In this document: positions 1 to 64,000 of the stretch, in pieces | How positions within the stretch are numbered: position 1 is the first letter of the stretch | Layout of the letters: each line of letters opens with the position of its first letter | Assembly: GCF_002294995.1 (NCBI RefSeq) | Contig: NZ_NSGF01000001.1 | Span: 558,001-622,000 of the forward strand | Source of the DNA: Mesorhizobium sp. WSM3860 | GTDB taxonomy: Bacteria > Pseudomonadota > Alphaproteobacteria > Rhizobiales > Rhizobiaceae | Length of the DNA stretch: 64,000 bases | Reading direction: 5' to 3' | Notes under the pieces: model-generated | The model's database searches: none | Told to the model about the DNA's origin: nothing | Seen by the model: the letters and a program-made list of their open reading frames with translations, nothing else | Translations under genes and position numbers: made by a program

Positions 1-972
1 AAGCTGTTCATCGAGGGCACGCCGGGCGGTCACATCGACATGCCGCGCGCCAAAAAGGGCGGTTTTGCCGGCGGCATGTTCGCGATCTTTCCGCCGCCGA
101 TCGAAAAGACCAAGCGCAGCGCCGTGCCGCCGGCGCCGAGCGACAACGAACCGCTGCCGCCGGAACTGCCGCGCGCCGAGGCGGTCGCTTCGACCATCGG
201 CATGGCCTCGATCCTGTTCAGGCTCGAGCGCGCCGGCGCGCTGACCGTCTGCCGCAGTGCCGGTGATGTGCGCAAGGCGATGGCGAATGGCTCGATCGCC
301 GCGGTGTTCCATATCGAAGGCGTCGAGGCGATCGATCCCGAGCTTGCCATGCTCGACGTGCTTCATGCCGCCGGGCTCCGCTCGCTGGGCATCGTCTGGA
401 GCCGGCCGAACGCCTTCGGCAACGGCGTCCCGTTCCGCTTTCCCTCGTCGCCCGATACCGGGCCGGGCCTGACCGACGCCGGCAAGGCGCTGGTCAAGGC
501 GTGCAACCAGCTCAGGATCATGATCGACCTCTCGCATCTCAACGAAAAGGGTTTTCGCGATGTCGCCGCGCTCAGCGATGCGCCGCTGGTCGCGACCCAC
601 TCCAACGTCCATGCGATCTGCGGCCATTCGCGCAACCTCACCGACTGGCAGCTCGGTGCGATCCGCGAAACGGGCGGAATGGTGGGCCTGAATTTCGCCA
701 CCGGCTTCCTGCGCGAGGACGGCCGCATGAATGCCGACACCAGCCTCGACATCATGCTGCGCCACATCGAGTCTCTGTTGCAGGCGCTGGGCGAGGACGG
801 CGTGGGTCTCGGATCCGATTTCGACGGTGCCATGATCCCTGCCGTGATCGGCGACGTGGCAGGCTTGCCGAAGCTCCTCGACGCCCTCGCCGCTCGCGGC
901 TTCGGGCGCGCGCTGATCGAGAAGATCGCTTATCGGAATTGGCTGAGTGTCCTTGAAAGGACGATCGGTTGA
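1..972 (+). CDS. Membrane dipeptidase, peptidase family M19 (5' end outside the window)
   Basis: The reading frame is open from base 1, so the start codon and first residues lie upstream. The zinc-dependent M19 (renal dipeptidase) family hydrolyses dipeptides and related amides. Visible family features are the loop after the missing N-terminal His-x-Asp site (TPGGHIDMPRAKKGGFAGG), the metal-bridging Glu in FHIEGVEAI, the metal His in VATHSNVHA and the Asp motif GLGSDFDGAM near the C-terminus. The C-terminal RALIEKIAYRNWL is typical. It points toward the convergent amine-catabolism operon, and a long palindrome directly after the stop probably ends transcription from both sides. M19 genes recur beside N-demethylase genes in other bacteria, as I recall, so a role in the same pathway is plausible but unproven. 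Confidence 0.9.
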   Translation, partial: KLFIEGTPGGHIDMPRAKKGGFAGGMFAIFPPPIEKTKRSAVPPAPSDNEPLPPELPRAEAVASTIGMASILFRLERAGALTVCRSAGDVRKAMANGSIAAVFHIEGVEAIDPELAMLDVLHAAGLRSLGIVWSRPNAFGNGVPFRFPSSPDTGPGLTDAGKALVKACNQLRIMIDLSHLNEKGFRDVAALSDAPLVATHSNVHAICGHSRNLTDWQLGAIRETGGMVGLNFATGFLREDGRMNADTSLDIMLRHIESLLQALGEDGVGLGSDFDGAMIPAVIGDVAGLPKLLDALAARGFGRALIEKIAYRNWLSVLERTIG

Positions 973-974
973 GA

Positions 975-1111
975 CCCTGTCGATATTCAGGTGATGCCGG
1001 CCTGCAAACAGTGGCTCTCTGCGCTTCCGGTGCTCACGTACTTAAGTACGCTCCGCTCCGGTTCTCGAGAGCCACTGTTTTCGACTTGGCCTGACCTGAA
1101 TCTCGACAGGG
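975..1111. repeat. Long imperfect palindrome (BIME-like hairpin)
   Basis: The outer arms CCCTGTCGATATTCAGGT and ACCTGAATCTCGACAGGG are near-perfect complements. Inner arms CAGTGGCTCTC and GAGAGCCACTG also pair, and the centre contains the self-complementary CGTACTTAAGTACG. The element fills the gap between two convergent genes and could terminate both. A truncated copy of the left half occurs at 50448-50498, so it is a dispersed element and not specific to this locus. Confidence 0.85.
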
Positions 1112-1123
1112 CTTGGCGCGCTG

Positions 1124-1333
1124 TCAGCCGTAGCCCATCCGCTTAAGCCATTCCCTGCCGACACCGCGGTCGCGGATGATCGGCAAGGGGTCTTCATGGT
1201 CGAGCCGGGCGCAGATGCGGTAGACCTCCAGCGTCTCGGCATCCATCTCGCCGCGCTTGAAGAAGAACATCGCCGCCGCATAGCGGGTGCGGCCGGACCA
1301 CATCTCGCCGAGCGGCGTGTTGACCAGCTCCAC
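1124..1333 (-). CDS. Small conserved-looking protein of unknown function, possibly 5'-frameshifted
   Basis: This 69-residue ORF from a GTG start has good codon bias and reads as a compact soluble protein (PLGEMWSGRTRYAAAMFFF, then GVGREWLKRMGYG at the C-terminus). It lies directly downstream of the GcvT-like gene. A GTG at 1383, one base after that gene's stop, opens a well-biased frame (VEGDADRLDAEAEAAEQ) that runs into this ORF in another phase. A single missing base near 1334-1339 would join them into about 86 residues. I do not recognise the family. It could be a real short protein starting at 1333 or the 3' part of a frameshifted gene. Confidence 0.5.
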   Translation of the reverse strand: MELVNTPLGEMWSGRTRYAAAMFFFKRGEMDAETLEVYRICARLDHEDPLPIIRDRGVGREWLKRMGYG

Positions 1334-1384
1334 TGCTCGGCCGCTTCCGCCTCCGCGTCCAGCCTGTCCGCATCCCCTTCCACG

Positions 1385-2614
1385 TCAAAAATCCGCCGGC
1401 GGGTTGGCGGTGCGGCGGTCGAGCTTGATGAAAGGCCGCGGCACCACTTTCGCCCGCTTCATCAGCTTCTGGTACTGCAGCTCGCGCATGGCATAGATCT
1501 CGACCCAGAGGTCGTCGACGACCGTATCGCCGTAGGGCCGTTGCAAGGAGGCGATGGCGACGTTGCGCTTGGCCATGGGGGACCACATCGCCGCGCTGAC
1601 CAGCCCGACCTCCCGGCTCTTCTTGCAGTAGACGATGGCGTGCTCGGCCGGAATGTTGCCTTCGATCTCCAGCCCGACCAGCACATGGCGCAGCTTCTTC
1701 TTCGCGCGCGCTTCGAAGATTGCGCGGCGCCCGTTGAAGTGGCCTTTGTCCGGATCGATCATGAAGCCGAGGCCGATCTCGTCCGGCATGCGCAGGCGGT
1801 CGGCACGGATGGCATGCTCGGCGGTGGTGAAGTCGGCATTTGCGACGATCAGCCCGGCTTCGAGCCGCGCCCCGTTCAGCGCCGTGTAACCGATGGCGCG
1901 GATGCCGCGCAGCTCGCCCGCCGCCATCAGCCGGTCCCATAGGCTCAACGCATTGTCCGCCGGCACGAACAGCTCGTAGCCGAGATCGCCAGTGAAGCCG
2001 GTGCGCGAGATGGTGACGGCAGCGCCGTCATGCGCGAATTCGGCAAGGTCGAAGATCTTCAACCGCTCGACGCCGGCAAAGCCCGCGTGGCGAAGGATGG
2101 CGAAGGAGGTCGGGCCTTGCAGCGCGAGCCCGGCGACCGCTTCGGTTTCTTCCTCGACGCTCACCTCATAGCCGATGGCGCTATCGAGCAGCCAGGGCAG
2201 ATGCCGCTCCTGCGAGCACAGCCGAAAGCGCGTCGGCGACAGCCGGAACAGCGTGCCGTCATCGAGCACGAAACCCTCGTCGTCGCACCAAGCGGTGTAG
2301 TGAACGCGGCCAGGCTTCAGCCTCGTCACGTCGCGCAGCGTGACACGGTCGAGATAGGCTTCGGCGTCCGGACCCTCGATCCGGTATTTGGTCATCGGCG
2401 AGATGTCGAAGAGTGCCGCCTGGCTGCGAATGGCAAAATATTCCAGCTCCTCGTCCCACAGCGAATGCGGCGCGCGGTAGCCGGCCCAGTTGTACCAGTC
2501 GTTTGTCAGCGCCAGCGCGTCGATGCGCGGCTGGAAAGGTGTGCCGAGCCGCAGCGTGCGGAAGTGGGCTTGCGCAAGCGTGCGGGCGGAATTGATTTTC
2601 ACATGACGATTCAT
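1385..2614 (-). CDS. GcvT-family aminomethyltransferase (folate-binding one-carbon acceptor)
   Basis: This 409-residue protein resembles glycine-cleavage T protein and the C-terminal half of dimethylglycine/sarcosine dehydrogenases, which pass a one-carbon unit to tetrahydrofolate. Typical segments are ALFDISPMTKYRIEGPDA, the beta-hairpin region ending TLFRLSPTRFRLC, DLGYELFVPADNALSLWDR and GARLEAGLIVAN. I chose the ATG at 2614 because AAGGA precedes it by about 9 bases. The longer frame to 2707 runs through repeat DNA. It belongs to the minus-strand operon with the two FAD oxidoreductases. In context it probably captures formaldehyde or methylene groups released from N-methyl compounds. It is not a standard gcvT, since no gcvH or gcvP is nearby and homology to canonical GcvT looks distant. 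Confidence 0.85.
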   Translation of the reverse strand: MNRHVKINSARTLAQAHFRTLRLGTPFQPRIDALALTNDWYNWAGYRAPHSLWDEELEYFAIRSQAALFDISPMTKYRIEGPDAEAYLDRVTLRDVTRLKPGRVHYTAWCDDEGFVLDDGTLFRLSPTRFRLCSQERHLPWLLDSAIGYEVSVEEETEAVAGLALQGPTSFAILRHAGFAGVERLKIFDLAEFAHDGAAVTISRTGFTGDLGYELFVPADNALSLWDRLMAAGELRGIRAIGYTALNGARLEAGLIVANADFTTAEHAIRADRLRMPDEIGLGFMIDPDKGHFNGRRAIFEARAKKKLRHVLVGLEIEGNIPAEHAIVYCKKSREVGLVSAAMWSPMAKRNVAIASLQRPYGDTVVDDLWVEIYAMRELQYQKLMKRAKVVPRPFIKLDRRTANPPADF

Positions 2615-2628
2615 GACGGCGTTCCTTC

Positions 2629-2679
2629 GCGCCCCCCTGTGTCCTGCCGGACATCTCCCCCACAAGGGGGGAGATCGGC
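2629..2679. repeat. Palindromic intergenic repeat, left member of an inverted pair
   Basis: The core is a perfect stem, ATCTCCCCC-ACAA-GGGGGGAGAT (2653-2675). The left flank GCGCCCCCCTGTGTCCTGCC reappears inverted at 2771-2790 in the second member. The pair fills the gap between the second FAD oxidoreductase gene and the GcvT-like gene and may attenuate transcription. The core recurs at 14686-14708. Confidence 0.85.
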
Positions 2680-2741
2680 CGTCACGCCAGCTTTCACCAA
2701 TCGCCAACGTTGCAAGGGGTGGGCCAGGCGTGTGGACAGCT

Positions 2742-2790
2742 GATCTCCCCCCTCGTGGGGGAGATGGCCGGCAGGCCAGAGGGGGGCGCC
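2742..2790. repeat. Palindromic intergenic repeat, right member of an inverted pair
   Basis: The stem ATCTCCCCC-CTCGTG-GGGGAGAT (2743-2765) is followed by a flank that is the reverse complement of the flank of the 2629-2679 element, with a few mismatches. The two elements form a head-to-head arrangement about 160 bp long. Confidence 0.85.
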
Positions 2791-2825
2791 GTAGGGCGTG
2801 AATTCAGCGATTTGCAAAAACATCT

Positions 2826-4400
2826 CTACGCCCTCATCGCGATGATGCGGCGGGCGGCGTTGAGGCCGGGGGCGCCGGAGATGCCGCCGCCCGGATGCGA
2901 GCCGGCGCCGGCAAGGAACAGCCCTTCGAGCGGCGTGTCGTAGCCCGACCAGCCGGAGACCGGCCGCGACATCAGCATCTGGTCGGCCTGCAATTCGCCG
3001 TGGTGCCAGTGGCCGCCGGGCATGCGGTAGCGTGCCTCGAGGTCGGCCGGAGTCAGCAACTCGGCATGGCGCACCGTGGCGCCGATGCCAGGCGCATACG
3101 CCTCGAGCTGCGCCATGATCGCCTCGAGGAATCGCGGCTTGCCGGCGGCCCAGCCTTCTCTCAGCGCATAGGGCGCGTATTGCACCACCGCGGAGAGCAC
3201 GCAGGCGCCGGACGGCGCGAGCGAAGGATCAGCAAGACTGGGCAGCGTGATTTCCATCACCGGCTCGGGCGAGAACGCGCCATATTTCGACGGATTGAAG
3301 GCGCGCTCGACATGGTCGGGCGAGGGCGCGATGACGAGGCGCCCCTCGTGGCCAGCGTCGTCGACGCCGGCGAATTGCGGCGGCCGGTCCAGCGCCAGAT
3401 GCAGCTTCGCCGCATCGCCCTTCATGCGGATATTCTTCACCTTGCGCATGAAACCGGTGTCGACCTCGCGCGGCCCGACCAGATCGAGGATCGTGGTTGC
3501 GGGATTGATGGCCGAGACGACGCTTTTTGCGCGCAGCGCTTCGCCGTCCTGTGTGAGGACACCGACGACGCGCCCCGTCTCGACGATGACGTTGGCGACC
3601 GGCGAAGCCTGGCGGATCGAAACGCCCGCTTTCTCGGCCGCCGAGCGGATGGCGGCAACGACCGCGCCCATGCCACCTTTGGGCTGTATCTGCGCGCCGG
3701 CGAGGCCGCCGATCTCGCCGGCCAGCCGATAGTAGAGGCCGAGCAGCGATGTCGGCGAGCGCGGCCCGAGATGGCTGCCCAGTGTCGCGTCGAAAGCGAG
3801 CAGGCCTTTCAGCCTGTCGTCGGAAAGCTGCTCGTCGAGCAGGTCGTAGACATTCATCAAGAGTATGCGCAGGAAGTCGCGCATATCCTCCTTGCCGAGC
3901 TTTTTCAGCGCCAGCGCGGTCTGGCCGAGCCCGGTCATTTCGGCGAGCGACATGCCGGCAAGGTCCGGTGGGCGGCGCGACAGGAAGGGTTTCAGCACGC
4001 CGGCGTAGCGCAACAGCTGCGCGCGCAGGTCCCGCCAAGCCGATTGCTCCGACGGGCTGGCGCCGGTCAGCGCCTCGCCATAGGCGCCGTGCAGCACCAG
4101 CGGGCCGTCTTTCGACAATGCGACCGACGGCACGAAATCGCCGCGCTCGATCTTCAGCCCGTGGCGCTCGAGCTCCAGCGTCTTCACCACATCGGGATGC
4201 AGGCGATTGAGCAGATGAGCGACCGAGGAGACGCGAAAGCCCGGCGCGAATTCTTCGGTGCGCGCCGCGCCGCCGACCTCGTTGCCGGCCTCGAGCAGCA
4301 GCACCTTGCGTCCCGATTTCGCCAGCGTGGCGGCGGCAACCAGGCCGTTGTGGCCGCCGCCGATGACGATCGCGTCCCAGTTCAGATTAGATGACGTCAT
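2826..4400 (-). CDS. FAD-dependent oxidoreductase, phytoene-desaturase/PYROXD2-like
   Basis: This 524-residue flavoprotein begins with a dinucleotide-binding fold (WDAIVIGGGHNGLVAAATLA, then EVGGAARTEE) and ends with the C-terminal FAD signature GSHPGGGISGAPGLNAARRI. That pattern is typical of PYROXD2-like amino-oxidase or carotenoid-desaturase relatives, whose substrates are mostly unknown. It starts inside the end of the upstream gene (14-bp overlap), so the two are co-transcribed and probably translationally coupled. The upstream protein is a paralogue with the same layout. There are no other carotenoid genes nearby, so a role in amine or betaine oxidation is more likely than carotenoid desaturation. 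The exact reaction cannot be read from sequence. Confidence 0.85.
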   Translation of the reverse strand: MTSSNLNWDAIVIGGGHNGLVAAATLAKSGRKVLLLEAGNEVGGAARTEEFAPGFRVSSVAHLLNRLHPDVVKTLELERHGLKIERGDFVPSVALSKDGPLVLHGAYGEALTGASPSEQSAWRDLRAQLLRYAGVLKPFLSRRPPDLAGMSLAEMTGLGQTALALKKLGKEDMRDFLRILLMNVYDLLDEQLSDDRLKGLLAFDATLGSHLGPRSPTSLLGLYYRLAGEIGGLAGAQIQPKGGMGAVVAAIRSAAEKAGVSIRQASPVANVIVETGRVVGVLTQDGEALRAKSVVSAINPATTILDLVGPREVDTGFMRKVKNIRMKGDAAKLHLALDRPPQFAGVDDAGHEGRLVIAPSPDHVERAFNPSKYGAFSPEPVMEITLPSLADPSLAPSGACVLSAVVQYAPYALREGWAAGKPRFLEAIMAQLEAYAPGIGATVRHAELLTPADLEARYRMPGGHWHHGELQADQMLMSRPVSGWSGYDTPLEGLFLAGAGSHPGGGISGAPGLNAARRIIAMRA

Positions 4401-6006
4401 GGGCCGGGCTCATATGCAAAGTTGGCTTGGCGAGGTCGCGCAGGATCTCGGCGGCGGCGTTGCGTCCAGGCGCGCCCATGACGCCGCCGCCCGGATGAGT
4501 GGAGGAGCCGCACATATAGAGCCCGCCGACCGGCGAGCGGTATTGCGCGTAGCCCGGCACCGGGCGATTGAAGAGCAACTGATCAAAGGTCAGCTCGCCA
4601 TGAAAAATATTGCCTTCGGTGAGGCCGACCTCGGCCTCGATCTCGCGCGGCGTGCGCACCTCCATATGGACGATGCGGTCGCGGAAGCCGGGCGAATATT
4701 CGGCGATCTGCGCAATCACGCTTTCGGCGAAGCCGTCGCGGTCGGCGTCGGTCCAGTCGCGCCCGGCGATCTTGGGTGGCGCATATTGCACGAAGCAGCT
4801 CATGAAATGCTTGCCCGGCGGCGCCATGGTCGGGTCGAGCGTGGTCGGGATCACCATGTCGAGGAAGGGATCGGCCGACCAGCGTCCGGCCTTCCAGTCG
4901 TCGTAGGCGCGCTCCATGCGCTCGATGGAATCGGTGAAGTGCATGTCGGCGCGGTAGACCGGCGGGTCCTTCGGCAGAGCCGGGAATTCCGGAAGCGAAT
5001 CGAGCGCGATGTTGACCTTGCCGGACGAACCCCTGATCTTGAAGTTCCTGACGCGCCGAAGGAAGATGTCGGGCAGCTCCTTCTCCTCGACCAGCTTCAG
5101 GAAGGTGCGCTTCACGTCGGCGTTTGAGACGACGAGCTTGCCGTGGATCTCGTCGCCGCCGGCCAGCACGACGCCCTTGGCCCTGCCGTTCCTGATCAGC
5201 ACGCGCTCGACCTCGGCGCCGGTGCGGATCGTGCCGCCGGAGGCCTTGAATGAGGCGGCGAGCGCCTTGGTCACGGCACCCATACCGCCACGCGCATAGC
5301 CCCAGGCGCCCACCGAGCCATCGACCTCGCCCATATAGTGGTGGAGAAGGACATAGGCCGTGCCGGGCGACATGGGCCCAAGCGCCGTGCCGATGATGCC
5401 GGAGAGCGCAAAGTTCGCCTTGATAACGTCGGTCTCGAAATACTCGTCGAGGAAGTCGGAGATCGACATCGTCCAGAAGCGCAGGGTCAGCGCCATTTCC
5501 TCGGCGGTGAGACCGGCGAATTTCCTGCCGAGATAGAGCAACTCGCCAAGATCGCGCGGCTTGAAGCTGGTGGGATCGGGCGCGGTGCGCATCAACAGCG
5601 GCTGGATGAAGCGGCATTGCCGGCTGACGTCACGCGCGTAGCGGTCGTAGGCCTCGGCGTCGCGCTTGGAGAAACGGGCGAATTCGCGGCGATGCGCATC
5701 GTGGTCGCGGTAGTTGGCGAGATAATCGCCGTCGCGCGTGAACACCGCGCCGCCTTCATAGGAGATCACCTGCAGGCCGAAGCGCGGCAGTTCCAGATCG
5801 CGCATGATCTCGGGCCGGAACAGCGAGCAGACATAGGAGCAGTTGGAGTAGAGAAAGCCCGGCGTCAGCTCGCGGCTGGTAGCCGCACCGCCGACCCAGT
5901 CGTTCTTCTCGACCACCAGCACGTCGAGCCCGCCGCGCTGCAGATAGCAGGCGTTAACCAGTCCGTTGTGGCCGCCGCCGATGACGATCGCGTCCCATGC
6001 CTTCAT
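4387..6006 (-). CDS. FAD-dependent oxidoreductase, PYROXD2-like (first gene of the minus operon)
   Basis: This 539-residue protein has an N-terminal FAD-binding motif (WDAIVIGGGHNGLVNACYLQ) followed by NDWVGGAATSRELTPGF, and a C-terminal signature GSSTHPGGGVMGAPGRNAAA. The start at 6006 is supported by GGGAGG about 11 bases upstream. It leads an operon continuing into its paralogue and the GcvT-like gene. The promoter region is shared with the divergent methyltransferase-betI-like operon and contains one copy of the BetI-type inverted repeat (6102-6117). The substrate is unknown. A two-subunit or sequential oxidation with the neighbouring paralogue is possible. Confidence 0.87.
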   Translation of the reverse strand: MKAWDAIVIGGGHNGLVNACYLQRGGLDVLVVEKNDWVGGAATSRELTPGFLYSNCSYVCSLFRPEIMRDLELPRFGLQVISYEGGAVFTRDGDYLANYRDHDAHRREFARFSKRDAEAYDRYARDVSRQCRFIQPLLMRTAPDPTSFKPRDLGELLYLGRKFAGLTAEEMALTLRFWTMSISDFLDEYFETDVIKANFALSGIIGTALGPMSPGTAYVLLHHYMGEVDGSVGAWGYARGGMGAVTKALAASFKASGGTIRTGAEVERVLIRNGRAKGVVLAGGDEIHGKLVVSNADVKRTFLKLVEEKELPDIFLRRVRNFKIRGSSGKVNIALDSLPEFPALPKDPPVYRADMHFTDSIERMERAYDDWKAGRWSADPFLDMVIPTTLDPTMAPPGKHFMSCFVQYAPPKIAGRDWTDADRDGFAESVIAQIAEYSPGFRDRIVHMEVRTPREIEAEVGLTEGNIFHGELTFDQLLFNRPVPGYAQYRSPVGGLYMCGSSTHPGGGVMGAPGRNAAAEILRDLAKPTLHMSPAHDVI

Positions 6007-6101
6007 GTGCGCTCAACCTCCCTCCGGCCGCCCGATTTTGGGTGCGATTTGTTCCTGATCAGCCGAATTTGGCACGGGCCACGGTTTTTTGTCCAGCCAT
6101 T

Positions 6102-6117
6102 TTGAATGAATGTTCAA
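6102..6117. promoter_or_regulatory. Candidate BetI-type operator, site 1
   Basis: TTGAATGAATGTTCAA is an imperfect inverted repeat (outer TTGAA/TTCAA) lying about midway between divergent genes starting at 6006 and 6218. It matches the perfect repeat at 15949-15964 in 13 of 16 positions. A TetR protein of the BetI type is encoded 0.9 kb away. Binding is inferred. Confidence 0.65.
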
Positions 6118-6217
6118 CAAATGGTGTTGCGTTTTTGCGTTGATGCGCTAGGCTTTGCCCCGCATTTCTGGCCCTTCATTAGCGCAGGGCCACTTCGGCA
6201 TTTGAGGCTGAGATCCG

Positions 6218-7012
6218 ATGATCGAAACGGCTAACGCCGAGCCGGAATATGACGACGCGGCCATTCGCTTCCTCGAAGCGCTCTGGGGCAATGGCTACCT
6301 GTCGCCGGGCGGCCCGGACGAAGTGGACCGCGTGGTCGAAGGCCTCTCGCTCAAGGGCAAGACGATCCTCGATATCGGCTGCGGCGCTGGCGGCATCACG
6401 CTGCATCTGGTCGCGCGCCATGGTGCGGCGCTTGCGACCGGTTTCGATGTCGAGAGGCCGGTGATCGAGACGGCAAGGCGACGCGCCATCACGCAAAAGC
6501 TCGAAGACCGCGTCAGCTTCGTTCAGGCGCCGCCTGGACCGCTGCCGTTCGCGGATGCTTCCTTCGACGTCGTCTTCTCCAAGGACGCGCTGCTGCATGT
6601 GCGGGACAAGGATGCGCTGTTCGCCGAGATCTTCCGCGTGCTCAAGCCCGGCGGCGTCTTCGCCGCGTCGAACTGGATGATCTCGCATGACGGTGAGCCG
6701 TCTGCGGACATGAAGGCCTATCTCGCGGCGGAAGACTTGTCCTTTGCTATGGCTTCACCGGCGCGCTACGCCGAAGCGATGCGTTGTGCTGGCTTCCGCG
6801 ACATCAGCGTCCGCGACCGCAACGCATGGTACCGCGAGGTGGCGCGGGAGGAACTGGAGCGCCTGAAGGGGCCACTCTATCAAGCGGTCGCCGCCGCGGT
6901 CGGCGCGGCCTATGTCGACAAGAACATCTGGACCTGGGAGGCGATGCAGAAGGTGCTTGACAGTGGTGAGCACCGCCCCACTCATCTGCGCGGTTGGAAG
7001 CCGGTCGGATAG
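6218..7012 (+). CDS. Class I SAM-dependent methyltransferase
   Basis: This 264-residue protein contains methyltransferase motif I ([18 protein letters not shown]), an acidic residue after the second strand (ATGFDVERP), the [19 protein letters not shown] segment and the [13 protein letters not shown] strand. This is the UbiE/type-11 small-molecule methyltransferase pattern. A GAGGCTGAG Shine-Dalgarno precedes the ATG. It is the first gene of a plus-strand operon running to 10158, with the BetI-like repressor gene 6 bases downstream. It might methylate a pathway intermediate or recycle methyl groups. Glycine/sarcosine N-methyltransferase-like activity would fit a betaine context but is not demonstrated by the sequence. 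Confidence 0.85.
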
Positions 7013-7018
7013 CCGGCA

Positions 7019-7705
7019 ATGCTGGAGACCGTCACGCTCATGAAGAACGCAGAGGCCAGGGAAGCCTTGCCCGAACCGGCACGAAAAGGAGACGCCGAGA
7101 AGCGCGGCCGCAAGGCTTCGAAAGAAGTCAGGCAGCTCCAGTTGATCGAGGCGACGATCGATTCACTGGCCAAGCGCGGCTATGCGGAAACGACGATGGC
7201 CGATGTCGCCGACGGCGCAGGCCTGTCGCGCGGCATCGTCAACTTCCATTTCGAAAGCAAGGAGAAGCTGCTCGTCGCCACGCTGCAATATATGTATGAC
7301 GAGTATTCGGCGCATTGGCGCGCCGCGTTGCAGAAGGCCGGCAACGATCCGGCGCGGCAGCTGCAGGCGCTGGTGTGGGCCGACTTCGACCGCTCGATCT
7401 GCAACAAGCGCAAGCTCGCCGCCTGGTGCGCCTTCTGGGGTGAGGCCAAATCGCGGCCGACCTACCAGGCTCTGAGCAGCTCGCGCGATGCCTACTACCA
7501 GCAGGTGTTCATCGACCTCTGCGCGACGCTCAAGCAAAGCGGCGGCTATGCCTATGAGCCGCAGGTCATGGCGCTGGCGCTATCGGCCATGCTCGAGGGC
7601 CTGTGGCTGCGGTTGATGATGGGCACAGAAGACACCACCCGCGAGACCGCGCTGCAGGCGGCCAACGCGTTCTTGGCCGCCGCCTTTCCGAAACACTACG
7701 GTTAA
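7019..7705 (+). CDS. TetR-family transcriptional repressor, BetI-like
   Basis: The 228-residue product has a basic N-terminal tail, then a TetR helix-turn-helix (TTMADVADGAGLSRGIVNFH, next FESKEKLLVATL). Its C-terminal domain follows the BetI pattern: LQALVWADFD, then KLAAWCAFWGEAKSRP, then MLEGLWLRLMMG, comparable to the FWASSMHQP and DGLWLRAAL segments of enterobacterial BetI. BetI represses choline and glycine-betaine genes and is released by choline. Here it probably controls the surrounding cluster through the inverted repeats at 6102, 13155 and 15949. No choline dehydrogenase or betaine aldehyde dehydrogenase genes are present, so the inducer may be another quaternary amine. ATG 7040 is an alternative start. 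Confidence 0.85.
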   Translation: MLETVTLMKNAEAREALPEPARKGDAEKRGRKASKEVRQLQLIEATIDSLAKRGYAETTMADVADGAGLSRGIVNFHFESKEKLLVATLQYMYDEYSAHWRAALQKAGNDPARQLQALVWADFDRSICNKRKLAAWCAFWGEAKSRPTYQALSSSRDAYYQQVFIDLCATLKQSGGYAYEPQVMALALSAMLEGLWLRLMMGTEDTTRETALQAANAFLAAAFPKHYG

Positions 7706-7768
7706 CGACAGCCCGGGGTTCGCAACAGCCGGCCAGCAAGACCGGCAAGACCAAGAGGATGGAACAGC

Positions 7769-8851
7769 ATGAAGAAACTCAGCCGACGCCTGACACTGAC
7801 ATTGGCGCTCGCCGGCGCGCTGGCGGCTTCAGCGGCGGCGTTCGCCGTTGCCGCCGACAACGACCTCATCGTGTTCGACTGGTCCGGCTATGAGGACCCG
7901 AGCTTCCATGGCAAATATGTCGAGAAGGACGGCGACTCGCCGACCTTCGCCTTCTTCGGCGACGAGGACGAGGCATTCGAGAAGATCCGCTCCGGCTTCA
8001 AGGCCGACCTCGGCCATCCCTGCTCGCAAAGCGTGGTGAAGTGGCGCGAGGCGGGACTGCTGCAGCCGCTCGACACCTCCAGGATCGCCGGCTGGAAGGA
8101 CCTCAACCCCGGCATCATGGCGATGAAGGATCTTGCCACCACTCCTGACGGCAAAGCTTGGTTCATGCCTTGGGACTGGGGTGACACGCAGCTCACCTTC
8201 AACTCCGACAAGATCGCCGAGAAGGATGTGCAGTCGCTGAAGGCCTTCGCCGATCCCAAGTACAAGGGACGTGTCTCGATCGGCGACAATGTCGACGACG
8301 CCTATGCGCTGGCCAGTCTCGCCATCGGGCTCAAAGACTGGACAAAGATGACGGACGAGCAGTTCAAGCAGGCGTCCGATTTCCTGCGCCAGGTGCACAA
8401 GAACGTGCGCTCCTACTGGACCGACACCACCGACATCGTGCAACTGCTCTCCGGCGGCGAGGTCGATCTGGCCTGGGCCTGGAACGACGCGGCGGTGCAA
8501 TCGCAGGCCGCTGGCGTGCCGATCAAGTCCAAGAAGGATACCGACGAGGGCATTTCGACCTGGGTATGTGGCTATGTGCTGTTCAAGGACGCGCCCGGCA
8601 ACGTTGACAAGGCCTATGATTATCTCAACGCCGTCAATGACCCGGAGGTCGCCAAGGTGCTGGTCAAGGACTGGGGCTACGGCCAAGCCAATGCCAAGGG
8701 CATGGCCGGTGTCGACCAGGCGGTGCTCAAGGAAAAGGGCTACGACAACGTGGAAAAATGGGTCGACAAGACGTTGTTCCAGCAGCCGCTGCCTTCCGAG
8801 CTCAAGCTGAAGATGATCGCCGAGTTCGAGAAGATCAAGGCCGGCTATTGA
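7769..8851 (+). CDS. Periplasmic substrate-binding protein of a polyamine-type ABC importer (PotD/PotF-like)
   Basis: The 360-residue protein has a signal peptide (basic MKKLSRRLT, hydrophobic LTLALAGALAASAAAFAVA, cleavage near AVAA-DND). The mature part shows the spermidine/putrescine-binding fold: DLIVFDWSGYEDPSF, VVKWREAGLLQPLDTS, WGDTQLTFNSDKI, GGEVDLAWAWNDAA. Aromatic residues (DWSGY, PWDWGD, AWAWND) would suit cation-pi binding of a quaternary ammonium or polyamine. It lies 63 bases after the repressor gene and overlaps the amine oxidase start by 4 bases. Its partner permeases and ATPase are in a separate minus-strand operon. The ligand is not determinable by eye. Confidence 0.9.
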   Translation: MKKLSRRLTLTLALAGALAASAAAFAVAADNDLIVFDWSGYEDPSFHGKYVEKDGDSPTFAFFGDEDEAFEKIRSGFKADLGHPCSQSVVKWREAGLLQPLDTSRIAGWKDLNPGIMAMKDLATTPDGKAWFMPWDWGDTQLTFNSDKIAEKDVQSLKAFADPKYKGRVSIGDNVDDAYALASLAIGLKDWTKMTDEQFKQASDFLRQVHKNVRSYWTDTTDIVQLLSGGEVDLAWAWNDAAVQSQAAGVPIKSKKDTDEGISTWVCGYVLFKDAPGNVDKAYDYLNAVNDPEVAKVLVKDWGYGQANAKGMAGVDQAVLKEKGYDNVEKWVDKTLFQQPLPSELKLKMIAEFEKIKAGY

Positions 8852-10158
8852 ACAGCAAGATCGAAAGAACCGACGTCGCAACCGTCGGCGCCGGCTTCAC
8901 CGGCCTGTCGGCCGCGCTCGAATTGAAGCGCGCCGGCGTCGATTTCCTTGTCCTGGAGGCACGCGACCGCGTCGGCGGCCGTGTGGAAGGTATGCGAAAC
9001 GGGCTCGGCGAACTGATCGACAGCGGCGGCCAATTCCTGTGCGAGGACATGCCGGAGCTGATGGCGCTCGCCAGGGCGCGCGGCAAGACCTTCGTCAAAA
9101 CCTATGTCGATGGCGATTTCATCACCCATCCGCCGATGTCGGTCGACCAGGCCGGGCGGACCTATGTGACCGCGATGGCGATCCGCGACCGCATGAACTG
9201 GATCGAGCCAGACGATCCCGCGATCTCCGGGCTGACCGTCGCCTCCTGGCTCGAACGTCAGACGGACCCGGTCGATGCCAAGGCCGCCTTCCGCTCGATG
9301 ATCGAAGGACTGTGGTGCCTGGCGCTGGAAAAGGTGCCGCTCTGGTACCTGATCGACAATGATCGCCGCATCACCAACGAAGTGCCGGAACTGCAATATT
9401 CTCTGCGCGAGACCATGCAGTCGCTGGCCGAGGACCTGGCGGGCGATCTCGGTGACCGGCTGCGGCTGAACGAGCCGATCATTCGCATCGAGCGCGGGCC
9501 GTCTGGCGTTCGTGTTGTGTCCGGCAGCCGCGCCGTCGAGGCGCGCGAGGTCCTGGTCGCGCTGCCGCCTGCGACGGCCAACAGGCTAGACTTTCGGCCT
9601 GCCTTGCCGGCGCCCTTGAAGAAGGCGCTCGGCGTCTGGGAGAGCGGCGCGGTGGTCAAGATCCTCGTCCGCTATGCCAGGCCGTTCTGGCGCGAGCGCG
9701 ACCTGAGCGGCATGGTGATGTGGCGCGACATGCCGGGCCTGTTTGCCTGCGACGCCAGCAGGGATGCTGAGCATGCAGCGCTCGTCGTCTTCATCGGTGG
9801 GCCGCTGGCGCTGCGCTGCCGCAAGCTGAGCGCTGCGGCGTTGCGCGCCGAGGTCACGGCGAAACTCGCTGATGCGCTCGGTCCGGACGCGGCCGAAATC
9901 CTCGATTTCAACCAGCGCGACTGGGCGGATGACCGCTGGAGCGGCGGCGCCTATAGCGATCTCATCGTCGACGTGACGGCAAGAGATGCCGAGCGCACGA
10001 TCCTTGCCGGCGCGCCGCCGATCCATTTTGCGTCTTCGGAATTGTCGCCGTCCTTCCCTGCCTATGTCGAGGGCGCGATCGTGGCCGGGCGCATCGCCGC
10101 CGGGAAGATCTTGGCGCGGCTTCAGTCCGCCATCGCCACCAGAGCCTCTGGGTCGTAG
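8848..10158 (+). CDS. FAD-dependent amine oxidase (monoamine oxidase family)
   Basis: This 436-residue flavoprotein has the FAD fold VGAGFTGLSAALELKRAGVD followed by FLVLEARDRVGGR, a substrate-domain region (IEGLWCLALEKVPLWYLI) and a C-terminal FAD contact (SPSFPAYVEGAIVAGRIAA). MAO-family enzymes oxidise primary, secondary or N-methyl amines to imines. I chose the TTG at 8848 because TTGA overlaps the upstream stop and AAGG sits about 7 bases before it. Upstream in-frame codons lie inside the binding-protein gene. Its 3' end overlaps the convergent ATPase gene by 37 bases. Probable role: oxidation of the imported amine. Confidence 0.87.
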   Translation: MNSKIERTDVATVGAGFTGLSAALELKRAGVDFLVLEARDRVGGRVEGMRNGLGELIDSGGQFLCEDMPELMALARARGKTFVKTYVDGDFITHPPMSVDQAGRTYVTAMAIRDRMNWIEPDDPAISGLTVASWLERQTDPVDAKAAFRSMIEGLWCLALEKVPLWYLIDNDRRITNEVPELQYSLRETMQSLAEDLAGDLGDRLRLNEPIIRIERGPSGVRVVSGSRAVEAREVLVALPPATANRLDFRPALPAPLKKALGVWESGAVVKILVRYARPFWRERDLSGMVMWRDMPGLFACDASRDAEHAALVVFIGGPLALRCRKLSAAALRAEVTAKLADALGPDAAEILDFNQRDWADDRWSGGAYSDLIVDVTARDAERTILAGAPPIHFASSELSPSFPAYVEGAIVAGRIAAGKILARLQSAIATRASGS

Positions 10159-11240
10159 GCGAGGCGGATCGGCGCGCCGACCGGAATGTCGTCGGCGCCG
10201 AAATCATTGGTCTCGGTCACCGAGAGCGGCTTTTCCAGCCCCGGTATTTCGACGATCAGATGCGTGATCTCGCCGAAATAGTGGCGCTCGACCACCTTGC
10301 CGGCGACCTCGAACTTCGCCGTCGCATTGTCCCAGAGCACGCGCAGCCGCTCCGGCCGGATGCCAAGCGTCGCCGCGCCGCCGTTGCGCACGAAGGCCTT
10401 CGGCTTGTCGGTCCTCACACGCCCGAAGCCAAGCGTGTCGACAACCAAGGACGCGTCGTTCTCCTCGACGATCTCGGCCTTGACGAAATTCATGCCGCCG
10501 AGGAAGTCGGCGACCTGGCGGTTGACCGGGCGCTGGTAGATTTCCTTGGGCGAGGCGACCTGCGCGATACGACCGCCGAACATGACGGCGATGCGATCCG
10601 ACATGGCCAAAGCCTCATACTGGTCGTGCGTGACAAGCACGAAGGTGATGCCGACCGCCTGCTGCAGCCGGCGCAACTCGACCTGCATCTGCTCGCGCAG
10701 CTTCTTGTCGAGTGCCGAAAGCGGCTCGTCGAGCAGCAACACCTTCGGACGCATGACCAGCGCGCGGGCGAGCGCCACGCGCTGACGCTGGCCGCCGGAG
10801 AGTTCGGTGGCGCGGCGCTTGCCCAGGCCGGTCAGCGACACCTGCTCCAGCGCCTCCTCGACGCGGCGCTTTTCTTCGCCGCTTTGGAGTTTCAGCCGCT
10901 TCAGCCCATAGGCGACATTCTGCTCGACGTTGAGATGCGGAAAGATCGCGTAGCTCTGGAAGACCATGTTGGTCGGACGCCGGTTGGCGGGGATGCCGTC
11001 CATCGGCTGGCCGTCGACGGCGATCGAGCCGCTGGTCGGCGTATCGAACCCGGCGATCATGCGCAAAAGCGTGGTCTTGCCGCAGCCGGACGGCCCGAGC
11101 AGCGAGAAGAACTCGCCTTTCCCAATGCTGAGCGAGGCATTGTCCAGCGCCTTGAATGCGCCGTAGCTGCGCGTGACGTCGCGGATGTCGATAATGGTAC
11201 AATCGGTTTGGATGCGCTCGGACTGGACCCGCTCAAGCAT
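10122..11240 (-). CDS. ABC transporter ATP-binding protein, polyamine type (PotA-like)
   Basis: This 372-residue ATPase has Walker A (LLGPSGCGKTTLLRMIAGFD), signature TELSGGQRQRVALARALV, Walker B (KVLLLDEPLSALDKKLREQ), an H-loop (LVTHDQYEALAMSD) and a C-terminal TOBE-type domain (TLGIRPERLRV). The ATG at 11240 follows GGGAGG by 6 bases. It is the last gene of a minus-strand operon with two permeases and overlaps the preceding permease stop by 8 bases. Together with the binding protein at 7769 it completes an importer. The 3' end overlaps the convergent amine oxidase gene by 37 bases, leaving no room for separate terminators. Confidence 0.93.
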   Translation of the reverse strand: MLERVQSERIQTDCTIIDIRDVTRSYGAFKALDNASLSIGKGEFFSLLGPSGCGKTTLLRMIAGFDTPTSGSIAVDGQPMDGIPANRRPTNMVFQSYAIFPHLNVEQNVAYGLKRLKLQSGEEKRRVEEALEQVSLTGLGKRRATELSGGQRQRVALARALVMRPKVLLLDEPLSALDKKLREQMQVELRRLQQAVGITFVLVTHDQYEALAMSDRIAVMFGGRIAQVASPKEIYQRPVNRQVADFLGGMNFVKAEIVEENDASLVVDTLGFGRVRTDKPKAFVRNGGAATLGIRPERLRVLWDNATAKFEVAGKVVERHYFGEITHLIVEIPGLEKPLSVTETNDFGADDIPVGAPIRLAYDPEALVAMAD

Positions 11241-12054
11241 AGAGGCCTCCCTGGTTCTGGGTGCGTCTCGCCGCGCGGCGGCGCAGGATTTCGGCAACGG
11301 TCATCAGCACGAAAGACGCCACCAGCAGCAGGGTGCCGAGCGCCAGCACGCCGGGGAGCTTGGCCGCGAAGCGCAACTGACCCCAGATGTAGATCGGCAG
11401 CGTCGCCTCGGTGCCGGTGAGGAAGAAGGCGATGATGAACTCGTCGAGCGAGATGGTGAAGCAGACCAGCAGGCTGGAGATGATCGCCGGCGCCACCATC
11501 GGCAGCGTCACCCGCCGGAAGGTGCCGAAGGCGCTTTCACCGAGATCGGCAGAGGCTTCCTCGAGGCTGCGGTCGAACCCTTCGAAGCCGGAGGTCAGCA
11601 CCGTCATCGAGTAGGGGATGCAGACCAGCACATGCCCAAGCACGACGGTGAACAGCGACAGGCTCAAGCCCAGTTGCAGCATCACCAAGAGCATCGAGAT
11701 GGCGACGATGACCTCGGGCAGCACCAGCGGTGCCATGATCAGCCCGTTGACGGTGCGGCGGCCGGGATAGCGGTAGCGGGTGATCGAACGAGCGGCGAGA
11801 ATGCCGAACACGGTCGACAGGATTGCGGCCGAGACGCCGACAGCCAAGCTGTTCCAGGTGGCGTCGATCAGCGCCGGCGTGCGCGGCAAGTCCTCATACC
11901 AATGCAGTGTGACGCCGGAGAGCGGGAATTTCGGCGTCGCCGCGGTGTTGATCGAGAAGATCGGCAGGAAGATCACCGGCAAATAGAGGAAGAGGATGTA
12001 GAGCGCGGCGTAGCTCGACAGCCAGCTTGGCAGGTAGCGTCTGATCGCCGTCAT
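11233..12054 (-). CDS. ABC transporter permease (PotC-like)
   Basis: The 273-residue protein has about six hydrophobic segments, the first being AALYILFLYLPVIFLPIFSI. The EAA loop contacting the ATPase reads SLEEASADLGESAFGTFRRV with TLP following. The start ATG overlaps the upstream permease stop (ATGA). A longer open frame continues to 13080, but it is a shadow of the upstream gene. It is the inner-membrane half of the polyamine-type importer. Confidence 0.92.
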   Translation of the reverse strand: MTAIRRYLPSWLSSYAALYILFLYLPVIFLPIFSINTAATPKFPLSGVTLHWYEDLPRTPALIDATWNSLAVGVSAAILSTVFGILAARSITRYRYPGRRTVNGLIMAPLVLPEVIVAISMLLVMLQLGLSLSLFTVVLGHVLVCIPYSMTVLTSGFEGFDRSLEEASADLGESAFGTFRRVTLPMVAPAIISSLLVCFTISLDEFIIAFFLTGTEATLPIYIWGQLRFAAKLPGVLALGTLLLVASFVLMTVAEILRRRAARRTQNQGGLYA

Positions 12055-12968
12055 CGCGCCAGCCTCTGCAGCGCGCGGATGACCAGCACCGCGGCGCCGG
12101 CCATCAGCGAGACGATGATCATGGTGGTGACAGAGAGTGCTGCGCCGAGCGGCCAGTTCGACGCCTTGCCGAATTGCGCCTGGATGGCGTTGGCGATCAT
12201 GACGCCGTCTTTGCCGCCGACCAGCTTCGGCGTGACATAGTCGCCGACGGTCGGGATCATGACGATCAGCGCCGCCGAGATGACGCCCGGCGCCGACAGC
12301 GGCAAGGTCACGCGCAGGAAGGAGCGCAGCGGCCCGTCGCCGAGGTCGGTCGCCGCTTCGACCAGGGTGCGGTCGACTTTCTCCAGGGAAACGAAGATCG
12401 GCAGGACGGCGAAGGTCGCCCAGGCGTGAGTCAGCGTGATGATGACGGCGCTGGAATTGTAGAGCAGCGCGGTCGACGGCTCGTCGATGATGCCGAGGCC
12501 CATCAGGCCGGAATTGAGCACGCCGTTGTAGCCGAGGATCACCTTCCACGACATCACGCGCAGCAGGTAGCTGGTCCAGAACGGGATGGTGATGAGGAAC
12601 AGCCAGAGGCTCTTGTGGCGGCCGCCATGGAAGGAAATGAAATAGGCGATCGGATAGGCGAGCAGCACGGTGAGCAGGCTGACCGTCAGCGAGATGTAGA
12701 GCGAGCGCCAGAGCAGGTCGCGGTAGATCGGCTCGGTCAGCGCGATCCGATAATTCTCCAGCGTAAATGTGTGATCGATGGTGAGGTAGTCCTGCGTCCA
12801 GAAGGAATGGGCGATAACGACCAGGATCGGCAGGACGAGAAGGATGAGCGCGTAGAGGAAGGTCGGGCTGATCAGCGCAACGCCCTGGACGGCTTCCGAT
12901 TGCAGAAGGGCATTTCGTCTGCCCCCCGCCATGCGCAGCGGGGGCGACCCTTCCGCGGCGGCCGTCAT
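12051..12968 (-). CDS. ABC transporter permease (PotB-like)
   Basis: The 305-residue permease has hydrophobic segments such as LISPTFLYALILLVLPILVV and an EAA loop (LVEAATDLGDGPLRSFLRV-TLP). The start at 12968 is chosen for GGAG about 8 bases upstream; the longer frame adds an uncharged, Gly/Arg-rich tail without family character. It is the first gene of operon permease-permease-ATPase. The promoter region, shared with the divergent aminotransferase gene, contains the second BetI-type repeat (13155-13170). Confidence 0.92.
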   Translation of the reverse strand: MTAAAEGSPPLRMAGGRRNALLQSEAVQGVALISPTFLYALILLVLPILVVIAHSFWTQDYLTIDHTFTLENYRIALTEPIYRDLLWRSLYISLTVSLLTVLLAYPIAYFISFHGGRHKSLWLFLITIPFWTSYLLRVMSWKVILGYNGVLNSGLMGLGIIDEPSTALLYNSSAVIITLTHAWATFAVLPIFVSLEKVDRTLVEAATDLGDGPLRSFLRVTLPLSAPGVISAALIVMIPTVGDYVTPKLVGGKDGVMIANAIQAQFGKASNWPLGAALSVTTMIIVSLMAGAAVLVIRALQRLAR

Positions 12969-13154
12969 TGCAGCGCTCCGCGCGTGATTGCAGTTGCCGG
13001 CTCGGACTGTCCCGCCATGCGGCCTTCCCATTGATTGGCGCCGACTGCCTGTTCCCATTTTGCGTGCCTGGAGCGATCACTCCAGACTTGCCGGCTTTCT
13101 TTCATCATGAGCGCATCCGCCGATTGAAATCAAGCGCTGTTTCTGCAATATTGA

Positions 13155-13170
13155 TTGAATGGACATTCAG
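13155..13170. promoter_or_regulatory. Candidate BetI-type operator, site 2
   Basis: TTGAATGGACATTCAG contains the perfect inverted repeat TGAATG-GA-CATTCA. It lies between the divergent permease operon (start 12968) and the aminotransferase gene (start 13260). The flanking ATTGATTG extends the resemblance to BetI boxes as I remember them. Confidence 0.68.
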
Positions 13171-13259
13171 AATGAAGTGACGAAAAGCCGAATTTTCATG
13201 GTCTTCCGCTTCGTTTCATGTCTCTGGAAAATACCGCAACCGGACGATGCGAGGCTAAG

Positions 13260-14678
13260 ATGGCGGCTGCACGAGAGATCAAGGCGAGGGAAATTGTCGA
13301 GCCCGCGGACGACGATGCGGTCGAGCTGGCCAAGCGCCATCTGATCCAGCCCTGGCCCTATGCCGGTTCGGTCGGCGCCGAGGCGCGGGCGCTGATCGGC
13401 GAGGGCGAGGGCATCTACATAACCGACGCATCCGGCAAGCGGCTGATCGACGGTCCGGCCGGCATGTGGTGCATCAATGTCGGGCATCGCCGCGAGGAAC
13501 TGGCAAGGGTGATGTACGACCAGGCAATGGCGCTGTCCTACAACACGCCTTGGTACACAATGAACGCGCCCTCGGCCGAGCTTGCGAGGCGCATCGCGGA
13601 TGCCGCGCCGGGCGATCTCAGCCACACCTTCTTCACCACCGGCGGCTCGTCGGCGGTGGAGACCGCACTGCGCTTCATGCAGTTCTACAACAATGTGCGC
13701 GGCAGGCCGGAGAAGAAGCTGATCCTCAGCCGCAGCGGCGCCTATCACGGCTCGACCTACCTGTCGGCTTCGCTCAACGGCCGCCCGCGCGACCGGCACT
13801 GGATGGACGGCGCCGACGAGCTGGTGATCAAGCTCTCCTCGCCCGATCCGTTCCGGCGGCCGAAGGAGATGAGCATCGACGCCTTCACCGATTTCCTCGT
13901 CGACCAGTTCCGCGACACCGTCGCGCGCGTCGGCGCCGATCGCATCGGCGCCTTTGTCGGCGAGCCGGTGCAAGCTTCGGGCGGCGTCGTCCTGCCGCCG
14001 GACGGATACCTGAACCGCATCCGTGAGATCTGCCGCGAGAACGACATCCTCTATGTCTCGGACGAGGTGGTGACCGGCTTCGGACGGCTCGGCCATGTCT
14101 TTGCCTCGGGCGACGTGTTCGGCCTCGACCCGGACATGATCACCTTCGCCAAGGGGGTGACCTCGGGCTATTTCCCGCTTGGCGGCGTCATCATCTCCGA
14201 GCGGCTGCTGGAGCAACTGCGCCGCTCCAACCATCCCGGCGCCCTGTTCGGCCATGGCCTCACCTACACCAGCCACCCGATCGGCTGCGCCGTCGCGCTG
14301 AAGAACCTCGATCTTTTGGAAGAGGGCGTGCTCCAGCATGCGCGCGAGATCGCGCCTTATTTCCAGGCGCGGCTGAAGAGCCTCGAGGACTTGCCTCTGG
14401 TCGGCGAGGTGCGCGGCGCCGGCCTGATGGCGTGCGTCGAATGCGTCGCCGACCGCGAGAGCAAGGATCCGCTGCAGCTCGATAAGGATGTGGGAAAGCG
14501 TATCGACGCGCATTGCCACGAGCTCGGTCTCTTGGTGCGGCCGCTGATCAATATGTGCGTGATGTCGCCGCCGCTCATCATCAGCCGCGAGCAGGTCGAC
14601 GACATGGTCGCGATCCTGCGCGAAGGGATTTCAAGGACGATGGATGATTTGCGCAAGGAAGGGGTTTGGCGGGGGTGA
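13260..14678 (+). CDS. Class III (omega) aminotransferase
   Basis: This 472-residue PLP enzyme carries the fold-type I class III signatures: TTGGSSAVETALRF, SRSGAYHGSTYLSA, GAFVGEPVQASGGVV, the cofactor Asp in ILYVSDEVVTGFGR, and the Schiff-base Lys in MITFAKGVTSGYFPLGG. It resembles putrescine/omega-amino acid:pyruvate aminotransferases. The ATG at 13260 follows GAGG by 5 bases; an in-frame ATG at 13218 has no ribosome site. It stands alone as a transcript, divergent from the permease operon, with operator site 2 upstream and a palindromic repeat after the stop. Likely role: transamination of a terminal amino group, or of an aldehyde made by the amine oxidase. Confidence 0.92.
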   Translation: MAAAREIKAREIVEPADDDAVELAKRHLIQPWPYAGSVGAEARALIGEGEGIYITDASGKRLIDGPAGMWCINVGHRREELARVMYDQAMALSYNTPWYTMNAPSAELARRIADAAPGDLSHTFFTTGGSSAVETALRFMQFYNNVRGRPEKKLILSRSGAYHGSTYLSASLNGRPRDRHWMDGADELVIKLSSPDPFRRPKEMSIDAFTDFLVDQFRDTVARVGADRIGAFVGEPVQASGGVVLPPDGYLNRIREICRENDILYVSDEVVTGFGRLGHVFASGDVFGLDPDMITFAKGVTSGYFPLGGVIISERLLEQLRRSNHPGALFGHGLTYTSHPIGCAVALKNLDLLEEGVLQHAREIAPYFQARLKSLEDLPLVGEVRGAGLMACVECVADRESKDPLQLDKDVGKRIDAHCHELGLLVRPLINMCVMSPPLIISREQVDDMVAILREGISRTMDDLRKEGVWRG

Positions 14679-14685
14679 TTTGCTG

Positions 14686-14708
14686 ATCTCCCCCACGAGG
14701 GGGGAGAT
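14686..14708. repeat. Palindromic intergenic repeat
   Basis: Perfect stem ATCTCCCCC-ACGA-GGGGGGAGAT between the convergent aminotransferase and Rieske genes. It is the same core as the elements at 2653-2675 and 2743-2765. It could act as a bidirectional terminator or processing site. Confidence 0.85.
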
Positions 14709-14728
14709 TGGCAGTTCCAGCGCCTCAC

Positions 14729-15931
14729 CTATCCCCTCGACCGCAGCGCGTCGTTCAATCCCCACATGTCCTTTTCCTGCGGTGCGGTCTCCAAGTTCAG
14801 CACCGGCACCTGCCTGCGCAGATGGTCGTGGTGGGTGCGCACGCCATATTCGAGATCCGAGAGGTAGAAGCCCCCGAACGCCTCAGAGAGCATGGATTCG
14901 TTCGACCAGACGGAGAGCTTGACATCCTCGTTCATGGTGTCGCGGTCGATGCGGTAGGCAAGGTAGCGCGCCGCCGCCTGCTCCCGCGTCTCGTCCTTAT
15001 AGCGATAGATCGCGCCGCGCAGCAGCGTCTCGCCGGTGGACAGCGGGAACTCCTGATAGAACTGCACCGATTCCGGCATGATCGACAGCGCGTTGTTGGG
15101 GAAGATGCCGTAATAGATCCAGGCTTTGCGCAGATGCTCCGGCAGATGCGTCGGCTCGGGCGCTATTTTGATGTACCGGTTGACGCTCCAGCGCCGCCCG
15201 GCGTGCGGATTATAGGTGGCGAAGGACCGCGACACGCCGTTGACGAAGGGTTCGTCGAAATAGGTCGCGCCGTAGAGATCCTGCAGCGCCGGATGCGCCA
15301 TGGCGACGTGATAGCCCTCGTTGTCCACGTCGCGCACCGATTTCCAGTTGACGGGTGATTTCTGGGTCCAGATGCCCCAGCACGGCACCATGTCGGCAAC
15401 ATTGTAATGGGCGATCTCCGCTTCGATCGGCTTCAAGAGCTCGGCCACGGAAGGCTGCGGGCCGCCCTTGCGGAAGCGGATGAAGATGAAGCCCATCCAG
15501 ATTTCGAGGTCGAGCGGCATCAGGCCGAACTCGGTCTTGTCGAGTTCCGGGAAGGAGCGCGGACGGGCAGCACCCCGCAATGTGCCGTCGAGATTGTAGA
15601 CCCAGCCGTGGAAAGGGCAGATCAGCGCGTTCTTGCAAGTGCCCTGGCTGTCGGCGACGACGCGGCTGCCGCGATGGCGGCACATGTTATTGAAGGCACG
15701 CACGACGCCGTCCTTGCCGCGCACGATCAGCGCCCGCTCGCCGACGACGTCCATGGTCAGATAGTCGCCCGGATTTGGCACGTCGGCGACATGGCCGGCG
15801 ATCTGCCAGTGATTGCGGAAGACGTATTCCTTCTCAAGCTCAAGCAGGGCGTTGGAGTGGTAACTCCACCCCGGCAAACCTCGCCGGTCCCAATCGTTGG
15901 GGATCGCCACGTCACGGAGGTGCGGGTTCAT
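14729..15931 (-). CDS. Rieske non-heme iron oxygenase, alpha subunit (betaine/stachydrine demethylase-like)
   Basis: The 400-residue protein has the Rieske [2Fe-2S] site as C-R-H then C-P-F-H (CRHRGSRV, LICPFHGWVYNLDG) and a mononuclear iron site in VDNEGYHVAMAHP, including the bridging Asp. The group most resembles enzymes that hydroxylate N-methyl groups of glycine betaine, stachydrine or carnitine. The ATG at 15931 is preferred: the longer frame from 15982 would place operator site 3 inside the coding region. No ferredoxin or flavin reductase partner is encoded in the window, so electrons must come from elsewhere or from an unrecognised partner. Likely first step: N-demethylation. Confidence 0.88.
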   Translation of the reverse strand: MNPHLRDVAIPNDWDRRGLPGWSYHSNALLELEKEYVFRNHWQIAGHVADVPNPGDYLTMDVVGERALIVRGKDGVVRAFNNMCRHRGSRVVADSQGTCKNALICPFHGWVYNLDGTLRGAARPRSFPELDKTEFGLMPLDLEIWMGFIFIRFRKGGPQPSVAELLKPIEAEIAHYNVADMVPCWGIWTQKSPVNWKSVRDVDNEGYHVAMAHPALQDLYGATYFDEPFVNGVSRSFATYNPHAGRRWSVNRYIKIAPEPTHLPEHLRKAWIYYGIFPNNALSIMPESVQFYQEFPLSTGETLLRGAIYRYKDETREQAAARYLAYRIDRDTMNEDVKLSVWSNESMLSEAFGGFYLSDLEYGVRTHHDHLRRQVPVLNLETAPQEKDMWGLNDALRSRG

Positions 15932-15948
15932 AAAATGCTCTCGTTTTG

Positions 15949-15964
15949 TTGAATGCTCATTCAA
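15949..15964. promoter_or_regulatory. Candidate BetI-type operator, site 3 (perfect)
   Basis: TTGAATG-CT-CATTCAA is a perfect 7+2+7 inverted repeat ending 18 bases upstream of the Rieske ATG. A repressor here would overlap the promoter or leader. It is the best of the three copies in the cluster. Confidence 0.72.
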
Positions 15965-16338
15965 TAAAAGCACATTTTCCATTAAAATGCAATGGCTTGC
16001 GAAAGTGTGGAAAATTCATGGCGAGCGGGTTGCAGCAATCCGAGCCGAGAAAATCCCGGAAAATCCGAGCCTTAACCAGCGGCGGTCCAGCTTCGGATTC
16101 GCAGTTTGTGAGGGCACCGTTTCGACGCGCTTCGCGCATCGGACGATCGCGACAGCCATGCCAATTCTGCGCCTGTGTGAGGTCGCTTACAGTCCGCCGC
16201 ATCCGACAGGAGCAAAAGGGACAGAAGCGATCCCGGTTTCAGTCCTGTTACATGGGCCATCGCGCCCGATCATTCGGCCGTTACGTGGTGCGGTTAAGTT
16301 CGTTTCAAAGGAAAGAAAGATAACGAAGGGAACAGCCG
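15965..16338. other. Intergenic region of 374 bp, no gene seen
   Basis: This spacer separates the Rieske gene from a divergent small-protein gene and should hold both promoters. It is less GC-rich near the Rieske side. The short frames are shadows with poor codon bias, and no RNA gene is recognised. Confidence 0.5.
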
Positions 16339-16749
16339 ATGTTTGCCAAAGTCCGGATCGCCGAAGCCAGCCGCCGCTCACACGGTCCCGAGCGCAATGA
16401 TCGCCGTCCGAAGCTGGCGTTGCGCCAGCGCGCCAGCGACCATCCGATGGCGATGTTCATGCTGCTGAGCGCAGCCGCCTTCGCCAGCATGGTGCTTGCG
16501 CCAACCGCGGGTCCCGCTTTCGCTTCGATCAATCCTCCGGCCAATGTCGTGGAGGGCGCGCTGACGACTCTCAAAACCGCGCGCCTGCCGCAGTCGCAGG
16601 TCGAGTTCGCCTGCAAAGGGCAGAACTGGGGCGCCGAGAACGCCGAATGCCTGCGTGCCATTGCCGAACAGTCCGGTCAGCACCGGGCCCGAGCTGTGCG
16701 CATGATCGCCAATGCCGCGCCGCTGACCAACACCCCCAACGTCTTTTAA
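16339..16749 (+). CDS. Small exported protein of unknown function
   Basis: The 136-residue product has a basic N-terminal stretch of about 37 residues, then a hydrophobic export segment (MAMFMLLSAAAFASMVLA) with a possible cleavage after AFA-S. The remaining ~75 residues contain two Cys (VEFACKGQNWG, NAECLRAIA) that could form a disulphide in the periplasm. GAAGGGAACAG precedes the ATG. An internal ATG at about residue 37 or 39 would give a conventional signal peptide and may be the true start. A strong terminator follows. I do not recognise the family; it looks rhizobia-specific. Confidence 0.65.
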   Translation: MFAKVRIAEASRRSHGPERNDRRPKLALRQRASDHPMAMFMLLSAAAFASMVLAPTAGPAFASINPPANVVEGALTTLKTARLPQSQVEFACKGQNWGAENAECLRAIAEQSGQHRARAVRMIANAAPLTNTPNVF

Positions 16750-16782
16750 GGCTCCCCTGAGCGCACCCTCCGCGCTCCAGTC

Positions 16783-16820
16783 AGGCTCCCGCCGCAAAGT
16801 CGGTCGGGAGCCTCTTTTTT
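16783..16820 (+). terminator. Rho-independent terminator
   Basis: The 9-bp stem AGGCTCCCG/CGGGAGCCT with a 13-base loop is followed by CTTTTTT. It lies 34 bases after the small exported-protein gene and just before the convergent kinase stop. Confidence 0.92.
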
Positions 16821-16842
16821 CGAAGCCGGCGAGGGCGCAATT

Positions 16843-18942
16843 TCAGATGTGGGCGCCGTTGTCGGCCGCCGCGACATCGGCCACAATCGCGAGGATGCCG
16901 CGGACGTCGAGCGTCGAGAAGGGCTTCTCCAGGATCTGCGGCCGCTGCTGCGGCGGCAGGGCCTCGATCTCCGCCTTGGCGCCGATAAGGTCGCCGGTGA
17001 CCAGCACGAAACGCTGCGCCAGCCCCGGCCGTTCCGCCAGCAATTCACGGTAGATCGATATGCCGCTGGTGCCCGGCATGCGCAGGTCGGAAAACACGAT
17101 GTCCGGCGGCATCTGCCCGCTCAGCACCTCGCCGGCGGACGTCCAGCTTGGCACGAGACGCGACTTGAGCCCCATGAGCTCCAATATGTCCGACAGCGAA
17201 CCGGCGACGTCGGGCTCATCGTCGATGATCAGCGCATGGCGCAGCCCGCTCGATCGCGATGGACCTTCGCCGGCCTTTGCCGCATCGCCGGTAATCGCCG
17301 GCAACTGGACGACGAAGCGCGCGCCGTGCGGCAGCACCTCTTCGAACCAGATGTTGCCGTTGTGGCGCTCGACGATCGATTTCGAAATCGAGAGCCCGAT
17401 GCCGGTACCGACGCCGACCGGCTTGGTGGTGAAGTAGGATTCGAAGATGCGTGAGCGGATCGCATCGGGAATGCCGGGTCCGTTGTCCTCGACGGAGAAG
17501 CCGGGATTGCCGCGCTCGCTGCGAAAGGTCCGCACCTTGATGCGCCGCTCGCCGGTGATGCCGGCCAGCGCGTGCTGGCTGTTGATGAGGAAATTGGCCG
17601 CGACCTGCGTGACATGGTCGGCGTCGGCCATGGCAAGCAACGGGCCGTTGGCGAAGTCGGTGTCGATGATGATGCCGCTGGAGCGCGCACCATACGCGGT
17701 CACTTCGAGCGCCGAGCGCATCACCTGGTTAAGGTCGGTTTCGGCCTGCTCGGTCGGATGCAGGCGCACCATCGACAGGAAGCTCTTGACGATGCGACCG
17801 CAGCGTTCGGCGGCCGCGCGCACCTTTTCGGCGCGCACCTTGGTCTGCGGGTCGGCCGCGAATTCATGCAGCAGGGTCGATTGCGCGACCACCACCGCCA
17901 GGGGGTTGTTGAGCTCATGCGAGACGCCGGCGAGCAGCGAGCCCATTGCCGCCATCTTTTCATTCTGGTGCAGTTTCTCGCGCTGGCGGTTGATCTCTTC
18001 TTCGGCGTGCAGCTTCTCGCGCAGGTCGCGGATCGAGCCGAAGATGAGCCGGCGGTCGGCAACCCGCATCTCCGTTGCGGTCAGCTCGATCGGAAAGATC
18101 TCGCCGGCCGCGTTCTGGGTCACTGTCTCCAGCCGCTGGCCAACCATCGGCGCGCCCCGTCCGGCCATGTATTCGGCGCCCGACGCATAACCCTTGCGGT
18201 AATAGTGCGGCACGATCGTGTCGATCAGATCCTTGCCGAGGATGTCACTGCGCTTGAAGCCGAACATCTTCTCGGCGGCCGGATTGAATTCGATGATGGA
18301 GCCCGCCTCGTCGATGACGATGATGGCGTCGAGCGAAGCCTGCAGCATGGTGCGGCGGATGACCTCGCTGGCATGCGCCTCGGAGGGCGAGCGCTCGATG
18401 GCGTCGCCGATGGCGAGCGCGATGATGTGAAGCGTCGCCTCCTCTTCATCCGTCCATTCGCGTTCGGTCGCGCAGTCATTGACTGCCAGAGTGCCCCAGA
18501 GATGGCCGTGGGCGAAGACCGACACCGAAATGAAGGATTTTATGCTCTGCTTCTCGAAATCGGCCCGCAGGAAACCCTCGAGGTCGCGCGTGTGGCCGGC
18601 GAAGACCTTGCCCTGGCGCTCATCCTCCTGCAACTGCTCCAGCAGCGGATCGGAGTTGATGATCGACTGCATGATCACCGTAGGCGATGCGAGTTCGCCA
18701 CCAAAAGCAGGGTCGATCCAGTAGGAGGCCACCGACTGGGCGAAGCCCTCGCCCGGCAACTCGCGCAGACGGAAGAGAATGCCGCGCTGGCAGTCCAACG
18801 AACGGCACAGTGCCTCCAGTATGCTGTCCATCTCGCGCTGCCAGTCGCCTGCTTCGCGCAGGCGGCGAACGACATGGACGGCCGCCATCGCGGCGCCCTG
18901 GCGGGAGCCGTGCATTTCCGTCCGTGCGGCCTCAGCTGTCAT
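16843..18942 (-). CDS. Hybrid sensor histidine kinase (GAF-PAS-HisKA-HATPase-receiver)
   Basis: The 699-residue protein lacks membrane segments. A GAF domain covers about residues 35-185 and a PAS domain about 190-310 (ASLDAIIVIDEAGSIIEFNP). The phospho-acceptor His is residue 342 in GVSHELNNPLAVV. The ATP-binding domain spans about 440-550 (N-box NFLINSQHALA, G1 EDNGPGIP, G2 GTGIGLSIS). A C-terminal receiver covers about 567-690 with phospho-Asp 619 (VFSDLRMPG) and Lys in ILEKPFS. The cytoplasmic sensor layout implies an intracellular or diffusible signal; GAF domains can bind haem, nucleotides or small aromatics. A response-regulator gene lies 147 bases upstream on the same strand and is the probable partner. 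A convergent terminator lies past its end. Confidence 0.92.
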   Translation of the reverse strand: MTAEAARTEMHGSRQGAAMAAVHVVRRLREAGDWQREMDSILEALCRSLDCQRGILFRLRELPGEGFAQSVASYWIDPAFGGELASPTVIMQSIINSDPLLEQLQEDERQGKVFAGHTRDLEGFLRADFEKQSIKSFISVSVFAHGHLWGTLAVNDCATEREWTDEEEATLHIIALAIGDAIERSPSEAHASEVIRRTMLQASLDAIIVIDEAGSIIEFNPAAEKMFGFKRSDILGKDLIDTIVPHYYRKGYASGAEYMAGRGAPMVGQRLETVTQNAAGEIFPIELTATEMRVADRRLIFGSIRDLREKLHAEEEINRQREKLHQNEKMAAMGSLLAGVSHELNNPLAVVVAQSTLLHEFAADPQTKVRAEKVRAAAERCGRIVKSFLSMVRLHPTEQAETDLNQVMRSALEVTAYGARSSGIIIDTDFANGPLLAMADADHVTQVAANFLINSQHALAGITGERRIKVRTFRSERGNPGFSVEDNGPGIPDAIRSRIFESYFTTKPVGVGTGIGLSISKSIVERHNGNIWFEEVLPHGARFVVQLPAITGDAAKAGEGPSRSSGLRHALIIDDEPDVAGSLSDILELMGLKSRLVPSWTSAGEVLSGQMPPDIVFSDLRMPGTSGISIYRELLAERPGLAQRFVLVTGDLIGAKAEIEALPPQQRPQILEKPFSTLDVRGILAIVADVAAADNGAHI

Positions 18943-19089
18943 CGTCGATCGTCATCCCCGGGCCATATCGGTAAACCATGAAATCCAGCACACAAGCCCG
19001 AAAATCGACGACGGTTTTCTGGGGGTCATGCGCCCGACCAGAATGCTACAGCGTCCATCGCGTATCCGGAAGGATGCGCGGCGCGGGAG

Positions 19090-19818
19090 TCAGTTGCCAT
19101 CGCCAGCCGGCAGCGAGAAGATATAGCCTTCGCCGCGTACCGTGCGCAGGAATTTCGGATTGGCGGGGTCCGCCTCGATTTTCTTCCTTAGACGCATGAT
19201 GCGGATGTCGACAGCGCGCGACGATTCCGGGTCTTCCACGAAGCCGATCGCCTCCGAGATCGCCGCCCGCGTCAAGAGCCGGTTGGCGCGGGTGAGGAAA
19301 ACTTCCAGCACGTCGAACTCGCTCTTGGCCATCTCGATGACCGCACCATTGGCGCCGGTCACCAGCCTGCCGTCGAAATCGGCCTGGAAGCTGCCGAAAT
19401 TCATGAAGCGGCGCGTGCCGGTCTCGGGCTTCGCGGCCTGCGGGGCGACCGGCTGCGGCACGCGGCGCAGCACGCTGCGGACCCTCGCCAGCACTTCGCG
19501 CAACTCATAGGGCTTGACGATATAGTCGTCGGCGCCGAGCTCCAGCCCGACGATGCGGTCGAGCGCGGTGCCGGCGGCGGTGGCATAGATGATGCCGATC
19601 TGCGTCTTGGAACGCAGCCAGCGGCCGAGCGACAGGCCGTCCTCGCCGGGCATGGCGATGTCGAGGATGGCGAGGTGGAAGGGTTGCGCCTCAAGCAGGC
19701 TCCGCGCCGCCGAAGCATTCTCGGCCGTGGCAACGTCATAGCCGCTGGCGCCGAGATACTCGGCCACCGCTTCCCTCAGATCCGGCTCGTCCTCGACGAC
19801 AATGATGCGCGCCTTCAC
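19090..19818 (-). CDS. OmpR/PhoB-type response regulator
   Basis: This 242-residue regulator has a canonical receiver: acidic pair in IIVVEDEPDLRE, phospho-Asp in LAILDIAMPGEDG, and the Lys in DDYIVKPYELRE. A winged-helix DNA-binding domain follows (FDVLEVFLTRANRLLTRAAI, then RIMRLRKKIE and TVRGEGYIF). The GTG at 19818 follows GGGAGCGAG and is preferred; an ATG at 19866 would add 16 residues without domain content. It is probably phosphorylated by the adjacent hybrid kinase. The gene is divergent from another OmpR-like gene at 19912, with a gap of about 90 bp holding both promoters. Confidence 0.92.
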   Translation of the reverse strand: MKARIIVVEDEPDLREAVAEYLGASGYDVATAENASAARSLLEAQPFHLAILDIAMPGEDGLSLGRWLRSKTQIGIIYATAAGTALDRIVGLELGADDYIVKPYELREVLARVRSVLRRVPQPVAPQAAKPETGTRRFMNFGSFQADFDGRLVTGANGAVIEMAKSEFDVLEVFLTRANRLLTRAAISEAIGFVEDPESSRAVDIRIMRLRKKIEADPANPKFLRTVRGEGYIFSLPAGDGN

Positions 19819-19911
19819 AATGGTCTCGCTCCCGCTTTCAGCGGAAAGTAGATTGGGTATAAACATGATGTCCAGCGCTCATCTTGAGTTGTCTGTGACG
19901 GAGTGGAGAAA

Positions 19912-20613
19912 ATGGCAGCACGATCCGTCGTCGCGCTTGTGTCGGTTGCCGAAGTGGTGGCCGGCGACCTGGCCGACCATCTTGAGCGGCGTGGGCACGA
20001 TGTGCGTAGGGCGCGCCAGCCCTGGGAAGCTGAGTCGCTGCTTTCGGCAGGCGGTATCGACGTCGTGGTCGTCGGTGACGACGTGACCCAGGCGGAGGGG
20101 CGCGAACTGCTCAAGCGCTATGGCAGCCAAGGCGGGGGCGGCGAGGGTGGCTCCGACTTCATCTTGATCTGCCGGCCCGCCGATCTCGTCGACAAGGTGC
20201 TGGCGCTGGAGCTCGGCGCTGCCGACGTGATCGAAAGCCCTCTCAATGTGCGCGAGCTGGCGGCGCGCATCGGCGGCCTGCTGACGCGGCGCGGCCGCAA
20301 CCCCCAGGAACTGATCGTGCTGGAGAATGCGACCGTCGACTTGAGGTCGGCCATGGTCATGCATCGTTCCGGCGCCGAGGATCAGCTGTCGCCGGGGCAG
20401 GTGGCGCTGTTGAGATTGTTTCTGGCGAGCCCGCGAAAGGTGCTGACGCGCGACGACATCATTGCCGCCGCGCCCGCCGAGAATGCCGACGCTTTCGACC
20501 GCTCGATCGATTCGCGCATTGTGAGGCTGCGCCGTAAGCTCGATACGGAGACCATCACCACGATTAGGGGTGCCGGTTATCGCTTCGATCCGCCGACGCC
20601 GCGCACCGACTGA
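19912..20613 (+). CDS. OmpR-like winged-helix regulator with a degenerate receiver domain
   Basis: The 233-residue protein has receiver-like spacing but lacks the phosphorylation chemistry. The N-terminal acidic pair is absent (VVALVSVAEVVAGD), the phospho-Asp position reads VVVVGDDV with Gly where Asp is expected, and the conserved Lys is Ser (ADVIESPLNVRELAARI). A Gly-rich insert (YGSQGGGGEGGSDF) sits in the middle. The C-terminal winged helix is intact (GQVALLRLFLASPRKVLTRD, RIVRLRRKLD, TIRGAGYRF). ATG 19912 follows GGAG by 5 bases; GTG 19903 is an alternative. It probably binds DNA without phosphorylation, possibly sensing a ligand or dimerising with a partner. It is divergent from the canonical regulator gene. 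Confidence 0.85.
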   Translation: MAARSVVALVSVAEVVAGDLADHLERRGHDVRRARQPWEAESLLSAGGIDVVVVGDDVTQAEGRELLKRYGSQGGGGEGGSDFILICRPADLVDKVLALELGAADVIESPLNVRELAARIGGLLTRRGRNPQELIVLENATVDLRSAMVMHRSGAEDQLSPGQVALLRLFLASPRKVLTRDDIIAAAPAENADAFDRSIDSRIVRLRRKLDTETITTIRGAGYRFDPPTPRTD

Positions 20614-20645
20614 GGCGAGGGGCACCAGGTCTTTGCCTCGATCTT

Positions 20646-20688
20646 GCATCGGATTTCCAAAACCGCTTCGCACTTTTGGATCCGACGC
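20646..20688. repeat. Hairpin repeat with conserved loop core
   Basis: The arms around TCGGATTTCCAAAA and TTTTGGATCCGA pair across the loop CCGCTTCGCAC, with one bulged T. It lies between convergent genes. The loop core AAAACCGCT...TTTT is shared with the hairpins at 45441-45489 and 63088-63129. Confidence 0.8.
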
Positions 20689-20694
20689 CAGTGC

Positions 20695-20859
20695 TTAGCG
20701 CACCACGAGGACCGAGGGGCCGGACGGCATTTCGGCGCTGGCGGCGATCTCGGCGTGGGCGCGCTCCTTGAGCAGCACCGTTGCAAGCGCAGCAAAGCCA
20801 AGCAGCCCTTGGGCATAAAGCAGTGCGGACAGCACCGAAGCGGCAAATTTCGTCTTCAT
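20695..20859 (-). CDS. Small (54-residue) membrane or exported protein
   Basis: This ORF reads M-K-T-K-F, then a hydrophobic stretch (AASVLSALLYAQGLLGFAAL), then a short polar/acidic part ending PSGPSVLVVR. Codons are strongly GC3-biased, and GGGG lies about 8 bases upstream of the ATG. It could be a single-pass small membrane protein or an exported peptide with a signal cleaved near HAE. It follows the 110-residue membrane ORF on the same strand, 33 bases away. No family is recognised. Confidence 0.6.
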   Translation of the reverse strand: MKTKFAASVLSALLYAQGLLGFAALATVLLKERAHAEIAASAEMPSGPSVLVVR

Positions 20860-20892
20860 AACTCAATCCCCAATTCGATGGTCGTCGATGCT

Positions 20893-21225
20893 TCAGGAAA
20901 CTCCCGAAGCGCCCGCGCCGCTGACGGAGCCCCCCGCTGCGGCGCGGGCCTTCGGTCCTCTCGGCAGCAAGTAGCCGGAGGGGCCGCGCATCGCTATCAG
21001 CCGAAGACCGACCCGCCAGAGGGCCCTCAGCCGATTGACGCGCAGGCTGGAGACAATCCAGACCGTGGCGATGAACAGTGCAGTGTGCAGTGTCGAAACC
21101 TCGCCGGAATGCATGGCGCCAAGCGCCGCCGCAGGGTTGCCGGCGACAGAGCCGGCAGCACCTAGGATGACTGCCGAGACGCCGATCCTGAGAAACCAGG
21201 TGCGAACTTTCGATTTCCTGCCCAT
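20893..21225 (-). CDS. Putative small membrane protein
   Basis: The 110-residue frame from ATG 21225 has two hydrophobic stretches (TWFLRIGVSAVILGAAGSVA and STLHTALFIATVWIVSSL), then an Arg-rich and a Gly/Ala/Ser-rich tail. No good Shine-Dalgarno is seen. A longer frame to 21345 lacks coding character. The composition suggests a real two-pass membrane protein, but the low-complexity C-terminus lowers confidence. No family is recognised. Confidence 0.45.
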   Translation of the reverse strand: MGRKSKVRTWFLRIGVSAVILGAAGSVAGNPAAALGAMHSGEVSTLHTALFIATVWIVSSLRVNRLRALWRVGLRLIAMRGPSGYLLPRGPKARAAAGGSVSGAGASGVS

Positions 21226-21563
21226 TTTCGTTTGCTGATGTCTGTTCCCGTGGCCACGACATTGCTGCGGGCCTGTATCCGCATCATGCCGCGCAAGTCG
21301 CGTTTTGTTGCAGTTCGGTTTCCAGATCAGGAAAAACGCTTTCATATCAAAGCTATCTGCGCTCTGGTCCGCCGATTTTCGCCTACTTGGCGTCGCCGAC
21401 AGCGGTCTAAGGACAGGGGTCGCTCGGAGAAGGCCGTTAACTTAGAGAAACAAAATCGAAACATTAACGCGTATTAAGCGAAATAGGCCGGAAACAGGTC
21501 ATCCCGATAAAACGACCCATCGAAATTGAAGCCGGCCCGACCGGCAAAGAGAGAGGGATCGTC
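21226..21563. other. Intergenic region of 338 bp, relatively AT-rich
   Basis: This spacer lies between the divergent small membrane ORF and the L,D-transpeptidase gene. The part from about 21430 to 21530 is notably AT-rich (AGAAACAAAATCGAAACA, then TAACGCGTATTAAGCGAAAT), as expected for a promoter. No convincing gene or RNA is seen. Confidence 0.5.
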
Positions 21564-22016
21564 ATGCATACCGCCATTTCAGCCAAGCTCATCAACGTCG
21601 CCGCCGCCGCGCTCACCGGTGCGGCTTTGCTCTTCGGCAGCAACGCCGCTCATGCCAACCAGGTCGTCGCCCGCGTTTCGCTCTCGCAGCAGATCATGGA
21701 AGTCACGGTCGATGGCCGGCCGACCTTCACCTGGAAAGTGTCGACGGGCGACAGGGGGCACATCACGCCGACAGGGTCGTTCAAGCCGACCCGCATGCAT
21801 GAGATGTGGTATTCGAAGAAGTACGACAATGCGCCGATGCCGCATTCGGTCTTCTTCAGCGGCGGCTATGCGGTGCATGCTACCTATGCCATCAAGCATC
21901 TTGGCCGGCCGGCCTCGCATGGCTGCGTGCGCCTGCATCCCGATGCCGCGGCCGACTTCTATCAGCTCGTCGAGGCCTTCGGCCCGGGCAACACCAGCAT
22001 CCTCATCGTTAAGTAA
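21564..22016 (+). CDS. Periplasmic L,D-transpeptidase (YkuD domain)
   Basis: The 150-residue protein has a signal peptide (VAAAALTGAALLFGSNAAHA, cleaved before NQVV) and one YkuD domain. The catalytic motif is visible as VHATYAIKHLGRPASHGCVR, with the active-site Cys in SHGCVRL. These enzymes form 3-3 cross-links in peptidoglycan or attach proteins to it. The sequence VSLSQQIMEVTVDGRPTFTW is the usual opening of the domain. AGAGAGGGATCGTC precedes the ATG. It appears monocistronic, ending before a repeat and a strong terminator. Confidence 0.93.
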   Translation: MHTAISAKLINVAAAALTGAALLFGSNAAHANQVVARVSLSQQIMEVTVDGRPTFTWKVSTGDRGHITPTGSFKPTRMHEMWYSKKYDNAPMPHSVFFSGGYAVHATYAIKHLGRPASHGCVRLHPDAAADFYQLVEAFGPGNTSILIVK

Positions 22017-22066
22017 CGGGCAGGGTCAAGTAGCGGGCGGATTGCCGCCTCCGGGCCAAGTTTGAC

Positions 22067-22134
22067 GCAATTCCGGACGGAAGGCCACGGCAAAGTCGCC
22101 GAGCCCAACCGTTCTACACTTTCCCTGGAATTGC
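22067..22134. repeat. Dispersed rhizobial palindromic element, long form
   Basis: Outer arms GCAATTCC and GGAATTGC pair exactly. Internal segments GGACGGAA and ACACTTTCCC match the element at 63088-63129, but about 25 extra bases sit in the 5' side of the loop. It is downstream of the L,D-transpeptidase gene. Confidence 0.75.
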
Positions 22135-22164
22135 TCTGGCGCCGAAGCCGTGGGGCGACCGCCT

Positions 22165-22198
22165 AAAAAAGAGGCCGGGATGTTCCGGCCTCTTTTTT
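22165..22198. terminator. Bidirectional rho-independent terminator
   Basis: AAAAAAGAGGCCGG and CCGGCCTCTTTTTT form a 14-bp stem around the 6-base loop GATGTT, with a T-run on either strand. It serves the convergent L,D-transpeptidase and RND operons. Confidence 0.95.
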
Positions 22199-22223
22199 GT
22201 TTTTGGAGCAGTCCGTGATTGCT

Positions 22224-25200
22224 TCAGGTCGGCAGCGCCGGCATCAGCTTCGGATCGGGCTTCTCGGCGAGATGCGGCACATCCTTGCTGGCGATGAAGG
22301 TGTAGAACATGGGCACGACGAACAGCGTGAACATCGTGCCGACCAGAATGCCGGTGAAGATGACGAGGCCCATCGAGTAGCGGGCTGCGGCGCCCGCGCC
22401 GCTGGAGACGATCAGCGGCACGACGCCCAGCGCCATCGCCGCCGTCGTCATCAGGATCGGCCGCAGGCGCACCTTGGCCGAGGCGATGATCGCATCGCGG
22501 CGCCGCATGCCATGAATTTCGCGCTGCTGATTGGCGAATTCCACCAAAAGGATGCCGTGCTTGGTGATGAGGCCGATCAGCGTGATCAGTCCGACCTGGG
22601 TGTAGATGTTGAGCGTTCCGAGGCCGATATTGAGCGGCACGATGGCACCAAAGATCGAAAGCGGCACCGCCATCATGATGATCAGCGGATCGCGGAAGCT
22701 CTCGAACTGAGCGGCCAGAACCAAGTAGATCACGATCACGGCGGCCGCGAAGGCGATCAGGATGGTGTTGCCCTGCTCCTTTTCCTGCCGCGACTGGCCG
22801 GAATAGTCGATGAAGAAGGTGTCGGGCAGCGTTTCCCTGGCAAGATCCTCCAGCACTTTCAGCCCGTCGCCGGTGGTCACGCCTGGCAAGGGCAGGGCCG
22901 AGATCGTGGCCGAGTTCAGCTGGTTGAACTGCTCGATCGCTGCCGGCGAGGCGTTGGTCGAGATATGCACCACCGCCGACAGCGGCACCATCTTGCCATC
23001 GACGCTGCGCACGAAATACTCGCCGAGCTTCGCCGGATTGTCGCGGAACTCCTGCGGTACCTGCGGGATGATGTCATAGCTGTTGGAGTCGCGATCGAAC
23101 TGCGCCACTTCGGCGCCGCCGACCAGCAGCGTCAGCGTGTTGCCGATGTCAGCGATAGGCAGGTTCAGCGCCGCCGCGCGCTCGCGGTCGATGGTGACGG
23201 TGACCTGCGGCGCGTCATAGGACATCGAGTTCTGCACGACGATGAAGCGGCCGGAAGCCTGCGCCTTGTTCTTGATCTTCTCGGCCTGGTCGAAGACTTC
23301 CGAGGGATCGCCGGTCGAGCGAACCACCATCGAGATCGGCAGGCCGCCGCCCGAGCCGGGCAGTGTCGGTGGCGCGAAGACGAAAGCCTCGACGCCGGCT
23401 ACCTTGGCCAAGCGACCGGTGATGTCGGCCTGGATCTCCTTCGAGCTGCGCTGGCGTTCAGCCCAGTCCTTGAAGGCGAAGCCGACAAAGGCGCCGTTGG
23501 TGGCACCGCCGAAGGCGACCGCCGAGAACTGTGCCCGCGTTTCTGGAATGTCCTTAACAAGACCGAGGATCTGGTTGACGTAGGTCTCGGTGTAGTCCGA
23601 GGTTGCGTAGCGCGGGGCGGTTACGATCGAGAGCAGGAAGCCCTGGTCTTCTTCCGGCGCCAGTTCGGTCGAGGTCTTGGTGAACATGAAGCCGGTGAGC
23701 GCGACCAGCGCGACGACGATGATAAAGGTAACCGGCCTGTTTCTGAGCGAAGCCGTCACGGCTCGCTCGTAGACGCGTTCGACACGGCTGAAGGTGCCGT
23801 CGACGATGCGCTGGAAGCGGCCGTGCGCGCCGGCCTTCAATAGGCGAGCCGACATCATCGGCGTAATGGTCACCGCGATCAGGCCGGACAGCACCACGGA
23901 GCCGGCCAGCGTGACCGCGAACTCGCGGAAGAGCGCGCCGGTCAGGCCGCCGGTGAAGGCAAGCGGCGCGAAGACGGCGGCCAGCGTGATGGTCATGGCG
24001 ACGATCGCCGAGAAGATCTCGCGCATGCCGTTGAAGGCTGCCTGCATCGGCGACATGTGGTCTTCTTCCATGTGGCGATGGATGTTCTCCACCACCACGA
24101 TGGCGTCGTCGACGACGAGGCCGATCGCCAGCACCATGGCAAGCAGCGACAGAAGGTTGATCGAATAGCCTACCGCAAACAGAATGAAACAGACGCCGAT
24201 CAGCGACAGAGGAATGGTCACGATCGGCATCATCACCGAGCGGAAGGATCCGAGGAAGAGCAGGATGACGAGAATAACGATGGCGACAGCCTCGCCGATG
24301 GTCTTGAACACCTCTTCGATCGAGGCGCTGATCTGCTCGGTGGAATCGTAGACGATCTCGATCGTCATGCCCTTCGGCAAGGTATCCTGGATCACCGGCA
24401 CGATCTTGTGGATCGCCTCGGCCGTCGTCAGCGGGTTGGCGGCCGGCGTCGGGAAGATGGCGAGGAAGGTGCCCGGCTTGCCATTGAAGCTCACCCTTGT
24501 GTCGGTGTTGGCGGCGCCAAGCTCGACGCGCGCCACGTCGCGGAGGCGCACCACCTGGCCATCGGTCGAACGAATGGGGAGCTGGGCGAAGGCTTCCGGT
24601 GTCTGCAGGGTCGAGTGAACCGCGATCGAGGAGACCACATACTCGTTCTGGGTGTTGCCGGGCGCGGACAGGAAATTGGAATTGTTGATCGCAGTCAGCA
24701 CGTCGGCGGCCGTGGCGCCGCGGGCGGCGAGCCTGACCGGGTCGATCCAGACCCGCATCGAATATTCCTCGGCGCCGAAGATCTGGACGTCGGCGACGCC
24801 TTCCACCGTCGAGATGCGCGGCCGTACGACCCGCTCGATGTACTCGGTCAGCTGCTCCTTCGTCATGTTCGGATTCTGCATCGAGATATACATCATCGCG
24901 AACTGCTGGCCGGTGCCCTTGACGATCACCGGATCCTTGGCGGCATCCGGCAAGGTGCCGCGCACGCCCTGAACCTTGGACAGCACCTCGGTCAACGCAA
25001 CATCGGGATTGGAACCGAGCTTCATCTGCACGGTCACGGTGCTCGAAGACGGGCGGCTCGACGAGGTGACGTAGTCGATGTTTTCCGTCGACGCGACGGC
25101 GCGCGCGATCGGCGCGGAGATGAAGCCCTGGATCAGGTCGGCGCTGGCGCCAGGATAGGCCGTGGTGATGGTGATCGCCGTCTCGTCAACCTTCGGATAC

Positions 25201-25307
25201 TGGCGGATCGACAGGTTGAAGATGGCCTGGAAACCCAGGAGCAGGATCATGCAGGCCAGCACCGTCGAGAGGACGGGGCGGCGAATGAAGATATCGGAAA
25301 AGCTCAT
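22224..25307 (-). CDS. RND efflux pump inner-membrane transporter (HAE1/AcrB-like)
   Basis: This 1027-residue transporter has the RND layout: N-terminal MSFSDIFIRRPVLSTVLA, a large periplasmic porter domain, the proton-relay Asp pair in AIGLVVDDAIVVVENIHRHM (TM4), a second porter domain and a C-terminal TM bundle ending FVVPMFYTFIASK. The start overlaps the adaptor stop by 4 bases, so the genes are translationally coupled. It expels drugs or hydrophobic compounds with the adaptor and an outer-membrane channel encoded elsewhere. No outer-membrane factor gene is adjacent, which is common in rhizobia. It is likely repressed by the divergent TetR protein. Confidence 0.95.
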   Translation of the reverse strand: MSFSDIFIRRPVLSTVLACMILLLGFQAIFNLSIRQYPKVDETAITITTAYPGASADLIQGFISAPIARAVASTENIDYVTSSSRPSSSTVTVQMKLGSNPDVALTEVLSKVQGVRGTLPDAAKDPVIVKGTGQQFAMMYISMQNPNMTKEQLTEYIERVVRPRISTVEGVADVQIFGAEEYSMRVWIDPVRLAARGATAADVLTAINNSNFLSAPGNTQNEYVVSSIAVHSTLQTPEAFAQLPIRSTDGQVVRLRDVARVELGAANTDTRVSFNGKPGTFLAIFPTPAANPLTTAEAIHKIVPVIQDTLPKGMTIEIVYDSTEQISASIEEVFKTIGEAVAIVILVILLFLGSFRSVMMPIVTIPLSLIGVCFILFAVGYSINLLSLLAMVLAIGLVVDDAIVVVENIHRHMEEDHMSPMQAAFNGMREIFSAIVAMTITLAAVFAPLAFTGGLTGALFREFAVTLAGSVVLSGLIAVTITPMMSARLLKAGAHGRFQRIVDGTFSRVERVYERAVTASLRNRPVTFIIVVALVALTGFMFTKTSTELAPEEDQGFLLSIVTAPRYATSDYTETYVNQILGLVKDIPETRAQFSAVAFGGATNGAFVGFAFKDWAERQRSSKEIQADITGRLAKVAGVEAFVFAPPTLPGSGGGLPISMVVRSTGDPSEVFDQAEKIKNKAQASGRFIVVQNSMSYDAPQVTVTIDRERAAALNLPIADIGNTLTLLVGGAEVAQFDRDSNSYDIIPQVPQEFRDNPAKLGEYFVRSVDGKMVPLSAVVHISTNASPAAIEQFNQLNSATISALPLPGVTTGDGLKVLEDLARETLPDTFFIDYSGQSRQEKEQGNTILIAFAAAVIVIYLVLAAQFESFRDPLIIMMAVPLSIFGAIVPLNIGLGTLNIYTQVGLITLIGLITKHGILLVEFANQQREIHGMRRRDAIIASAKVRLRPILMTTAAMALGVVPLIVSSGAGAAARYSMGLVIFTGILVGTMFTLFVVPMFYTFIASKDVPHLAEKPDPKLMPALPT

Positions 25308-26602
25308 TGCTGAACCTGCTTGTTCGCCGATTTGCTGGGATCAACGGTGTTGTCGACGGCAACGGACATGCCGTTGAAGAGCCGGTTCTGACCCGCGGTG
25401 ACGACCTGGTCGCCGGCCTTCAGGCCTTCGACGATCTCGACCATGCCGTTATTGCGGCGGCCGAGCTTGACAAAGACCTGCGACAGAACGGGCGCCGGCT
25501 GCTGGCCGGTTTCGGCCGGCTTTTGAGCGTTGTCAGCCGGCTTGGTGCTGTCGGCGGCCTTTGCCGTAGCGGAGGCCGGCTTCGAGGCATCGGCTTGCGG
25601 CTTGGCTGCATCGTCGGCAGGCTTCTCCGCGCCGGCCGTCTGGTCTTCCGGTTTTGCGGGCGCGGCAGCGCCGGCATCAGCGGGCTTGGCCGGCACCACC
25701 ACGAAGACATAGTCGCCATAGAGGCTTGACGTGACCGCCGTCTGCGGCACCGAGATGACGTTGCTTTCCTCCGGCAACTCGACGCGGATCTGCACGAACT
25801 GGCCAGGCGTCAGCTTACCCTCCGGGTTGGCGACCTCGCCGCGGATCGAAACCAGCCGGCTTGCCGGGTCGATCTTGGGGTCGATGCCGCGGATGGAGCC
25901 GGCAAAGGACATATCGGCAGCATTGCTGCCGATCCGCACCGTCTGGCCGATCTTCAGCAGCGGCAACTGCTGCTCGGGCACGGTGAAGTCGACCCGCATC
26001 GTGTCCAGATCCTGGATCGTCACAACCGAGTTGCCGGGCGCCAGATACTGGCCAATGTCGATCTTCGGAATGCCGACCGTGCCGGTGAAGGGCGCCGCGA
26101 GTTGCTTCTGGTCGAGCACGGCTTGCAGCTTGTTCACTTGAGCGGCCGATGCGGTCGCCGCCGCACGCGCGGCATCAAGCGTAGCGTCGGTGCCGACGCC
26201 ACGCCGCTGCAATTCCAGCGCGCGGGTCAGCGCCGCCTGGTCGGATGCGGCCTGCGCCTTCTGCGCCACCAGATCGGCCTTCTCGACGGCGTCGTCGAGT
26301 TGCAGAAGCACAGCGTCGGCCGCGACCTTCTGGTTGGCGTGGAAGAGGATGTCCTTGACGATGCCGGCCGTCTCGACGGTCAGGTCGACACCGCGCACGG
26401 CGTTGACGGTGCCGATCGCCTCTACACCAGGCGTCCAGTTCGAAGGCTTCGCCACGATGGTCGACACTGTCGCCGCCGGCGGTTTCATGGTGGCGAAAAA
26501 CTGCTTGATCGCATTGTCGCGAAACAGGTTGAAGCCGACGATGCCGGCGCACACCACGGCTAGCAGCAGCAGAATTCCGGTGATGATGAAGAAGCGCTTC
26601 AC
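25304..26602 (-). CDS. RND efflux periplasmic adaptor with a Lys/Ala/Pro-rich insert
   Basis: The 432-residue membrane-fusion protein begins with one membrane anchor (RFFIITGILLLLAVVCAGIV). Lipoyl/hairpin and beta-barrel segments follow (EAIGTVNAVRGVDLTVETAG, AAPFTGTVGIPKIDIGQYLA, VDFTVPEQQLPLLKIGQTV). GTG 26602 follows GAGGGG by 8 bases and is preferred to the frame start at 26626. An insert of about 70 residues rich in Ala, Lys, Pro and Asp (25484-25690) interrupts the membrane-proximal domain between YVFVVVPAKP and VLSQVFVKLG. This is unusual for the family. The promoter carries a TetR-type operator. Confidence 0.93.
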   Translation of the reverse strand: MKRFFIITGILLLLAVVCAGIVGFNLFRDNAIKQFFATMKPPAATVSTIVAKPSNWTPGVEAIGTVNAVRGVDLTVETAGIVKDILFHANQKVAADAVLLQLDDAVEKADLVAQKAQAASDQAALTRALELQRRGVGTDATLDAARAAATASAAQVNKLQAVLDQKQLAAPFTGTVGIPKIDIGQYLAPGNSVVTIQDLDTMRVDFTVPEQQLPLLKIGQTVRIGSNAADMSFAGSIRGIDPKIDPASRLVSIRGEVANPEGKLTPGQFVQIRVELPEESNVISVPQTAVTSSLYGDYVFVVVPAKPADAGAAAPAKPEDQTAGAEKPADDAAKPQADASKPASATAKAADSTKPADNAQKPAETGQQPAPVLSQVFVKLGRRNNGMVEIVEGLKAGDQVVTAGQNRLFNGMSVAVDNTVDPSKSANKQVQQ

Positions 26603-26696
26603 GGATAGTTCCCCTCGAGCCGGCAACCGGCAACGTCAATTGCCGGGACACATATCGACGATAAATCCCGATTTCAAATGGCGGGCGCTTTACTGT

Positions 26697-26718
26697 ACCG
26701 TCTGGACGGTCTTGTCAA
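26697..26718. promoter_or_regulatory. TetR operator inside the RND promoter
   Basis: ACCGTC-TG-GACGGT (26697-26710) is a perfect 6+2+6 inverted repeat. On the minus strand a consensus -35 TTGACA (26713-26718) is followed 17 bases later by CAGTAA, so the operator fills the spacer of the efflux promoter. It is also about 40 bases upstream of the divergent tetR start, suggesting autoregulation. Confidence 0.75.
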
Positions 26719-26749
26719 TTCCATAAGGGCTAATGTAAGGGGAGGCGTG

Positions 26750-27283
26750 ATGAAAGCTCGCAGGGCAAACTCGCGCGACAGGATACTTGCAGCGGCAGCC
26801 GACGTGGCGCGCGAAGCGGGCCCTGGAAGCCTTTCGCTCGACGCCGTCGCCAACCGCGCCGGCGTGTCGAAGGGCGGCCTGCTCTACAATTTCCCGACCA
26901 AGGCCAAGCTGATGCAGGGGCTGGTCGAGAACTATCTCAACGAATTCGAGCAGGCGCTCGAAGCGCGCATCGCCGAGACCGGTCACGAACATGCGCTCTC
27001 AGCCTATGTCAGGCTTTCCGCTGACGAATGCGAGGAGCCGCAGCCCTCGGCGTCATGGATTTTCTCGGCGATCGCCGAGGACCCGGACTTCCTGACGCCG
27101 ATAAAAACGTTCAAGCGGCAGCTGTTCGAACGGCTAAAGGCGGAAACGGACGATCTCGGCTCACTGCTGATCTGTTTCCTCGCCATCGAAGGCCTGCGCA
27201 GCATGAATCTCTTCGATTCCGACGTGCTCGCGCCGGAGGAGCGCGAGCTCCTGGTTTCCTCGCTTCTGAAGATAGCCGGATAG
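26750..27283 (+). CDS. TetR-family repressor of the RND efflux operon
   Basis: The 177-residue protein has an N-terminal helix-turn-helix (SLSLDAVANRAGVSKGGLLY, next NFPTKAKLMQGLV) and a C-terminal ligand domain ending RELLVSSLLKIAG. The start at 26750 follows GGGGAGG; the longer frame to 26678 would run through the promoter and operator. It is divergent from the RND genes, and the operator between them fits negative control of both. Its inducer would be a pump substrate. Confidence 0.92.
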   Translation: MKARRANSRDRILAAAADVAREAGPGSLSLDAVANRAGVSKGGLLYNFPTKAKLMQGLVENYLNEFEQALEARIAETGHEHALSAYVRLSADECEEPQPSASWIFSAIAEDPDFLTPIKTFKRQLFERLKAETDDLGSLLICFLAIEGLRSMNLFDSDVLAPEERELLVSSLLKIAG

Positions 27284-27384
27284 GTTGCAGGCGTCACACC
27301 AGGGGCGGCAAACACGCTGAGACAAAGACGGCGGCGTTCACGGCGCAGTTTTCATTGTATCCAGTGCGTGGAGCGAGCGCTCAC

Positions 27385-27427
27385 GCAAAAAGACCCGCCG
27401 GGCGTTTCCGACGGCGGGTCTTTTTGC
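27385..27427. terminator. Bidirectional rho-independent terminator
   Basis: GCAAAAAGACCCGCCG and CGGCGGGTCTTTTTGC are exact complements around an 11-base loop. It separates the convergent tetR and patatin genes. Confidence 0.95.
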
Positions 27428-27440
27428 CGAGGAAAGGTTA

Positions 27441-28601
27441 TCAGGTCGGGTCTTCGCGATGCAGGTCGTGGATGGCGACGCCTTCGACATTGGTCGGCAG
27501 CATCAGCCACTGCTTGTGGCGCAGCGTGCGTTCGGTGTCTTCGAGGCCCATCTCCCAGTGCTCGCGCATCGAGGTGCCCGAGAACTCATAGTCCTTGGCG
27601 TGGCCTTCGTAGCCTTTGTGCTGGTAGATCAGGTGGACGATGTTGACCACGCCGGCGTCGGAATAGTCGGCGATCAATTCCTTCTCGCCCTCTATCAGAA
27701 GTTCCGGCGGAACGCGCTTCAGTGCATCGAGCAGCTTCATCTTGAGCGCATGGATGCGCTGGAAATTGTCGGTGTTCTGGCGCGTGCGGCTGGAATACAT
27801 GATGTCCTTGTGACGCGACAGCACGTCGGCCATGCCGCGCGGCAGCACGCCGCGAGCGCTGAACAGATCGACCTGGAAGACCAGCGAGGTGCGGTCCTCT
27901 TCCTGGTCAAGCAGATATTGCAGCGGCGTGTTGGAGACGATGCCGCCGTCCCAGTAGTACTCGCCCTCGATGCGGATCGAGGGGAAAGCCGGCGGCAGCG
28001 CGCCGCTCGCCATGATGTGCTCCGGTCCGATGCGCACCTTGTCGGTGTCGAAATAGGCGAAGTTGCCGGTCCTGACATTGACGGCGCCGACACTCAACCG
28101 CTTTTTGCCGTCGTTCAGAATGTCGAAGTCGATCAGGCTTTCCAGCGTGTCCTTCAGCTCGGCGGTGTCGTAGAAGCTGGTAGCGCCTTCCGCCCCCGAC
28201 AGCTGGAACCAGGGATTGGGATTGCGCGGCTTGAAGAAGCCGGGCTGGCCCATAGTCATCGTCATCCACGAAGAAGTGCGGTTGCGGATGTCGCGATAGA
28301 TGTCGCCTTCGGGCGTATAGGCCCAGATCTTGCGGCCTGAGACCGTCTGCCAGAACTGCTCCAGCCGCTGCAGGCGACGGCTCGGCTCGTTGCCGGCGAT
28401 GATCGATGCGTTGATCGCGCCGATCGAGACGCCGGACAGCCAAGTCGGCTCGCAGCCGGCGTCGGAGAGCGCCTGATAGACACCGGCCTGATAGGCGCCC
28501 AGCGCGCCGCCCCCCTGGAACACCAGGGCGATGCGGTCGTATTGCGCCGTTATTTCCTCGATGGTGGCGGCTGCCGCCTTTTGTGGGGTGCGTTCAAGCA
28601 C
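27441..28601 (-). CDS. Patatin-like phospholipase
   Basis: This 386-residue serine lipase has the oxyanion motif [14 protein letters not shown], the nucleophile motif [11 protein letters not shown] (GxSxG) and the catalytic Asp in [10 protein letters not shown]. The C-terminal extension ([20 protein letters not shown]) is of the DUF3734 type often fused to rhizobial patatins. I chose GTG 28601, 3 bases after GGAGAAGG, overlapping the end of the acetoacetate decarboxylase gene; GTG 28625 is an alternative. Co-transcription with acetoacetate decarboxylase and proximity to bdhA suggest a role in polyhydroxybutyrate or ketone-body turnover, possibly acting on granule phospholipid. That role is inferred. 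Confidence 0.92.
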
Positions 28602-29385
28602 GAGCCTTCTCCGGCTGGATTGCACTGGTCGCGGACCGGTCGTCGAGATAGTCGTGAACGACCTCGCCCAGTCCGAGCGTCAGATCGGCGGTGAAGTGGA
28701 CGGCCGAGACCACCTCCAGCACCGGCAGCTTCGCGACGTCGGCCATGACATGCGGCCGAAGGTCGAGCGCGGCCGGCGCCGTCCAGGCTTCCTTCAGCGT
28801 CACGTCGGTGAGGTAGTAACGGACCAGCTCGCAGATGCGCGGGCTGCCGTCGACATGCGGGATGATCTTGATCAGAAAATTGGGCGCGGCGAGCGATGCG
28901 AGCACTTGGTCGTGGTCGGCCTCGCGGTGCTTGTAGCCGATGGTGCCGGTGGCGCAGAGCACGCTGCCATAGTGGAGGGTGCCGACCACCACTTCGCCCT
29001 CATGCACGATCTTGGGGCTGGCCAGCTTCTTGGGGAATCCCCAGAGCTCGCGGCCGCCGGCGATCGGCGCGTCGTCGTCGAGATACATGGAATGGACGTA
29101 GCCGCCGTGTTGTCCGCCGAAGCGCACGGGGATCACCTGACCGGTCTCGGTATAGTCCCCGAAGCCGGTCGAATCCGGCATGCGGATGAACTCATACTTG
29201 ACCAGCGGCTCATCGATCTCGAGTGGCTTCGGCACGACGGCTTCCAGCGCCTCGCGTGTCGTGCGGTAGGTGATGATGATGTATTCGCGATCGAAGAAAC
29301 GGTATGGGCCTGGCGGGAAAGAGGGGTTGGTAAGCGGCATCGCATAGGCGCGTTTCACGACGTCGGCGATTTCCAAGCTGTTCAC
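28594..29385 (-). CDS. adc: Acetoacetate decarboxylase
   Basis: The 263-residue enzyme converts acetoacetate to acetone and CO2. The Schiff-base Lys pair is visible in [16 protein letters not shown], and the N-terminal [17 protein letters not shown] and [19 protein letters not shown] segments are typical. The start is a GTG at 29385 with AAGG immediately adjacent, so a slightly later start ([11 protein letters not shown], 16 residues in) is possible. It precedes the patatin gene with an 8-base overlap. The divergent bdhA gene supplies acetoacetate from 3-hydroxybutyrate, so the pair forms a ketone-body disposal route. Confidence 0.93.
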
Positions 29386-29597
29386 CCTTCAGAAATGACA
29401 CACGCGACACGCGCAGGAGGACTATGTTGCACGGCACCATGACAGTGCCATGTACGTCCTACGACCGCCAGCTTCCCGTCGCTCAAACTGCATCACAACA
29501 TTGTAATCGCACCGAAATACGGCCATGGCATTGTTATGTTGCGACGCACAAACTATTTGCCCCATAGTCCTCCTTTCCAGCTGTTGCGAGATCTGCC

Positions 29598-30386
29598 ATG
29601 GGTTCCCTGTCTTCGAAGAATGCGCTCGTCACCGGCTCGACCAGCGGCATCGGCCTTGCGATCGCCCGCGCCTTTGCCGCCGAGGGTGCCAACGTCACCA
29701 TCAACGGCCTGGGCGATGCCGCGGCGATCGAAAAGGAGCGCGCCGGCATCGAGAGGGAATTCGGCGTCAAATGCCGCTATTCAGACGCCAACATGATGGA
29801 CGGCGCGGCGGTCACCGCCATGATCCGCGAGGCCGAGGAGGCGTTCGGCAGCCTCGACATCCTGGTCAACAACGCCGGCATCCAGCATGTCGCGCCGATC
29901 GACGAATTTCCCGATGAGAAGTGGGAAGCGATCATCCGCATCAACCTGCTTGCCGCCTTCTATGCGATCAAGGCGGCGGTGCCCGGCATGAAGAGCCGCA
30001 AATGGGGCCGCATCATCAACACGGCCTCGGCGCATGCGCTGGTCGCCTCGCCGTTCAAGTCGGCCTATGTCTCGGCCAAGCACGGCATTGCCGGCCTGAC
30101 CAAGACGGTGGCGCTGGAAGTCGCGCAGGATGGTATCACCGTCAATGCGATCGCGCCCGGCTATGTCTGGACGCCGCTGGTCGAGAAGCAGATCCCCGAC
30201 ACGATGAAGGCGCGCGGCATGACCGAGGAGCAGGTAAAGCACGATGTGCTGCTTGCCGCGCAGCCAACCAAAGAGTTCGTTACCGTCGAGGAACTGGCGG
30301 CACTGGCGCTGTTCCTGTGCTCGGATGCCGCCAAGCAGATGACCGGCACGACCCTGCCGATGGATGGCGGCTGGACGGCGCAGTAA
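29598..30386 (+). CDS. bdhA: D-3-hydroxybutyrate dehydrogenase
   Basis: This 262-residue short-chain dehydrogenase oxidises 3-hydroxybutyrate to acetoacetate with NAD. It has the cofactor motif VTGSTSGIGLAIARAFA, NNAG in DILVNNAGIQHV, the catalytic Tyr-x3-Lys in SAYVSAKHGIAG, and the 3-HBDH-specific APGYVWTPLVEKQIPD. The C-terminus GTTLPMDGGWTAQ is diagnostic of the family. It is divergent from the acetoacetate decarboxylase-patatin operon across about 210 bp. It works in the PHB degradation cycle. Confidence 0.95.
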   Translation: MGSLSSKNALVTGSTSGIGLAIARAFAAEGANVTINGLGDAAAIEKERAGIEREFGVKCRYSDANMMDGAAVTAMIREAEEAFGSLDILVNNAGIQHVAPIDEFPDEKWEAIIRINLLAAFYAIKAAVPGMKSRKWGRIINTASAHALVASPFKSAYVSAKHGIAGLTKTVALEVAQDGITVNAIAPGYVWTPLVEKQIPDTMKARGMTEEQVKHDVLLAAQPTKEFVTVEELAALALFLCSDAAKQMTGTTLPMDGGWTAQ

Positions 30387-30451
30387 GGCCGGCTTGTTCG
30401 TGGCGCGCAAGCCGGGCCTTGTCAGTCCCGGCGGAGCCGGCTAGCTGACCA

Positions 30452-30757
30452 TCAACGGGCAATCGACCAGAAGCGGATGAGAAGAACGCCAACGCCGGAG
30501 ATCAGCGCTGCCCAATAGAGCGGCGCTCCCAATTTCCAACGAACATCGCCAGGCGCACGTTGGCTGAGCGTGCGCTTCGTGACGTATAGGTTCAGGAGCA
30601 GGCCGACGGTGATCAGTGTGTCGGCCATCACGGCGCCATGGGGATCATGTTTATTGCCGGGCAGGCACAGGTGCCAAACGAAGTTGACCATCAGCAGGGC
30701 GACGAACAACCGGAACGCCGTCCACGGCAAAGGCTTGCTTGAGCTCGCTTGCGTCAT
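30452..30757 (-). CDS. Small membrane protein of unknown function
   Basis: The 101-residue protein has three hydrophobic stretches (FRLFVALLMVNFVWHLCLPG, MADTLITVGLLLNLYV, LYWAALISGVGVLLIRFW) with His-rich polar loops (NKHDPHGAV). AAGGGG precedes the ATG by 9 bases. It is convergent with bdhA, 65 bases away. No family is recognised. Confidence 0.7.
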   Translation of the reverse strand: MTQASSSKPLPWTAFRLFVALLMVNFVWHLCLPGNKHDPHGAVMADTLITVGLLLNLYVTKRTLSQRAPGDVRWKLGAPLYWAALISGVGVLLIRFWSIAR

Positions 30758-30934
30758 TGTTTCGCCCCTTCGCCCGAGGGTAAGGTATCATGGCGCTGTC
30801 CAATTGTGCGAGCCTTGCTTGACAATTTGCAGAGGCCGATAGAGCATCCTGGCTAAGGGGTTCCCCGCGACGACCCCGTGAGGCGTCAGCCCAACGATCG
30901 CGTCCAAACTCTCTTCATTCAGGAGGTGGACGCC

Positions 30935-31753
30935 ATGCCATCAACAACTCAGATCACAGTGCCGCAGCTTGCCCGGCTCGTCGGGCTGCCGGATGCACCT
31001 CGTCTCGTCGACGTGCGCATCGACGACGACTTTCAAGCCGATCCGCGGCTGCTGCCGGCTTCTTACCGGCGCGAATTCAGAACCGTCTCGACCTGGGCGG
31101 CCGAGTTTTCCGGATCAAAAGTGGTGGTCATCTGCCAGCGGGGCGCGAAGCTCTCACAAGGCGTCGCCGCGTGGCTGCGCCACGAGGGCATTGCGGCGGA
31201 GTCGCTCGAAGGCGGCTTCGAGGCCTGGGTCGCCGCCAAGGCGCCGTTGGTCGCGGCCGGCGCGATTCCGCCCCGCGATGGGAAGGGCCGCACCGTATGG
31301 GTCACGCGTTCCCGGCCGAAGGTGGATCGCATCGCCTGCCCCTGGCTGATCCGCCGCTTCGTCGATCCCGATGCGGTGTTCCTATTCGTCGACCCGGCCG
31401 AGGTGCCCCTGGTCGCGGATCGCTTCGCCGCGGTGCCTTTCGACATCGAAGGTGTGTTCTGGAGCCATCGCGGCGATCATTGCACTTTCGACACGATGAT
31501 CGAGGAGTTCGGCCTGCGCAGCGAGGCGCTCGATCGCCTGGCGCTGATCGTGCGCGGAGCGGACACGGCACGGCTTGACCTCGTGCCGCAGGCGGCCGGG
31601 TTCCTCGCCGCGTCACTCGGCCTGTCGCGCATGTTCCGCGACGACCTGGAACAGCTCGAAGCCGGCATGCTGGTCTACGACGCTTTCTTCCGCTGGTGCC
31701 GCGACGCCACGGACGAGACGCATAACTGGCCGGCCGGGGGCAAGCAACAATGA
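30935..31753 (+). CDS. chrB: Chromate resistance protein ChrB, with N-terminal rhodanese domain
   Basis: The 272-residue protein has an N-terminal rhodanese-like domain (about residues 8-105; PRLVDVRIDDDF, then VVVICQRGAKLSQGVAAWLR with the active-site Cys). A C-terminal ChrB domain follows (RTVWVTRSRPKVDRIACPWL, then FWSHRGDHCTFDTMIEEFGL). ChrB domains regulate or assist chromate efflux. The start at 30935 follows CAGGAGG. The stop overlaps the chrA start (ATGA), so the two are translationally coupled. The rhodanese part may deliver sulphur or reduce metal oxyanions, which is inference. Confidence 0.88.
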   Translation: MPSTTQITVPQLARLVGLPDAPRLVDVRIDDDFQADPRLLPASYRREFRTVSTWAAEFSGSKVVVICQRGAKLSQGVAAWLRHEGIAAESLEGGFEAWVAAKAPLVAAGAIPPRDGKGRTVWVTRSRPKVDRIACPWLIRRFVDPDAVFLFVDPAEVPLVADRFAAVPFDIEGVFWSHRGDHCTFDTMIEEFGLRSEALDRLALIVRGADTARLDLVPQAAGFLAASLGLSRMFRDDLEQLEAGMLVYDAFFRWCRDATDETHNWPAGGKQQ

Positions 31754-33138
31754 CCGTGCTTGCCAAAGACAGCGCTGCGCAGCCGGCCGATGTCCCGGCT
31801 GTGCCGACCTTCAGTGAAGCGACGCGGCTGTGGGCCAAGATCGGCCTGCTCTCTTTCGGCGGGCCGGCCGGGCAGATCGCGCTGATGCACAAGGAACTGG
31901 TCGAGGAGCGCCGCTGGATCGGCGAGGAGCGGTTCCTGCATGCGCTCAACTACTGCATGCTGCTTCCGGGGCCCGAGGCGCAGCAGCTTGCCGTCTATAT
32001 CGGCTGGCTGCTGCACCGGACGGCCGGCGGCCTCGTCGCCGGAACATTGTTCGTGCTCCCGGGCGCACTGGTCATGCTCGCCCTGAGCAGCTTCTACATG
32101 CTCTACAACGACGCGCCGGTCATCGAGGCGCTGTTCTTCGGCGTCAAGGCGGCGGTGCTGGCGGTCGTCGTCGAGGCGGTGATCCGCATCGGCAAGCGAG
32201 CGCTGAAGAACCGGGCCATGGTGACGATCGCGGTGGCGGCCTTCCTCGCCATCTATGTGCTCAAGCTGCCGTTCCCGCTGATCGTGCTTGCTGCAGGCCT
32301 CATCGGCTGGATCGGCAATCGCTTCGCGCCAGGGCTGTTTTCGGCCTCGGCGCATGGAAAAGGCGGCGCCGCTGCCGACAGCGGCGGCGTGGTCGACCTG
32401 ATGTTCGAGCGCGGCGAGCTCGACCACACCGTGCCGACCAGATGGCACGCGGCCCGCACCATCGCCATCTGGCTGCCGGTCTGGCTCGGACCGATAGCGC
32501 TGATCGCGGCGCTGGCAGGGCCGGGGAGCGTATGGGCGCAGATCGGTGGCTTCTTCAGCCTGATGGCGGTCGTCACCTTCGGCGGCGCCTATGCGGTCCT
32601 CGCCTATGTCGCGCAAGCCGCGGTGACCTCGTTCGGCTGGCTTTCGCCCGGAGAAATGGTCGATGGGCTCGGACTTGCCGAGACGACACCCGGACCGCTG
32701 ATCCTGGTGCTGCAATTCGTCGGTTTCGCTGCCGCCTATCGCCATGCGGGCACGCTCAGCCCTTTGCTTGCAGGGTCGCTGGGGGCGGCGCTGACGCTCT
32801 GGGCGACCTTCGTGCCCTGCTTCTTCTGGATATTCCTCGGCGCGCCCTACATCGAGCAGCTGCGGCAGAACAAGGCTCTGTCGGCGGCGCTCGGCGCGAT
32901 CACGGCGGCCGTCGTCGGCGTGGTGATGAACCTTGCGCTGTGGTTCGCGCTGCATGTCGTCTTCGGCAAGGTCGAGAGCGTCGGCTTTGGCGTCGAGGTT
33001 CCGGTCGTCGCCTCGCTCGACTGGCGCGCGGCGCTGCTGTCGGGGGCGGCGATGGTCGCCATGCTCAGGCTGAAGGCCGGCATGCTGCCGACGCTCGCGG
33101 CATCCGCGCTGGCGGGACTGGCTCTACAGGCATTGTGA
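31750..33138 (+). CDS. chrA: Chromate efflux transporter ChrA (long-chain, two CHR domains)
   Basis: The 462-residue membrane protein has two tandem CHR domains. The first opens FSEATRLWAKIGLLSFGGPA and the second FFSLMAVVTFGGAYAVL. Both have the proline-rich motif after the first helices (YCMLLPGPEAQQLAVYIG; GLAETTPGPLILVLQFVGF). It exports chromate across the inner membrane, energised by proton motive force. It is coupled to chrB. Confidence 0.93.
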   Translation: MTVLAKDSAAQPADVPAVPTFSEATRLWAKIGLLSFGGPAGQIALMHKELVEERRWIGEERFLHALNYCMLLPGPEAQQLAVYIGWLLHRTAGGLVAGTLFVLPGALVMLALSSFYMLYNDAPVIEALFFGVKAAVLAVVVEAVIRIGKRALKNRAMVTIAVAAFLAIYVLKLPFPLIVLAAGLIGWIGNRFAPGLFSASAHGKGGAAADSGGVVDLMFERGELDHTVPTRWHAARTIAIWLPVWLGPIALIAALAGPGSVWAQIGGFFSLMAVVTFGGAYAVLAYVAQAAVTSFGWLSPGEMVDGLGLAETTPGPLILVLQFVGFAAAYRHAGTLSPLLAGSLGAALTLWATFVPCFFWIFLGAPYIEQLRQNKALSAALGAITAAVVGVVMNLALWFALHVVFGKVESVGFGVEVPVVASLDWRAALLSGAAMVAMLRLKAGMLPTLAASALAGLALQAL

Positions 33139-33239
33139 ATTGTTTCCGTTCGCAGCCAAGCGTGATCGAGAACTTTGTTTACAGCTAACATGTCAGCATG
33201 CTACGTCTGCCTGCATATTGATGAACGGAGAGATTCCAG

Positions 33240-34124
33240 GTGGGTTCGCGCTTTGGTCTGTCGGTTGCGCTCACAACGCCCTTTGATGAAGCGGGGCGGA
33301 TCGCCGTCCCACTGATGACCGCGCATGCTCGGGCCTGTCTCGATGCCGGCTGCAGCAGCGTGACGCTGTTCGGCACCACCGGCGAAGGCGCTTCGGTCGG
33401 TACGGCGGAGCGGCAGGCGGTCATCGATGCCATGCTTGCGGCGGGCATCTCCGCCGACCAACTCGTTGCCGGCGTGCTGGTCGATGCGGCGGAGGACGCT
33501 GCTGAGCAGTGCCGCCAGGCCTTGCAGCGCGGCGCCCGCAACATCCTTCTGGCGCCGCCGAGCTATTTCAAGAATGTCGGTGACGACGGGCTGTTCGGCT
33601 GGTTCGGCGCCGTGTTCGCCGCGCTCGGTCCGCTGGCCCGCGGCATGCTGCTCTACAACATCCCCTCGGTCACGACGGTGCAGCTGTCGCTCGATCTGAT
33701 CGGCCGGCTTCGCAAGGCGTATCCGGGCGTGGTCGCCGGGGTCAAGGATTCCGGTGGAGACTGGGGCTACAGCGAAGCGCTGCTCGAGACGCATGGCGAC
33801 CTGATCATCCTCATCGGCGACGAACGGCATCTGGCGCCGGCGGTGCGGATCGGCGGCCAGGGCGCGATTTCCGGAATGGCCAATTTCGCCGCCGGCCAAC
33901 TTCGCGCCATGATCGAGAGCGGACGCGACGACTCCCGCGTGGAAAGTTTCGTCCTCGAACTGCTCCGGCATCCGGTCATCCCGGCGGTGAAGGCCATGGT
34001 TGCGCGCCAGACCGGCGACGAACGCTGGCTGGCGGTTCGGCCGCCGCTGGAGCCGGTAGCCTTGCAGGAACGGCAGCAGCTTGGCGCCGCTTACGACAGG
34101 CTGCTTGCGACACAGGCAGCCTGA
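33240..34124 (+). CDS. DapA/NanA-family aldolase or lyase (not a true dihydrodipicolinate synthase)
   Basis: This 294-residue (beta/alpha)8 enzyme has the family TT pair in VTLFGTTGEGASVGTAER, the catalytic Tyr in MLLYNIPSVTT and the Schiff-base Lys in VVAGVKDSGGDWGYS. The Arg that follows the YNxPS motif in genuine DHDPS is replaced by Val, so it probably cleaves or dehydrates another 2-keto acid, as N-acetylneuraminate lyase or keto-deoxy sugar acid enzymes do. The start GTG follows GGAGAG. It heads an operon with a GntR regulator and a sugar-type ABC importer, which suggests a sugar acid or amino sugar substrate. Confidence 0.9.
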   Translation: MGSRFGLSVALTTPFDEAGRIAVPLMTAHARACLDAGCSSVTLFGTTGEGASVGTAERQAVIDAMLAAGISADQLVAGVLVDAAEDAAEQCRQALQRGARNILLAPPSYFKNVGDDGLFGWFGAVFAALGPLARGMLLYNIPSVTTVQLSLDLIGRLRKAYPGVVAGVKDSGGDWGYSEALLETHGDLIILIGDERHLAPAVRIGGQGAISGMANFAAGQLRAMIESGRDDSRVESFVLELLRHPVIPAVKAMVARQTGDERWLAVRPPLEPVALQERQQLGAAYDRLLATQAA

Positions 34125-34146
34125 ACCGGGGAGGGCGCTGATCGCC

Positions 34147-34806
34147 ATGGACGACACGAGCGAACCGGCAACCCTCAGGGAGAAGGCCTATGCCAGCTTC
34201 ACGCGGCATCTGCTGGCCCGCGACCTCAGGCCCGGCCAGTTCGTTTCGCAGCGCGAGCTGGTCGCCTTCACCGGCCTGCCGCTCGGAGCCATCCGCGAGA
34301 TCGTGCCGCGGCTCGAGGCCGAGGGGCTGCTGACCACGATACCGCAACGCGGCATGCAGATCGCGCATATCGACATCAGCCTGATCCGCGAGGCTTTCCA
34401 GTTCCGCCTGTTCATGGAGCGCGAGGCGGTCGCGCTGTTTGCCGTCAACGCGTCCGACGCCGAGATTGCGGGTCTCAGGCGCGAGCACGAGGACATGCTC
34501 GCCCAGGCGCTGGCGCAGACCCCGACGCCGGAAATGGAAGGCAACGCCCAGAACATCGACTGGGCCATGCATGACACCTTCATCAGCGCGCTGGGCAACG
34601 AGATCATCGCCAAGGCCTACTTGGTCAATTCGGTGAAGATCAGGCTCATCCACCAGGAGCGGTTCCGCATCGACGGTCGCGTCGTGCCGGTCATGCGCGA
34701 GCATCTTGCGGTGATCGAGGCCCTGGAGAAACGCGATCCGCAGATGGCGGTCGAGGCGATCAGCCAGCACATCGACAATGCGCGCCGGCTGGCGCTGCAG
34801 ATTTGA
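34147..34806 (+). CDS. GntR-family regulator (FCD subfamily)
   Basis: The 219-residue protein has an N-terminal winged helix (VSQRELVAFTGLPLGAIREI, then VPRLEAEGLLTTIPQRGMQI) and a C-terminal helical FCD domain with metal/ligand residues (EREAVALFA, AMHDTFISALGN, VMREHLAVIEAL). The start at 34147 is preferred over the frame opening at 34081, which overlaps the lyase gene. It lies between the lyase and binding-protein genes and most likely represses this operon in response to its substrate. Confidence 0.9.
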   Translation: MDDTSEPATLREKAYASFTRHLLARDLRPGQFVSQRELVAFTGLPLGAIREIVPRLEAEGLLTTIPQRGMQIAHIDISLIREAFQFRLFMEREAVALFAVNASDAEIAGLRREHEDMLAQALAQTPTPEMEGNAQNIDWAMHDTFISALGNEIIAKAYLVNSVKIRLIHQERFRIDGRVVPVMREHLAVIEALEKRDPQMAVEAISQHIDNARRLALQI

Positions 34807-34867
34807 GGAAGCAAAACCGCGCCGCAATCGTCGCGGCGTAATCGACAACGACAACCGGGAGGAAGAA

Positions 34868-36205
34868 ATGTCGTCCAATCCATTCAGTCCAACCAGGAGG
34901 CAGTTGCTCCAGGGAACCGCGGCTCTCGCCGCCGCCGGACTCGCTGGTCTTCGTCCGAGCTTCGCCGCGGGCGTCGACTGGAAGCGCTTTGCCGGCACGA
35001 CACTCGACGTCAACCTGGTCAAGAGCCCGCGCAGCGACACCATCTTGAAAAATCTCGCCGAGTTCGAGGAACTGACCGGCATCAAGGTCAATGCGGAGGC
35101 TACACCCGAACAGCAGCAGCGCCAGAAGACGGTGATCGAGCTCAGTTCCGGCAAGCCGAGCTTCGACGTCGTGCATCTGAGCTATCATGTGCAGAAGCGC
35201 CAGTTCGAGAAGGGCGGCTGGCTGGCCGACATTTCCGGCTTCCTTGCCGATCCGGGCCTCACCGATCCAGGCCTGACTGAAAGCGACTTCGCCGAGGCCG
35301 GCATCCAGTTCGCCAAGGACGGCCAAGGCGTGCTGCGCTCGCTGCCATTCTCGGTCGACTACTGGATCCTCTACTGGAACAAGGAGCTGTTCGACGCCAA
35401 AGGCGTAAAATATCCCGAGAGCTTCGAGCAGCTGGTGGCTGCAGCCGAAGCGCTGACGGATCCCTCAAGCAACACCTTCGGTTTCGTCGCACGCGGCCTC
35501 AAGAACGCCAACACGCCGGTGTGGACGTCGCTGATGCTCGGCTACGACATGACGCCGCTCGGCAGCGACGGCAAGCTGCGTACCACATCGCCGGAGGCGA
35601 TCGAAGCCGCCGGCCTCTATCAGCGGCTGATGACCAAGGCCGCGCCTCCCGGCGTCACCGGCTTCAACTGGGCCGAGGCGCAATCCGCTTTCCTGCAGGG
35701 CAAGATCGGCATGTGGTTCGATGGCGTGGGCTTCGCACCGCCGATGGAAAATCCGGAGAAGTCGCGGGTGGTCGGCAAGGTCGGCTATGGCGTCATGCCG
35801 AAGGGTCCCAAGGCGCATGCCGCAGGCACGTTCGGCGACGGCATCGGTGTCACGTCTGCCAGCACGAAGAAGGAAGCGGCCTATCTGTTCTGCCAGTGGG
35901 CGGTTTCGCCGGCCATGGGCGCGCGCCTCCTGCAGGCCGGCGCCGGCGTGCCGTTCCGCAAGTCGGTGCTGGAAGACCCCAAGGTGCGCGAAGGCGTCAC
36001 CATGCCGCCGAGCTGGCTGGATGCCGTGGTCGGCTCAGGCAATATCAGCCGGCTGGCGCTGCCGGTCATCATCCCGGTCACCGAGTTCCGCGACATCTAT
36101 GGCGTGGCGCTGACAAACATGATCGCCGGCGCCGATCCGGCCGACGAACTGAAGAAGGCCACCGAGCAATTCCAGCCGGTTCTCGACAGGAGCGAGCAAG
36201 GCTGA
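34868..36205 (+). CDS. Sugar-type ABC transporter substrate-binding protein (Tat signal)
   Basis: This 445-residue family-1 extracellular solute-binding protein starts with a twin-arginine signal (SPTRRQLLQGTAALAAAGLA), so it is probably exported folded. Characteristic segments are WILYWNKELFDAKGVKYPES, GKIGMWFDGVGFAPP and AAYLFCQWAVSP. The ATG follows GGGAGGAAG. Its stop overlaps the first permease start by one base (TGATG). The ligand is unknown; a sugar acid or amino sugar suits the neighbouring lyase. Confidence 0.93.
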   Translation: MSSNPFSPTRRQLLQGTAALAAAGLAGLRPSFAAGVDWKRFAGTTLDVNLVKSPRSDTILKNLAEFEELTGIKVNAEATPEQQQRQKTVIELSSGKPSFDVVHLSYHVQKRQFEKGGWLADISGFLADPGLTDPGLTESDFAEAGIQFAKDGQGVLRSLPFSVDYWILYWNKELFDAKGVKYPESFEQLVAAAEALTDPSSNTFGFVARGLKNANTPVWTSLMLGYDMTPLGSDGKLRTTSPEAIEAAGLYQRLMTKAAPPGVTGFNWAEAQSAFLQGKIGMWFDGVGFAPPMENPEKSRVVGKVGYGVMPKGPKAHAAGTFGDGIGVTSASTKKEAAYLFCQWAVSPAMGARLLQAGAGVPFRKSVLEDPKVREGVTMPPSWLDAVVGSGNISRLALPVIIPVTEFRDIYGVALTNMIAGADPADELKKATEQFQPVLDRSEQG

Positions 36206-37146
36206 TGTCGGCCATCGCCCCGGAACGCGCAGGGGTGACGACGCAAGCCAGCGAAGAGAGCCAGCCGATCCGGCTGGCTCCCAACTATTGGCCTTTCGTC
36301 ATTCCTGCGCTCGTCGTCGTCGGCGCCGTGATCGTCTTTCCCTGGGCCTTCACGTTGTGGATGAGCGTCAACAGCTGGACGCTCGGACAGTCGCGAAGCT
36401 TTGCCGGGATGGAAAATTATCTGCGCCTGGCGAGCGATCCGCGGTTCTGGGAATCGCTCTGGCATACCTTGATCTATACTTTCCTGTCGGTGGTCGCGCC
36501 GATGTTTTTCGGCACCGTAGCCGCGCTCATCTTCGACGCCAGGTTTGCCTTGCGCGGCCTGCTGCGCGGCGTCTTCGTGATGCCGATGATGGCCACACCC
36601 GTTGCCGTGGCATTGGTCTGGACCATGATGTTCCATCCGCAGCTCGGCGTGCTCAATTATCTCTTGTCGCTGATCGGCATTCCGGCGCAGGAGTGGATCT
36701 TCAACGCCAACACCGTCATTCCTTCGCTGGTCGCGGTCGAGACCTGGCAGTGGACGCCGCTGGTGATGCTGATCGTGCTGGGTGGGCTGGCATCCGTGCC
36801 GCGCGAGCCGTTCGAAAGCGCCGAGATCGACGGCGCCAATGCCTGGCAGCAGTTCCGCTACCTCACCTTGCCGATGATCGCGCCGTTTCTGATGATCGCG
36901 GTCATCATCCGCACGATCGATGCGCTGAAGAGCTTCGATATCATTTACGCCATGACCCAGGGCGGGCCCGGCACGGCATCGGAAACGATCAACATCTATC
37001 TCTACAACACTGCCTTCTCCTACTACGACATGGGCTATGGCTCGGCCATGGCCGTGGTCTTCTTCATCGTCATCGTGGCCCTGTCCTTCATCCTCCTGAT
37101 GCTGCGCCAGCGCTCGCAATGGGTCGAGACGGAGGGCAATAGATGA
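36205..37146 (+). CDS. Sugar-type ABC transporter permease (MalF/UgpA-like)
   Basis: The 313-residue permease has about six membrane segments (for example PFVIPALVVVGAVIVFPWAF) and an EAA loop (FESAEIDGANAWQQFRYL-TLP) that docks on the ATPase. The start overlaps the binding-protein stop (TGATG), and the end overlaps the next permease by 4 bases. The much longer open frame extending back to 35521 is a shadow of the upstream gene. Confidence 0.93.
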   Translation: MSAIAPERAGVTTQASEESQPIRLAPNYWPFVIPALVVVGAVIVFPWAFTLWMSVNSWTLGQSRSFAGMENYLRLASDPRFWESLWHTLIYTFLSVVAPMFFGTVAALIFDARFALRGLLRGVFVMPMMATPVAVALVWTMMFHPQLGVLNYLLSLIGIPAQEWIFNANTVIPSLVAVETWQWTPLVMLIVLGGLASVPREPFESAEIDGANAWQQFRYLTLPMIAPFLMIAVIIRTIDALKSFDIIYAMTQGGPGTASETINIYLYNTAFSYYDMGYGSAMAVVFFIVIVALSFILLMLRQRSQWVETEGNR

Positions 37147-37964
37147 GCTCGCGGCTGCTCAATAAGATAGGCCTGTTCTTCGCGGCGCTGGTGCTGGTCT
37201 CGCCGGCGATCCTGTTCTTCCTCTGGATGATCTCACTGTCGCTGAAGTTCGAGATCGACAACGGCGCCTATCCGCCGATCCTGATCCCGGAGCGCTTCGC
37301 CTGGTCGAACTACGCAAAGGTGTTCGAGGAGAACAATTTCCTGCTCTATCTCTGGAACTCGGTGCTGGTGACCGGCACGGCGACGCTGCTGGCGCTGCTG
37401 ATCGGCGTGCCGGCCGGCTATGGCATCGCCAGGCTCAAGGCGGAACGCTCGGCGATCGTCATCATGATCGCGCGGATGACGCCGGGGCTTTCCTATCTCA
37501 TCCCGCTGTTCCTCCTGTTTCAGTGGCTGGGCATCCTCGGCACGCTCTGGCCGCAGATCATCATCCATCTGGTGGTGACGGTGCCGATCGTGGTCTGGGT
37601 GATGATCGGCTATTTCGAGACGACACCGATGGAATTGGAGGAGGCCGCCAACATCGACGGCGCCAGTTCGTGGCAGGTGTTTCGCTTGGTCGCGCTGCCG
37701 ATCGCCAAGCCTGGCATCGTCGTCGCCTTCATCCTGTCGATCATCTTCTCGTGGAACAACTTCGTCTTCGGCGTGGTGCTCGCCAGCCGCGAGACGCGGA
37801 CATTGCCGGTCGCGGTCTACAACATGCTGTCCTACGAGCAGGTGAGCTGGGGGCCGCTCGCCGCCGCGGCGCTTGTGGTGACGCTGCCGGTGCTGGTGCT
37901 GACCATGTTCGCGCAACGGCAGATCGTCGCCGGGCTGACTGCCGGCGCGGTCAAGGGCGGCTGA
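37143..37964 (+). CDS. Sugar-type ABC transporter permease (MalG/UgpE-like)
   Basis: The 273-residue permease begins with a hydrophobic helix (IGLFFAALVLVSPAILFFLW) and has an EAA motif (LEEAANIDGASSWQVFRLVA-LP). It is the second membrane subunit of this importer, translationally coupled to the first. Confidence 0.93.
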   Translation: MSSRLLNKIGLFFAALVLVSPAILFFLWMISLSLKFEIDNGAYPPILIPERFAWSNYAKVFEENNFLLYLWNSVLVTGTATLLALLIGVPAGYGIARLKAERSAIVIMIARMTPGLSYLIPLFLLFQWLGILGTLWPQIIIHLVVTVPIVVWVMIGYFETTPMELEEAANIDGASSWQVFRLVALPIAKPGIVVAFILSIIFSWNNFVFGVVLASRETRTLPVAVYNMLSYEQVSWGPLAAAALVVTLPVLVLTMFAQRQIVAGLTAGAVKGG

Positions 37965-37998
37965 GGACCTGATCCGCCTCATTCTTTTGGAGGTACGT

Positions 37999-39057
37999 AT
38001 GGCATCGGTAAGCATCAACAATGTGCAGAAGGCTTTCGGAGCCACTCGGATCATCCACGATGTGAGCGTCGATATCGCCGATGGCGAGTTCGTCATCCTG
38101 GTCGGGCCTTCTGGCTGCGGAAAGTCAACGCTGCTGCGCATGATCGCGGGGCTGGAAACGATCTCGGCCGGAAAGATCGCAATCGGCGAGCGCACCGTGA
38201 ACAACCTCAGGGCACGGGACCGCAACATCGCGATGGTGTTCCAGAACTACGCGCTCTACCCGCACATGACGGTGGCGGACAACATGGGCTTCGCGCTCAA
38301 GATCAAGAAAGCCGATCCGGCCGATACCGCGAGCCGGGTGAAGCGGGCAGCCGGCATTCTCGGCCTCGAGAAGCTGCTCGACCGCTATCCGCGCCAGCTC
38401 TCCGGCGGCCAGCGCCAGCGCGTCGCCATGGGCCGCGCCATCGTGCGCGATCCGCAGGTGTTTCTGTTTGACGAGCCGCTCTCCAATCTCGACGCCAAAT
38501 TGCGCGTGCAGATGCGCGGCGAGATCAAGGCGCTGCATCAGCGGCTCGGCACCACCACCATCTATGTCACGCACGACCAGATCGAGGCGATGACCATGGC
38601 CGACAAGATCGTCGTGCTGCATGATGGCCTGGTCGAGCAGATCGGCGCGCCGCTCGATCTTTATGACCGCCCGGCCAATCTGTTCGTTGCCGGCTTCATC
38701 GGCTCGCCCGCCATGAACTTCATCCACGGCCATATCGAGGAGGGCATCTTCCGCAGCGCCGGTGGGCTGACACTGCCGCTGCCGGAAGGCATCCGGCCGA
38801 GCGAGGCCGCGGGAAGGGAACTGGTCTACGGCATTCGTCCCGAGCATATCCGGGTGACCGGCCAGGGTCTCTCCGGCACAGTCACGCTCATGGAGGCGAC
38901 CGGCTCGGAAATCTTCGCCACGGTCGACTGCGGCGGAGAGGTGATCTCCTGCCTTTTCCGCGAGCGGCTGGCGTTGAAGCAAGGCGAGAGCGTGCGGATC
39001 GAGATCGGCCGCGCCTCGGCGCATCTGTTCGACGCCAAGACCGGCCGGCGCATCTGA
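37999..39057 (+). CDS. Sugar-type ABC transporter ATPase (UgpC/MalK-like)
   Basis: The 352-residue ATPase has Walker A (LVGPSGCGKSTLLRMIAGLE), signature QLSGGQRQRVAMGRAIV, Walker B (VFLFDEPLSNLDAKLR), H-loop (YVTHDQIEAMTMAD) and a C-terminal regulatory beta domain (LVYGIRPEHIRVTG). The ATG at 37999 follows TGGAGG; an ATG at 37987 is an upstream alternative. It ends the lyase-importer operon. A degraded gene fragment follows directly. Confidence 0.94.
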   Translation: MASVSINNVQKAFGATRIIHDVSVDIADGEFVILVGPSGCGKSTLLRMIAGLETISAGKIAIGERTVNNLRARDRNIAMVFQNYALYPHMTVADNMGFALKIKKADPADTASRVKRAAGILGLEKLLDRYPRQLSGGQRQRVAMGRAIVRDPQVFLFDEPLSNLDAKLRVQMRGEIKALHQRLGTTTIYVTHDQIEAMTMADKIVVLHDGLVEQIGAPLDLYDRPANLFVAGFIGSPAMNFIHGHIEEGIFRSAGGLTLPLPEGIRPSEAAGRELVYGIRPEHIRVTGQGLSGTVTLMEATGSEIFATVDCGGEVISCLFRERLALKQGESVRIEIGRASAHLFDAKTGRRI

Positions 39058-39060
39058 TTG

Positions 39061-39330
39061 CTGCTGTCCGCGCGCGCTCACCTCGGCGGCCGCGTCGAGG
39101 CCATCGGCGACAGACCGATTCCGGCGCTGGTCTATCGCCACCATGAACATCTGATCACCTGGTGGCGGCGCCTTGGCAGAACGAAGACAAATCGGTGGCG
39201 GACGACTCGCGGCGGGCGGGTTCTTGCTGGTCCACCGGACCGACGATGCCTTCTCCTACTGGGCGATCTCGGATGCAGAGCGCACGGCGCTCGTCAGGGA
39301 AGTTCTTGACGATTTCAGGCGAAGAGGGAC
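39061..39330 (+). pseudogene. Decayed fragment of an anti-sigma factor gene (C-terminal part)
   Basis: Three phases read in succession give a recognisable anti-sigma-factor C-terminus. The first is GGRVEAIGDRPIPALVYRHH-EHLITW to about 39158, then AAPWQNEDKSVADDSRR to about 39218, then GFLLVHRTDDAFSYWAISDA-ERTALVREVLDDFRR to about 39325. The pattern (ALVYRRRxHxI, then WxxxxxxYWAVSD) matches the periplasmic part of ECF anti-sigma factors in rhizobia. Two frameshifts and the missing N-terminus and membrane segment make it non-functional. It lies immediately after the ABC ATPase stop. Confidence 0.55.
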
Positions 39331-39334
39331 TTAC

Positions 39335-39559
39335 CTACTTCTTGGCCATCAATCGCTGAACGATCACCGTAGAGATACGGCCGACCAGGATACCGATGCT
39401 GGTTACGATGGGCACATATACCCTTCCATTCCAGCCTTCGGCCTTGCAGAACCTTACAAGCAAGAGAGCCAAGGGAAGCCCAATCAGAAGAATTCCAAGA
39501 GCCTGCGGACGCTTCTTTTTGAGGCGCTCTATATGTGCCGCTTGTTCTGGTGTGTACAT
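39335..39559 (-). CDS. Small membrane protein of unknown function
   Basis: The 74-residue product has a short polar N-terminus (YTPEQAAHIERLKKKRPQ) and two hydrophobic helices (ALGILLIGLPLALLLVRF and VPIVTSIGILVGRISTVIVQ), ending MAKK. The ATG at 39559 follows GGGAGGGG; the frame continues to 39709 but without coding character. It lies between the decayed fragment and tRNA-Arg and is somewhat less GC-rich than its surroundings. Confidence 0.65.
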   Translation of the reverse strand: MYTPEQAAHIERLKKKRPQALGILLIGLPLALLLVRFCKAEGWNGRVYVPIVTSIGILVGRISTVIVQRLMAKK

Positions 39560-39734
39560 GTCATTAGCCCCTCCCGTTCCCGGCCGAAACATCGCGCACC
39601 AACGACGCGTCTGCAAGTAACACCCCCGCGAGGGGAGTGCTTGACGATTCGAGCGAACGGAAAGCGACGGGACCCAGTTGCAAGAAAATGCAACATGGGA
39701 GCATTGCAAAAGTCAGCCAACCCTTTGATTTAGT

Positions 39735-39811
39735 TGGTGATCCCGACAGGAATCGAACCTGTGACCTACAGATTAGGAATCTGCCGCTCTATCCTACTGA
39801 GCTACGGGACC
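39735..39811 (-). tRNA. tRNA-Arg (anticodon CCT)
   Basis: On the minus strand the acceptor GGTCCCG pairs with CGGGATC (one G-T pair). The D-arm is GCTC...GAGC, the anticodon arm GCAGA-TTCCTAA-TCTGT has anticodon CCT, and the T-arm is ACAGG-TTCGATT-CCTGT. The 3' CCA is encoded. It reads AGG codons. Total length is 77 bases. Confidence 0.96.
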
Positions 39812-39931
39812 ACGCCGCCCGACACATAAACGCTTCGGGCCGGTTCGCCAAGAGGCGTTACCGGCCGATCGGCGCGGCGCCTTGCTCCATGGCGCCAATC
39901 GGCGCGGGGAGGTCGCCTCGGTGCAAAGCGG

Positions 39932-41095
39932 TCAGGCGGCCAGCGCCGTCTCCGCCAGCCTGACCCAATAGCTCATGCCGTGCGGGATGACCTCGTCGTT
40001 GAAGTCATAGGCCGGATGGTGAAGGCCGGCGCTGTCGCCGTTGCCGATGAAGATGAAGGCGCCGGGGCGCGCTTCCAGCATGTAGGAAAAATCCTCACCG
40101 CCCATCACCGGCTGGATGGCGCGGTAGACATTCGCGTCGCCGGCGACTTCGGCGGCAATATCGCTGGCGAAGGCCGTCTCTTCCGGATGGTTGAAAGTGA
40201 CGGGATAGTTGGGGTCGTAGTCGACCTCGATCGTCGCGCCGAAGGCGGATGCGAGGCCAGCGCAAATGGCGCGGATTCGCTCTTCCGCTTTCCTGGCCAC
40301 TTCCTTTTTCAGCGTGCGCACCGTGCCGGCGATCTCGGCTTTTTCCGGTATCACGTTGTAGGCATCGCCGGCATGGAATTTGGTCACCGACACGACGACG
40401 GCCTCGACCGGATCGGTGCTGCGTGAGGCAATGGTCTGCAAAGCGCTCACCAACTGGCTGGTAACTACGATCGGGTCGATCGTGGCGTGCGGCATCGCCG
40501 CATGGCCGCCATGCCCCTTGACGGTGATGGTGAATTCGGCGGTCGCCGCCATGATCGGGCCGGGCTTGATGGCGAACTCGCCGACGGGAAGGCCGGGCAT
40601 GTTATGCATGCCGAACACCCTTGAGATGCCGAACCGTTCCATCATGCCGTCCTTAACCATTTCGTTGCCGCCGCCGCCGCCTTCCTCTGCGGGCTGGAAG
40701 ATCACCGCCACGGAGCCGGCGAAATTGCGCGTTTCGGCGAGATATTTGGCTGCGCCGAGCAGCATGGCGGTGTGGCCGTCATGGCCGCAGGCATGCATTT
40801 TGCCGGGAACGCCCGACGCGTAGGGCTTGCCGGTGATCTCGTTGATCGGCAAAGCGTCCATGTCGGCGCGCAGGCCGATGGCCGGACCCTCGCCCTTGCG
40901 GCCGCGGATGATGCCGACGACGCCGGTTTTGCCGAGGCCAGTCACAACCTCGTCGCAACCGAAACCCTGCAACTTGTCGGTGACGAAGGCGGCGGTCTGG
41001 AAAACGTCGAAGTTCAGTTCCGGCGTCTGGTGCAGATGGCGCCGCCAGCCCGCGACTTCTTCCTGCATTTCCGCGGCACGGTTGAGAATTGGCAT
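39932..41095 (-). CDS. M20-family metallo-amidohydrolase (hippurate hydrolase/IAA-amino acid hydrolase-like)
   Basis: The 387-residue enzyme has the M20D metal-site motifs: GLRADMDALPI, the HACGHDGHTAMLLGAA block, the Glu pair in FQPAEEGGGG, and the late His in PVMGGEDFSYML. Members hydrolyse N-acyl amino acids such as hippurate. The dimerisation domain (AEFTITVKGHGGHAAMPH) is present. It stands alone, downstream of no obvious operon partner. Substrate preference cannot be read from sequence. Confidence 0.93.
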   Translation of the reverse strand: MPILNRAAEMQEEVAGWRRHLHQTPELNFDVFQTAAFVTDKLQGFGCDEVVTGLGKTGVVGIIRGRKGEGPAIGLRADMDALPINEITGKPYASGVPGKMHACGHDGHTAMLLGAAKYLAETRNFAGSVAVIFQPAEEGGGGGNEMVKDGMMERFGISRVFGMHNMPGLPVGEFAIKPGPIMAATAEFTITVKGHGGHAAMPHATIDPIVVTSQLVSALQTIASRSTDPVEAVVVSVTKFHAGDAYNVIPEKAEIAGTVRTLKKEVARKAEERIRAICAGLASAFGATIEVDYDPNYPVTFNHPEETAFASDIAAEVAGDANVYRAIQPVMGGEDFSYMLEARPGAFIFIGNGDSAGLHHPAYDFNDEVIPHGMSYWVRLAETALAA

Positions 41096-41310
41096 AATCG
41101 TTCCATTTCTTTGTTGGGGCAGGCGGTTCAGGGCCGCTGCCCGGCAAGTGTGATCGTCTGGCGCTTTGCCATTTTGACGTCACATAAGGTAAATAGCACC
41201 GCATAATGCGGCCCGGGGTCGAGGGTCGGTCCGCACTATGCTGGCCATCGCGTAGCGAAATCTTACGGAGCCAGCGGCAACTACGGCAAGAGGCGATTTC
41301 GGAATTGATC

Positions 41311-42483
41311 ATGCGGCAAAGGCATTTCCTCAACCTATTGCTTGCGGGGGCGCTGGCGCTGCCGATGCTTTCCGGCACTGCGCGCGCCAATCCGGTGGTG
41401 CTGTTCGACCTGAAGAGCGGCAAGGTGCTGGAGCATCAGGACGCCTTCAAGCGCTGGTACCCGGCCTCGCTGAGCAAGCTGATGACGGCCTATGTAACGT
41501 TCCGGGCGATCGCCGCCGGCGAGGTGGCGCTCGATTCGCCGATCAAGGTGACGAAACATTCGGCCGGCGAGCCGCCGAGCAAGATGGGCTTCAAGCCGGG
41601 CTCGGTCATGCGGCTCGACAATGCGCTGAAGATGATGCTGGTCAAGTCGGCCAACGACATCGCGATGGCCGTCGGAGAGAATATCGGCGGATCGCAGGCC
41701 GCCTTCGCCGACCGCATGAATGCCGAGGCCGCCAGGCTGGGCATGGTCGGAACGCATTTCGTCAATCCGAACGGGCTCTTCTCGCCGGACCAATACACGA
41801 CCGCGCGCGACCTTGCCGTCCTGGTGACGGCACTTCGCAACGACTTCCCGCAATATGCGCCGTGGTTCTCCATCGAGGGCCTTGCCGTCGGAAAGAAGGC
41901 GATCCCGAACTACAATCTGCTGATCGGCCGCTATCCCGGCGCCGATGGCATGAAAACCGGCTTCGTCTGCTCGTCGGGCTTCAACATGATCGGCTCGGCG
42001 ACGCGCGATGGCCGCACACTGGTTGCCGTCGTGCTTGGCGAAAAATCCGCCATCAGCCGCGCCGAAGCGGCGGCGAGGCTGCTCGACCAGGGTTTTGACG
42101 CGTCGACAACTGGGTCGACGACCCTCGCGGCGCTCAAGCCTTATGGCGACACGCTGTCGCCCAACGACCTGAATGACGAGATCTGCAGGAAGAAGCCGAA
42201 GGAACAGCAGTCCGAGGCAGCACCGGTCGCCGCCGCCAAGGGCAAGGCCAAATCGCCCTATCAGGTGAAACTCGATCACCCGACGCTGATCGCGGTCGGC
42301 CTTGGCGGCGCCACCGGACCGGCACCCAAGGCTTTCGTCGACCAGACCGATCAGAACTATGCCGATGTGCCGCTGCCCAGCTGGCGGCCCGACAAGCCCC
42401 TGCCGACCGGCGCCACACCTGCCGCCACCGCTGCCACTGCAGCCCAGGGGGATCAGCCGGCCAAGGCGGCAAACCAGCCATGA
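41311..42483 (+). CDS. D-alanyl-D-alanine carboxypeptidase (penicillin-binding protein, S11 family)
   Basis: The 390-residue protein has a signal peptide (RHFLNLLLAGALALPMLSGT, cleaved after ARA). The catalytic triad motifs are SxxK in YPASLSKLMTAY, SxN in VKSANDIAMAVG and KTG in DGMKTGFVCSSG. It trims the terminal D-Ala from peptidoglycan stem peptides. A long Ala/Pro/Thr-rich C-terminal tail replaces the usual amphipathic anchor, so it may be soluble in the periplasm. The frame opens at 41206, but the signal peptide supports ATG 41311. Its stop overlaps the CobW-type GTPase start by 4 bases. Confidence 0.93.
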   Translation: MRQRHFLNLLLAGALALPMLSGTARANPVVLFDLKSGKVLEHQDAFKRWYPASLSKLMTAYVTFRAIAAGEVALDSPIKVTKHSAGEPPSKMGFKPGSVMRLDNALKMMLVKSANDIAMAVGENIGGSQAAFADRMNAEAARLGMVGTHFVNPNGLFSPDQYTTARDLAVLVTALRNDFPQYAPWFSIEGLAVGKKAIPNYNLLIGRYPGADGMKTGFVCSSGFNMIGSATRDGRTLVAVVLGEKSAISRAEAAARLLDQGFDASTTGSTTLAALKPYGDTLSPNDLNDEICRKKPKEQQSEAAPVAAAKGKAKSPYQVKLDHPTLIAVGLGGATGPAPKAFVDQTDQNYADVPLPSWRPDKPLPTGATPAATAATAAQGDQPAKAANQP

Positions 42484-43598
42484 GCGGGCAGACGCGCAGC
42501 GGCTTTCCCATACCCGTCTCGGTTCTCACCGGCTTTCTCGGGGCCGGCAAGACGACGCTGCTCAACCGGCTGCTCAAGGACCCGGCGCTTGCCGACACGG
42601 CCGTCATCATCAACGAGTTCGGCGAGGTGGCGATCGACCATCTGCTCGTTGAGCAAGCCTCAGACGGCATCATCCAGCTTTCCGACGGCTGCCTTTGCTG
42701 CACGGTGCGCGGCGAACTCGTCGATACGCTGGCCGACCTCGTCGACCGGCTGCAGACCGGGCGCATCGCCAGGCTGGCGCGCGTTGTGGTCGAAACCACC
42801 GGTCTTGCCGATCCTGCACCGGTGCTGCAGTCGATCATGGCGCATCCGGCGTTGGTGCAGGCTTTCCGGCTCGACGGCGTCATCACGCTGGTCGACGGCG
42901 TCAACGGCGAGGCCACGCTCGATGGCCATGTCGAAGCGGTGAAGCAGGCGGCCGTCGCCGACCGCATCGTGCTGACCAAGACCGATCTCGCCGAGGCCAG
43001 CGACGTCGAGGCTCTGCGGGCGCGACTTCATCAGATAAATCCGAGCGCCGTCCTGCTCGACGTCAATGATCCCGCTACCGGGGCAGCGTCCCTGTTCGAT
43101 TGCGGCCTCTACAATCCCGAAACCAAGAGCGCGGACGTGCGGCGCTGGCTCGGAGAGGAGGCGGCGCATGATCATCATCACCACGATGAGGGTCATGATC
43201 ACGGCCACCATCATTACGACCACCGCCACGACGGCCGCGTGCGCTCCCACTCGCTGGTCCATGACGGGCCGGTGCCGTTCTCGGCGATCGAGATGTTCCT
43301 CGATTTGCTGCGCTCGACGCATGGCGAGAAGCTGCTGCGCATGAAGGGCGTCATCGAACTTCAGGAGGATCCGTCACGGCCGCTGGTGATCCACGGCGTG
43401 CAGAAGATCCTGCATCCGCCGGCCAGGCTGCCGTCGTGGCCGGACGGACGGCGCGGCACCCGGCTGGTGCTGATCACGCTCGACATGCCGGAAGATTATG
43501 TCCAGAGGCTGTTTTCCGCCTTCACCAACAAGCCGTCGATCGACACGCCCGACCGGGCGGCGCTCGAGGCCAATCCGCTGGCGATCGCCGGGCTGTAG
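42480..43598 (+). CDS. CobW/COG0523-family GTPase, putative metal chaperone
   Basis: The 372-residue protein has Walker A (TGFLGAGKTTLLNRLLKDP), the metal-binding CxCC motif (SDGCLCCTVRGEL), Walker B-like VVVETTGLADPAP, and the guanine motif LTKTDLAEA. A His-rich linker (DHHHHDEGHDHGHHHYDHRH) precedes the CobW C-terminal domain. COG0523 proteins insert or allocate zinc or cobalt. Despite cobST elsewhere in the window, this copy is coupled to a carboxypeptidase gene, so a role in zinc allocation is more likely than in cobalamin synthesis. Confidence 0.9.
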   Translation: MSGQTRSGFPIPVSVLTGFLGAGKTTLLNRLLKDPALADTAVIINEFGEVAIDHLLVEQASDGIIQLSDGCLCCTVRGELVDTLADLVDRLQTGRIARLARVVVETTGLADPAPVLQSIMAHPALVQAFRLDGVITLVDGVNGEATLDGHVEAVKQAAVADRIVLTKTDLAEASDVEALRARLHQINPSAVLLDVNDPATGAASLFDCGLYNPETKSADVRRWLGEEAAHDHHHHDEGHDHGHHHYDHRHDGRVRSHSLVHDGPVPFSAIEMFLDLLRSTHGEKLLRMKGVIELQEDPSRPLVIHGVQKILHPPARLPSWPDGRRGTRLVLITLDMPEDYVQRLFSAFTNKPSIDTPDRAALEANPLAIAGL

Positions 43599-43616
43599 CT
43601 CAGAGGTGCGGTTGGC

Positions 43617-43856
43617 CTAAGCCGCGCCGCCGCGCTCGACCAGGAAGCGATGGCCGCCGTCGACCGCCGCCGTCTCGATCAGCTGGTGGCCGGCATCGGC
43701 GCAGAAGGCCGGAATGTCGATAACGGCCAGCGGGTCGGTGGTTTCCAGCCACAGACGGCTGCCAGGCCGCATCGCGGCCAGGCGCTTGCGCGCCTTCAGC
43801 ACCGGCAGCGGGCAATTCAGGCCCTTCAGATCGTAGGTAGCGGCGGATCCGGCCAA
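43617..43856 (-). CDS. TusA/SirA-family sulfurtransferase
   Basis: The 79-residue protein has the CPxP motif (LNCPLPVLKARKRL) with the persulphide-carrying Cys. These proteins relay sulphur to tRNA thiolation, molybdopterin or Fe-S pathways. The start is a TTG at 43856, 12 bases after the L,D-transpeptidase stop, so it is probably co-transcribed with that gene. It is convergent with the CobW-type gene, 18 bases away. Confidence 0.9.
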   Translation of the reverse strand: MAGSAATYDLKGLNCPLPVLKARKRLAAMRPGSRLWLETTDPLAVIDIPAFCADAGHQLIETAAVDGGHRFLVERGGAA

Positions 43857-43868
43857 GATCGAGAAATC

Positions 43869-45188
43869 TCAGCCGCCGAACATGCCGAGCAGTTTCTTCT
43901 TCAGCTTCGAGACCGTGCCTTCGTCGGCACTTGCCGCCTGCTGCGTTTCGGGCGCCGGTTGCGCGGGAGCCGCCTCGACGCCTGCGGTGACCACCGGCTG
44001 CTGAGCCGCCTGCTTGGCGGCTTCCTTTTCGGCCAGAGCCTGCGCCTTGGCAGCTTCCTTTTCAGCCTGCGCTTGCGCCTTGGCGGCCTTGGCTGCCTCG
44101 ATCGCCGCAAGCCGCTGCTCCTCGGCCTTGCGCTTGGCCTCCTTCTCGGCGTCGAGCGCGGCCATCTTGCGGCCGAGCGGGGAATCGATGCGGCCCATGC
44201 GCGTCGTCTCGCTTACCGAGCCGTCCGCATTCATCGATGGCGGGTCGATCGGTACGCGCTCGCCGCGGGCGCGGCGCTTCGACCAGTCGGAAACGATGCT
44301 GGCTTCCTTGATGCCGGCGATGGCCGGCTTAGGCGGTAGTATGCTTCCCTTGACCGCGGAGTTGAAGGCGGCGTCATAGCGCTTTTCGTAGTCGGCGTAG
44401 GCCGTTTTCAACGAATCAGGCTGTGTCATTGCCGGGCAGGGCCCTGTCGGGTCGAAGGTGGTGCCTTCGGGCGCTGCCTGATTGAAGACGTAGCGCTTCT
44501 CGCAGACGTCGACTTTCGGCGGCACCTTGGTGATCTCGAAATTGTCGTAGCCGACCTTCAGCATCTTCCAGAACTCGTAGTTCGGGTCGTTGCGGTAGCG
44601 CGCCATATTGGCGGCGGTCATGCGGAACGGGAAGGCCTGGATCTGGAACTCGGTCTGGCCGCCCTGGAAGGCATCGCGGCCGAAAGCATAGATCTGCTCG
44701 ATCTGGGCGTCGGTCATCGAATAGCAGCCGGACGAGGAGCAGGCGCCGTGCACCATCAGATTGGAACCGGTGCGGCCGTTGGCCCTGTCGTAGGCGTTGG
44801 GATAGCCGATGTTGAAGGACAGATGGTAGTTCGAGCGCGGATTCATCTGCGACGGACGCACCGTGTAGAAGCCTTCCGGCGCCTGGCGGTCGCCCTCGGT
44901 GTATTTGGGGCCGAGCTTGCCCGACCATTTGCAGATGTCGTAGCTGGCGACGAGATCGTAGCGGCCGTTGGTCTTGGCCTTCCAGATCTCCAGCTTGCCT
45001 TCTTCCTTGAAGATGCGCGCCATCACCGAGGAGGTGCGCACCATGCCCTTGGCCTTCATGTCGGCGAGAATCTTATCCGGCAGCGGCTTGTTGGCCTCCG
45101 GCGCAAAATCCTTCATCGACGAATCATTGCAGCCGGCGAGGCCTATCGCGGCGACAAGGACTCCGGTGCGGGCAAGCTTGGCAAACAT
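43869..45188 (-). CDS. L,D-transpeptidase-family lipoprotein with coiled-coil C-terminus
   Basis: The 439-residue product has a lipoprotein signal (TGVLVAAIGLAGCNDSS, lipobox LAGC) and a YkuD-like domain with the catalytic Cys in VHGACSSSGCYSMTD. A long Ala/Glu/Lys-rich coiled coil follows (EKEAKRKAEEQRLAAIEAAK), then a basic Gly-ending tail. The domain is the ErfK/YafK branch; some members cleave or form lipoprotein-peptidoglycan links. ATG 45188 starts the signal peptide; the frame continues to 45485 without coding features. Confidence 0.88.
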   Translation of the reverse strand: MFAKLARTGVLVAAIGLAGCNDSSMKDFAPEANKPLPDKILADMKAKGMVRTSSVMARIFKEEGKLEIWKAKTNGRYDLVASYDICKWSGKLGPKYTEGDRQAPEGFYTVRPSQMNPRSNYHLSFNIGYPNAYDRANGRTGSNLMVHGACSSSGCYSMTDAQIEQIYAFGRDAFQGGQTEFQIQAFPFRMTAANMARYRNDPNYEFWKMLKVGYDNFEITKVPPKVDVCEKRYVFNQAAPEGTTFDPTGPCPAMTQPDSLKTAYADYEKRYDAAFNSAVKGSILPPKPAIAGIKEASIVSDWSKRRARGERVPIDPPSMNADGSVSETTRMGRIDSPLGRKMAALDAEKEAKRKAEEQRLAAIEAAKAAKAQAQAEKEAAKAQALAEKEAAKQAAQQPVVTAGVEAAPAQPAPETQQAASADEGTVSKLKKKLLGMFGG

Positions 45189-45440
45189 CGCTACGGCTTT
45201 GTCTTTTCTCTCAGGCCAACGGTCTCGGCATGGCCGGCCCGCAGGCTCAACACCAATGGACCGTAAGCCCGTTAACCTTGAAAATTCCTTACCGCAAGCA
45301 ATAGCCAACCCCTCGCGGATATTTTCATTGAGCCGAATGCGGCGGCATTTTTGTGGCGAAATTGTAAACTGACGCCATAGTTTCGGCGAGCGGCCGATTA
45401 AAGCGGGTGGCGCTGAGGCAGACTCGCGTGCTTTGTTTTC

Positions 45441-45489
45441 ATGCATGTCCTTTTCGCAAAACCGCTGCACAGTTTTGCGCGACATGCAT
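45441..45489. repeat. Hairpin repeat with conserved loop core, overlapping the accA stop
   Basis: ATGCATGTC (45441-45449) pairs exactly with GACATGCAT (45481-45489), and inside it GCAAAAC pairs with GTTTTGC around CGCTGCACA. It follows accA on the minus strand and could terminate it. The remaining spacer, 45189-45440, holds no gene that I can see. Confidence 0.85.
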
Positions 45490-46439
45490 TAAAGGCTGCG
45501 GCCCATCGCCAGATATTTCTCGCGGCGCTGCTCGCGGAAGTCGGTGTTGGCGCCGGCAAAGTCCCTCATCGTCTTGGCGATCAGGTCTCCGGTGGCGGCT
45601 ATCACCGTTTCCGGCGCACGCTGGGCACCGCCCATCGGCTCGGGGACGATGGCATCGATGACCTTCATTTCGAGAAGATCCTGGGCGGTGATCTTCATAT
45701 TGGTCGCCGCGTCCTTGGAACGGGTGGTGTCGCGCCAAAGAATCGAGGCCGCGCCCTCGGGCGAGATTACCGAATAGATGGCGTGCTCCAGCATGTAGAC
45801 GCGGTTGGCGGTAGCGATCGCGATGGCGCCGCCCGAGCCGCCTTCGCCGATGACGACCGAGATCGACGGCACTTTGAGCGCCAGGCAGGCGGAGGTGGAG
45901 CGCGCGATGGCCTCGGCCTGGCCGCGCTCCTCTGCACCGACGCCGGGATAGGCGCCGGCGGTGTCGACCAGCGTCAAAAGCGGGATGCTGAAGCGGTCGG
46001 CGAGCTCCATCAGCCGAACCGCCTTGCGGTAACCCTCGGGCCTTACCGAACCGAAATTGTGCTTGATGCGGCTTGCCGTGTCGGAGCCCTTCTCCTGGCC
46101 GATCACCGCCACCGGCTCGCCGCGGAAGCGGGCGAGACCGCCGACGATCGCCTGGTCGTCGCCGAAATTGCGGTCGCCGGCCAAAGGCGTGAAATCGCTG
46201 AACAAGCCCTTGATGTAGTCGAGGCAGTGCGGCCGGTCCGGATGGCGGGCCACCTGCACCTTCTGCCAAGGGGTGAGCGCCCTGTAGAGATCGCGCAGCG
46301 CATCGCGCGAACGCTTCTCCAGCCTGCTGATCTCGTCGGCGACATCGACCGCCTCGCCGTTCTCCGCGAGCTTCTTCAGCTCAAGGATCTTGAGCTCCAG
46401 ATCCTGCACCGGCTTTTCGAAATCGAGGTAATTGTACAT
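45489..46439 (-). CDS. accA: Acetyl-CoA carboxylase carboxyltransferase subunit alpha
   Basis: The 316-residue protein transfers CO2 from biotin to acetyl-CoA with AccD, the committed step of fatty-acid synthesis. Diagnostic segments are [40 protein letters not shown], the oxyanion-forming glycines in [19 protein letters not shown], and [16 protein letters not shown] 46439 (MYNYLDFE) is the family start; an upstream frame to 46523 is ignored. The stop overlaps a hairpin repeat. It follows xerD on the same strand by about 100 bases. Confidence 0.97.
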
Positions 46440-46538
46440 GCTGGGGCGGACCGATCCGTCGGAAGGCAATGGCTGGCGGAACCCTGGAAATGCTGGCTCC
46501 GGGCGGTGGAACGTCGCCCTCACATAGCGGTATGAAGC

Positions 46539-47453
46539 CTAGTCGGCAAGCGGATGATGATCGTTGACCAGCCGCACCAGCCGCTCCTCCAGCACATGAG
46601 TGTAGATCTGCGTGGTGGAGATATCGGCGTGGCCAAGCAGTTGCTGCACAGCCCTGAGATCCGCACCGTTCTGCAGGAGATGGCTGGCGAAGGCGTGGCG
46701 CAGCACATGCGGCGAGATCTTGGTCGAGGCGATGCCGGCTCGCGCCGCCAAGCCTTTGAGATCGCGCGCGAAAACCTGCCGGGAGAGATGGCCGCTGTCG
46801 GATGAGGCTGGGAACAGGAACGGGCTCTCGGCATAGGCCGGCACCTCCGCCCTGGCGGCAAGCCACGCGCGCATCGCGGAGCGCGCCTTGGCCGACAGCG
46901 GCACCATGCGCTCCTTGTCGCCCTTGCCGCGCACCATGAAGAAACGGTCGTCGCGCAGCGCCACCGTCACCGACAGGCCGACAAGCTCGGAAACGCGCAG
47001 GCCCGTGGCATAGAGCACCTCGACCAGCGCGTGCAGGCGCAGCGCCGCCAGCCTGTCGCCGTCGGGCGCGGCCCCGCCCGCCTCCTCGGCCGCGCGGTCG
47101 AGCAGGCGGCCGGTCTCGGCTTCGGTCATGGTCTTCGGCAGCGGCCGGCCCTTCTTCGGGCTGTCCAGCGTGCCGGTCGGGTCGTCGCCGCGCAGGCCTT
47201 CGGCATAGAGGAATTTGAAGAATTGGCGGATCGCCGACAATTTGCGCGCCTGCGAGGTCGACGCAAAGCCACGCGCCGCGATGTCGTCGAGATAGGCGCG
47301 GATGTCGGCGGCTGCCGCTCCCGCCAGCCCGCCGCCGATAGCTTCGGAGGCGTCTTCGAGATCGCGGCGGTAGGAGGAAAGCGTGTTCTCGGCCGCACCG
47401 CGCTCGGCGCTCATCATCTCCAGAAAGGCTTCGATGCGGGCCGCGCTGTTCAT
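46539..47453 (-). CDS. xerD: Site-specific tyrosine recombinase XerD
   Basis: The 304-residue recombinase resolves chromosome dimers at dif together with XerC. An N-terminal SAM-like core-binding domain ([20 protein letters not shown]) is followed by the catalytic domain, with Arg in [13 protein letters not shown], HxxR in [14 protein letters not shown], and His and nucleophile Tyr in [16 protein letters not shown]. Its chromosomal setting next to aroK and accA marks it as the housekeeping enzyme and not a mobile-element integrase. Confidence 0.95.
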
Positions 47454-47462
47454 TTGGCCGGC

Positions 47463-47615
47463 TCAGTTCTTCTTCGGATTGAGCTTTTCCGCGGGGATGC
47501 GCACGCTCATTTCGGCCTTTTTCGGCTCTACGAACATCGCCAGCGCGAACATCGCGCCATAAGCGACGCCTGCAAGAACCGCCAGCGTCACGACAAAGCG
47601 AAACAATGTCGGCAT
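47463..47615 (-). CDS. Small (50-residue) single-pass membrane protein
   Basis: The ORF reads M-P-T, then a membrane helix (LFRFVVTLAVLAGVAYGAMF), then a polar tail (FVEPKKAEMSVRIPAEKL-NPKKN). It sits 9 bases before xerD on the same strand, with strong GC3 bias. A small protein of this shape between aroK and xerD is, to my recollection, conserved in Rhizobiales, sometimes mislabelled as a histidine kinase. Its function is unknown. Confidence 0.75.
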   Translation of the reverse strand: MPTLFRFVVTLAVLAGVAYGAMFALAMFVEPKKAEMSVRIPAEKLNPKKN

Positions 47616-47819
47616 TCAGTCTTCGCCCGTCTTCTTGTTCTGCGATTCCAAACCCTGTGCCCTTATGGGACGCCATTCCGGCCAATTCAAGGACGAAGGT
47701 CTGGGCGGAGGATTTGTCGAGGAAGCTTCTCGACGGAAGGGGGCGATCAGGCCTGCCTGCGGCGGCCTGCTTGACGCAAACAGGCTTTTGATGTCGATAC
47801 GGCGCAAAGAGGGTTCCGC

Positions 47820-48434
47820 ATGAACGCGCTGCCAGCAAATCCGCCGGACGAAGGCCGTGTCGCGCTGCTCGAGCGGCTCGGCAGCCGCTCGATCGTTTTC
47901 GTCGGCCTGATGGGCGCCGGCAAGACGGCAATCGGCCGCAAGGTGGCGACCGTGCTTTCGCTGCCCTTCATCGACAGCGACCAGGAGATCGAGAGCGTAT
48001 CGCGCATGACCGTGCCGGAGCTGTTCGAGCGTTATGGCGAGCCTGAGTTCCGGGCCCTGGAGCAGCGGGTGATCTTGCGTCTGCTCGAAAACGGCCCGCA
48101 GGTGCTTTCCACCGGCGGCGGCGCCTTCATGAACGCGCAGACGCGCGAGGCGATCGAGGCGCATGGCGTCTCGGTTTGGCTGAAGGCCGATCTCGATCTC
48201 CTGATGGAGCGGGTTTCGAAAAAGCAGAACCGGCCGCTGTTGAAGAATCCGGATCCGCGCGGCGTGCTGGAGAAGCTGATGGGCGAGCGCTACCCGGTCT
48301 ATGCCACCGCCGACCTCACGGTTTCGACCCGCGACGACCGCAAAGAAGTCATCGCGAGCGAGGTGGTATGCGCGCTTTGCTCTTACCTCGGGATCGCGCC
48401 AATCGCCACCAGCGACGACGAGGTAGAGCCGTGA
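47820..48434 (+). CDS. aroK: Shikimate kinase
   Basis: The 204-residue enzyme phosphorylates shikimate in aromatic amino acid synthesis. It has Walker A ([18 protein letters not shown]), the shikimate-binding Asp/Arg region ([21 protein letters not shown]) and the GGG loop STGGGAFMN. The lid region includes [15 protein letters not shown]. The stop overlaps the aroB start by 4 bases. The gap back to 47615 is a divergent promoter region. Confidence 0.96.
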
Positions 48435-49552
48435 GCCATACCGAACCGGTGAAGGTCGAGGTCGGGCTCGGCGACCGTGCCTATGACATACTGATCGGGC
48501 CCGGCCTGCTTTCCGGCTCAGGAACCGAAATCGCAGGCCGCCTTCCCGGCACGCGCGCGGCCATCGTCACCGACGAGAATGTCGCCGCAGCGCATCTCGA
48601 AACGCTGCAGGCCGGCCTGGAAAAAGGCGGCATTGAGGCCGCCGTCATCACCCTGCCGGCCGGCGAAAAGACCAAGAGCTTCACCCACCTCGAAGAGGTC
48701 GTCGACGGCGTGCTCGCCGCCAAGCTCGAACGGCGCGATGTCGTCGTGGCACTTGGCGGCGGCGTCATCGGCGACCTTGCCGGCTTCGCCGCCGGCATCG
48801 TGCGGCGCGGGATGAATTTCGTGCAGGTGCCGACGTCGCTGCTGGCGCAGGTCGATTCTTCCGTCGGCGGCAAGACCGGCATCAACAGCGCGCGCGGCAA
48901 GAACCTGGTCGGGGTCTTCAACCAGCCAAAACTGGTCCTTGCCGACACCGGCGTGCTCGACACTTTGCCGATGCGCGAATTCCGCGCCGGCTATGCCGAG
49001 CTCGCCAAATACGGGCTGATCGACCGTCCCGGCTTCTTCGCCTGGCTGGAGGAGAACTGGCAAAAGGTGTTCGCCGGCGGCCCGGAGCGGACCGAAGCCA
49101 TCGCGGAGGCCTGCCGCGCCAAGGCGGATGTGGTCGCCCGCGACGAGTTCGAGACCGGCGACCGCGCGCTGCTCAATCTCGGCCACACATTCGGCCATGC
49201 GCTCGAAGCCGCGACGAATTATGACGGCGCCCGTCTCGTCCATGGCGAGGGCGTCGCCATCGGCATGGCGCTGGCTCACCGCTTCTCGGCGCGCCTCAAT
49301 CTGGCGAGCCCGGACGACGCGGAGCGCGTCGAGGCGCATCTTCGTGCCGTCGGCCTGCCCTGGCGGATGGCCGACATATCGGGCCAACTGCCGGATGCCG
49401 AGGCGCTGCTCGGCTTTATCACACAGGACAAGAAGGTATCGCGCGGCGCGCTTACCTTCATTCTGACTCGCGGCGTCGGCCAAGCCTTCATCGCCAAGGA
49501 CGTGCCGCCCTCCGAAGTGCTGTCCTTCCTGAAGGCGAGCCATCCCGGATGA
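48431..49552 (+). CDS. aroB: 3-dehydroquinate synthase
   Basis: The 373-residue NAD- and zinc-dependent enzyme converts DAHP to 3-dehydroquinate. Conserved segments include [45 protein letters not shown], the zinc His in [14 protein letters not shown] and HGEGVAIGM. The GTG start overlaps the aroK stop (GTGA), and the stop overlaps the next gene (ATGA), giving a tightly coupled operon. Confidence 0.97.
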
Positions 49553-50439
49553 TTGACGCCGGCTGGATCGCCGCAGCCGTCCTTGCCGCCGTCATCGTGC
49601 TGGCGTTTCTCTTGCGCACGCGGCTCTTCGCGGCGCTCGGCTACAGTCTGCGGCCGATCGAGACGACGGCGCCCGAGCACGATGAGCCGGACGAGAACGG
49701 TGACGACACCCGCCGCAACGGGCAGGCGCGCGAGGATCGCAACCGCCTGGGCGCGCTTTTCGAACTCGAGGAGCTCGAGGTGTCGGACGTGATGGTCCAC
49801 CGCACCAACATGCGCTCGGTCAACGCCGACGATCCGCCGGAAATGGTGGTGCGCGAGATTCTGCAGAGCCCGCATACCCGCATGCCGCTCTGGAAAGGCT
49901 CGCTCGACAACATCGTCGGCGTGCTGCATGCCAAGGATCTGCTGAGGGCGCTCAACGAGGTCGGCAACGACTTTTCCAAGATCGACGTCACAAAAATCGC
50001 GTCGAAGCCATGGTTCGTGCCCGATACCACCACCTTGCAGGATCAGCTCAACGCCTTCCTGCGCCGCAAGGCGCATTTCGCCATCGTCGTCGACGAGTAT
50101 GGCGAGATGGAAGGGCTGGTGACGCTGGAAGACATCATCGAGGAGATCGTCGGCGAGATCGCGGACGAGCACGATGTCGACATGCAAGGCGTCAAGCAGG
50201 AGGCCGACGGCTCGGTCGTCGTCGACGGCACGGTGGCAATTCGCGACCTCAATCGGGCACTCGACTGGGATCTGCCGGACGAGGAGGCGACGACGATCGC
50301 CGGCCTGGTCATCCACGAGACGCAGACGATACCAGACGAGAAGCAGGCCTTCACCTTCCACGGCAAGCGTTTCGTGGTGATGAAGCGCGACAAGAACCGC
50401 ATCGCAAGATTGAGGATCCGGCCCGCCGGCGAAGGTTAA
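49549..50439 (+). CDS. CBS-pair/CorC-HlyC domain protein lacking the DUF21 membrane domain
   Basis: The 296-residue protein has one N-terminal membrane helix ([19 protein letters not shown]), a charged linker ([18 protein letters not shown]), a CBS pair (about residues 70-200; [20 protein letters not shown] and [20 protein letters not shown]) and a CorC_HlyC domain ([20 protein letters not shown]). Family members in this genomic position usually carry a four-helix DUF21/CNNM domain of about 190 residues, missing here although the first helix remains. It may regulate Mg/Co transport or be a cytoplasmic-facing remnant. It is coupled to aroB by a 4-base overlap. Confidence 0.85.
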
Positions 50440-50447
50440 GGTGTGCC

Positions 50448-50498
50448 GATATTCAGGTGAGACCGGCCTGCAAAGGGCGGCTCCCTGCCGGTGCTCAA
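50448..50498. repeat. Truncated copy of the 975-1111 palindrome (left half)
   Basis: GATATTCAGGTGA followed by CCGGCCTGCAAA, then a degenerate GGCGGCTCCCTG and CCGGTGCTCA, parallels bases 982-1034 in order. The right half is absent, and the element ends at the stop of the convergent spoVR gene. Confidence 0.7.
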
Positions 50499-52054
50499 AG
50501 TTCCTTCGTCGAGCGCTCGCTGAGCACGGCGCCGGTTTCGGCATCCATTGCCGCCAGGCTGACGTCATAACCCCATAGGCTCCGGATGTGGCGCAAGGTC
50601 GCGTCGCGGCTCTCGTCCTCTAGCTGGATGCCGTCCTTGACCTTGTGCTGCAAACGCAGATGCCGGTCTCCCAGAAGATCCACGTCGACCACCTGGATGT
50701 CGGGCCGGCTCGCCCCCACATCGTAGCTTCGGGCCAGCGCGGACCGTACCTTGCTGTAGCCGCGCTCATTATGGATCGAGGCGACCTCGTAATGCGGCTC
50801 GTCGGCGCCGTCGGCCAGCACGAAGAGCCGCCATTTCCGGATCAAAGCGGGGCTAAGATACTGGCGGATGAAGGATTCGTCACGGTGGTTGGCCCAGGCA
50901 TCGAGCAAGGTGTCGCGCCAGTCGCCACGGCCGGCGATGTCCGGAAACCAGTCGCGGTCCTCCGCGGTCGGCTCGGTCGAGATGCGCTGGATGTCCTGCA
51001 TCATGCCGAGGCCCAGCGCATAGGGATTGATGCCCGAATAACGCGGATCGTCATAGGCGGGCTGGAAAACCACGTTCGAATGGTTACGCAAGATCTCGAG
51101 CATGGCGCCTTCGCTGATGCGGCCGCGATCGAAAAGCATGTTCATCAGGGTGTAGTGGACGAAGGTGGCGCAGCCTTCGTTCATCACCTGGGTTTGCCGC
51201 TGCGGGTAAAAATATTGCGCAATCACACGCACGATCCTGATGATCTCGCGCTGCCAGGGCTCAAGCACCAGGCTGTTCTTCTCGAGAAAGTAGAGCAGGT
51301 TCTCCTCGGGCAGCTTGAGCGATTTCTTCCGCTCGGCCAAGCTTTCGTCCCCTGCCTCGGGCTTGTTCTTGTCCTGCGCGGGCGGCAGCGTGCGCCACAA
51401 ATCATTGTAGGAACGCTCCTCATATTCGAGGCGCTCGCGAAGGCCCTCGCGCTGCTGCTCCGATGACAGCTTCGGCGGCCGATGGTAACGGAACACGCCT
51501 TGCTCCATCAGCGCGTGGGCGGCATCGAGCACCGCCTCCACGGCCTGCAGTCCGTGCCGTTCCTCGCAGCGGGCGATGTAGCCCTTGGCGAAGTCCAGAT
51601 AGCTCAGGATGCCTCCGGCGTCCGTCCACTGCCGGAAGAGATGATTGTTTTTGAAGAAATGGTTGTGGCCAAGCGCGGCATGGGCGGTCACCAGGGCCTG
51701 CAAGGCCATGGTGTTTTCCTCCATGAGGTAGACGATGCAAGGATTGGAGTTGATGACCAGTTCATAGGCCAGACCGCGCGCGCCCTTGCGGTAGAGAAGC
51801 TCGTTATAAAGGAAATGCTTGCCGAACGACCAATGCCGATACATCAGCGGCATGCCGACCGAGGAATAAGCGTCGAGCATCTGCTCGGAGGAAATGACCT
51901 CCATCTGCACCGGATAGATGTCGAGGTGAAGCTCTTCAACCCCGATCGCCTCGATCTCATCGTAGACGCGCGACAGTTTCGCGAAATCCCAGTCCGATCC
52001 GGAAAATAACAGTTCGGATTTGCGCGCCTGACTGACCATCGGCCTATGTCCCAT
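50495..52054 (-). CDS. SpoVR family protein (YcgB-like)
   Basis: The 519-residue cytoplasmic protein has SpoVR landmarks: SDWDFAKLSRVYDEIEAIG, VIAQYFYPQRQTQVMNEGCA followed by FVHYTLMN (His/Glu-rich core), and INPYALGLGMMQDIQRI. It is named after a Bacillus spore-cortex gene, but in proteobacteria it accompanies prkA and yeaH and its chemistry is unknown. ATG 52054 and ATG 52039 are both plausible starts. It is the third gene of the prkA-yeaH-spoVR operon, 12 bases after yeaH. Confidence 0.93.
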   Translation of the reverse strand: MGHRPMVSQARKSELLFSGSDWDFAKLSRVYDEIEAIGVEELHLDIYPVQMEVISSEQMLDAYSSVGMPLMYRHWSFGKHFLYNELLYRKGARGLAYELVINSNPCIVYLMEENTMALQALVTAHAALGHNHFFKNNHLFRQWTDAGGILSYLDFAKGYIARCEERHGLQAVEAVLDAAHALMEQGVFRYHRPPKLSSEQQREGLRERLEYEERSYNDLWRTLPPAQDKNKPEAGDESLAERKKSLKLPEENLLYFLEKNSLVLEPWQREIIRIVRVIAQYFYPQRQTQVMNEGCATFVHYTLMNMLFDRGRISEGAMLEILRNHSNVVFQPAYDDPRYSGINPYALGLGMMQDIQRISTEPTAEDRDWFPDIAGRGDWRDTLLDAWANHRDESFIRQYLSPALIRKWRLFVLADGADEPHYEVASIHNERGYSKVRSALARSYDVGASRPDIQVVDVDLLGDRHLRLQHKVKDGIQLEDESRDATLRHIRSLWGYDVSLAAMDAETGAVLSERSTKEL

Positions 52055-52066
52055 CCGCCCGCGTTC

Positions 52067-53377
52067 TCACGCACTCTTGCGCAGAGCAGGCTGCCTGGCG
52101 AAGAGCTCGCGAAAGACCGGATAGATATCGGCCGGAGCAGCGATGCGCCTCATCTGGAAATTCGGCCATTTGCCGTCGACGGCGTTGTAGGCGCGCCAGA
52201 GCGACGTTCCGTTCTCGGTAGAGCCGAAAATGTGGCTTTCGCGTTCGTCGATGATTTCCACATAGGCGAAATACTGGCAAAGGCGCATGAGCTTGCGATC
52301 GAGGAGTTCTATGCAGCGCTCGGAATCGGTTGCGAAATTGTCGCCGTCGGAGGCCTGGGCGGCATAGATATTCCATTCCGCGACCGGATAGCGCTGCTCT
52401 ATGATGCGATGCATTTCCTCGAGTGCCGTCGAGACGACGGTACCGCCGCTCTCGGTGTGGTAGAAGAAGGTGTGCTCGTCCACCTCCTTGGCCTCATGGG
52501 TGTGGCGGATGAAAACGATGTCCGTCCTTTCGTAGCGCCGCGTCAGGAACAGATGCAGCAGCACGAAAAAGCGTTTGGCCAGATCCTTCTCGCGCTCTCC
52601 CATCGATCCCGACACGTCCATCAGGCAAAACATGACAGCGCTGGCATTCGGCACCGGCTGGGGGTCGAAGCGGTTGAACCGAATGTCGACCGGATCGACA
52701 TAGGCAATCCGCCTGCGCCGGCGTTCAAGCCGTTCAACTTCCTCGCGCAGAGCAGCGATTCGTTCGCGTATTGCCTGGTTTGGCGGCTTCGATTCCAACT
52801 CGGCGATCTGCGTTGAGATGGCGTCCAGCTCCGCCTGCTTGGGGCGCCTGAGCGCGATGCGGCGGCCGTGGCTGTTTCGCATGGTGCGTCCGACATTGAC
52901 GTTGGTCGGCGCGCCGCTTGCCGTAAAGCCCGCCCGTCTTGGCTTGAAGCTTAGGATCTGCTTGAGATTGAGCTTGACCATATCGGGCAGTTCGAGGTCT
53001 TCGAAGAAGAGGTCGAGCACTTCCTCGCGCGACAGCACGAAGCGAAAGTCATCCTCGGATTGCGTGGTTCCCGGCGCCGAAGAGCCGGCGCCGCCGCCGC
53101 CAGGCTTGGGAATCAGATCACCGGGACTGAACGATTTGTTGCCGGGCAGTATGTGCTGGCGCTGCCCGCTGTCCCTGGCGTCGCTGAAGTTCGGTTCGCT
53201 GGTGCCTTTCCGGGGCATCGGAACGGCATGCTCGCGGTCGACCTCGGCGATGCGGCCTGTGCGGACATGGTCGCGGATGCTGCGCTTGAGCTCTTCCCGG
53301 GCGCGCTTGAGGAAGCGCTGACGATTGCTCAGGCTCTTGTCCTTCGGATTCAGGCGGCGGTCGATGAAGATCGGCAT
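52067..53377 (-). CDS. YeaH/YhbH family protein (DUF444, VWA-like)
   Basis: The 436-residue protein starts with the family N-terminus (FIDRRLNPKDKSLSNRQRFL) and has a basic central region. A von Willebrand-like C-terminal half carries a MIDAS-type motif (MFCLMDVSGSMGEREKDLAK) and ends in FRELFARQPALRKSA. It functions with the PrkA kinase in stress and nitrogen-starvation responses of enterobacteria. It lies 19 bases downstream of prkA. Confidence 0.93.
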   Translation of the reverse strand: MPIFIDRRLNPKDKSLSNRQRFLKRAREELKRSIRDHVRTGRIAEVDREHAVPMPRKGTSEPNFSDARDSGQRQHILPGNKSFSPGDLIPKPGGGGAGSSAPGTTQSEDDFRFVLSREEVLDLFFEDLELPDMVKLNLKQILSFKPRRAGFTASGAPTNVNVGRTMRNSHGRRIALRRPKQAELDAISTQIAELESKPPNQAIRERIAALREEVERLERRRRRIAYVDPVDIRFNRFDPQPVPNASAVMFCLMDVSGSMGEREKDLAKRFFVLLHLFLTRRYERTDIVFIRHTHEAKEVDEHTFFYHTESGGTVVSTALEEMHRIIEQRYPVAEWNIYAAQASDGDNFATDSERCIELLDRKLMRLCQYFAYVEIIDERESHIFGSTENGTSLWRAYNAVDGKWPNFQMRRIAAPADIYPVFRELFARQPALRKSA

Positions 53378-53396
53378 GGAACCCTTCGGGCTTTGG

Positions 53397-55346
53397 TCAG
53401 CCAGCCTTGTTCACGCGCATGTACCAGTCGACCAGCCGGCGCACCTGCCGCTGAGTGTAGCCGCGCTCCACCATACGCTGCACGAATTCGTTGTGCCGCT
53501 TCTCGGTGACGCTGTCCTGCTTGGAGCCAAAGCTGATCACCGGCAACAAATCCTCGACCTGACCGAACATGCGCTTCTCGATCACCTCGCGAAGCTTTTC
53601 ATAGCTCGTCCAGGACGGATTGCGGCCATGGTTGCGCGCCCGGGCGCGCAAGGTGAACTTGACCACCTCGTTGCGGAAATCCTTGGGATTGGCGATGCCG
53701 GCCGGCTTTTCAACCTGCGACAATTCCTTGTCCAGGACCTCGCGATTGAGGATCTGGCCGGTATCGGGATCCTTGTAGTCCTGATCCTCGATCCAGGCAT
53801 CGGCATAGGCGATGTAGCGGTCGAAAAGGTTCTGGCCGTACTCGCTATACGATTCCAGGTAAGCCTTCTGGATCTCGTGGCCGATGAACTCGGCATAGCG
53901 CGCTGCAAGTTCCGATTTGATGAACTCGAGGTACGCGGCCTCGGTTTCCTTCGGGAATTGCTCGCGTTTGATCGCCTCCTCGAGGATGTACATCAAGTGC
54001 ACGGGATCGGCGGCGACCTCCTTGGTGTCGTAGTTGAAAGTCTGCGACAGGATCTTGAAGGCGAAGCGCGTGCTGACCCCGGTCATGCCTTCGTCGACGC
54101 CGGCGGCATCGCGATATTCCTGGACCGACTTCGCCTTCGGGTCGATCTCCTTGAGGTTCTCGCCGTCATAGGCGCGCATCTTGGTGTAAAGCGGCGAATT
54201 CTCGTGCTCGGCAAGGCGCGTCGAGACGGTGAAACGGCTGAGGATGTCCAGCACTTCAGGCGCGCAGGGACTGTTTGCCAGATCGCTCTCGCGCAGAAGT
54301 TTCTCGTAAATCTGCCTCTCTTCGGTGATGCGAAGGCAATACGGAACCTTGACCACAAGGATGCGGTCGAGGAAGGCCTCATTGTTCTTGTTGTTCTTGA
54401 ATTGCTGCCATTCCGATTCGTTGGAATGAGCAACGACGATGCCCTGATAGGGGAAGGAGCCGAAATTCTCGGTGCCGTTATAGCTGCCTTCCTGGGTTGC
54501 CGTCAGCAGCGGGTGCAGGACCTTGATGGGCGCCTTGAACATCTCGACGAATTCGAGCAGGCCCTGCGTCGTCCGGTTCAAGCCGCCGCTGTAGGAATAG
54601 GCATCCGGATCGGATTGGCTGAAATGTTCCAACTGCCTGATGTCGACCTTGCCGACCAGGGCCGAGACGTCCTGGTTGTTCTCGTCGCCGGGCTCGGTCT
54701 TGGCGATGGCGATCTGACGCAGACGCGATGGCGACAGCTTGACCACGCTGAATTTGGAAATGTCGCCGGAGAGTTCGTCGAGCCGTTTGGCCGCCCAAGG
54801 CGAGATGAGCCCATTGAGGCGGCGGCGGGCTATCCCGTATTTTTCTTCCAGCAGATCGCCCATCCGGTCTGGATGGAAAAGGCCAAGCGGCGATTCGAAA
54901 ATAGGGCTGATCTGATTGCCGACCTTCAGCGTGTAGATCGGGCGCTGTTCCATAAGCTTCTTCAGCCGTTCGGCAAGCGAGGACTTGCCGCCGCCGACCG
55001 GCCCGAGCAGGTAAAGGATCTGCTTGCGCTCCTCGAGACCCTGGGAGGCATAGCGGAAATATCCGGCGATGCGCTCGATCGTATCCTCCATCCCGTAGAA
55101 ATCGGAGAAGGAGGGATAGACCTTGATGGTCCGGTTCGAGAAAATGCGACCGAGCCGCTCATCCTTGCTGGTGTCGACCAGATTGGGCTCGCCGATGGCC
55201 TCGACCATCCGTTCGGGCGCCGAGGCATACATGGATCTGTCTTCGCGGCAGCCAAGCAGATACTGCTGGAGGCTCATCTCTTCCTGGGCCGCGTTGGAAT
55301 ATATCTCCGAAAACAGATCGAAGACGTCGGATTGGTTCTCTCGCAT
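53397..55346 (-). CDS. prkA: PrkA family serine protein kinase / AAA protein (YeaG-like)
   Basis: The 649-residue protein has an N-terminal AAA-type domain with Walker A (LYLLGPVGGGKSSLAERL) and a C-terminal kinase-like PrkA domain. Conserved segments include RIFSNRTIKVYPSFSDFYGM, SNESEWQQFKNNKNNEAFLD and RMVERGYTQRQVRRLVDWYM. In E. coli the homologue YeaG acts in nutrient starvation. GAGGGC precedes the ATG. It is first in the operon with yeaH and spoVR, and an EcfG-like promoter lies 60 bases upstream. The gap 55347-55561 is the promoter region. Confidence 0.95.
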   Translation of the reverse strand: MRENQSDVFDLFSEIYSNAAQEEMSLQQYLLGCREDRSMYASAPERMVEAIGEPNLVDTSKDERLGRIFSNRTIKVYPSFSDFYGMEDTIERIAGYFRYASQGLEERKQILYLLGPVGGGKSSLAERLKKLMEQRPIYTLKVGNQISPIFESPLGLFHPDRMGDLLEEKYGIARRRLNGLISPWAAKRLDELSGDISKFSVVKLSPSRLRQIAIAKTEPGDENNQDVSALVGKVDIRQLEHFSQSDPDAYSYSGGLNRTTQGLLEFVEMFKAPIKVLHPLLTATQEGSYNGTENFGSFPYQGIVVAHSNESEWQQFKNNKNNEAFLDRILVVKVPYCLRITEERQIYEKLLRESDLANSPCAPEVLDILSRFTVSTRLAEHENSPLYTKMRAYDGENLKEIDPKAKSVQEYRDAAGVDEGMTGVSTRFAFKILSQTFNYDTKEVAADPVHLMYILEEAIKREQFPKETEAAYLEFIKSELAARYAEFIGHEIQKAYLESYSEYGQNLFDRYIAYADAWIEDQDYKDPDTGQILNREVLDKELSQVEKPAGIANPKDFRNEVVKFTLRARARNHGRNPSWTSYEKLREVIEKRMFGQVEDLLPVISFGSKQDSVTEKRHNEFVQRMVERGYTQRQVRRLVDWYMRVNKAG

Positions 55347-55406
55347 GATATTCTGCCCTCAGAGCCGCTCTGGTTGCCAGTCGGCCAGTCGGCTCGTCTC
55401 GTATTC

Positions 55407-55431
55407 AACTGCCGGAAAGCATTGTGGTTCC
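55407..55431 (-). promoter_or_regulatory. EcfG-type (general stress response) promoter candidate for prkA
   Basis: On the minus strand GGAAC is followed after 16 bases by AGTT. The alphaproteobacterial EcfG consensus is GGAAC-N16/17-CGTT, so there is one mismatch. The -10 lies about 60 bases upstream of the prkA start. Confidence 0.55.
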
Positions 55432-55561
55432 CTCATATGAGAGAGAGCGCCTGCAATCGGGCATTGACGACTCACAGCACCCGATTCGGACGGAATGCTC
55501 ACCCATGATAATTAGGTGGTGATGGCCGGGAGAGCTTCAAGGAAAATCTTAGGTTTTCCAC

Positions 55562-55927
55562 TCACATGTCGTGGTCGGGAACGTAGAGGCAGAAGGAATG
55601 CTGAGAATTCGCGTCGCCACCGGGCTTACACTCGTGAAAGAACTCGTCACGCGAACGCTTGATCCGACTATCGGAGTAGGGAATGAGCTCTCCGGTTGAG
55701 AGCTGGTATCCATATTTCGTTTCCTTCACGTCGGCCGTGGGTGCTTGATAGCAGTCCATTCCCGAACAGCATGAGCTGTCATACTGCCAGCCCTTGGGCG
55801 CCTGATGGGCAGCCGCCGGAGCCGCAAGAAATACCGCCAGCGCAATTGCCGCAAACAGGCGCAGAGGTTCTGAACGGCTTGAGCGCCCATTGGGCGGCGC
55901 GGCTGGAGGTCGATACGTCGTCCTCAT
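55562..55927 (-). CDS. Small secreted Cys-rich protein of unknown function
   Basis: The 121-residue product has a signal-peptide-like segment (LRLFAAIALAVFLAAPAAA, cleaved before HQAP). The mature part of about 80 residues contains a CC pair and further Cys (SSCCSGMDCYQAP, HECKPG, SFCLYVPDHDM), probably disulphide-bonded in the periplasm. The N-terminal 22 residues before the hydrophobic part are unusual for a signal peptide, so the true start may be an internal alternative codon. Proteins with a QAPxGWxYxxxCCS opening recur in rhizobia, as I recall. The function is unknown. Confidence 0.72.
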   Translation of the reverse strand: MRTTYRPPAAPPNGRSSRSEPLRLFAAIALAVFLAAPAAAHQAPKGWQYDSSCCSGMDCYQAPTADVKETKYGYQLSTGELIPYSDSRIKRSRDEFFHECKPGGDANSQHSFCLYVPDHDM

Positions 55928-56352
55928 TGGTGGTCACCCGTTCGGAAGCGCCGGCCGAGGGCATCGGTTCTCCGGTCCGACTAGCAATCCGCCCAGCATT
56001 GGGCTGGGCCTGCATCAAACCGCCAGATCAGGCAAATGTTCCATGCTGCTCCCCCCGGTCGGCGTGCGCGCCGGCCCATGCAGCCGCGGCCCACGATCCC
56101 GCGGACCGGCTACGGGCAGGGGAACCAAAATAACCCTGGTCCAGGGTAGCGCCTATTCTCATATGGCGATCACCACCTTCGGGGGGACGGCGATGCGCTG
56201 ACCGCCGCTGTCATGGCTTTCCTGAGGGCGACGCTCGCCTGAACGCGCCGGCACTCCTGAAACTGGATCACTTCAAAGTCGTTGACCGGACATTGCGGCA
56301 TGAACACTTGTCGGCTCAATTGTCCGGCGACAATCGGACGAGAGGGAACGCG
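55928..56352. other. Intergenic region of 425 bp
   Basis: It lies between the divergent secreted-protein gene and the TPP-enzyme gene. The frames across it lack coding bias, and no RNA gene or repeat was recognised. It should hold two promoters. Confidence 0.5.
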
Positions 56353-57906
56353 ATGAATGGCGCCGATGTGCTTTGCGATGTGCTGCTGGCGAATGGCGTG
56401 AATGTCTGCTTCGCCAATCCCGGTACCTCGGAAATGCACTTCGTCGCCGCGCTCGACCGCAAGCCGGAGATGCGCTGCGTGCTCGGTCTTGCCGAGGGCG
56501 TGGTGACGGGTGCCGCCGACGGCTATGCCAGGATGACCGACCGGCCGGCCGCGACGTTGCTTCACACCGGCCCCGGATTGGCCAATGGCCTGGCCAACAT
56601 CCACAATGCCCGGCGCGCCCGCGTGCCGATGATCAACATCGTCGGCGACCATGCCTCCTATCACCTGCCGCTGGACGCGCCGCTCACCAGCGACATTGAA
56701 GGTCTCGCCGCGCCGATGTCGAACTGGGTCCGCCGCGTCGCCGGTCCGGCCGACATCGCGCCGGCCGCGCAGGCGGCTTTTCGCGCTTCGCTGACGCCTC
56801 CCGGCATCGCTACGCTGATCCTGCCGGCGGACGCGGCGTGGGGAGAGGCCAGTCCGCTCCTGTCGGCCAAGGTGGAGCTTGCGGCGCCGCCTTCGGTCGA
56901 CGCAGCTATCGTGCGCAAGATTGCCGGAGCCATTCGCGCCGCGCCCGGTCGCGTCGGCATGATCCTGCGTGGGCCGGCCGCGCGTGAGGATGCCTTGCAA
57001 ATCGCCGGACAGATATCGGCGGTTTCGGACGTCCGGCTGTTCAGCGACGTTCTGATTGCCCGGATGCAGCGCGGCCGCGGCCGCGTTGCGCCTACCCGCG
57101 TTCCATATCCGATCGACTCCGCGCGCAGCCTTCTTGCCGACATCGATCTCCTGATCCTCGTCGGAGCCAAGGAACCGGTGGCGTTCTTTGCCCATCCCGG
57201 AAAGCCGGGCCGGCTTGTGAGCGAAGGCTGTGAAGTGATGTCGCTGGCCGAGCATGGCGAGAATTTGAAGGCGGCACTCGCTGCGCTTCGCGACGAACTG
57301 GGCATCGAACCGTCGCAGCCGGTGCCCGTCATCACGGCAATTCCCAATGAGCCGGCCCCGCGCGGCAAGCTGACGGACGACGCGATTGCACTTTCGGTAG
57401 CGCGGAAGCTGCCGGAGAATGCGATCGTGTGCGACGAGGCCGTCACCTCGGCGCGGCGCTATTTTGCGCTCTCGGCCTTTGCCGCCCCGCACGATTACAT
57501 GATGGGCACAGGCGGATCTATCGGCGGCGGCATTCCAATGGCGACTGGCGCAGCCATCGCCTGTCCTGGCCGCAAGGTGCTGAATCTGGAGGCGGACGGC
57601 AGCGGCATGTACACGGTGCAGGGACTATGGACCCAGTCGCGGGAAAAGCTCGACGTGGTGACGATCGTCTTTTCCAACCGGACCTACGCCATCCTGCACG
57701 GCGAGATGCGCAATGTCGGGGTGAACGCGATCGGCGAGAATGCCAGGCGAATGCTCGACCTTGATCAACCGGCTCTGGACTGGGTTTCGCTGGCAAGCGG
57801 CATGGGGGTGGAAGCAGCCCGCGCCGACACATGCGAGCGCTTCGACGCGCTGCTCGACAGCGCGCTGTCGCGTCCGGGGCCGTTCCTTATCGAAGCGGTG
57901 ATCTGA
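56353..57906 (+). CDS. Thiamine-pyrophosphate-dependent enzyme, acetolactate-synthase/benzoylformate-decarboxylase-like
   Basis: The 517-residue enzyme has the TPP-family three-domain layout: N-terminal Pyr domain with the catalytic Glu (GLAEGVVTGAADGYARM), a central domain (about 190-320), and the C-terminal PP domain with the metal/TPP motif (NLEADGSGMYTVQGLWTQ, then VFSNRTYAIL). The Gly-rich GTGGSIGGGIPMATGAAIAC resembles decarboxylases more than biosynthetic IlvB. ATG 56353 follows GAGAGGGAA. No ilvH partner is adjacent, so it is probably not the housekeeping acetohydroxyacid synthase. The substrate is likely a 2-keto acid. Confidence 0.9.
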   Translation: MNGADVLCDVLLANGVNVCFANPGTSEMHFVAALDRKPEMRCVLGLAEGVVTGAADGYARMTDRPAATLLHTGPGLANGLANIHNARRARVPMINIVGDHASYHLPLDAPLTSDIEGLAAPMSNWVRRVAGPADIAPAAQAAFRASLTPPGIATLILPADAAWGEASPLLSAKVELAAPPSVDAAIVRKIAGAIRAAPGRVGMILRGPAAREDALQIAGQISAVSDVRLFSDVLIARMQRGRGRVAPTRVPYPIDSARSLLADIDLLILVGAKEPVAFFAHPGKPGRLVSEGCEVMSLAEHGENLKAALAALRDELGIEPSQPVPVITAIPNEPAPRGKLTDDAIALSVARKLPENAIVCDEAVTSARRYFALSAFAAPHDYMMGTGGSIGGGIPMATGAAIACPGRKVLNLEADGSGMYTVQGLWTQSREKLDVVTIVFSNRTYAILHGEMRNVGVNAIGENARRMLDLDQPALDWVSLASGMGVEAARADTCERFDALLDSALSRPGPFLIEAVI

Positions 57907-57926
57907 GCGGCCCCGGCCCGCTGAGC

Positions 57927-58229
57927 TTACCAGCGCGTCTTCTCACCAGGTGCTGCCGGCTCGATCGCCAGCGCGTGCACGCCGGCCTTCAGTTCGTCGG
58001 CAAGGAGTTGATTGACGGCGCGGTGGCGTTCGATGCGGTTCATGCCGGCAAAATTCTGCGAGACGATACGGACGCGGAAATGCGTCTCGCCGGTGCCGTC
58101 GAAGACGCCCTCGTGGCCGTGCTCGACGTGGTGATGGCCGGCGTGAAGATGGCTTTCGTTGATGACGGTGAGCCTTTCCGGCGAAAATGCCGCCTTCAGC
58201 TTGTTTTCCATCGTCGACTGTATGGACAT
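57927..58229 (-). CDS. BolA family protein
   Basis: The 100-residue protein has the BolA core: LHAGHHHVEHG, THFRVRIVSQNFAGMNRIER, and HRAVNQLLADELKAGVHALA. BolA proteins bind monothiol glutaredoxins and Fe-S clusters and can act as regulators. GAAGGGAAG precedes the ATG. It is divergent from the J-domain gene and convergent with the TPP-enzyme gene. Confidence 0.94.
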   Translation of the reverse strand: MSIQSTMENKLKAAFSPERLTVINESHLHAGHHHVEHGHEGVFDGTGETHFRVRIVSQNFAGMNRIERHRAVNQLLADELKAGVHALAIEPAAPGEKTRW

Positions 58230-58373
58230 CGGGGCTTCCCTTCACCACATCTGCGGTACCGCCGCAAATCTGCGCTTTCGACCGCTTTAAGCCGCGATTC
58301 AGCGGTTAGGGCGATCATCGGCGAAATGTCAATTCTTGTTTCGCCGTAGCGAACAGCCCATAAATGGGTGAGG

Positions 58374-58988
58374 ATGAAACCATATCCCAAATATTTCGAG
58401 AAAATTCGCATCCGGCCGGAAAAGGACGCGGAGCTGAAGTCGCGCGCGCCGATCTGCCAGTGGGACGGTTGCAGCGAGGCCGGTACGCATCGCGCGCCGG
58501 TCGGGCGCCTGAAGGAAGGCGAGTATTTCCGCTTCTGCTTTGAGCATGTGCGCGAATACAACAAGAGCTTCAACTACTTCTCGGGCGTGTCGGACAGCGA
58601 GATCGCCCGCTTCCAGAAAGAGGCGCTGACCGGACACCGGCCGACCTGGCGCATGGGTGCCAATGGCGGCGGCATGCGTTCGGCACCCGATTTCGCGCAG
58701 CAGCGCTCCGGGCGTGCAGGCTACTACAATCGCATGCGCGATCCCTTCAATCTGTTCGGCGGCGGAACGCGCGAAGTGCGCGAGCGCAAGGCAAAGCCGC
58801 TTGAGGCCAAGGCGCTGGAAACGCTTGGCCTTGATACAAAGGCGACTGGCAAGGATATCAAGGCGCGCTATAAGGAACTCGTAAAGCGCCACCATCCGGA
58901 TGCGAATGGCGGCGACAGAGGTTCGGAAGACCGGTTCCGCGATGTGCTGCAGGCCTATCGCGTGCTCAAGCAAGCAGGATTGTGCTGA
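58374..58988 (+). CDS. J-domain (DnaJ-like) protein
   Basis: The 204-residue protein has a unique N-terminal region with Cys/His residues (PICQWDGCSEAGTHRAP, FRFCFEHVREYN) resembling a small zinc site. A C-terminal J domain (about residues 138-203) carries the HPD motif in LVKRHHPDANGGDRGSEDRF. A single J domain without the Gly/Phe and CTD regions indicates a specialised DnaK co-chaperone. A bolA / J-domain / cobS arrangement is common in alphaproteobacteria. The start ATG 58374 has GGTGAGG adjacent; GTG 58368 is an alternative. Confidence 0.9.
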   Translation: MKPYPKYFEKIRIRPEKDAELKSRAPICQWDGCSEAGTHRAPVGRLKEGEYFRFCFEHVREYNKSFNYFSGVSDSEIARFQKEALTGHRPTWRMGANGGGMRSAPDFAQQRSGRAGYYNRMRDPFNLFGGGTREVRERKAKPLEAKALETLGLDTKATGKDIKARYKELVKRHHPDANGGDRGSEDRFRDVLQAYRVLKQAGLC

Positions 58989-59009
58989 GCGACCCTATGG
59001 TCCATGTCG

Positions 59010-59036
59010 TTTTCCAACTTTCATAAGGTTGGAAAA
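59010..59036. other. Hairpin upstream of cobS
   Basis: TTTTCCAAC and GTTGGAAAA are exact complements around TTTCATAAG. It lies between the J-domain gene and cobS. It could terminate the former or be part of the cobS leader; no T-run follows. Confidence 0.6.
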
Positions 59037-59111
59037 GGCTCTAAGACCGCCCCCGAACAAAATCGATTGCCGGCGAAACGCGGCGTTTCGCCAGTGGAGA
59101 CGTTGATAGAG

Positions 59112-60098
59112 ATGAACAAGGTCGATCGCGACATCGCCAACCTGCCCGATACGACGGTGCCGGTGAAGGAGAAATTCGGCTTCGACTCCAAGATGGTGGT
59201 TCCGGCCTATTCGGCGGCGACCGAGCACGTGCCCGACATCGACCCGGACTATCTGTTCGACAAGGCGACGACTTTGGCGATCCTCGCCGGCTTCGCCTAC
59301 AACCGCCGCGTCATGGTGTCGGGCTATCACGGCACCGGCAAGTCCACCCATATCGAGCAGGTCGCCGCGCGCCTCAACTGGCCCTGCGTGCGCGTCAATC
59401 TCGACAGCCATGTCAGCCGCATCGATCTCGTCGGCAAGGACGCCATCGTCGTCAAGGAAGGGCTGCAGGTCACGGAGTTCCGCGACGGCATCCTGCCCTG
59501 GGCCTATCAGCACAACGTGGCGCTCTGCTTCGACGAGTACGATGCCGGCCGCCCGGACGTGATGTTCGTCATCCAGCGCGTGCTGGAATCGTCGGGCCGG
59601 CTGACGCTGCTCGACCAGAGCCGTGTCATACGCCCGCATCCGGCCTTCCGCCTGTTCGCCACCGCCAACACGGTGGGGCTGGGCGACACCACCGGCCTCT
59701 ATCACGGCACGCAGCAGATCAACCAGGCGCAGATGGACCGCTGGTCGATCGTCACCACGCTCAACTACCTGCCGCACGACAACGAGGTGTCGATCGTGCT
59801 GGCCAAGGCCAAGCACTATCGCGACAGCAAGGGCAAAGAGATCGTCAACAAGATGGTGCGCGTCGCCGACATGACGCGCTCGGCCTTCATCAATGGCGAC
59901 CTGTCGACGGTGATGAGCCCGCGCACGGTCATCACCTGGGCCGAGAACGCCGAGATCTTCGGCGATATCGGCATGGCGTTCCGGCTGACCTTCCTCAACA
60001 AATGCGACGAGCTGGAGCGTTCGGTGGTCGCCGAATTTTACCAGCGCGCCTTCGGCGAGGATCTGCCGGAGAGCGCCGCCAACGTGGTGCTGGGCTAG
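59112..60098 (+). CDS. cobS: Aerobic cobaltochelatase subunit CobS
   Basis: The 328-residue AAA+ ATPase powers cobalt insertion into hydrogenobyrinic acid a,c-diamide with CobT and CobN. Walker A is [20 protein letters not shown], Walker B is [16 protein letters not shown], and [20 protein letters not shown] is almost invariant. ATG 59112 ([16 protein letters not shown]) matches the known family start and a length of about 330; the frame from 59004 runs through the upstream hairpin. cobT follows by about 50 bases. cobN is not in the window. Confidence 0.97.
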
Positions 60099-60105
60099 GC
60101 GCGTG

Positions 60106-60126
60106 CCGGAAGGCTTGGCCTTTCGG
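60106..60126. other. Short hairpin between cobS and cobT
   Basis: CCGGAAGGC and GCCTTTCGG pair with one G-T around TTG. It is too weak and lacks a T-run for an efficient terminator; it might stabilise the cobS end or tune cobT expression. Confidence 0.45.
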
Positions 60127-60150
60127 ACCAAAACGCGCAGGGAATGATCG

Positions 60151-62049
60151 ATGGCGGGTCCAGGCGACAATACGCGCAACAAGCCGAAGAACGGGTCTGA
60201 AGCGGACAGCTTCAAGCGCGCCGTCACCGTCTGCATGCGCGCCGTTGCCGGCGACAAGGATCTCGAGGTCGGTTTCGCCAAGGATCGGCCGGCGCTGGCG
60301 GGCAACCGCGCCCGCCTGCCCGAACTGCCGAAGAAGGCTTCCCGCACCGATATCGCGATCACCCGCGGCATCGGCGATTCCATGGCGCTGAAGCGCGCCT
60401 GCCACGATCAGCGCATCCACTCGAAGCTGGCGCCGGAGGGCAAGCTCGCGCGGGCTATTTTCGATGCCGTCGAGCAGGCCCGTGTCGAGGCGATCGGCAG
60501 CCGCGCCATGCAGGGCGTGGCCGACAATATCGGCTCGATGCTCGAGGACAAATACGCCAAGGCAAATCTCGTCGACGTCAAGGACAAGGCCGACGCCCCG
60601 CTGGAAGAGGCGGTGGCGCTGATGGTGCGCGAAAAGCTCACCGGCCGGGCCGTGCCGAACAGCGGCGAGCGAATGGTCGATCTGTGGCGGCCCTGGGTCG
60701 AGGAAAAGGCCGGCAGCGACCTCGACGGCCTGTCGTCCAAGCTCGATGACCAGCAAGCCTTCGCGCGCATCGTGCGCGACATGCTCGTCTCGATGGAGAT
60801 GGCCGAGGAGCTCGGCGACGACCAGGAGACGGAAGACTCCGAGGATAACGAGGAAAACGAGCAGCAGGGCGAGGAGCAGAGCGAGGAAGGCGGCGAGGAC
60901 GATTCCGGCTCCGAACAGTCGCAGTCCGAGGACGCGGAGGCTTCCGCAGACGAGGAAGAGTCGGCCGAAACGGAGGCGACCGACGCCACATCGGACGACC
61001 TTTCCGACGAGGATGATTCCGATGCCGAGACGCCAGGCGAGGCGCGTCGCAACGACAATCCCTTCCTGAACCTGCCGAAAGACATCGACTACAAGGTCTT
61101 CACCACCGCGTTCGACGAGACGGTCGGCGCCGAGGACCTTTGCGAGGAGGAGGAGCTCGACCGGCTGCGCGCCTTCCTCGACAAGCAGCTCGCCAATCTC
61201 TCCGGCGTCGTCGGCCGCCTGGCCAACCGGCTGCAGCGCCGCCTAATGGCGCAGCAGAACCGTTCCTGGGACTTCGACCTGGAGGAAGGCTATCTCGATC
61301 CATCCAGGTTGGTGCGCGTCGTCATCGATCCGATGCAGCCGCTGTCCTTCAAGCAGGAGCGCGACACCAAGTTCCGCGACACGGTGGTGTCGCTGGTGCT
61401 GGACAATTCGGGCTCGATGCGCGGGCGGCCGATCACGGTTGCCGCGACCTGCGCCGACATCCTGGCGCGCACCCTGGAGCGCTGCGGGGTTTCGGTGGAA
61501 ATCCTCGGCTTCACCACACGTGCGTGGAAAGGTGGGCAGGCGCGCGAGAAGTGGCTGAAGGACGGCAAGCCGCCGAATCCGGGCCGGCTCAACGATCTGC
61601 GCCACATCATCTACAAGTCCGCCGACCATCCGTGGCGGCGCGCCCGCCGCAATCTCGGCCTGATGATGCGCGAGGGCCTGCTCAAGGAGAATATCGACGG
61701 CGAGGCGCTGCTTTGGGCGCACAACCGGCTGATCGGCCGGCCGGAACAGCGCAAGATCCTGATGATGATCTCGGACGGCGCGCCGGTCGACGATTCCACG
61801 CTCTCGGTCAATCCCGGCAACTATCTGGAGCGCCATCTGCGCGCCGTGATCGACCTCATCGAGACGCGCTCGCCGGTGGAGCTTTTAGCCATCGGCATCG
61901 GCCACGATGTCACGCGCTACTATCGCCGCGCCGTCACCATCGTCGATGCCGAAGAGCTGGCCGGCGCCATGACGGAGCAATTGGCATCGCTGTTCGGCGA
62001 GGAGAACGCGCGCGACACGCGGCGCGGTGGCTTGCGGCGCGCCGGATGA
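60151..62049 (+). CDS. cobT: Aerobic cobaltochelatase subunit CobT
   Basis: The 632-residue subunit forms the chaperone-like CobST complex. It has an N-terminal helical region, a very acidic Glu/Asp/Ser-rich stretch (about residues 225-300) and a C-terminal VWA domain with the MIDAS motif [20 protein letters not shown] and the second MIDAS part in [14 protein letters not shown]. The acidic linker is usual for the family. The stop overlaps the next gene start by 4 bases. Confidence 0.97.
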
Positions 62050-63069
62050 TCTTCTCGCGGGGCGGATTCCGGCGGACGGCTGTTGTTTGCGCGCTGGTCT
62101 GTTCGGCCGCCTCTCCGGTCTTCTCCGAGGGAGGCGCTGCGGTCGAGACGATCGAAGTTTCAGCGCGGCCGATCACCGAGTTCCATATCGGCCGCGACCG
62201 GAAACAGTTCGGGCCGCTCGAGTTCGTCGGCGGGCTGGAGATGACCTCGCCGTCGCGCGATTTCGGCGCGCTGTCGGCTTTCCGCTTCCTCAAATCAGGC
62301 AGCGATTTCATCGGTGTCGCCGATACCGGCTTCTGGTTCTTCGGCACCATCACGCACGATGCCGACAAGCGCCCCTTGGGCGTGTCGAATTTCCGCATGC
62401 AGCAGATGGTCGATGCCTCGGGCCAGCCGATCGAGAAGAAATGGGAGGTCGACGCCGAAGGCCTCGCGGTCAAGGACGGCATCGCCACCGTCGGTTTCGA
62501 GCGCGACCAGCGCGTCGTACAGTTCAAGGTCGAGCCGGACAATATGAAGGCGCCGTTCAAGACGCTCGACTATCTGGTCCCGGCCCGGGAGCTGCGCCAG
62601 AACCGTGGCTTCGAGACGGTCACGCACGCCAATCCCTACGGCCAGCACGAGGGCGGCCTGGTCGTGGTGTCGGAAAAGAGCCTCGACAAGGCCGGCAACA
62701 TCTATGCGGCCATCATCGAGGGCACCGAGGAAGGGCGTCTTCACCGTCAAGCGCAACGGCAGTTTCGACATCACCGACGGCGCCTTCCTGCCCGATGGCG
62801 ACCTGCTTCTGCTCGAACGCAGCTTCTCGATGGCGCGCGGGGTGAAGATGCGGCTGAGGCGTATCTATGGCGAGAGCATCGAGAGGGGCGCCGTCGCCGA
62901 CGGCCCGGTGCTGATCGAAGCCGATATGGGCTACCAGATCGACAATATGGAAGGGCTCGACGTATGGACCCGCGACGACGGCGCGCTGATGGTGTCGCTG
63001 GTGTCGGACGACAACCAATCGATCCTGCAGCGGAACCTCTACCTGGAATTCATCCTGCACCAGGACTGA
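62046..63069 (+). pseudogene. Phytase-like esterase gene, interrupted by a frameshift
   Basis: The gene starts with a signal peptide (FRRTAVVCALVCSAASPVFS) and reads as an esterase-like-activity-of-phytase domain (FVGGLEMTSPSRDFGALSAF, VDAEGLAVKDGIATVGFERD, THANPYGQHEGGLVVVSEKS) up to about 62730. The frame then shifts, and the rest continues in another phase (GVFTVKRNGSFDITDGAFLP, then DLLLLERSFSMARGVKMRL) to 63069. Removing one G in GAGGAAGGG (62727-62735) would restore a protein of about 340 residues. The cause may be a recent mutation or a sequencing error. It overlaps the cobT stop by 4 bases and may have been co-transcribed. Confidence 0.82.
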
Positions 63070-63087
63070 GCGGTGTTTGGTTTTGTC

Positions 63088-63129
63088 CAATTCGGGACGG
63101 AAAAACCGCTGCGTATTTTCCCGAAATTG
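63088..63129. repeat. Dispersed rhizobial palindromic element with conserved loop core
   Basis: CAATTCGGGA pairs with TCCCGAAATTG (one bulge), and GGAAAA pairs with TTTTCC around the loop ACCGCTGCGTA. It sits between convergent genes. It shares its loop with the elements at 20646 and 45441, and its arms with the one at 22067. Confidence 0.8.
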
Positions 63130-63135
63130 CCCACC

Positions 63136-64000
63136 TCAGCGGACTTTATAGATCTCGACCGGCTTGCTCGCCGTCGCGCTGTCCAGTTCCAGCCAAGCGG
63201 GAACGTCCCGCTTCAGCAGCCGCGCGGCCAAGCCCGTGGGAGCTTGGGCGGCGAGGGAAAGCTCTTCCGAATTGCCGCGGCATATGGCGACCAGCCCGAC
63301 ATGTTCGCGCTCGATGATGGCGCGGGCGGCATCCGAGGTTCCCATGAAGGCGTCGAGCATGGCGAGATTGCCGCCGACATTGCGATGATACGGGCCGGCC
63401 AACGCCCTATGGCCGGTAAACATCAAGATGGCGGCGCCGAGATTGGAGGACGCGAGCACCGTCGTTGCCGGCATGCCGGCCAGGTCGCTGAAGTCTGAGG
63501 CCTTGCCGCAGGTCAGTGCATGATCGGCATCGGAATTGATCGCTGTGGGTGCCTTTTGAACCGCGGACTGCGCGGCGACGGCGACGCCGGCCCAGGTCGC
63601 GTTGAGCGACACCAGCCATGCCGCCGCGATGCGGGTGGAGACGCGCCACGACTGCGCGGCGCTTGCCTGCAGGCGAACCCCGGCGATCCAGGTCGAGAGC
63701 GGCAGCACCGCGAAGGCAACCGAGAAGGTCGAGCCGCGGACCTGCCAGAGACTGACGATGAAAGCGACGATCAGCAGCACGGCGGTAAGGGCTTCCTCGC
63801 GGCGCAGGCGGCGGCTGCGCAGCTGAAGGCCAATCAACAGGATTGCGATGAAGGGCGTCACATAGCGCGCCGCCATCAGCTTCGGCTCGTTGACGGCCAC
63901 GCTGAGGAAGGGCTGCGCCTCGACGACGTCGTTCAGCCAATAGGTGCGAATGCGCTCATCCATGCCGGCATAGGGCGAGGCCAGGCATTGCGGGAAGAAC
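63136..64000 (-). CDS. Membrane protein of unknown function (N-terminal part beyond the window)
   Basis: The frame is open through the window end, reading FFPQCLASPYAGMDERIR before the ATG at 63963, so that ATG is internal. Hydrophobic helices follow (YVTPFIAILLIGLQL, ALTAVLLIVAFIVSLW, STFSVAFAVLPLSTWIAGV, TRIAAAWLVSLNATWAGVAV), then a soluble C-terminal domain of about 130 residues (FSDLAGMPATTVLASSNLGA to SKPVEIYKVR). The shape, with several helices and then a periplasmic domain, resembles GT39/ArnT-like or related rhizobial integral membrane proteins, but the catalytic N-terminus is not visible. Confidence 0.8.
   Translation of the reverse strand, partial: FFPQCLASPYAGMDERIRTYWLNDVVEAQPFLSVAVNEPKLMAARYVTPFIAILLIGLQLRSRRLRREEALTAVLLIVAFIVSLWQVRGSTFSVAFAVLPLSTWIAGVRLQASAAQSWRVSTRIAAAWLVSLNATWAGVAVAAQSAVQKAPTAINSDADHALTCGKASDFSDLAGMPATTVLASSNLGAAILMFTGHRALAGPYHRNVGGNLAMLDAFMGTSDAARAIIEREHVGLVAICRGNSEELSLAAQAPTGLAARLLKRDVPAWLELDSATASKPVEIYKVR

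Follow-up and report, generated by a model that had tools for sequence, protein, structure and literature searches.

Does the left end of the window, the 64,000-nucleotide stretch of DNA analysed here, encode one catabolic pathway for a methylated amine, and which compound would it degrade? The host genome is Mesorhizobium-like and 6.37 Mb in size. The original prediction had described an amine or betaine island at this place, and every gene family that it named was found there among the open reading frames using Pfam and NCBIfam models.

Gene content and candidate operators

The features of the region are as follows (positions in the window).

1–972, plus strand: M19 dipeptidase, 3' part (PF01244, 284 bits; nearest solved chains 3ly0/3fdg)
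about 1124–1384, minus strand: small ORF of about 80 aa, 3' of the GcvT gene, frame-shifted relative to its relatives
1385–2614, minus strand: GcvT-like folate-binding protein, proposed methylene acceptor (PF01571, 195.8 bits)
2826–4400, minus strand: FADb, phytoene-desaturase-family flavoprotein (Pfam, NCBIfam; position downstream of FADa)
4387–6006, minus strand: FADa, phytoene-desaturase-family flavoprotein
6102–6116: palindrome 1, candidate operator, between FADa and the methyltransferase-TetR genes
6218–7012, plus strand: SAM-dependent methyltransferase (PF08241)
7019–7705, plus strand: TetR repressor with BetI-type C-terminus (PF13977; PRK00767)
7769–8851, plus strand: PotD/PotF-type periplasmic binding protein (NCBIfam and fold comparison)
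8845–10158, plus strand: flavin amine oxidase (start approximate; overlaps the binding-protein gene)
10122–11240, minus strand: ABC ATPase with TOBE_2 (Pfam)
11233–12030, minus strand: ABC permease 2 (Pfam)
12051–12965, minus strand: ABC permease 1 (Pfam)
13155–13169: palindrome 2, candidate operator, between permease and aminotransferase
13218–14678, plus strand: class III aminotransferase (PF00202, 275 bits; PRK07036, 725 bits)
14729–15931, minus strand: Rieske non-haem iron oxygenase with bridging Glu (PF00355, PF00848; alignment)
15949–15964: palindrome 3, candidate operator, just 5' of the Rieske start

As controls, 20 regions of 20 kb were taken, one from each of 20 genomes belonging to the same draws; a single aminotransferase was the sole match to an island family that reached its threshold. 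As the island families are nearly absent from these controls, the island is more than a chance assembly; it is real. The small ORF after the GcvT gene is kept in some relatives, and searches of Pfam and PHROG with these relatives gave no match. The absence of the classical choline route, as previously predicted, applies to the island alone; a BetA is encoded elsewhere in the genome (865.6 bits against a curated cut-off of 732.1).

The palindrome TTGAATGNNNNTTCA occurs exactly three times in the genome, each time at an island promoter: between FADa and the methyltransferase-TetR genes, between permease and aminotransferase, and at the Rieske gene. In related loci, mostly of one genus, the core TGAAN6TTCA is kept at all 80 Rieske, 67 aminotransferase and 13 FADa promoters. 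The remaining loci lack it at 16 of the 28 promoters of FADa, 4 of the 7 of the Rieske gene and 4 of the 12 of the aminotransferase. Since its promoters have this palindrome in common, the island is very probably one regulon. The Rieske start at 15931 is preferred over that at 15982 because the palindrome falls within the longer ORF. A palindrome common to distant clusters was looked for in nine loci; TTGAGCGCTCAA was present in L090 (two places), L130 and L161 but absent from L128, L129, L089, L126, L142 and L127.

The TetR protein scored 126.3 bits with the BetI model PRK00767 (cut-off 118) and 124.6 bits with the strict BetI model TIGR03384 (cut-off 201.3). Like the choline-sensing repressor BetI, it has a BetI-type C-terminus and short inverted repeats at its own promoter; unlike BetI, it falls under the strict cut-off and is located in the island, not next to betA. 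This BetI-like TetR is the putative repressor at the three candidate operators.

The triad and its neighbours in other genomes

The core of the island is a triad formed by two phytoene-desaturase-fold flavoproteins and a GcvT-like folate protein. FADb lies directly 3' of FADa in all 38 loci with close FADa relatives (counted by position, since FADa cross-matches FADb), and a GcvT-like protein is near the pair in 36 of them. At three more distant FADa loci (L143–L145, 43–47% identity), which were excluded from the 38-locus FADb and 33-locus family counts, no FADb neighbour was found. Across Ensifer, Shinella and Rhizobium, FADa is better conserved than any other protein compared. An apparent FADb–GcvT fusion in L161 was rejected because FADb is split there between different reading frames, although the whole looks like a single ORF.

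The idea that these genes belong together is borne out in other genomes, where the families stand side by side rather than scattered. The Rieske gene, aminotransferase, ATPase and both permeases are together in 64 of the 68 related loci holding at least 9 kb beyond the Rieske gene. Of the seven plasmids in the collection with the best Rieske matches, five records, all from other genera, were analysed (H3 and H4, likewise from Shinella, were left out), and each of the five holds the complete core of triad, Rieske, aminotransferase, importer and TetR. In the eighth-best match, H8 (36% identity), the Rieske gene adjoins an FADa-like gene and nothing else of the island. In part of the Alphaproteobacterial loci the triad is surrounded by a Rieske gene, a class III aminotransferase and an importer of PotD type. 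Weighing against the pathway proposed below, a Rieske relative lies within 10 kb of a FADa match in 8 of 22 genomes (at most three candidates scored per genome), and a Rieske gene reaches threshold in 9 of 33 genome-drawn loci. Loci L138, L140 and L141 have the triad, and all other island families are absent from them.

The M19 dipeptidase gene extends beyond the window, its start lying about 87 bases upstream of it (about 14914–15972 in L004). L004, which spans 15 kb of upstream sequence and the first 1.5 kb of the window, contains no TGAAN6TTCA. The gene is beside the triad in 4 of 33 loci, all of the same genus, and in none of the five plasmids, with several loci ending short of its place; it is present in L193 and in none of L189–L192. 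Having no palindrome site and adjoining the triad in same-genus loci only, the dipeptidase does not hold its predicted place in the island and is probably a neighbour outside the regulon.

Rieske oxygenase, importer and proposed route

The nearest solved structure to the Rieske protein is carnitine monooxygenase (CntA). Residues C101, H103, C122, H125, H225, H230 and D353, corresponding to the CxH/CxxH motif and the catalytic ligands of two His and one Asp, are invariant in 17 aligned proteins, and the bridging Glu is E222, within DNEGYH (E205 in CntA, according to an excerpt of PMC7948474). These ligands and the bridging Glu are shared with the group V enzymes CntA, GbcA and Stc2. However, the island protein departs from the group V rule of Tyr/Phe (Va) or Asn (Vb) at CntA-203: it carries Asp there, as do the proteins of L087, L088, L089, L090, L153 and L160. 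Also lacking is the Cys-X-X-Cys next to the iron, which an excerpt of PMC10952381 describes as unique to some members; the island protein has GYHV where CYHC is expected. Given this Asp and the absent Cys pair, a quaternary substrate is not signalled. Group V enzymes further differ in their linked reductase; none was found in the island, and the two PF00175 genes of the genome, one with Fer2, FAD and NAD domains, are both unlinked to it.

The importer resembles the polyamine-type PotABCD/YdcS systems in fold and gene composition, whereas its binding protein scored 93.7 bits with the PotD model PRK09501 (cut-off 582); the fold nevertheless agrees. Two tandem copies of the binding-protein gene are present in 49 of 68 related loci. 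An Asp of the PotD pocket aligns with Cys in the island protein. The lean of the binding-protein profile A7 towards PotF was not counted as ligand evidence, because this profile mixes two subtypes. The nearest relatives of the flavin amine oxidase are cyclohexylamine, putrescine and monoamine oxidases. The aminotransferase exceeds the PRK07036 cut-off of 618, and its nearest solved structure is 3i5t; in L089 and L132 the aminotransferase is a HemL/GntE-type protein. For the Oxidored_FMN proteins of TMADH architecture in some other bacteria, the best-scoring models, all under cut-off, were mycofactocin and bile-acid reductase ones rather than an amine dehydrogenase.

The gene families fit the import, N-demethylation and one-carbon capture that had been predicted. 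On balance, we favour the reading that the region of 15 kb between about 1124 and 15964 is a BetI-like-TetR catabolic regulon for stepwise oxidative N-demethylation, folate capture and transamination. The prediction had also held that the combination is not a described pathway; we found no account of it, a statement that holds for open-licence PMC papers, and within that scope the route appears undescribed. A homarine-type pathway, for which one paper was listed, was considered and set aside. In the order of steps that we infer, together with electron partners, substrate and triad chemistry, the PotD-type importer would take up an amine with N-methyl groups on its terminal nitrogen, and TetR would most likely leave the three operators once the imported amine or a product binds. 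The Rieske enzyme would hydroxylate a methyl of the most methylated form, releasing formaldehyde, and the flavin amine oxidase may take over from there, a role that the Oxidored_FMN protein may have in some other bacteria. FADa and FADb would jointly oxidise the last N-methyl to a methylene, which GcvT would trap as 5,10-methylene-tetrahydrofolate. The freed primary amine would be converted to an aldehyde by the class III aminotransferase and then oxidised.

As for the substrate, our guess is an N-methylated polyamine or methyl-lysine-type compound, followed by an omega-amino-acid betaine. The latter (beta-alanine betaine, gamma-butyrobetaine, valerobetaine or carnitine) would be fully demethylated and its omega-amino acid turned into the semialdehyde by the class III enzyme. 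We consider it possible but rather unlikely; it draws on the known use of omega-amino acids by class III aminotransferases, the carnitine monooxygenase that is the solved structure nearest to the Rieske protein, the binding of GABA by some PotD-fold proteins (8jv1, 4eq7), the BetI-like repressor, and the occurrence in some relatives of MTTB and of Rieske proteins of the CntA type.

Chemistry of the triad

FADa scored 307 bits with CrtO and 137 with the CrtI family, and FADb 212 and 117 (cut-offs 1000 and 238). Among the fold-search matches listed, the closest to FADa is a carotenoid desaturase, so that its amine chemistry rests on context. The best 60 of 163 solved structures in the profile search and the 50 best matches of each fold search comprise carotenoid desaturases, amine oxidases and other FAD enzymes, none named PYROXD2. 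Close relatives among the best 120 of a protein search are named phytoene desaturase/dehydrogenase, amine oxidase or NAD(P)/FAD-dependent oxidoreductase, with no function attached. FADa and FADb may be PYROXD2-like, as had been predicted; among the papers listed for PYROXD2 as a demethylase (10 of 30), none contains the word PYROXD2.

The GcvT-like protein lies far above the PF01571 gathering score of 25.6, and its D119-G-T and RTGxTGDLGYE (204–214) residues are invariant in 16 of 16 aligned proteins. Among solved structures it is closest to the GcvT part of TMAO demethylase, and its highest model score, 246 bits, was with the TMAO demethylase model NF053776 (cut-off 1100), covering only positions 374–727 of 763. 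GcvT relatives also include DMSP and vanillate demethylases, FADa is similar to carotenoid desaturases, and a DMSP-lyase-family cupin is found in two related clusters (L089 and L156). GcvT might thus act on an O- or S-methyl, as in LigM and DmdA, while the flavoproteins desaturate an unrelated carbon skeleton, the substrate being a methylated plant metabolite and not primarily an N-methyl amine. This is improbable: the DMSP model reached only 116 bits, both flavoproteins are under the cut-off of every carotenoid model listed, and a polyamine-type importer, amine oxidase, aminotransferase and BetI-like repressor stand in one set. Least probable of all is a detoxifying or osmolyte-balancing role, in which the methyltransferase behind palindrome 1, weakly like sarcosine/dimethylglycine methyltransferase (66.5 bits, cut-off 550), makes a methylated compound that the remaining enzymes recycle, as this gene reaches threshold (at least 150 bits) in no more than 11 of the 33 loci drawn from genomes and two of the five plasmids, whereas the triad is nearly constant.

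Folate-coupled N-demethylation has precedents. Heterotetrameric sarcosine oxidase and dimethylglycine oxidase/dehydrogenase couple FAD oxidation of an N-methyl amine to folate via a GcvT domain, as proposed for the triad; in contrast, the island flavoproteins belong to another family, GcvT is a separate protein, and the match to the SoxA alpha-subunit model is under cut-off (141 bits against 1164). In DmmABC-DmmD dimethylamine monooxygenase and in Tdm, as described in an excerpt of PMC5520151, a GcvT-type protein or domain likewise adjoins N-methyl oxidation, whereas the partners in the island are two phytoene-desaturase-fold flavoproteins, and the match to the 763-residue Tdm model is confined to its C-terminal part.

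Tentatively, FADa-FADb-GcvT may represent a new class of folate-linked N-demethylase, a heterodimer of PYROXD2/phytoene-desaturase type with a separate GcvT. It would then form the constant core of pathways in Alphaproteobacteria whose oxygenases are interchangeable, and would provide a biochemical model for human PYROXD2. The human protein is uncharacterised, and PYROXD2 variants track N-methyl-lysines. What had been a suggestive gene list is now a testable regulon with defined limits, exact candidate operators and a three-gene core that stays constant. If this core is a folate-linked demethylase, it would add an enzyme architecture to methylated-amine catabolism, correct the phytoene desaturase/dehydrogenase annotation in databases, point to a methylated amine that rhizobia use and provide a handle on human PYROXD2 function.

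Gene order and genomic setting

The original prediction had placed transport, demethylation and amine-oxidation genes in one block, and the gene order read in the window bore this out: the gene set is real and bounded. FADa and FADb denote two phytoene-desaturase-family flavoproteins, which form a triad with the GcvT-like folate protein.

Gene order and strand along the island
M19 dipeptidase, +, cut by the window start
small ORF, −
GcvT-like protein, −
FADb, −
FADa, −
methyltransferase, +
TetR repressor, +
binding protein, +
amine oxidase, +
ATPase, −
permease 2, −
permease 1, −
class III aminotransferase, +
Rieske oxygenase, −

The FADa and FADb ORFs overlap by 14 bases. A small protein with no Pfam match is conserved after GcvT in some relatives; in the window (approximately 1124–1384, −) its frame is shifted. 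The public contigs closest to the Rieske gene are from Mesorhizobium, the best at 98% across the matched stretch. The window corresponds to G000:C1:558001-622000, and this 6.37 Mb genome (G000) contains 22 GCV_T matches and three Rieske catalytic domains. Its two other Rieske genes (L166, G000:C44; L167, G000:C49) have separate surroundings; one of them adjoins an 825-aa ORF that includes a GcvT part, as well as an aldehyde dehydrogenase-like ORF. Another contig (L168, G000:C21:9000-27000) has two weak FADa relatives (27–30%), with two large ORFs (527 and 717 aa) close by.

A palindrome shared by the island promoters

Inspection of the island promoters for a TetR site revealed a common inverted repeat. 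The 64-kb window has three copies of TGAAN6TTCA against 0.45 expected, a number reached in 1 of 100 shuffles. Genome-wide, the form TTGAATGNNNNTTCA is confined to three places, all inside the island, giving four strand matches because one site reads both ways; the pattern read backwards had no match in the whole genome.

Sites matching TTGAATGNNNNTTCA
6102–6116, palindrome
13155–13169, palindrome
15949–15964, palindrome

When up to one mismatch was tolerated, the window yielded five strand matches to TGAATGNNNNTTCA against 2.62 expected (five reached in 9 of 100 shuffles), all at the same three sites. Because the longer Rieske ORF contains the third palindrome, a start at 15931 is favoured for this gene.

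TGAAN6TTCA was found upstream of the Rieske gene in all 80 related loci of the genome_contigs set, which are mainly of one genus and thus not independent, and, where the promoter was included, upstream of the aminotransferase in 67/67 and of FADa in 13/13; there were 20 further matches in 1,480,605 bases. All three sites are kept on Ensifer, Shinella and Rhizobium plasmids (Rieske identity 68–72%), and the site persists in four loci whose Rieske gene has no adjoining aminotransferase and transporter (L036, L044, L053, L067). In 28 other loci it was present at 12/28 FADa, 3/7 Rieske and 8/12 aminotransferase promoters, so many distant clusters are without it; TTGAGCGCTCAA takes its place in L090, L130 and L161. 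The island genes are very probably co-regulated as one regulon, and we infer that the island's TetR protein binds the palindromes as candidate operators.

Conservation in related genomes

The original prediction proposed a search for conserved co-occurrence of these families, and such co-occurrence is seen in other genomes. Among 68 related loci that extend 9 kb or more past the Rieske gene, some of which end before later genes, a full set of aminotransferase, ATPase and two permeases accompanies it in 64, the amine oxidase in 59, the binding protein in 58, TetR in 57 and the methyltransferase in 50. Most Mesorhizobium-type relatives carry tandem binding-protein genes (e.g. L008, 17234–19756) and the window has one; across the 68 loci, some cut by locus ends, two copies occur in 49, one in 9 and none in 10. 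In four genomes a BetI-type TetR repressor is fused to a Rieske oxygenase as a single open frame; the product may, like PutA, combine sensor and enzyme.

TetR–Rieske fusions
L133, 2755–4686, −
L152, 2729–4513, +
L155, 12829–15081, −, from BLAST only
G163:C12:16253-18031, from the genome search only

FADa relatives were found in 77/385 genomes of the class search (E≤1e-60, with up to three candidates scored in each genome), 17/297 of the order search (E≤1e-150) and 13/398 of the phylum search (E≤1e-130), the last all in the same class. We examined 20 class-search loci (seventeen with FADa identity of 53–70%, three with 43–47%) and 16 non-own order-search loci; the triad counts cover 33 of these 36, leaving out the distant L143–L145, which have no neighbouring FADb, plus five plasmid loci. 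FADb lies directly downstream of FADa on the same strand in 38/38 loci (its frame broken in L161), and GcvT is present in 31/33 and 5/5, the two loci without it being contigs of 5.3 and 6.4 kb. The triad also occurs in five further phylum-search loci. Among the 33 loci, many of which end before the genes concerned, class III aminotransferase was found in 20, PotA-type ATPase in 15, PotD-type protein in 18, Rieske in 9, methyltransferase in 11 and TetR in 24; 20 control regions gave one aminotransferase match and no other island family. The triad forms an unusual, presumably folate-linked core of the island.

An MTTB-family gene (the family named for trimethylamine methyltransferase) adjoins the related cluster in L130 (2673–4181, −). 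In L089 (25207–27658) and L156 (707–3006), a DMSP-lyase-family cupin and an amidohydrolase accompany a second type of cluster, whose class III aminotransferase is different and, where tested (L089), HemL/GntE-like.

Substrate and proposed route

Several leads, none decisive, suggest that the substrate is an amine N-methylated at a terminal position and that it is finally converted to a primary amine. One of them is the class III aminotransferase. In L142, the place that the aminotransferase occupies in L128–L130, directly behind GcvT, is taken by a glutamine-synthetase-like protein; its best models, type III glutamine synthetase and then gamma-glutamylputrescine synthetase, scored far below cut-off, and an aminotransferase may lie elsewhere in that genome since the contig is short. 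PuuC was the best model, below cut-off, for the L126 aldehyde dehydrogenase. Oxidored_FMN proteins occur in L087, L090, L126, L130 and L157, and may be TMADH-like by domain architecture; the two tested (L126, L087) best matched NCBIfam models of mycofactocin and bile-acid reductases, below cut-off.

FADa and FADb presumably belong with PYROXD2. Human variants at PYROXD2 account for about half of N6-methyllysine and N6,N6-dimethyllysine variance (PMC8109053), and the association is replicated (PMC9730628). Links of these variants with trimethylamine in urine and dimethylamine in plasma are also reported (PMC3169529). We place a methyl-lysine or methylated polyamine first as substrate and an omega-amino-acid betaine second.

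Some observations count against the proposed route: no Rieske reductase was found linked to the island, it gives the methyltransferase no obvious role, the triad stands in L138, L140 and L141 with all other island families absent, and Rieske relatives lie near FADa in 8/22 genomes. No description of the pathway was found in the open-licence papers searched, and 'undescribed' is to be read in that sense. The best explanation is that the importer would bring in an N-methylated amine, the Rieske oxygenase and triad would demethylate it and the aminotransferase would then act on the freed primary amine; our confidence in it is somewhat better than even, with the limited strength of the leads from the glutamine-synthetase-like, aldehyde dehydrogenase and Oxidored_FMN proteins taken into account. 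The island itself is real, bounded and conserved; we read it as a variant of methylated-amine catabolism, for which the proposed mechanism is well motivated.
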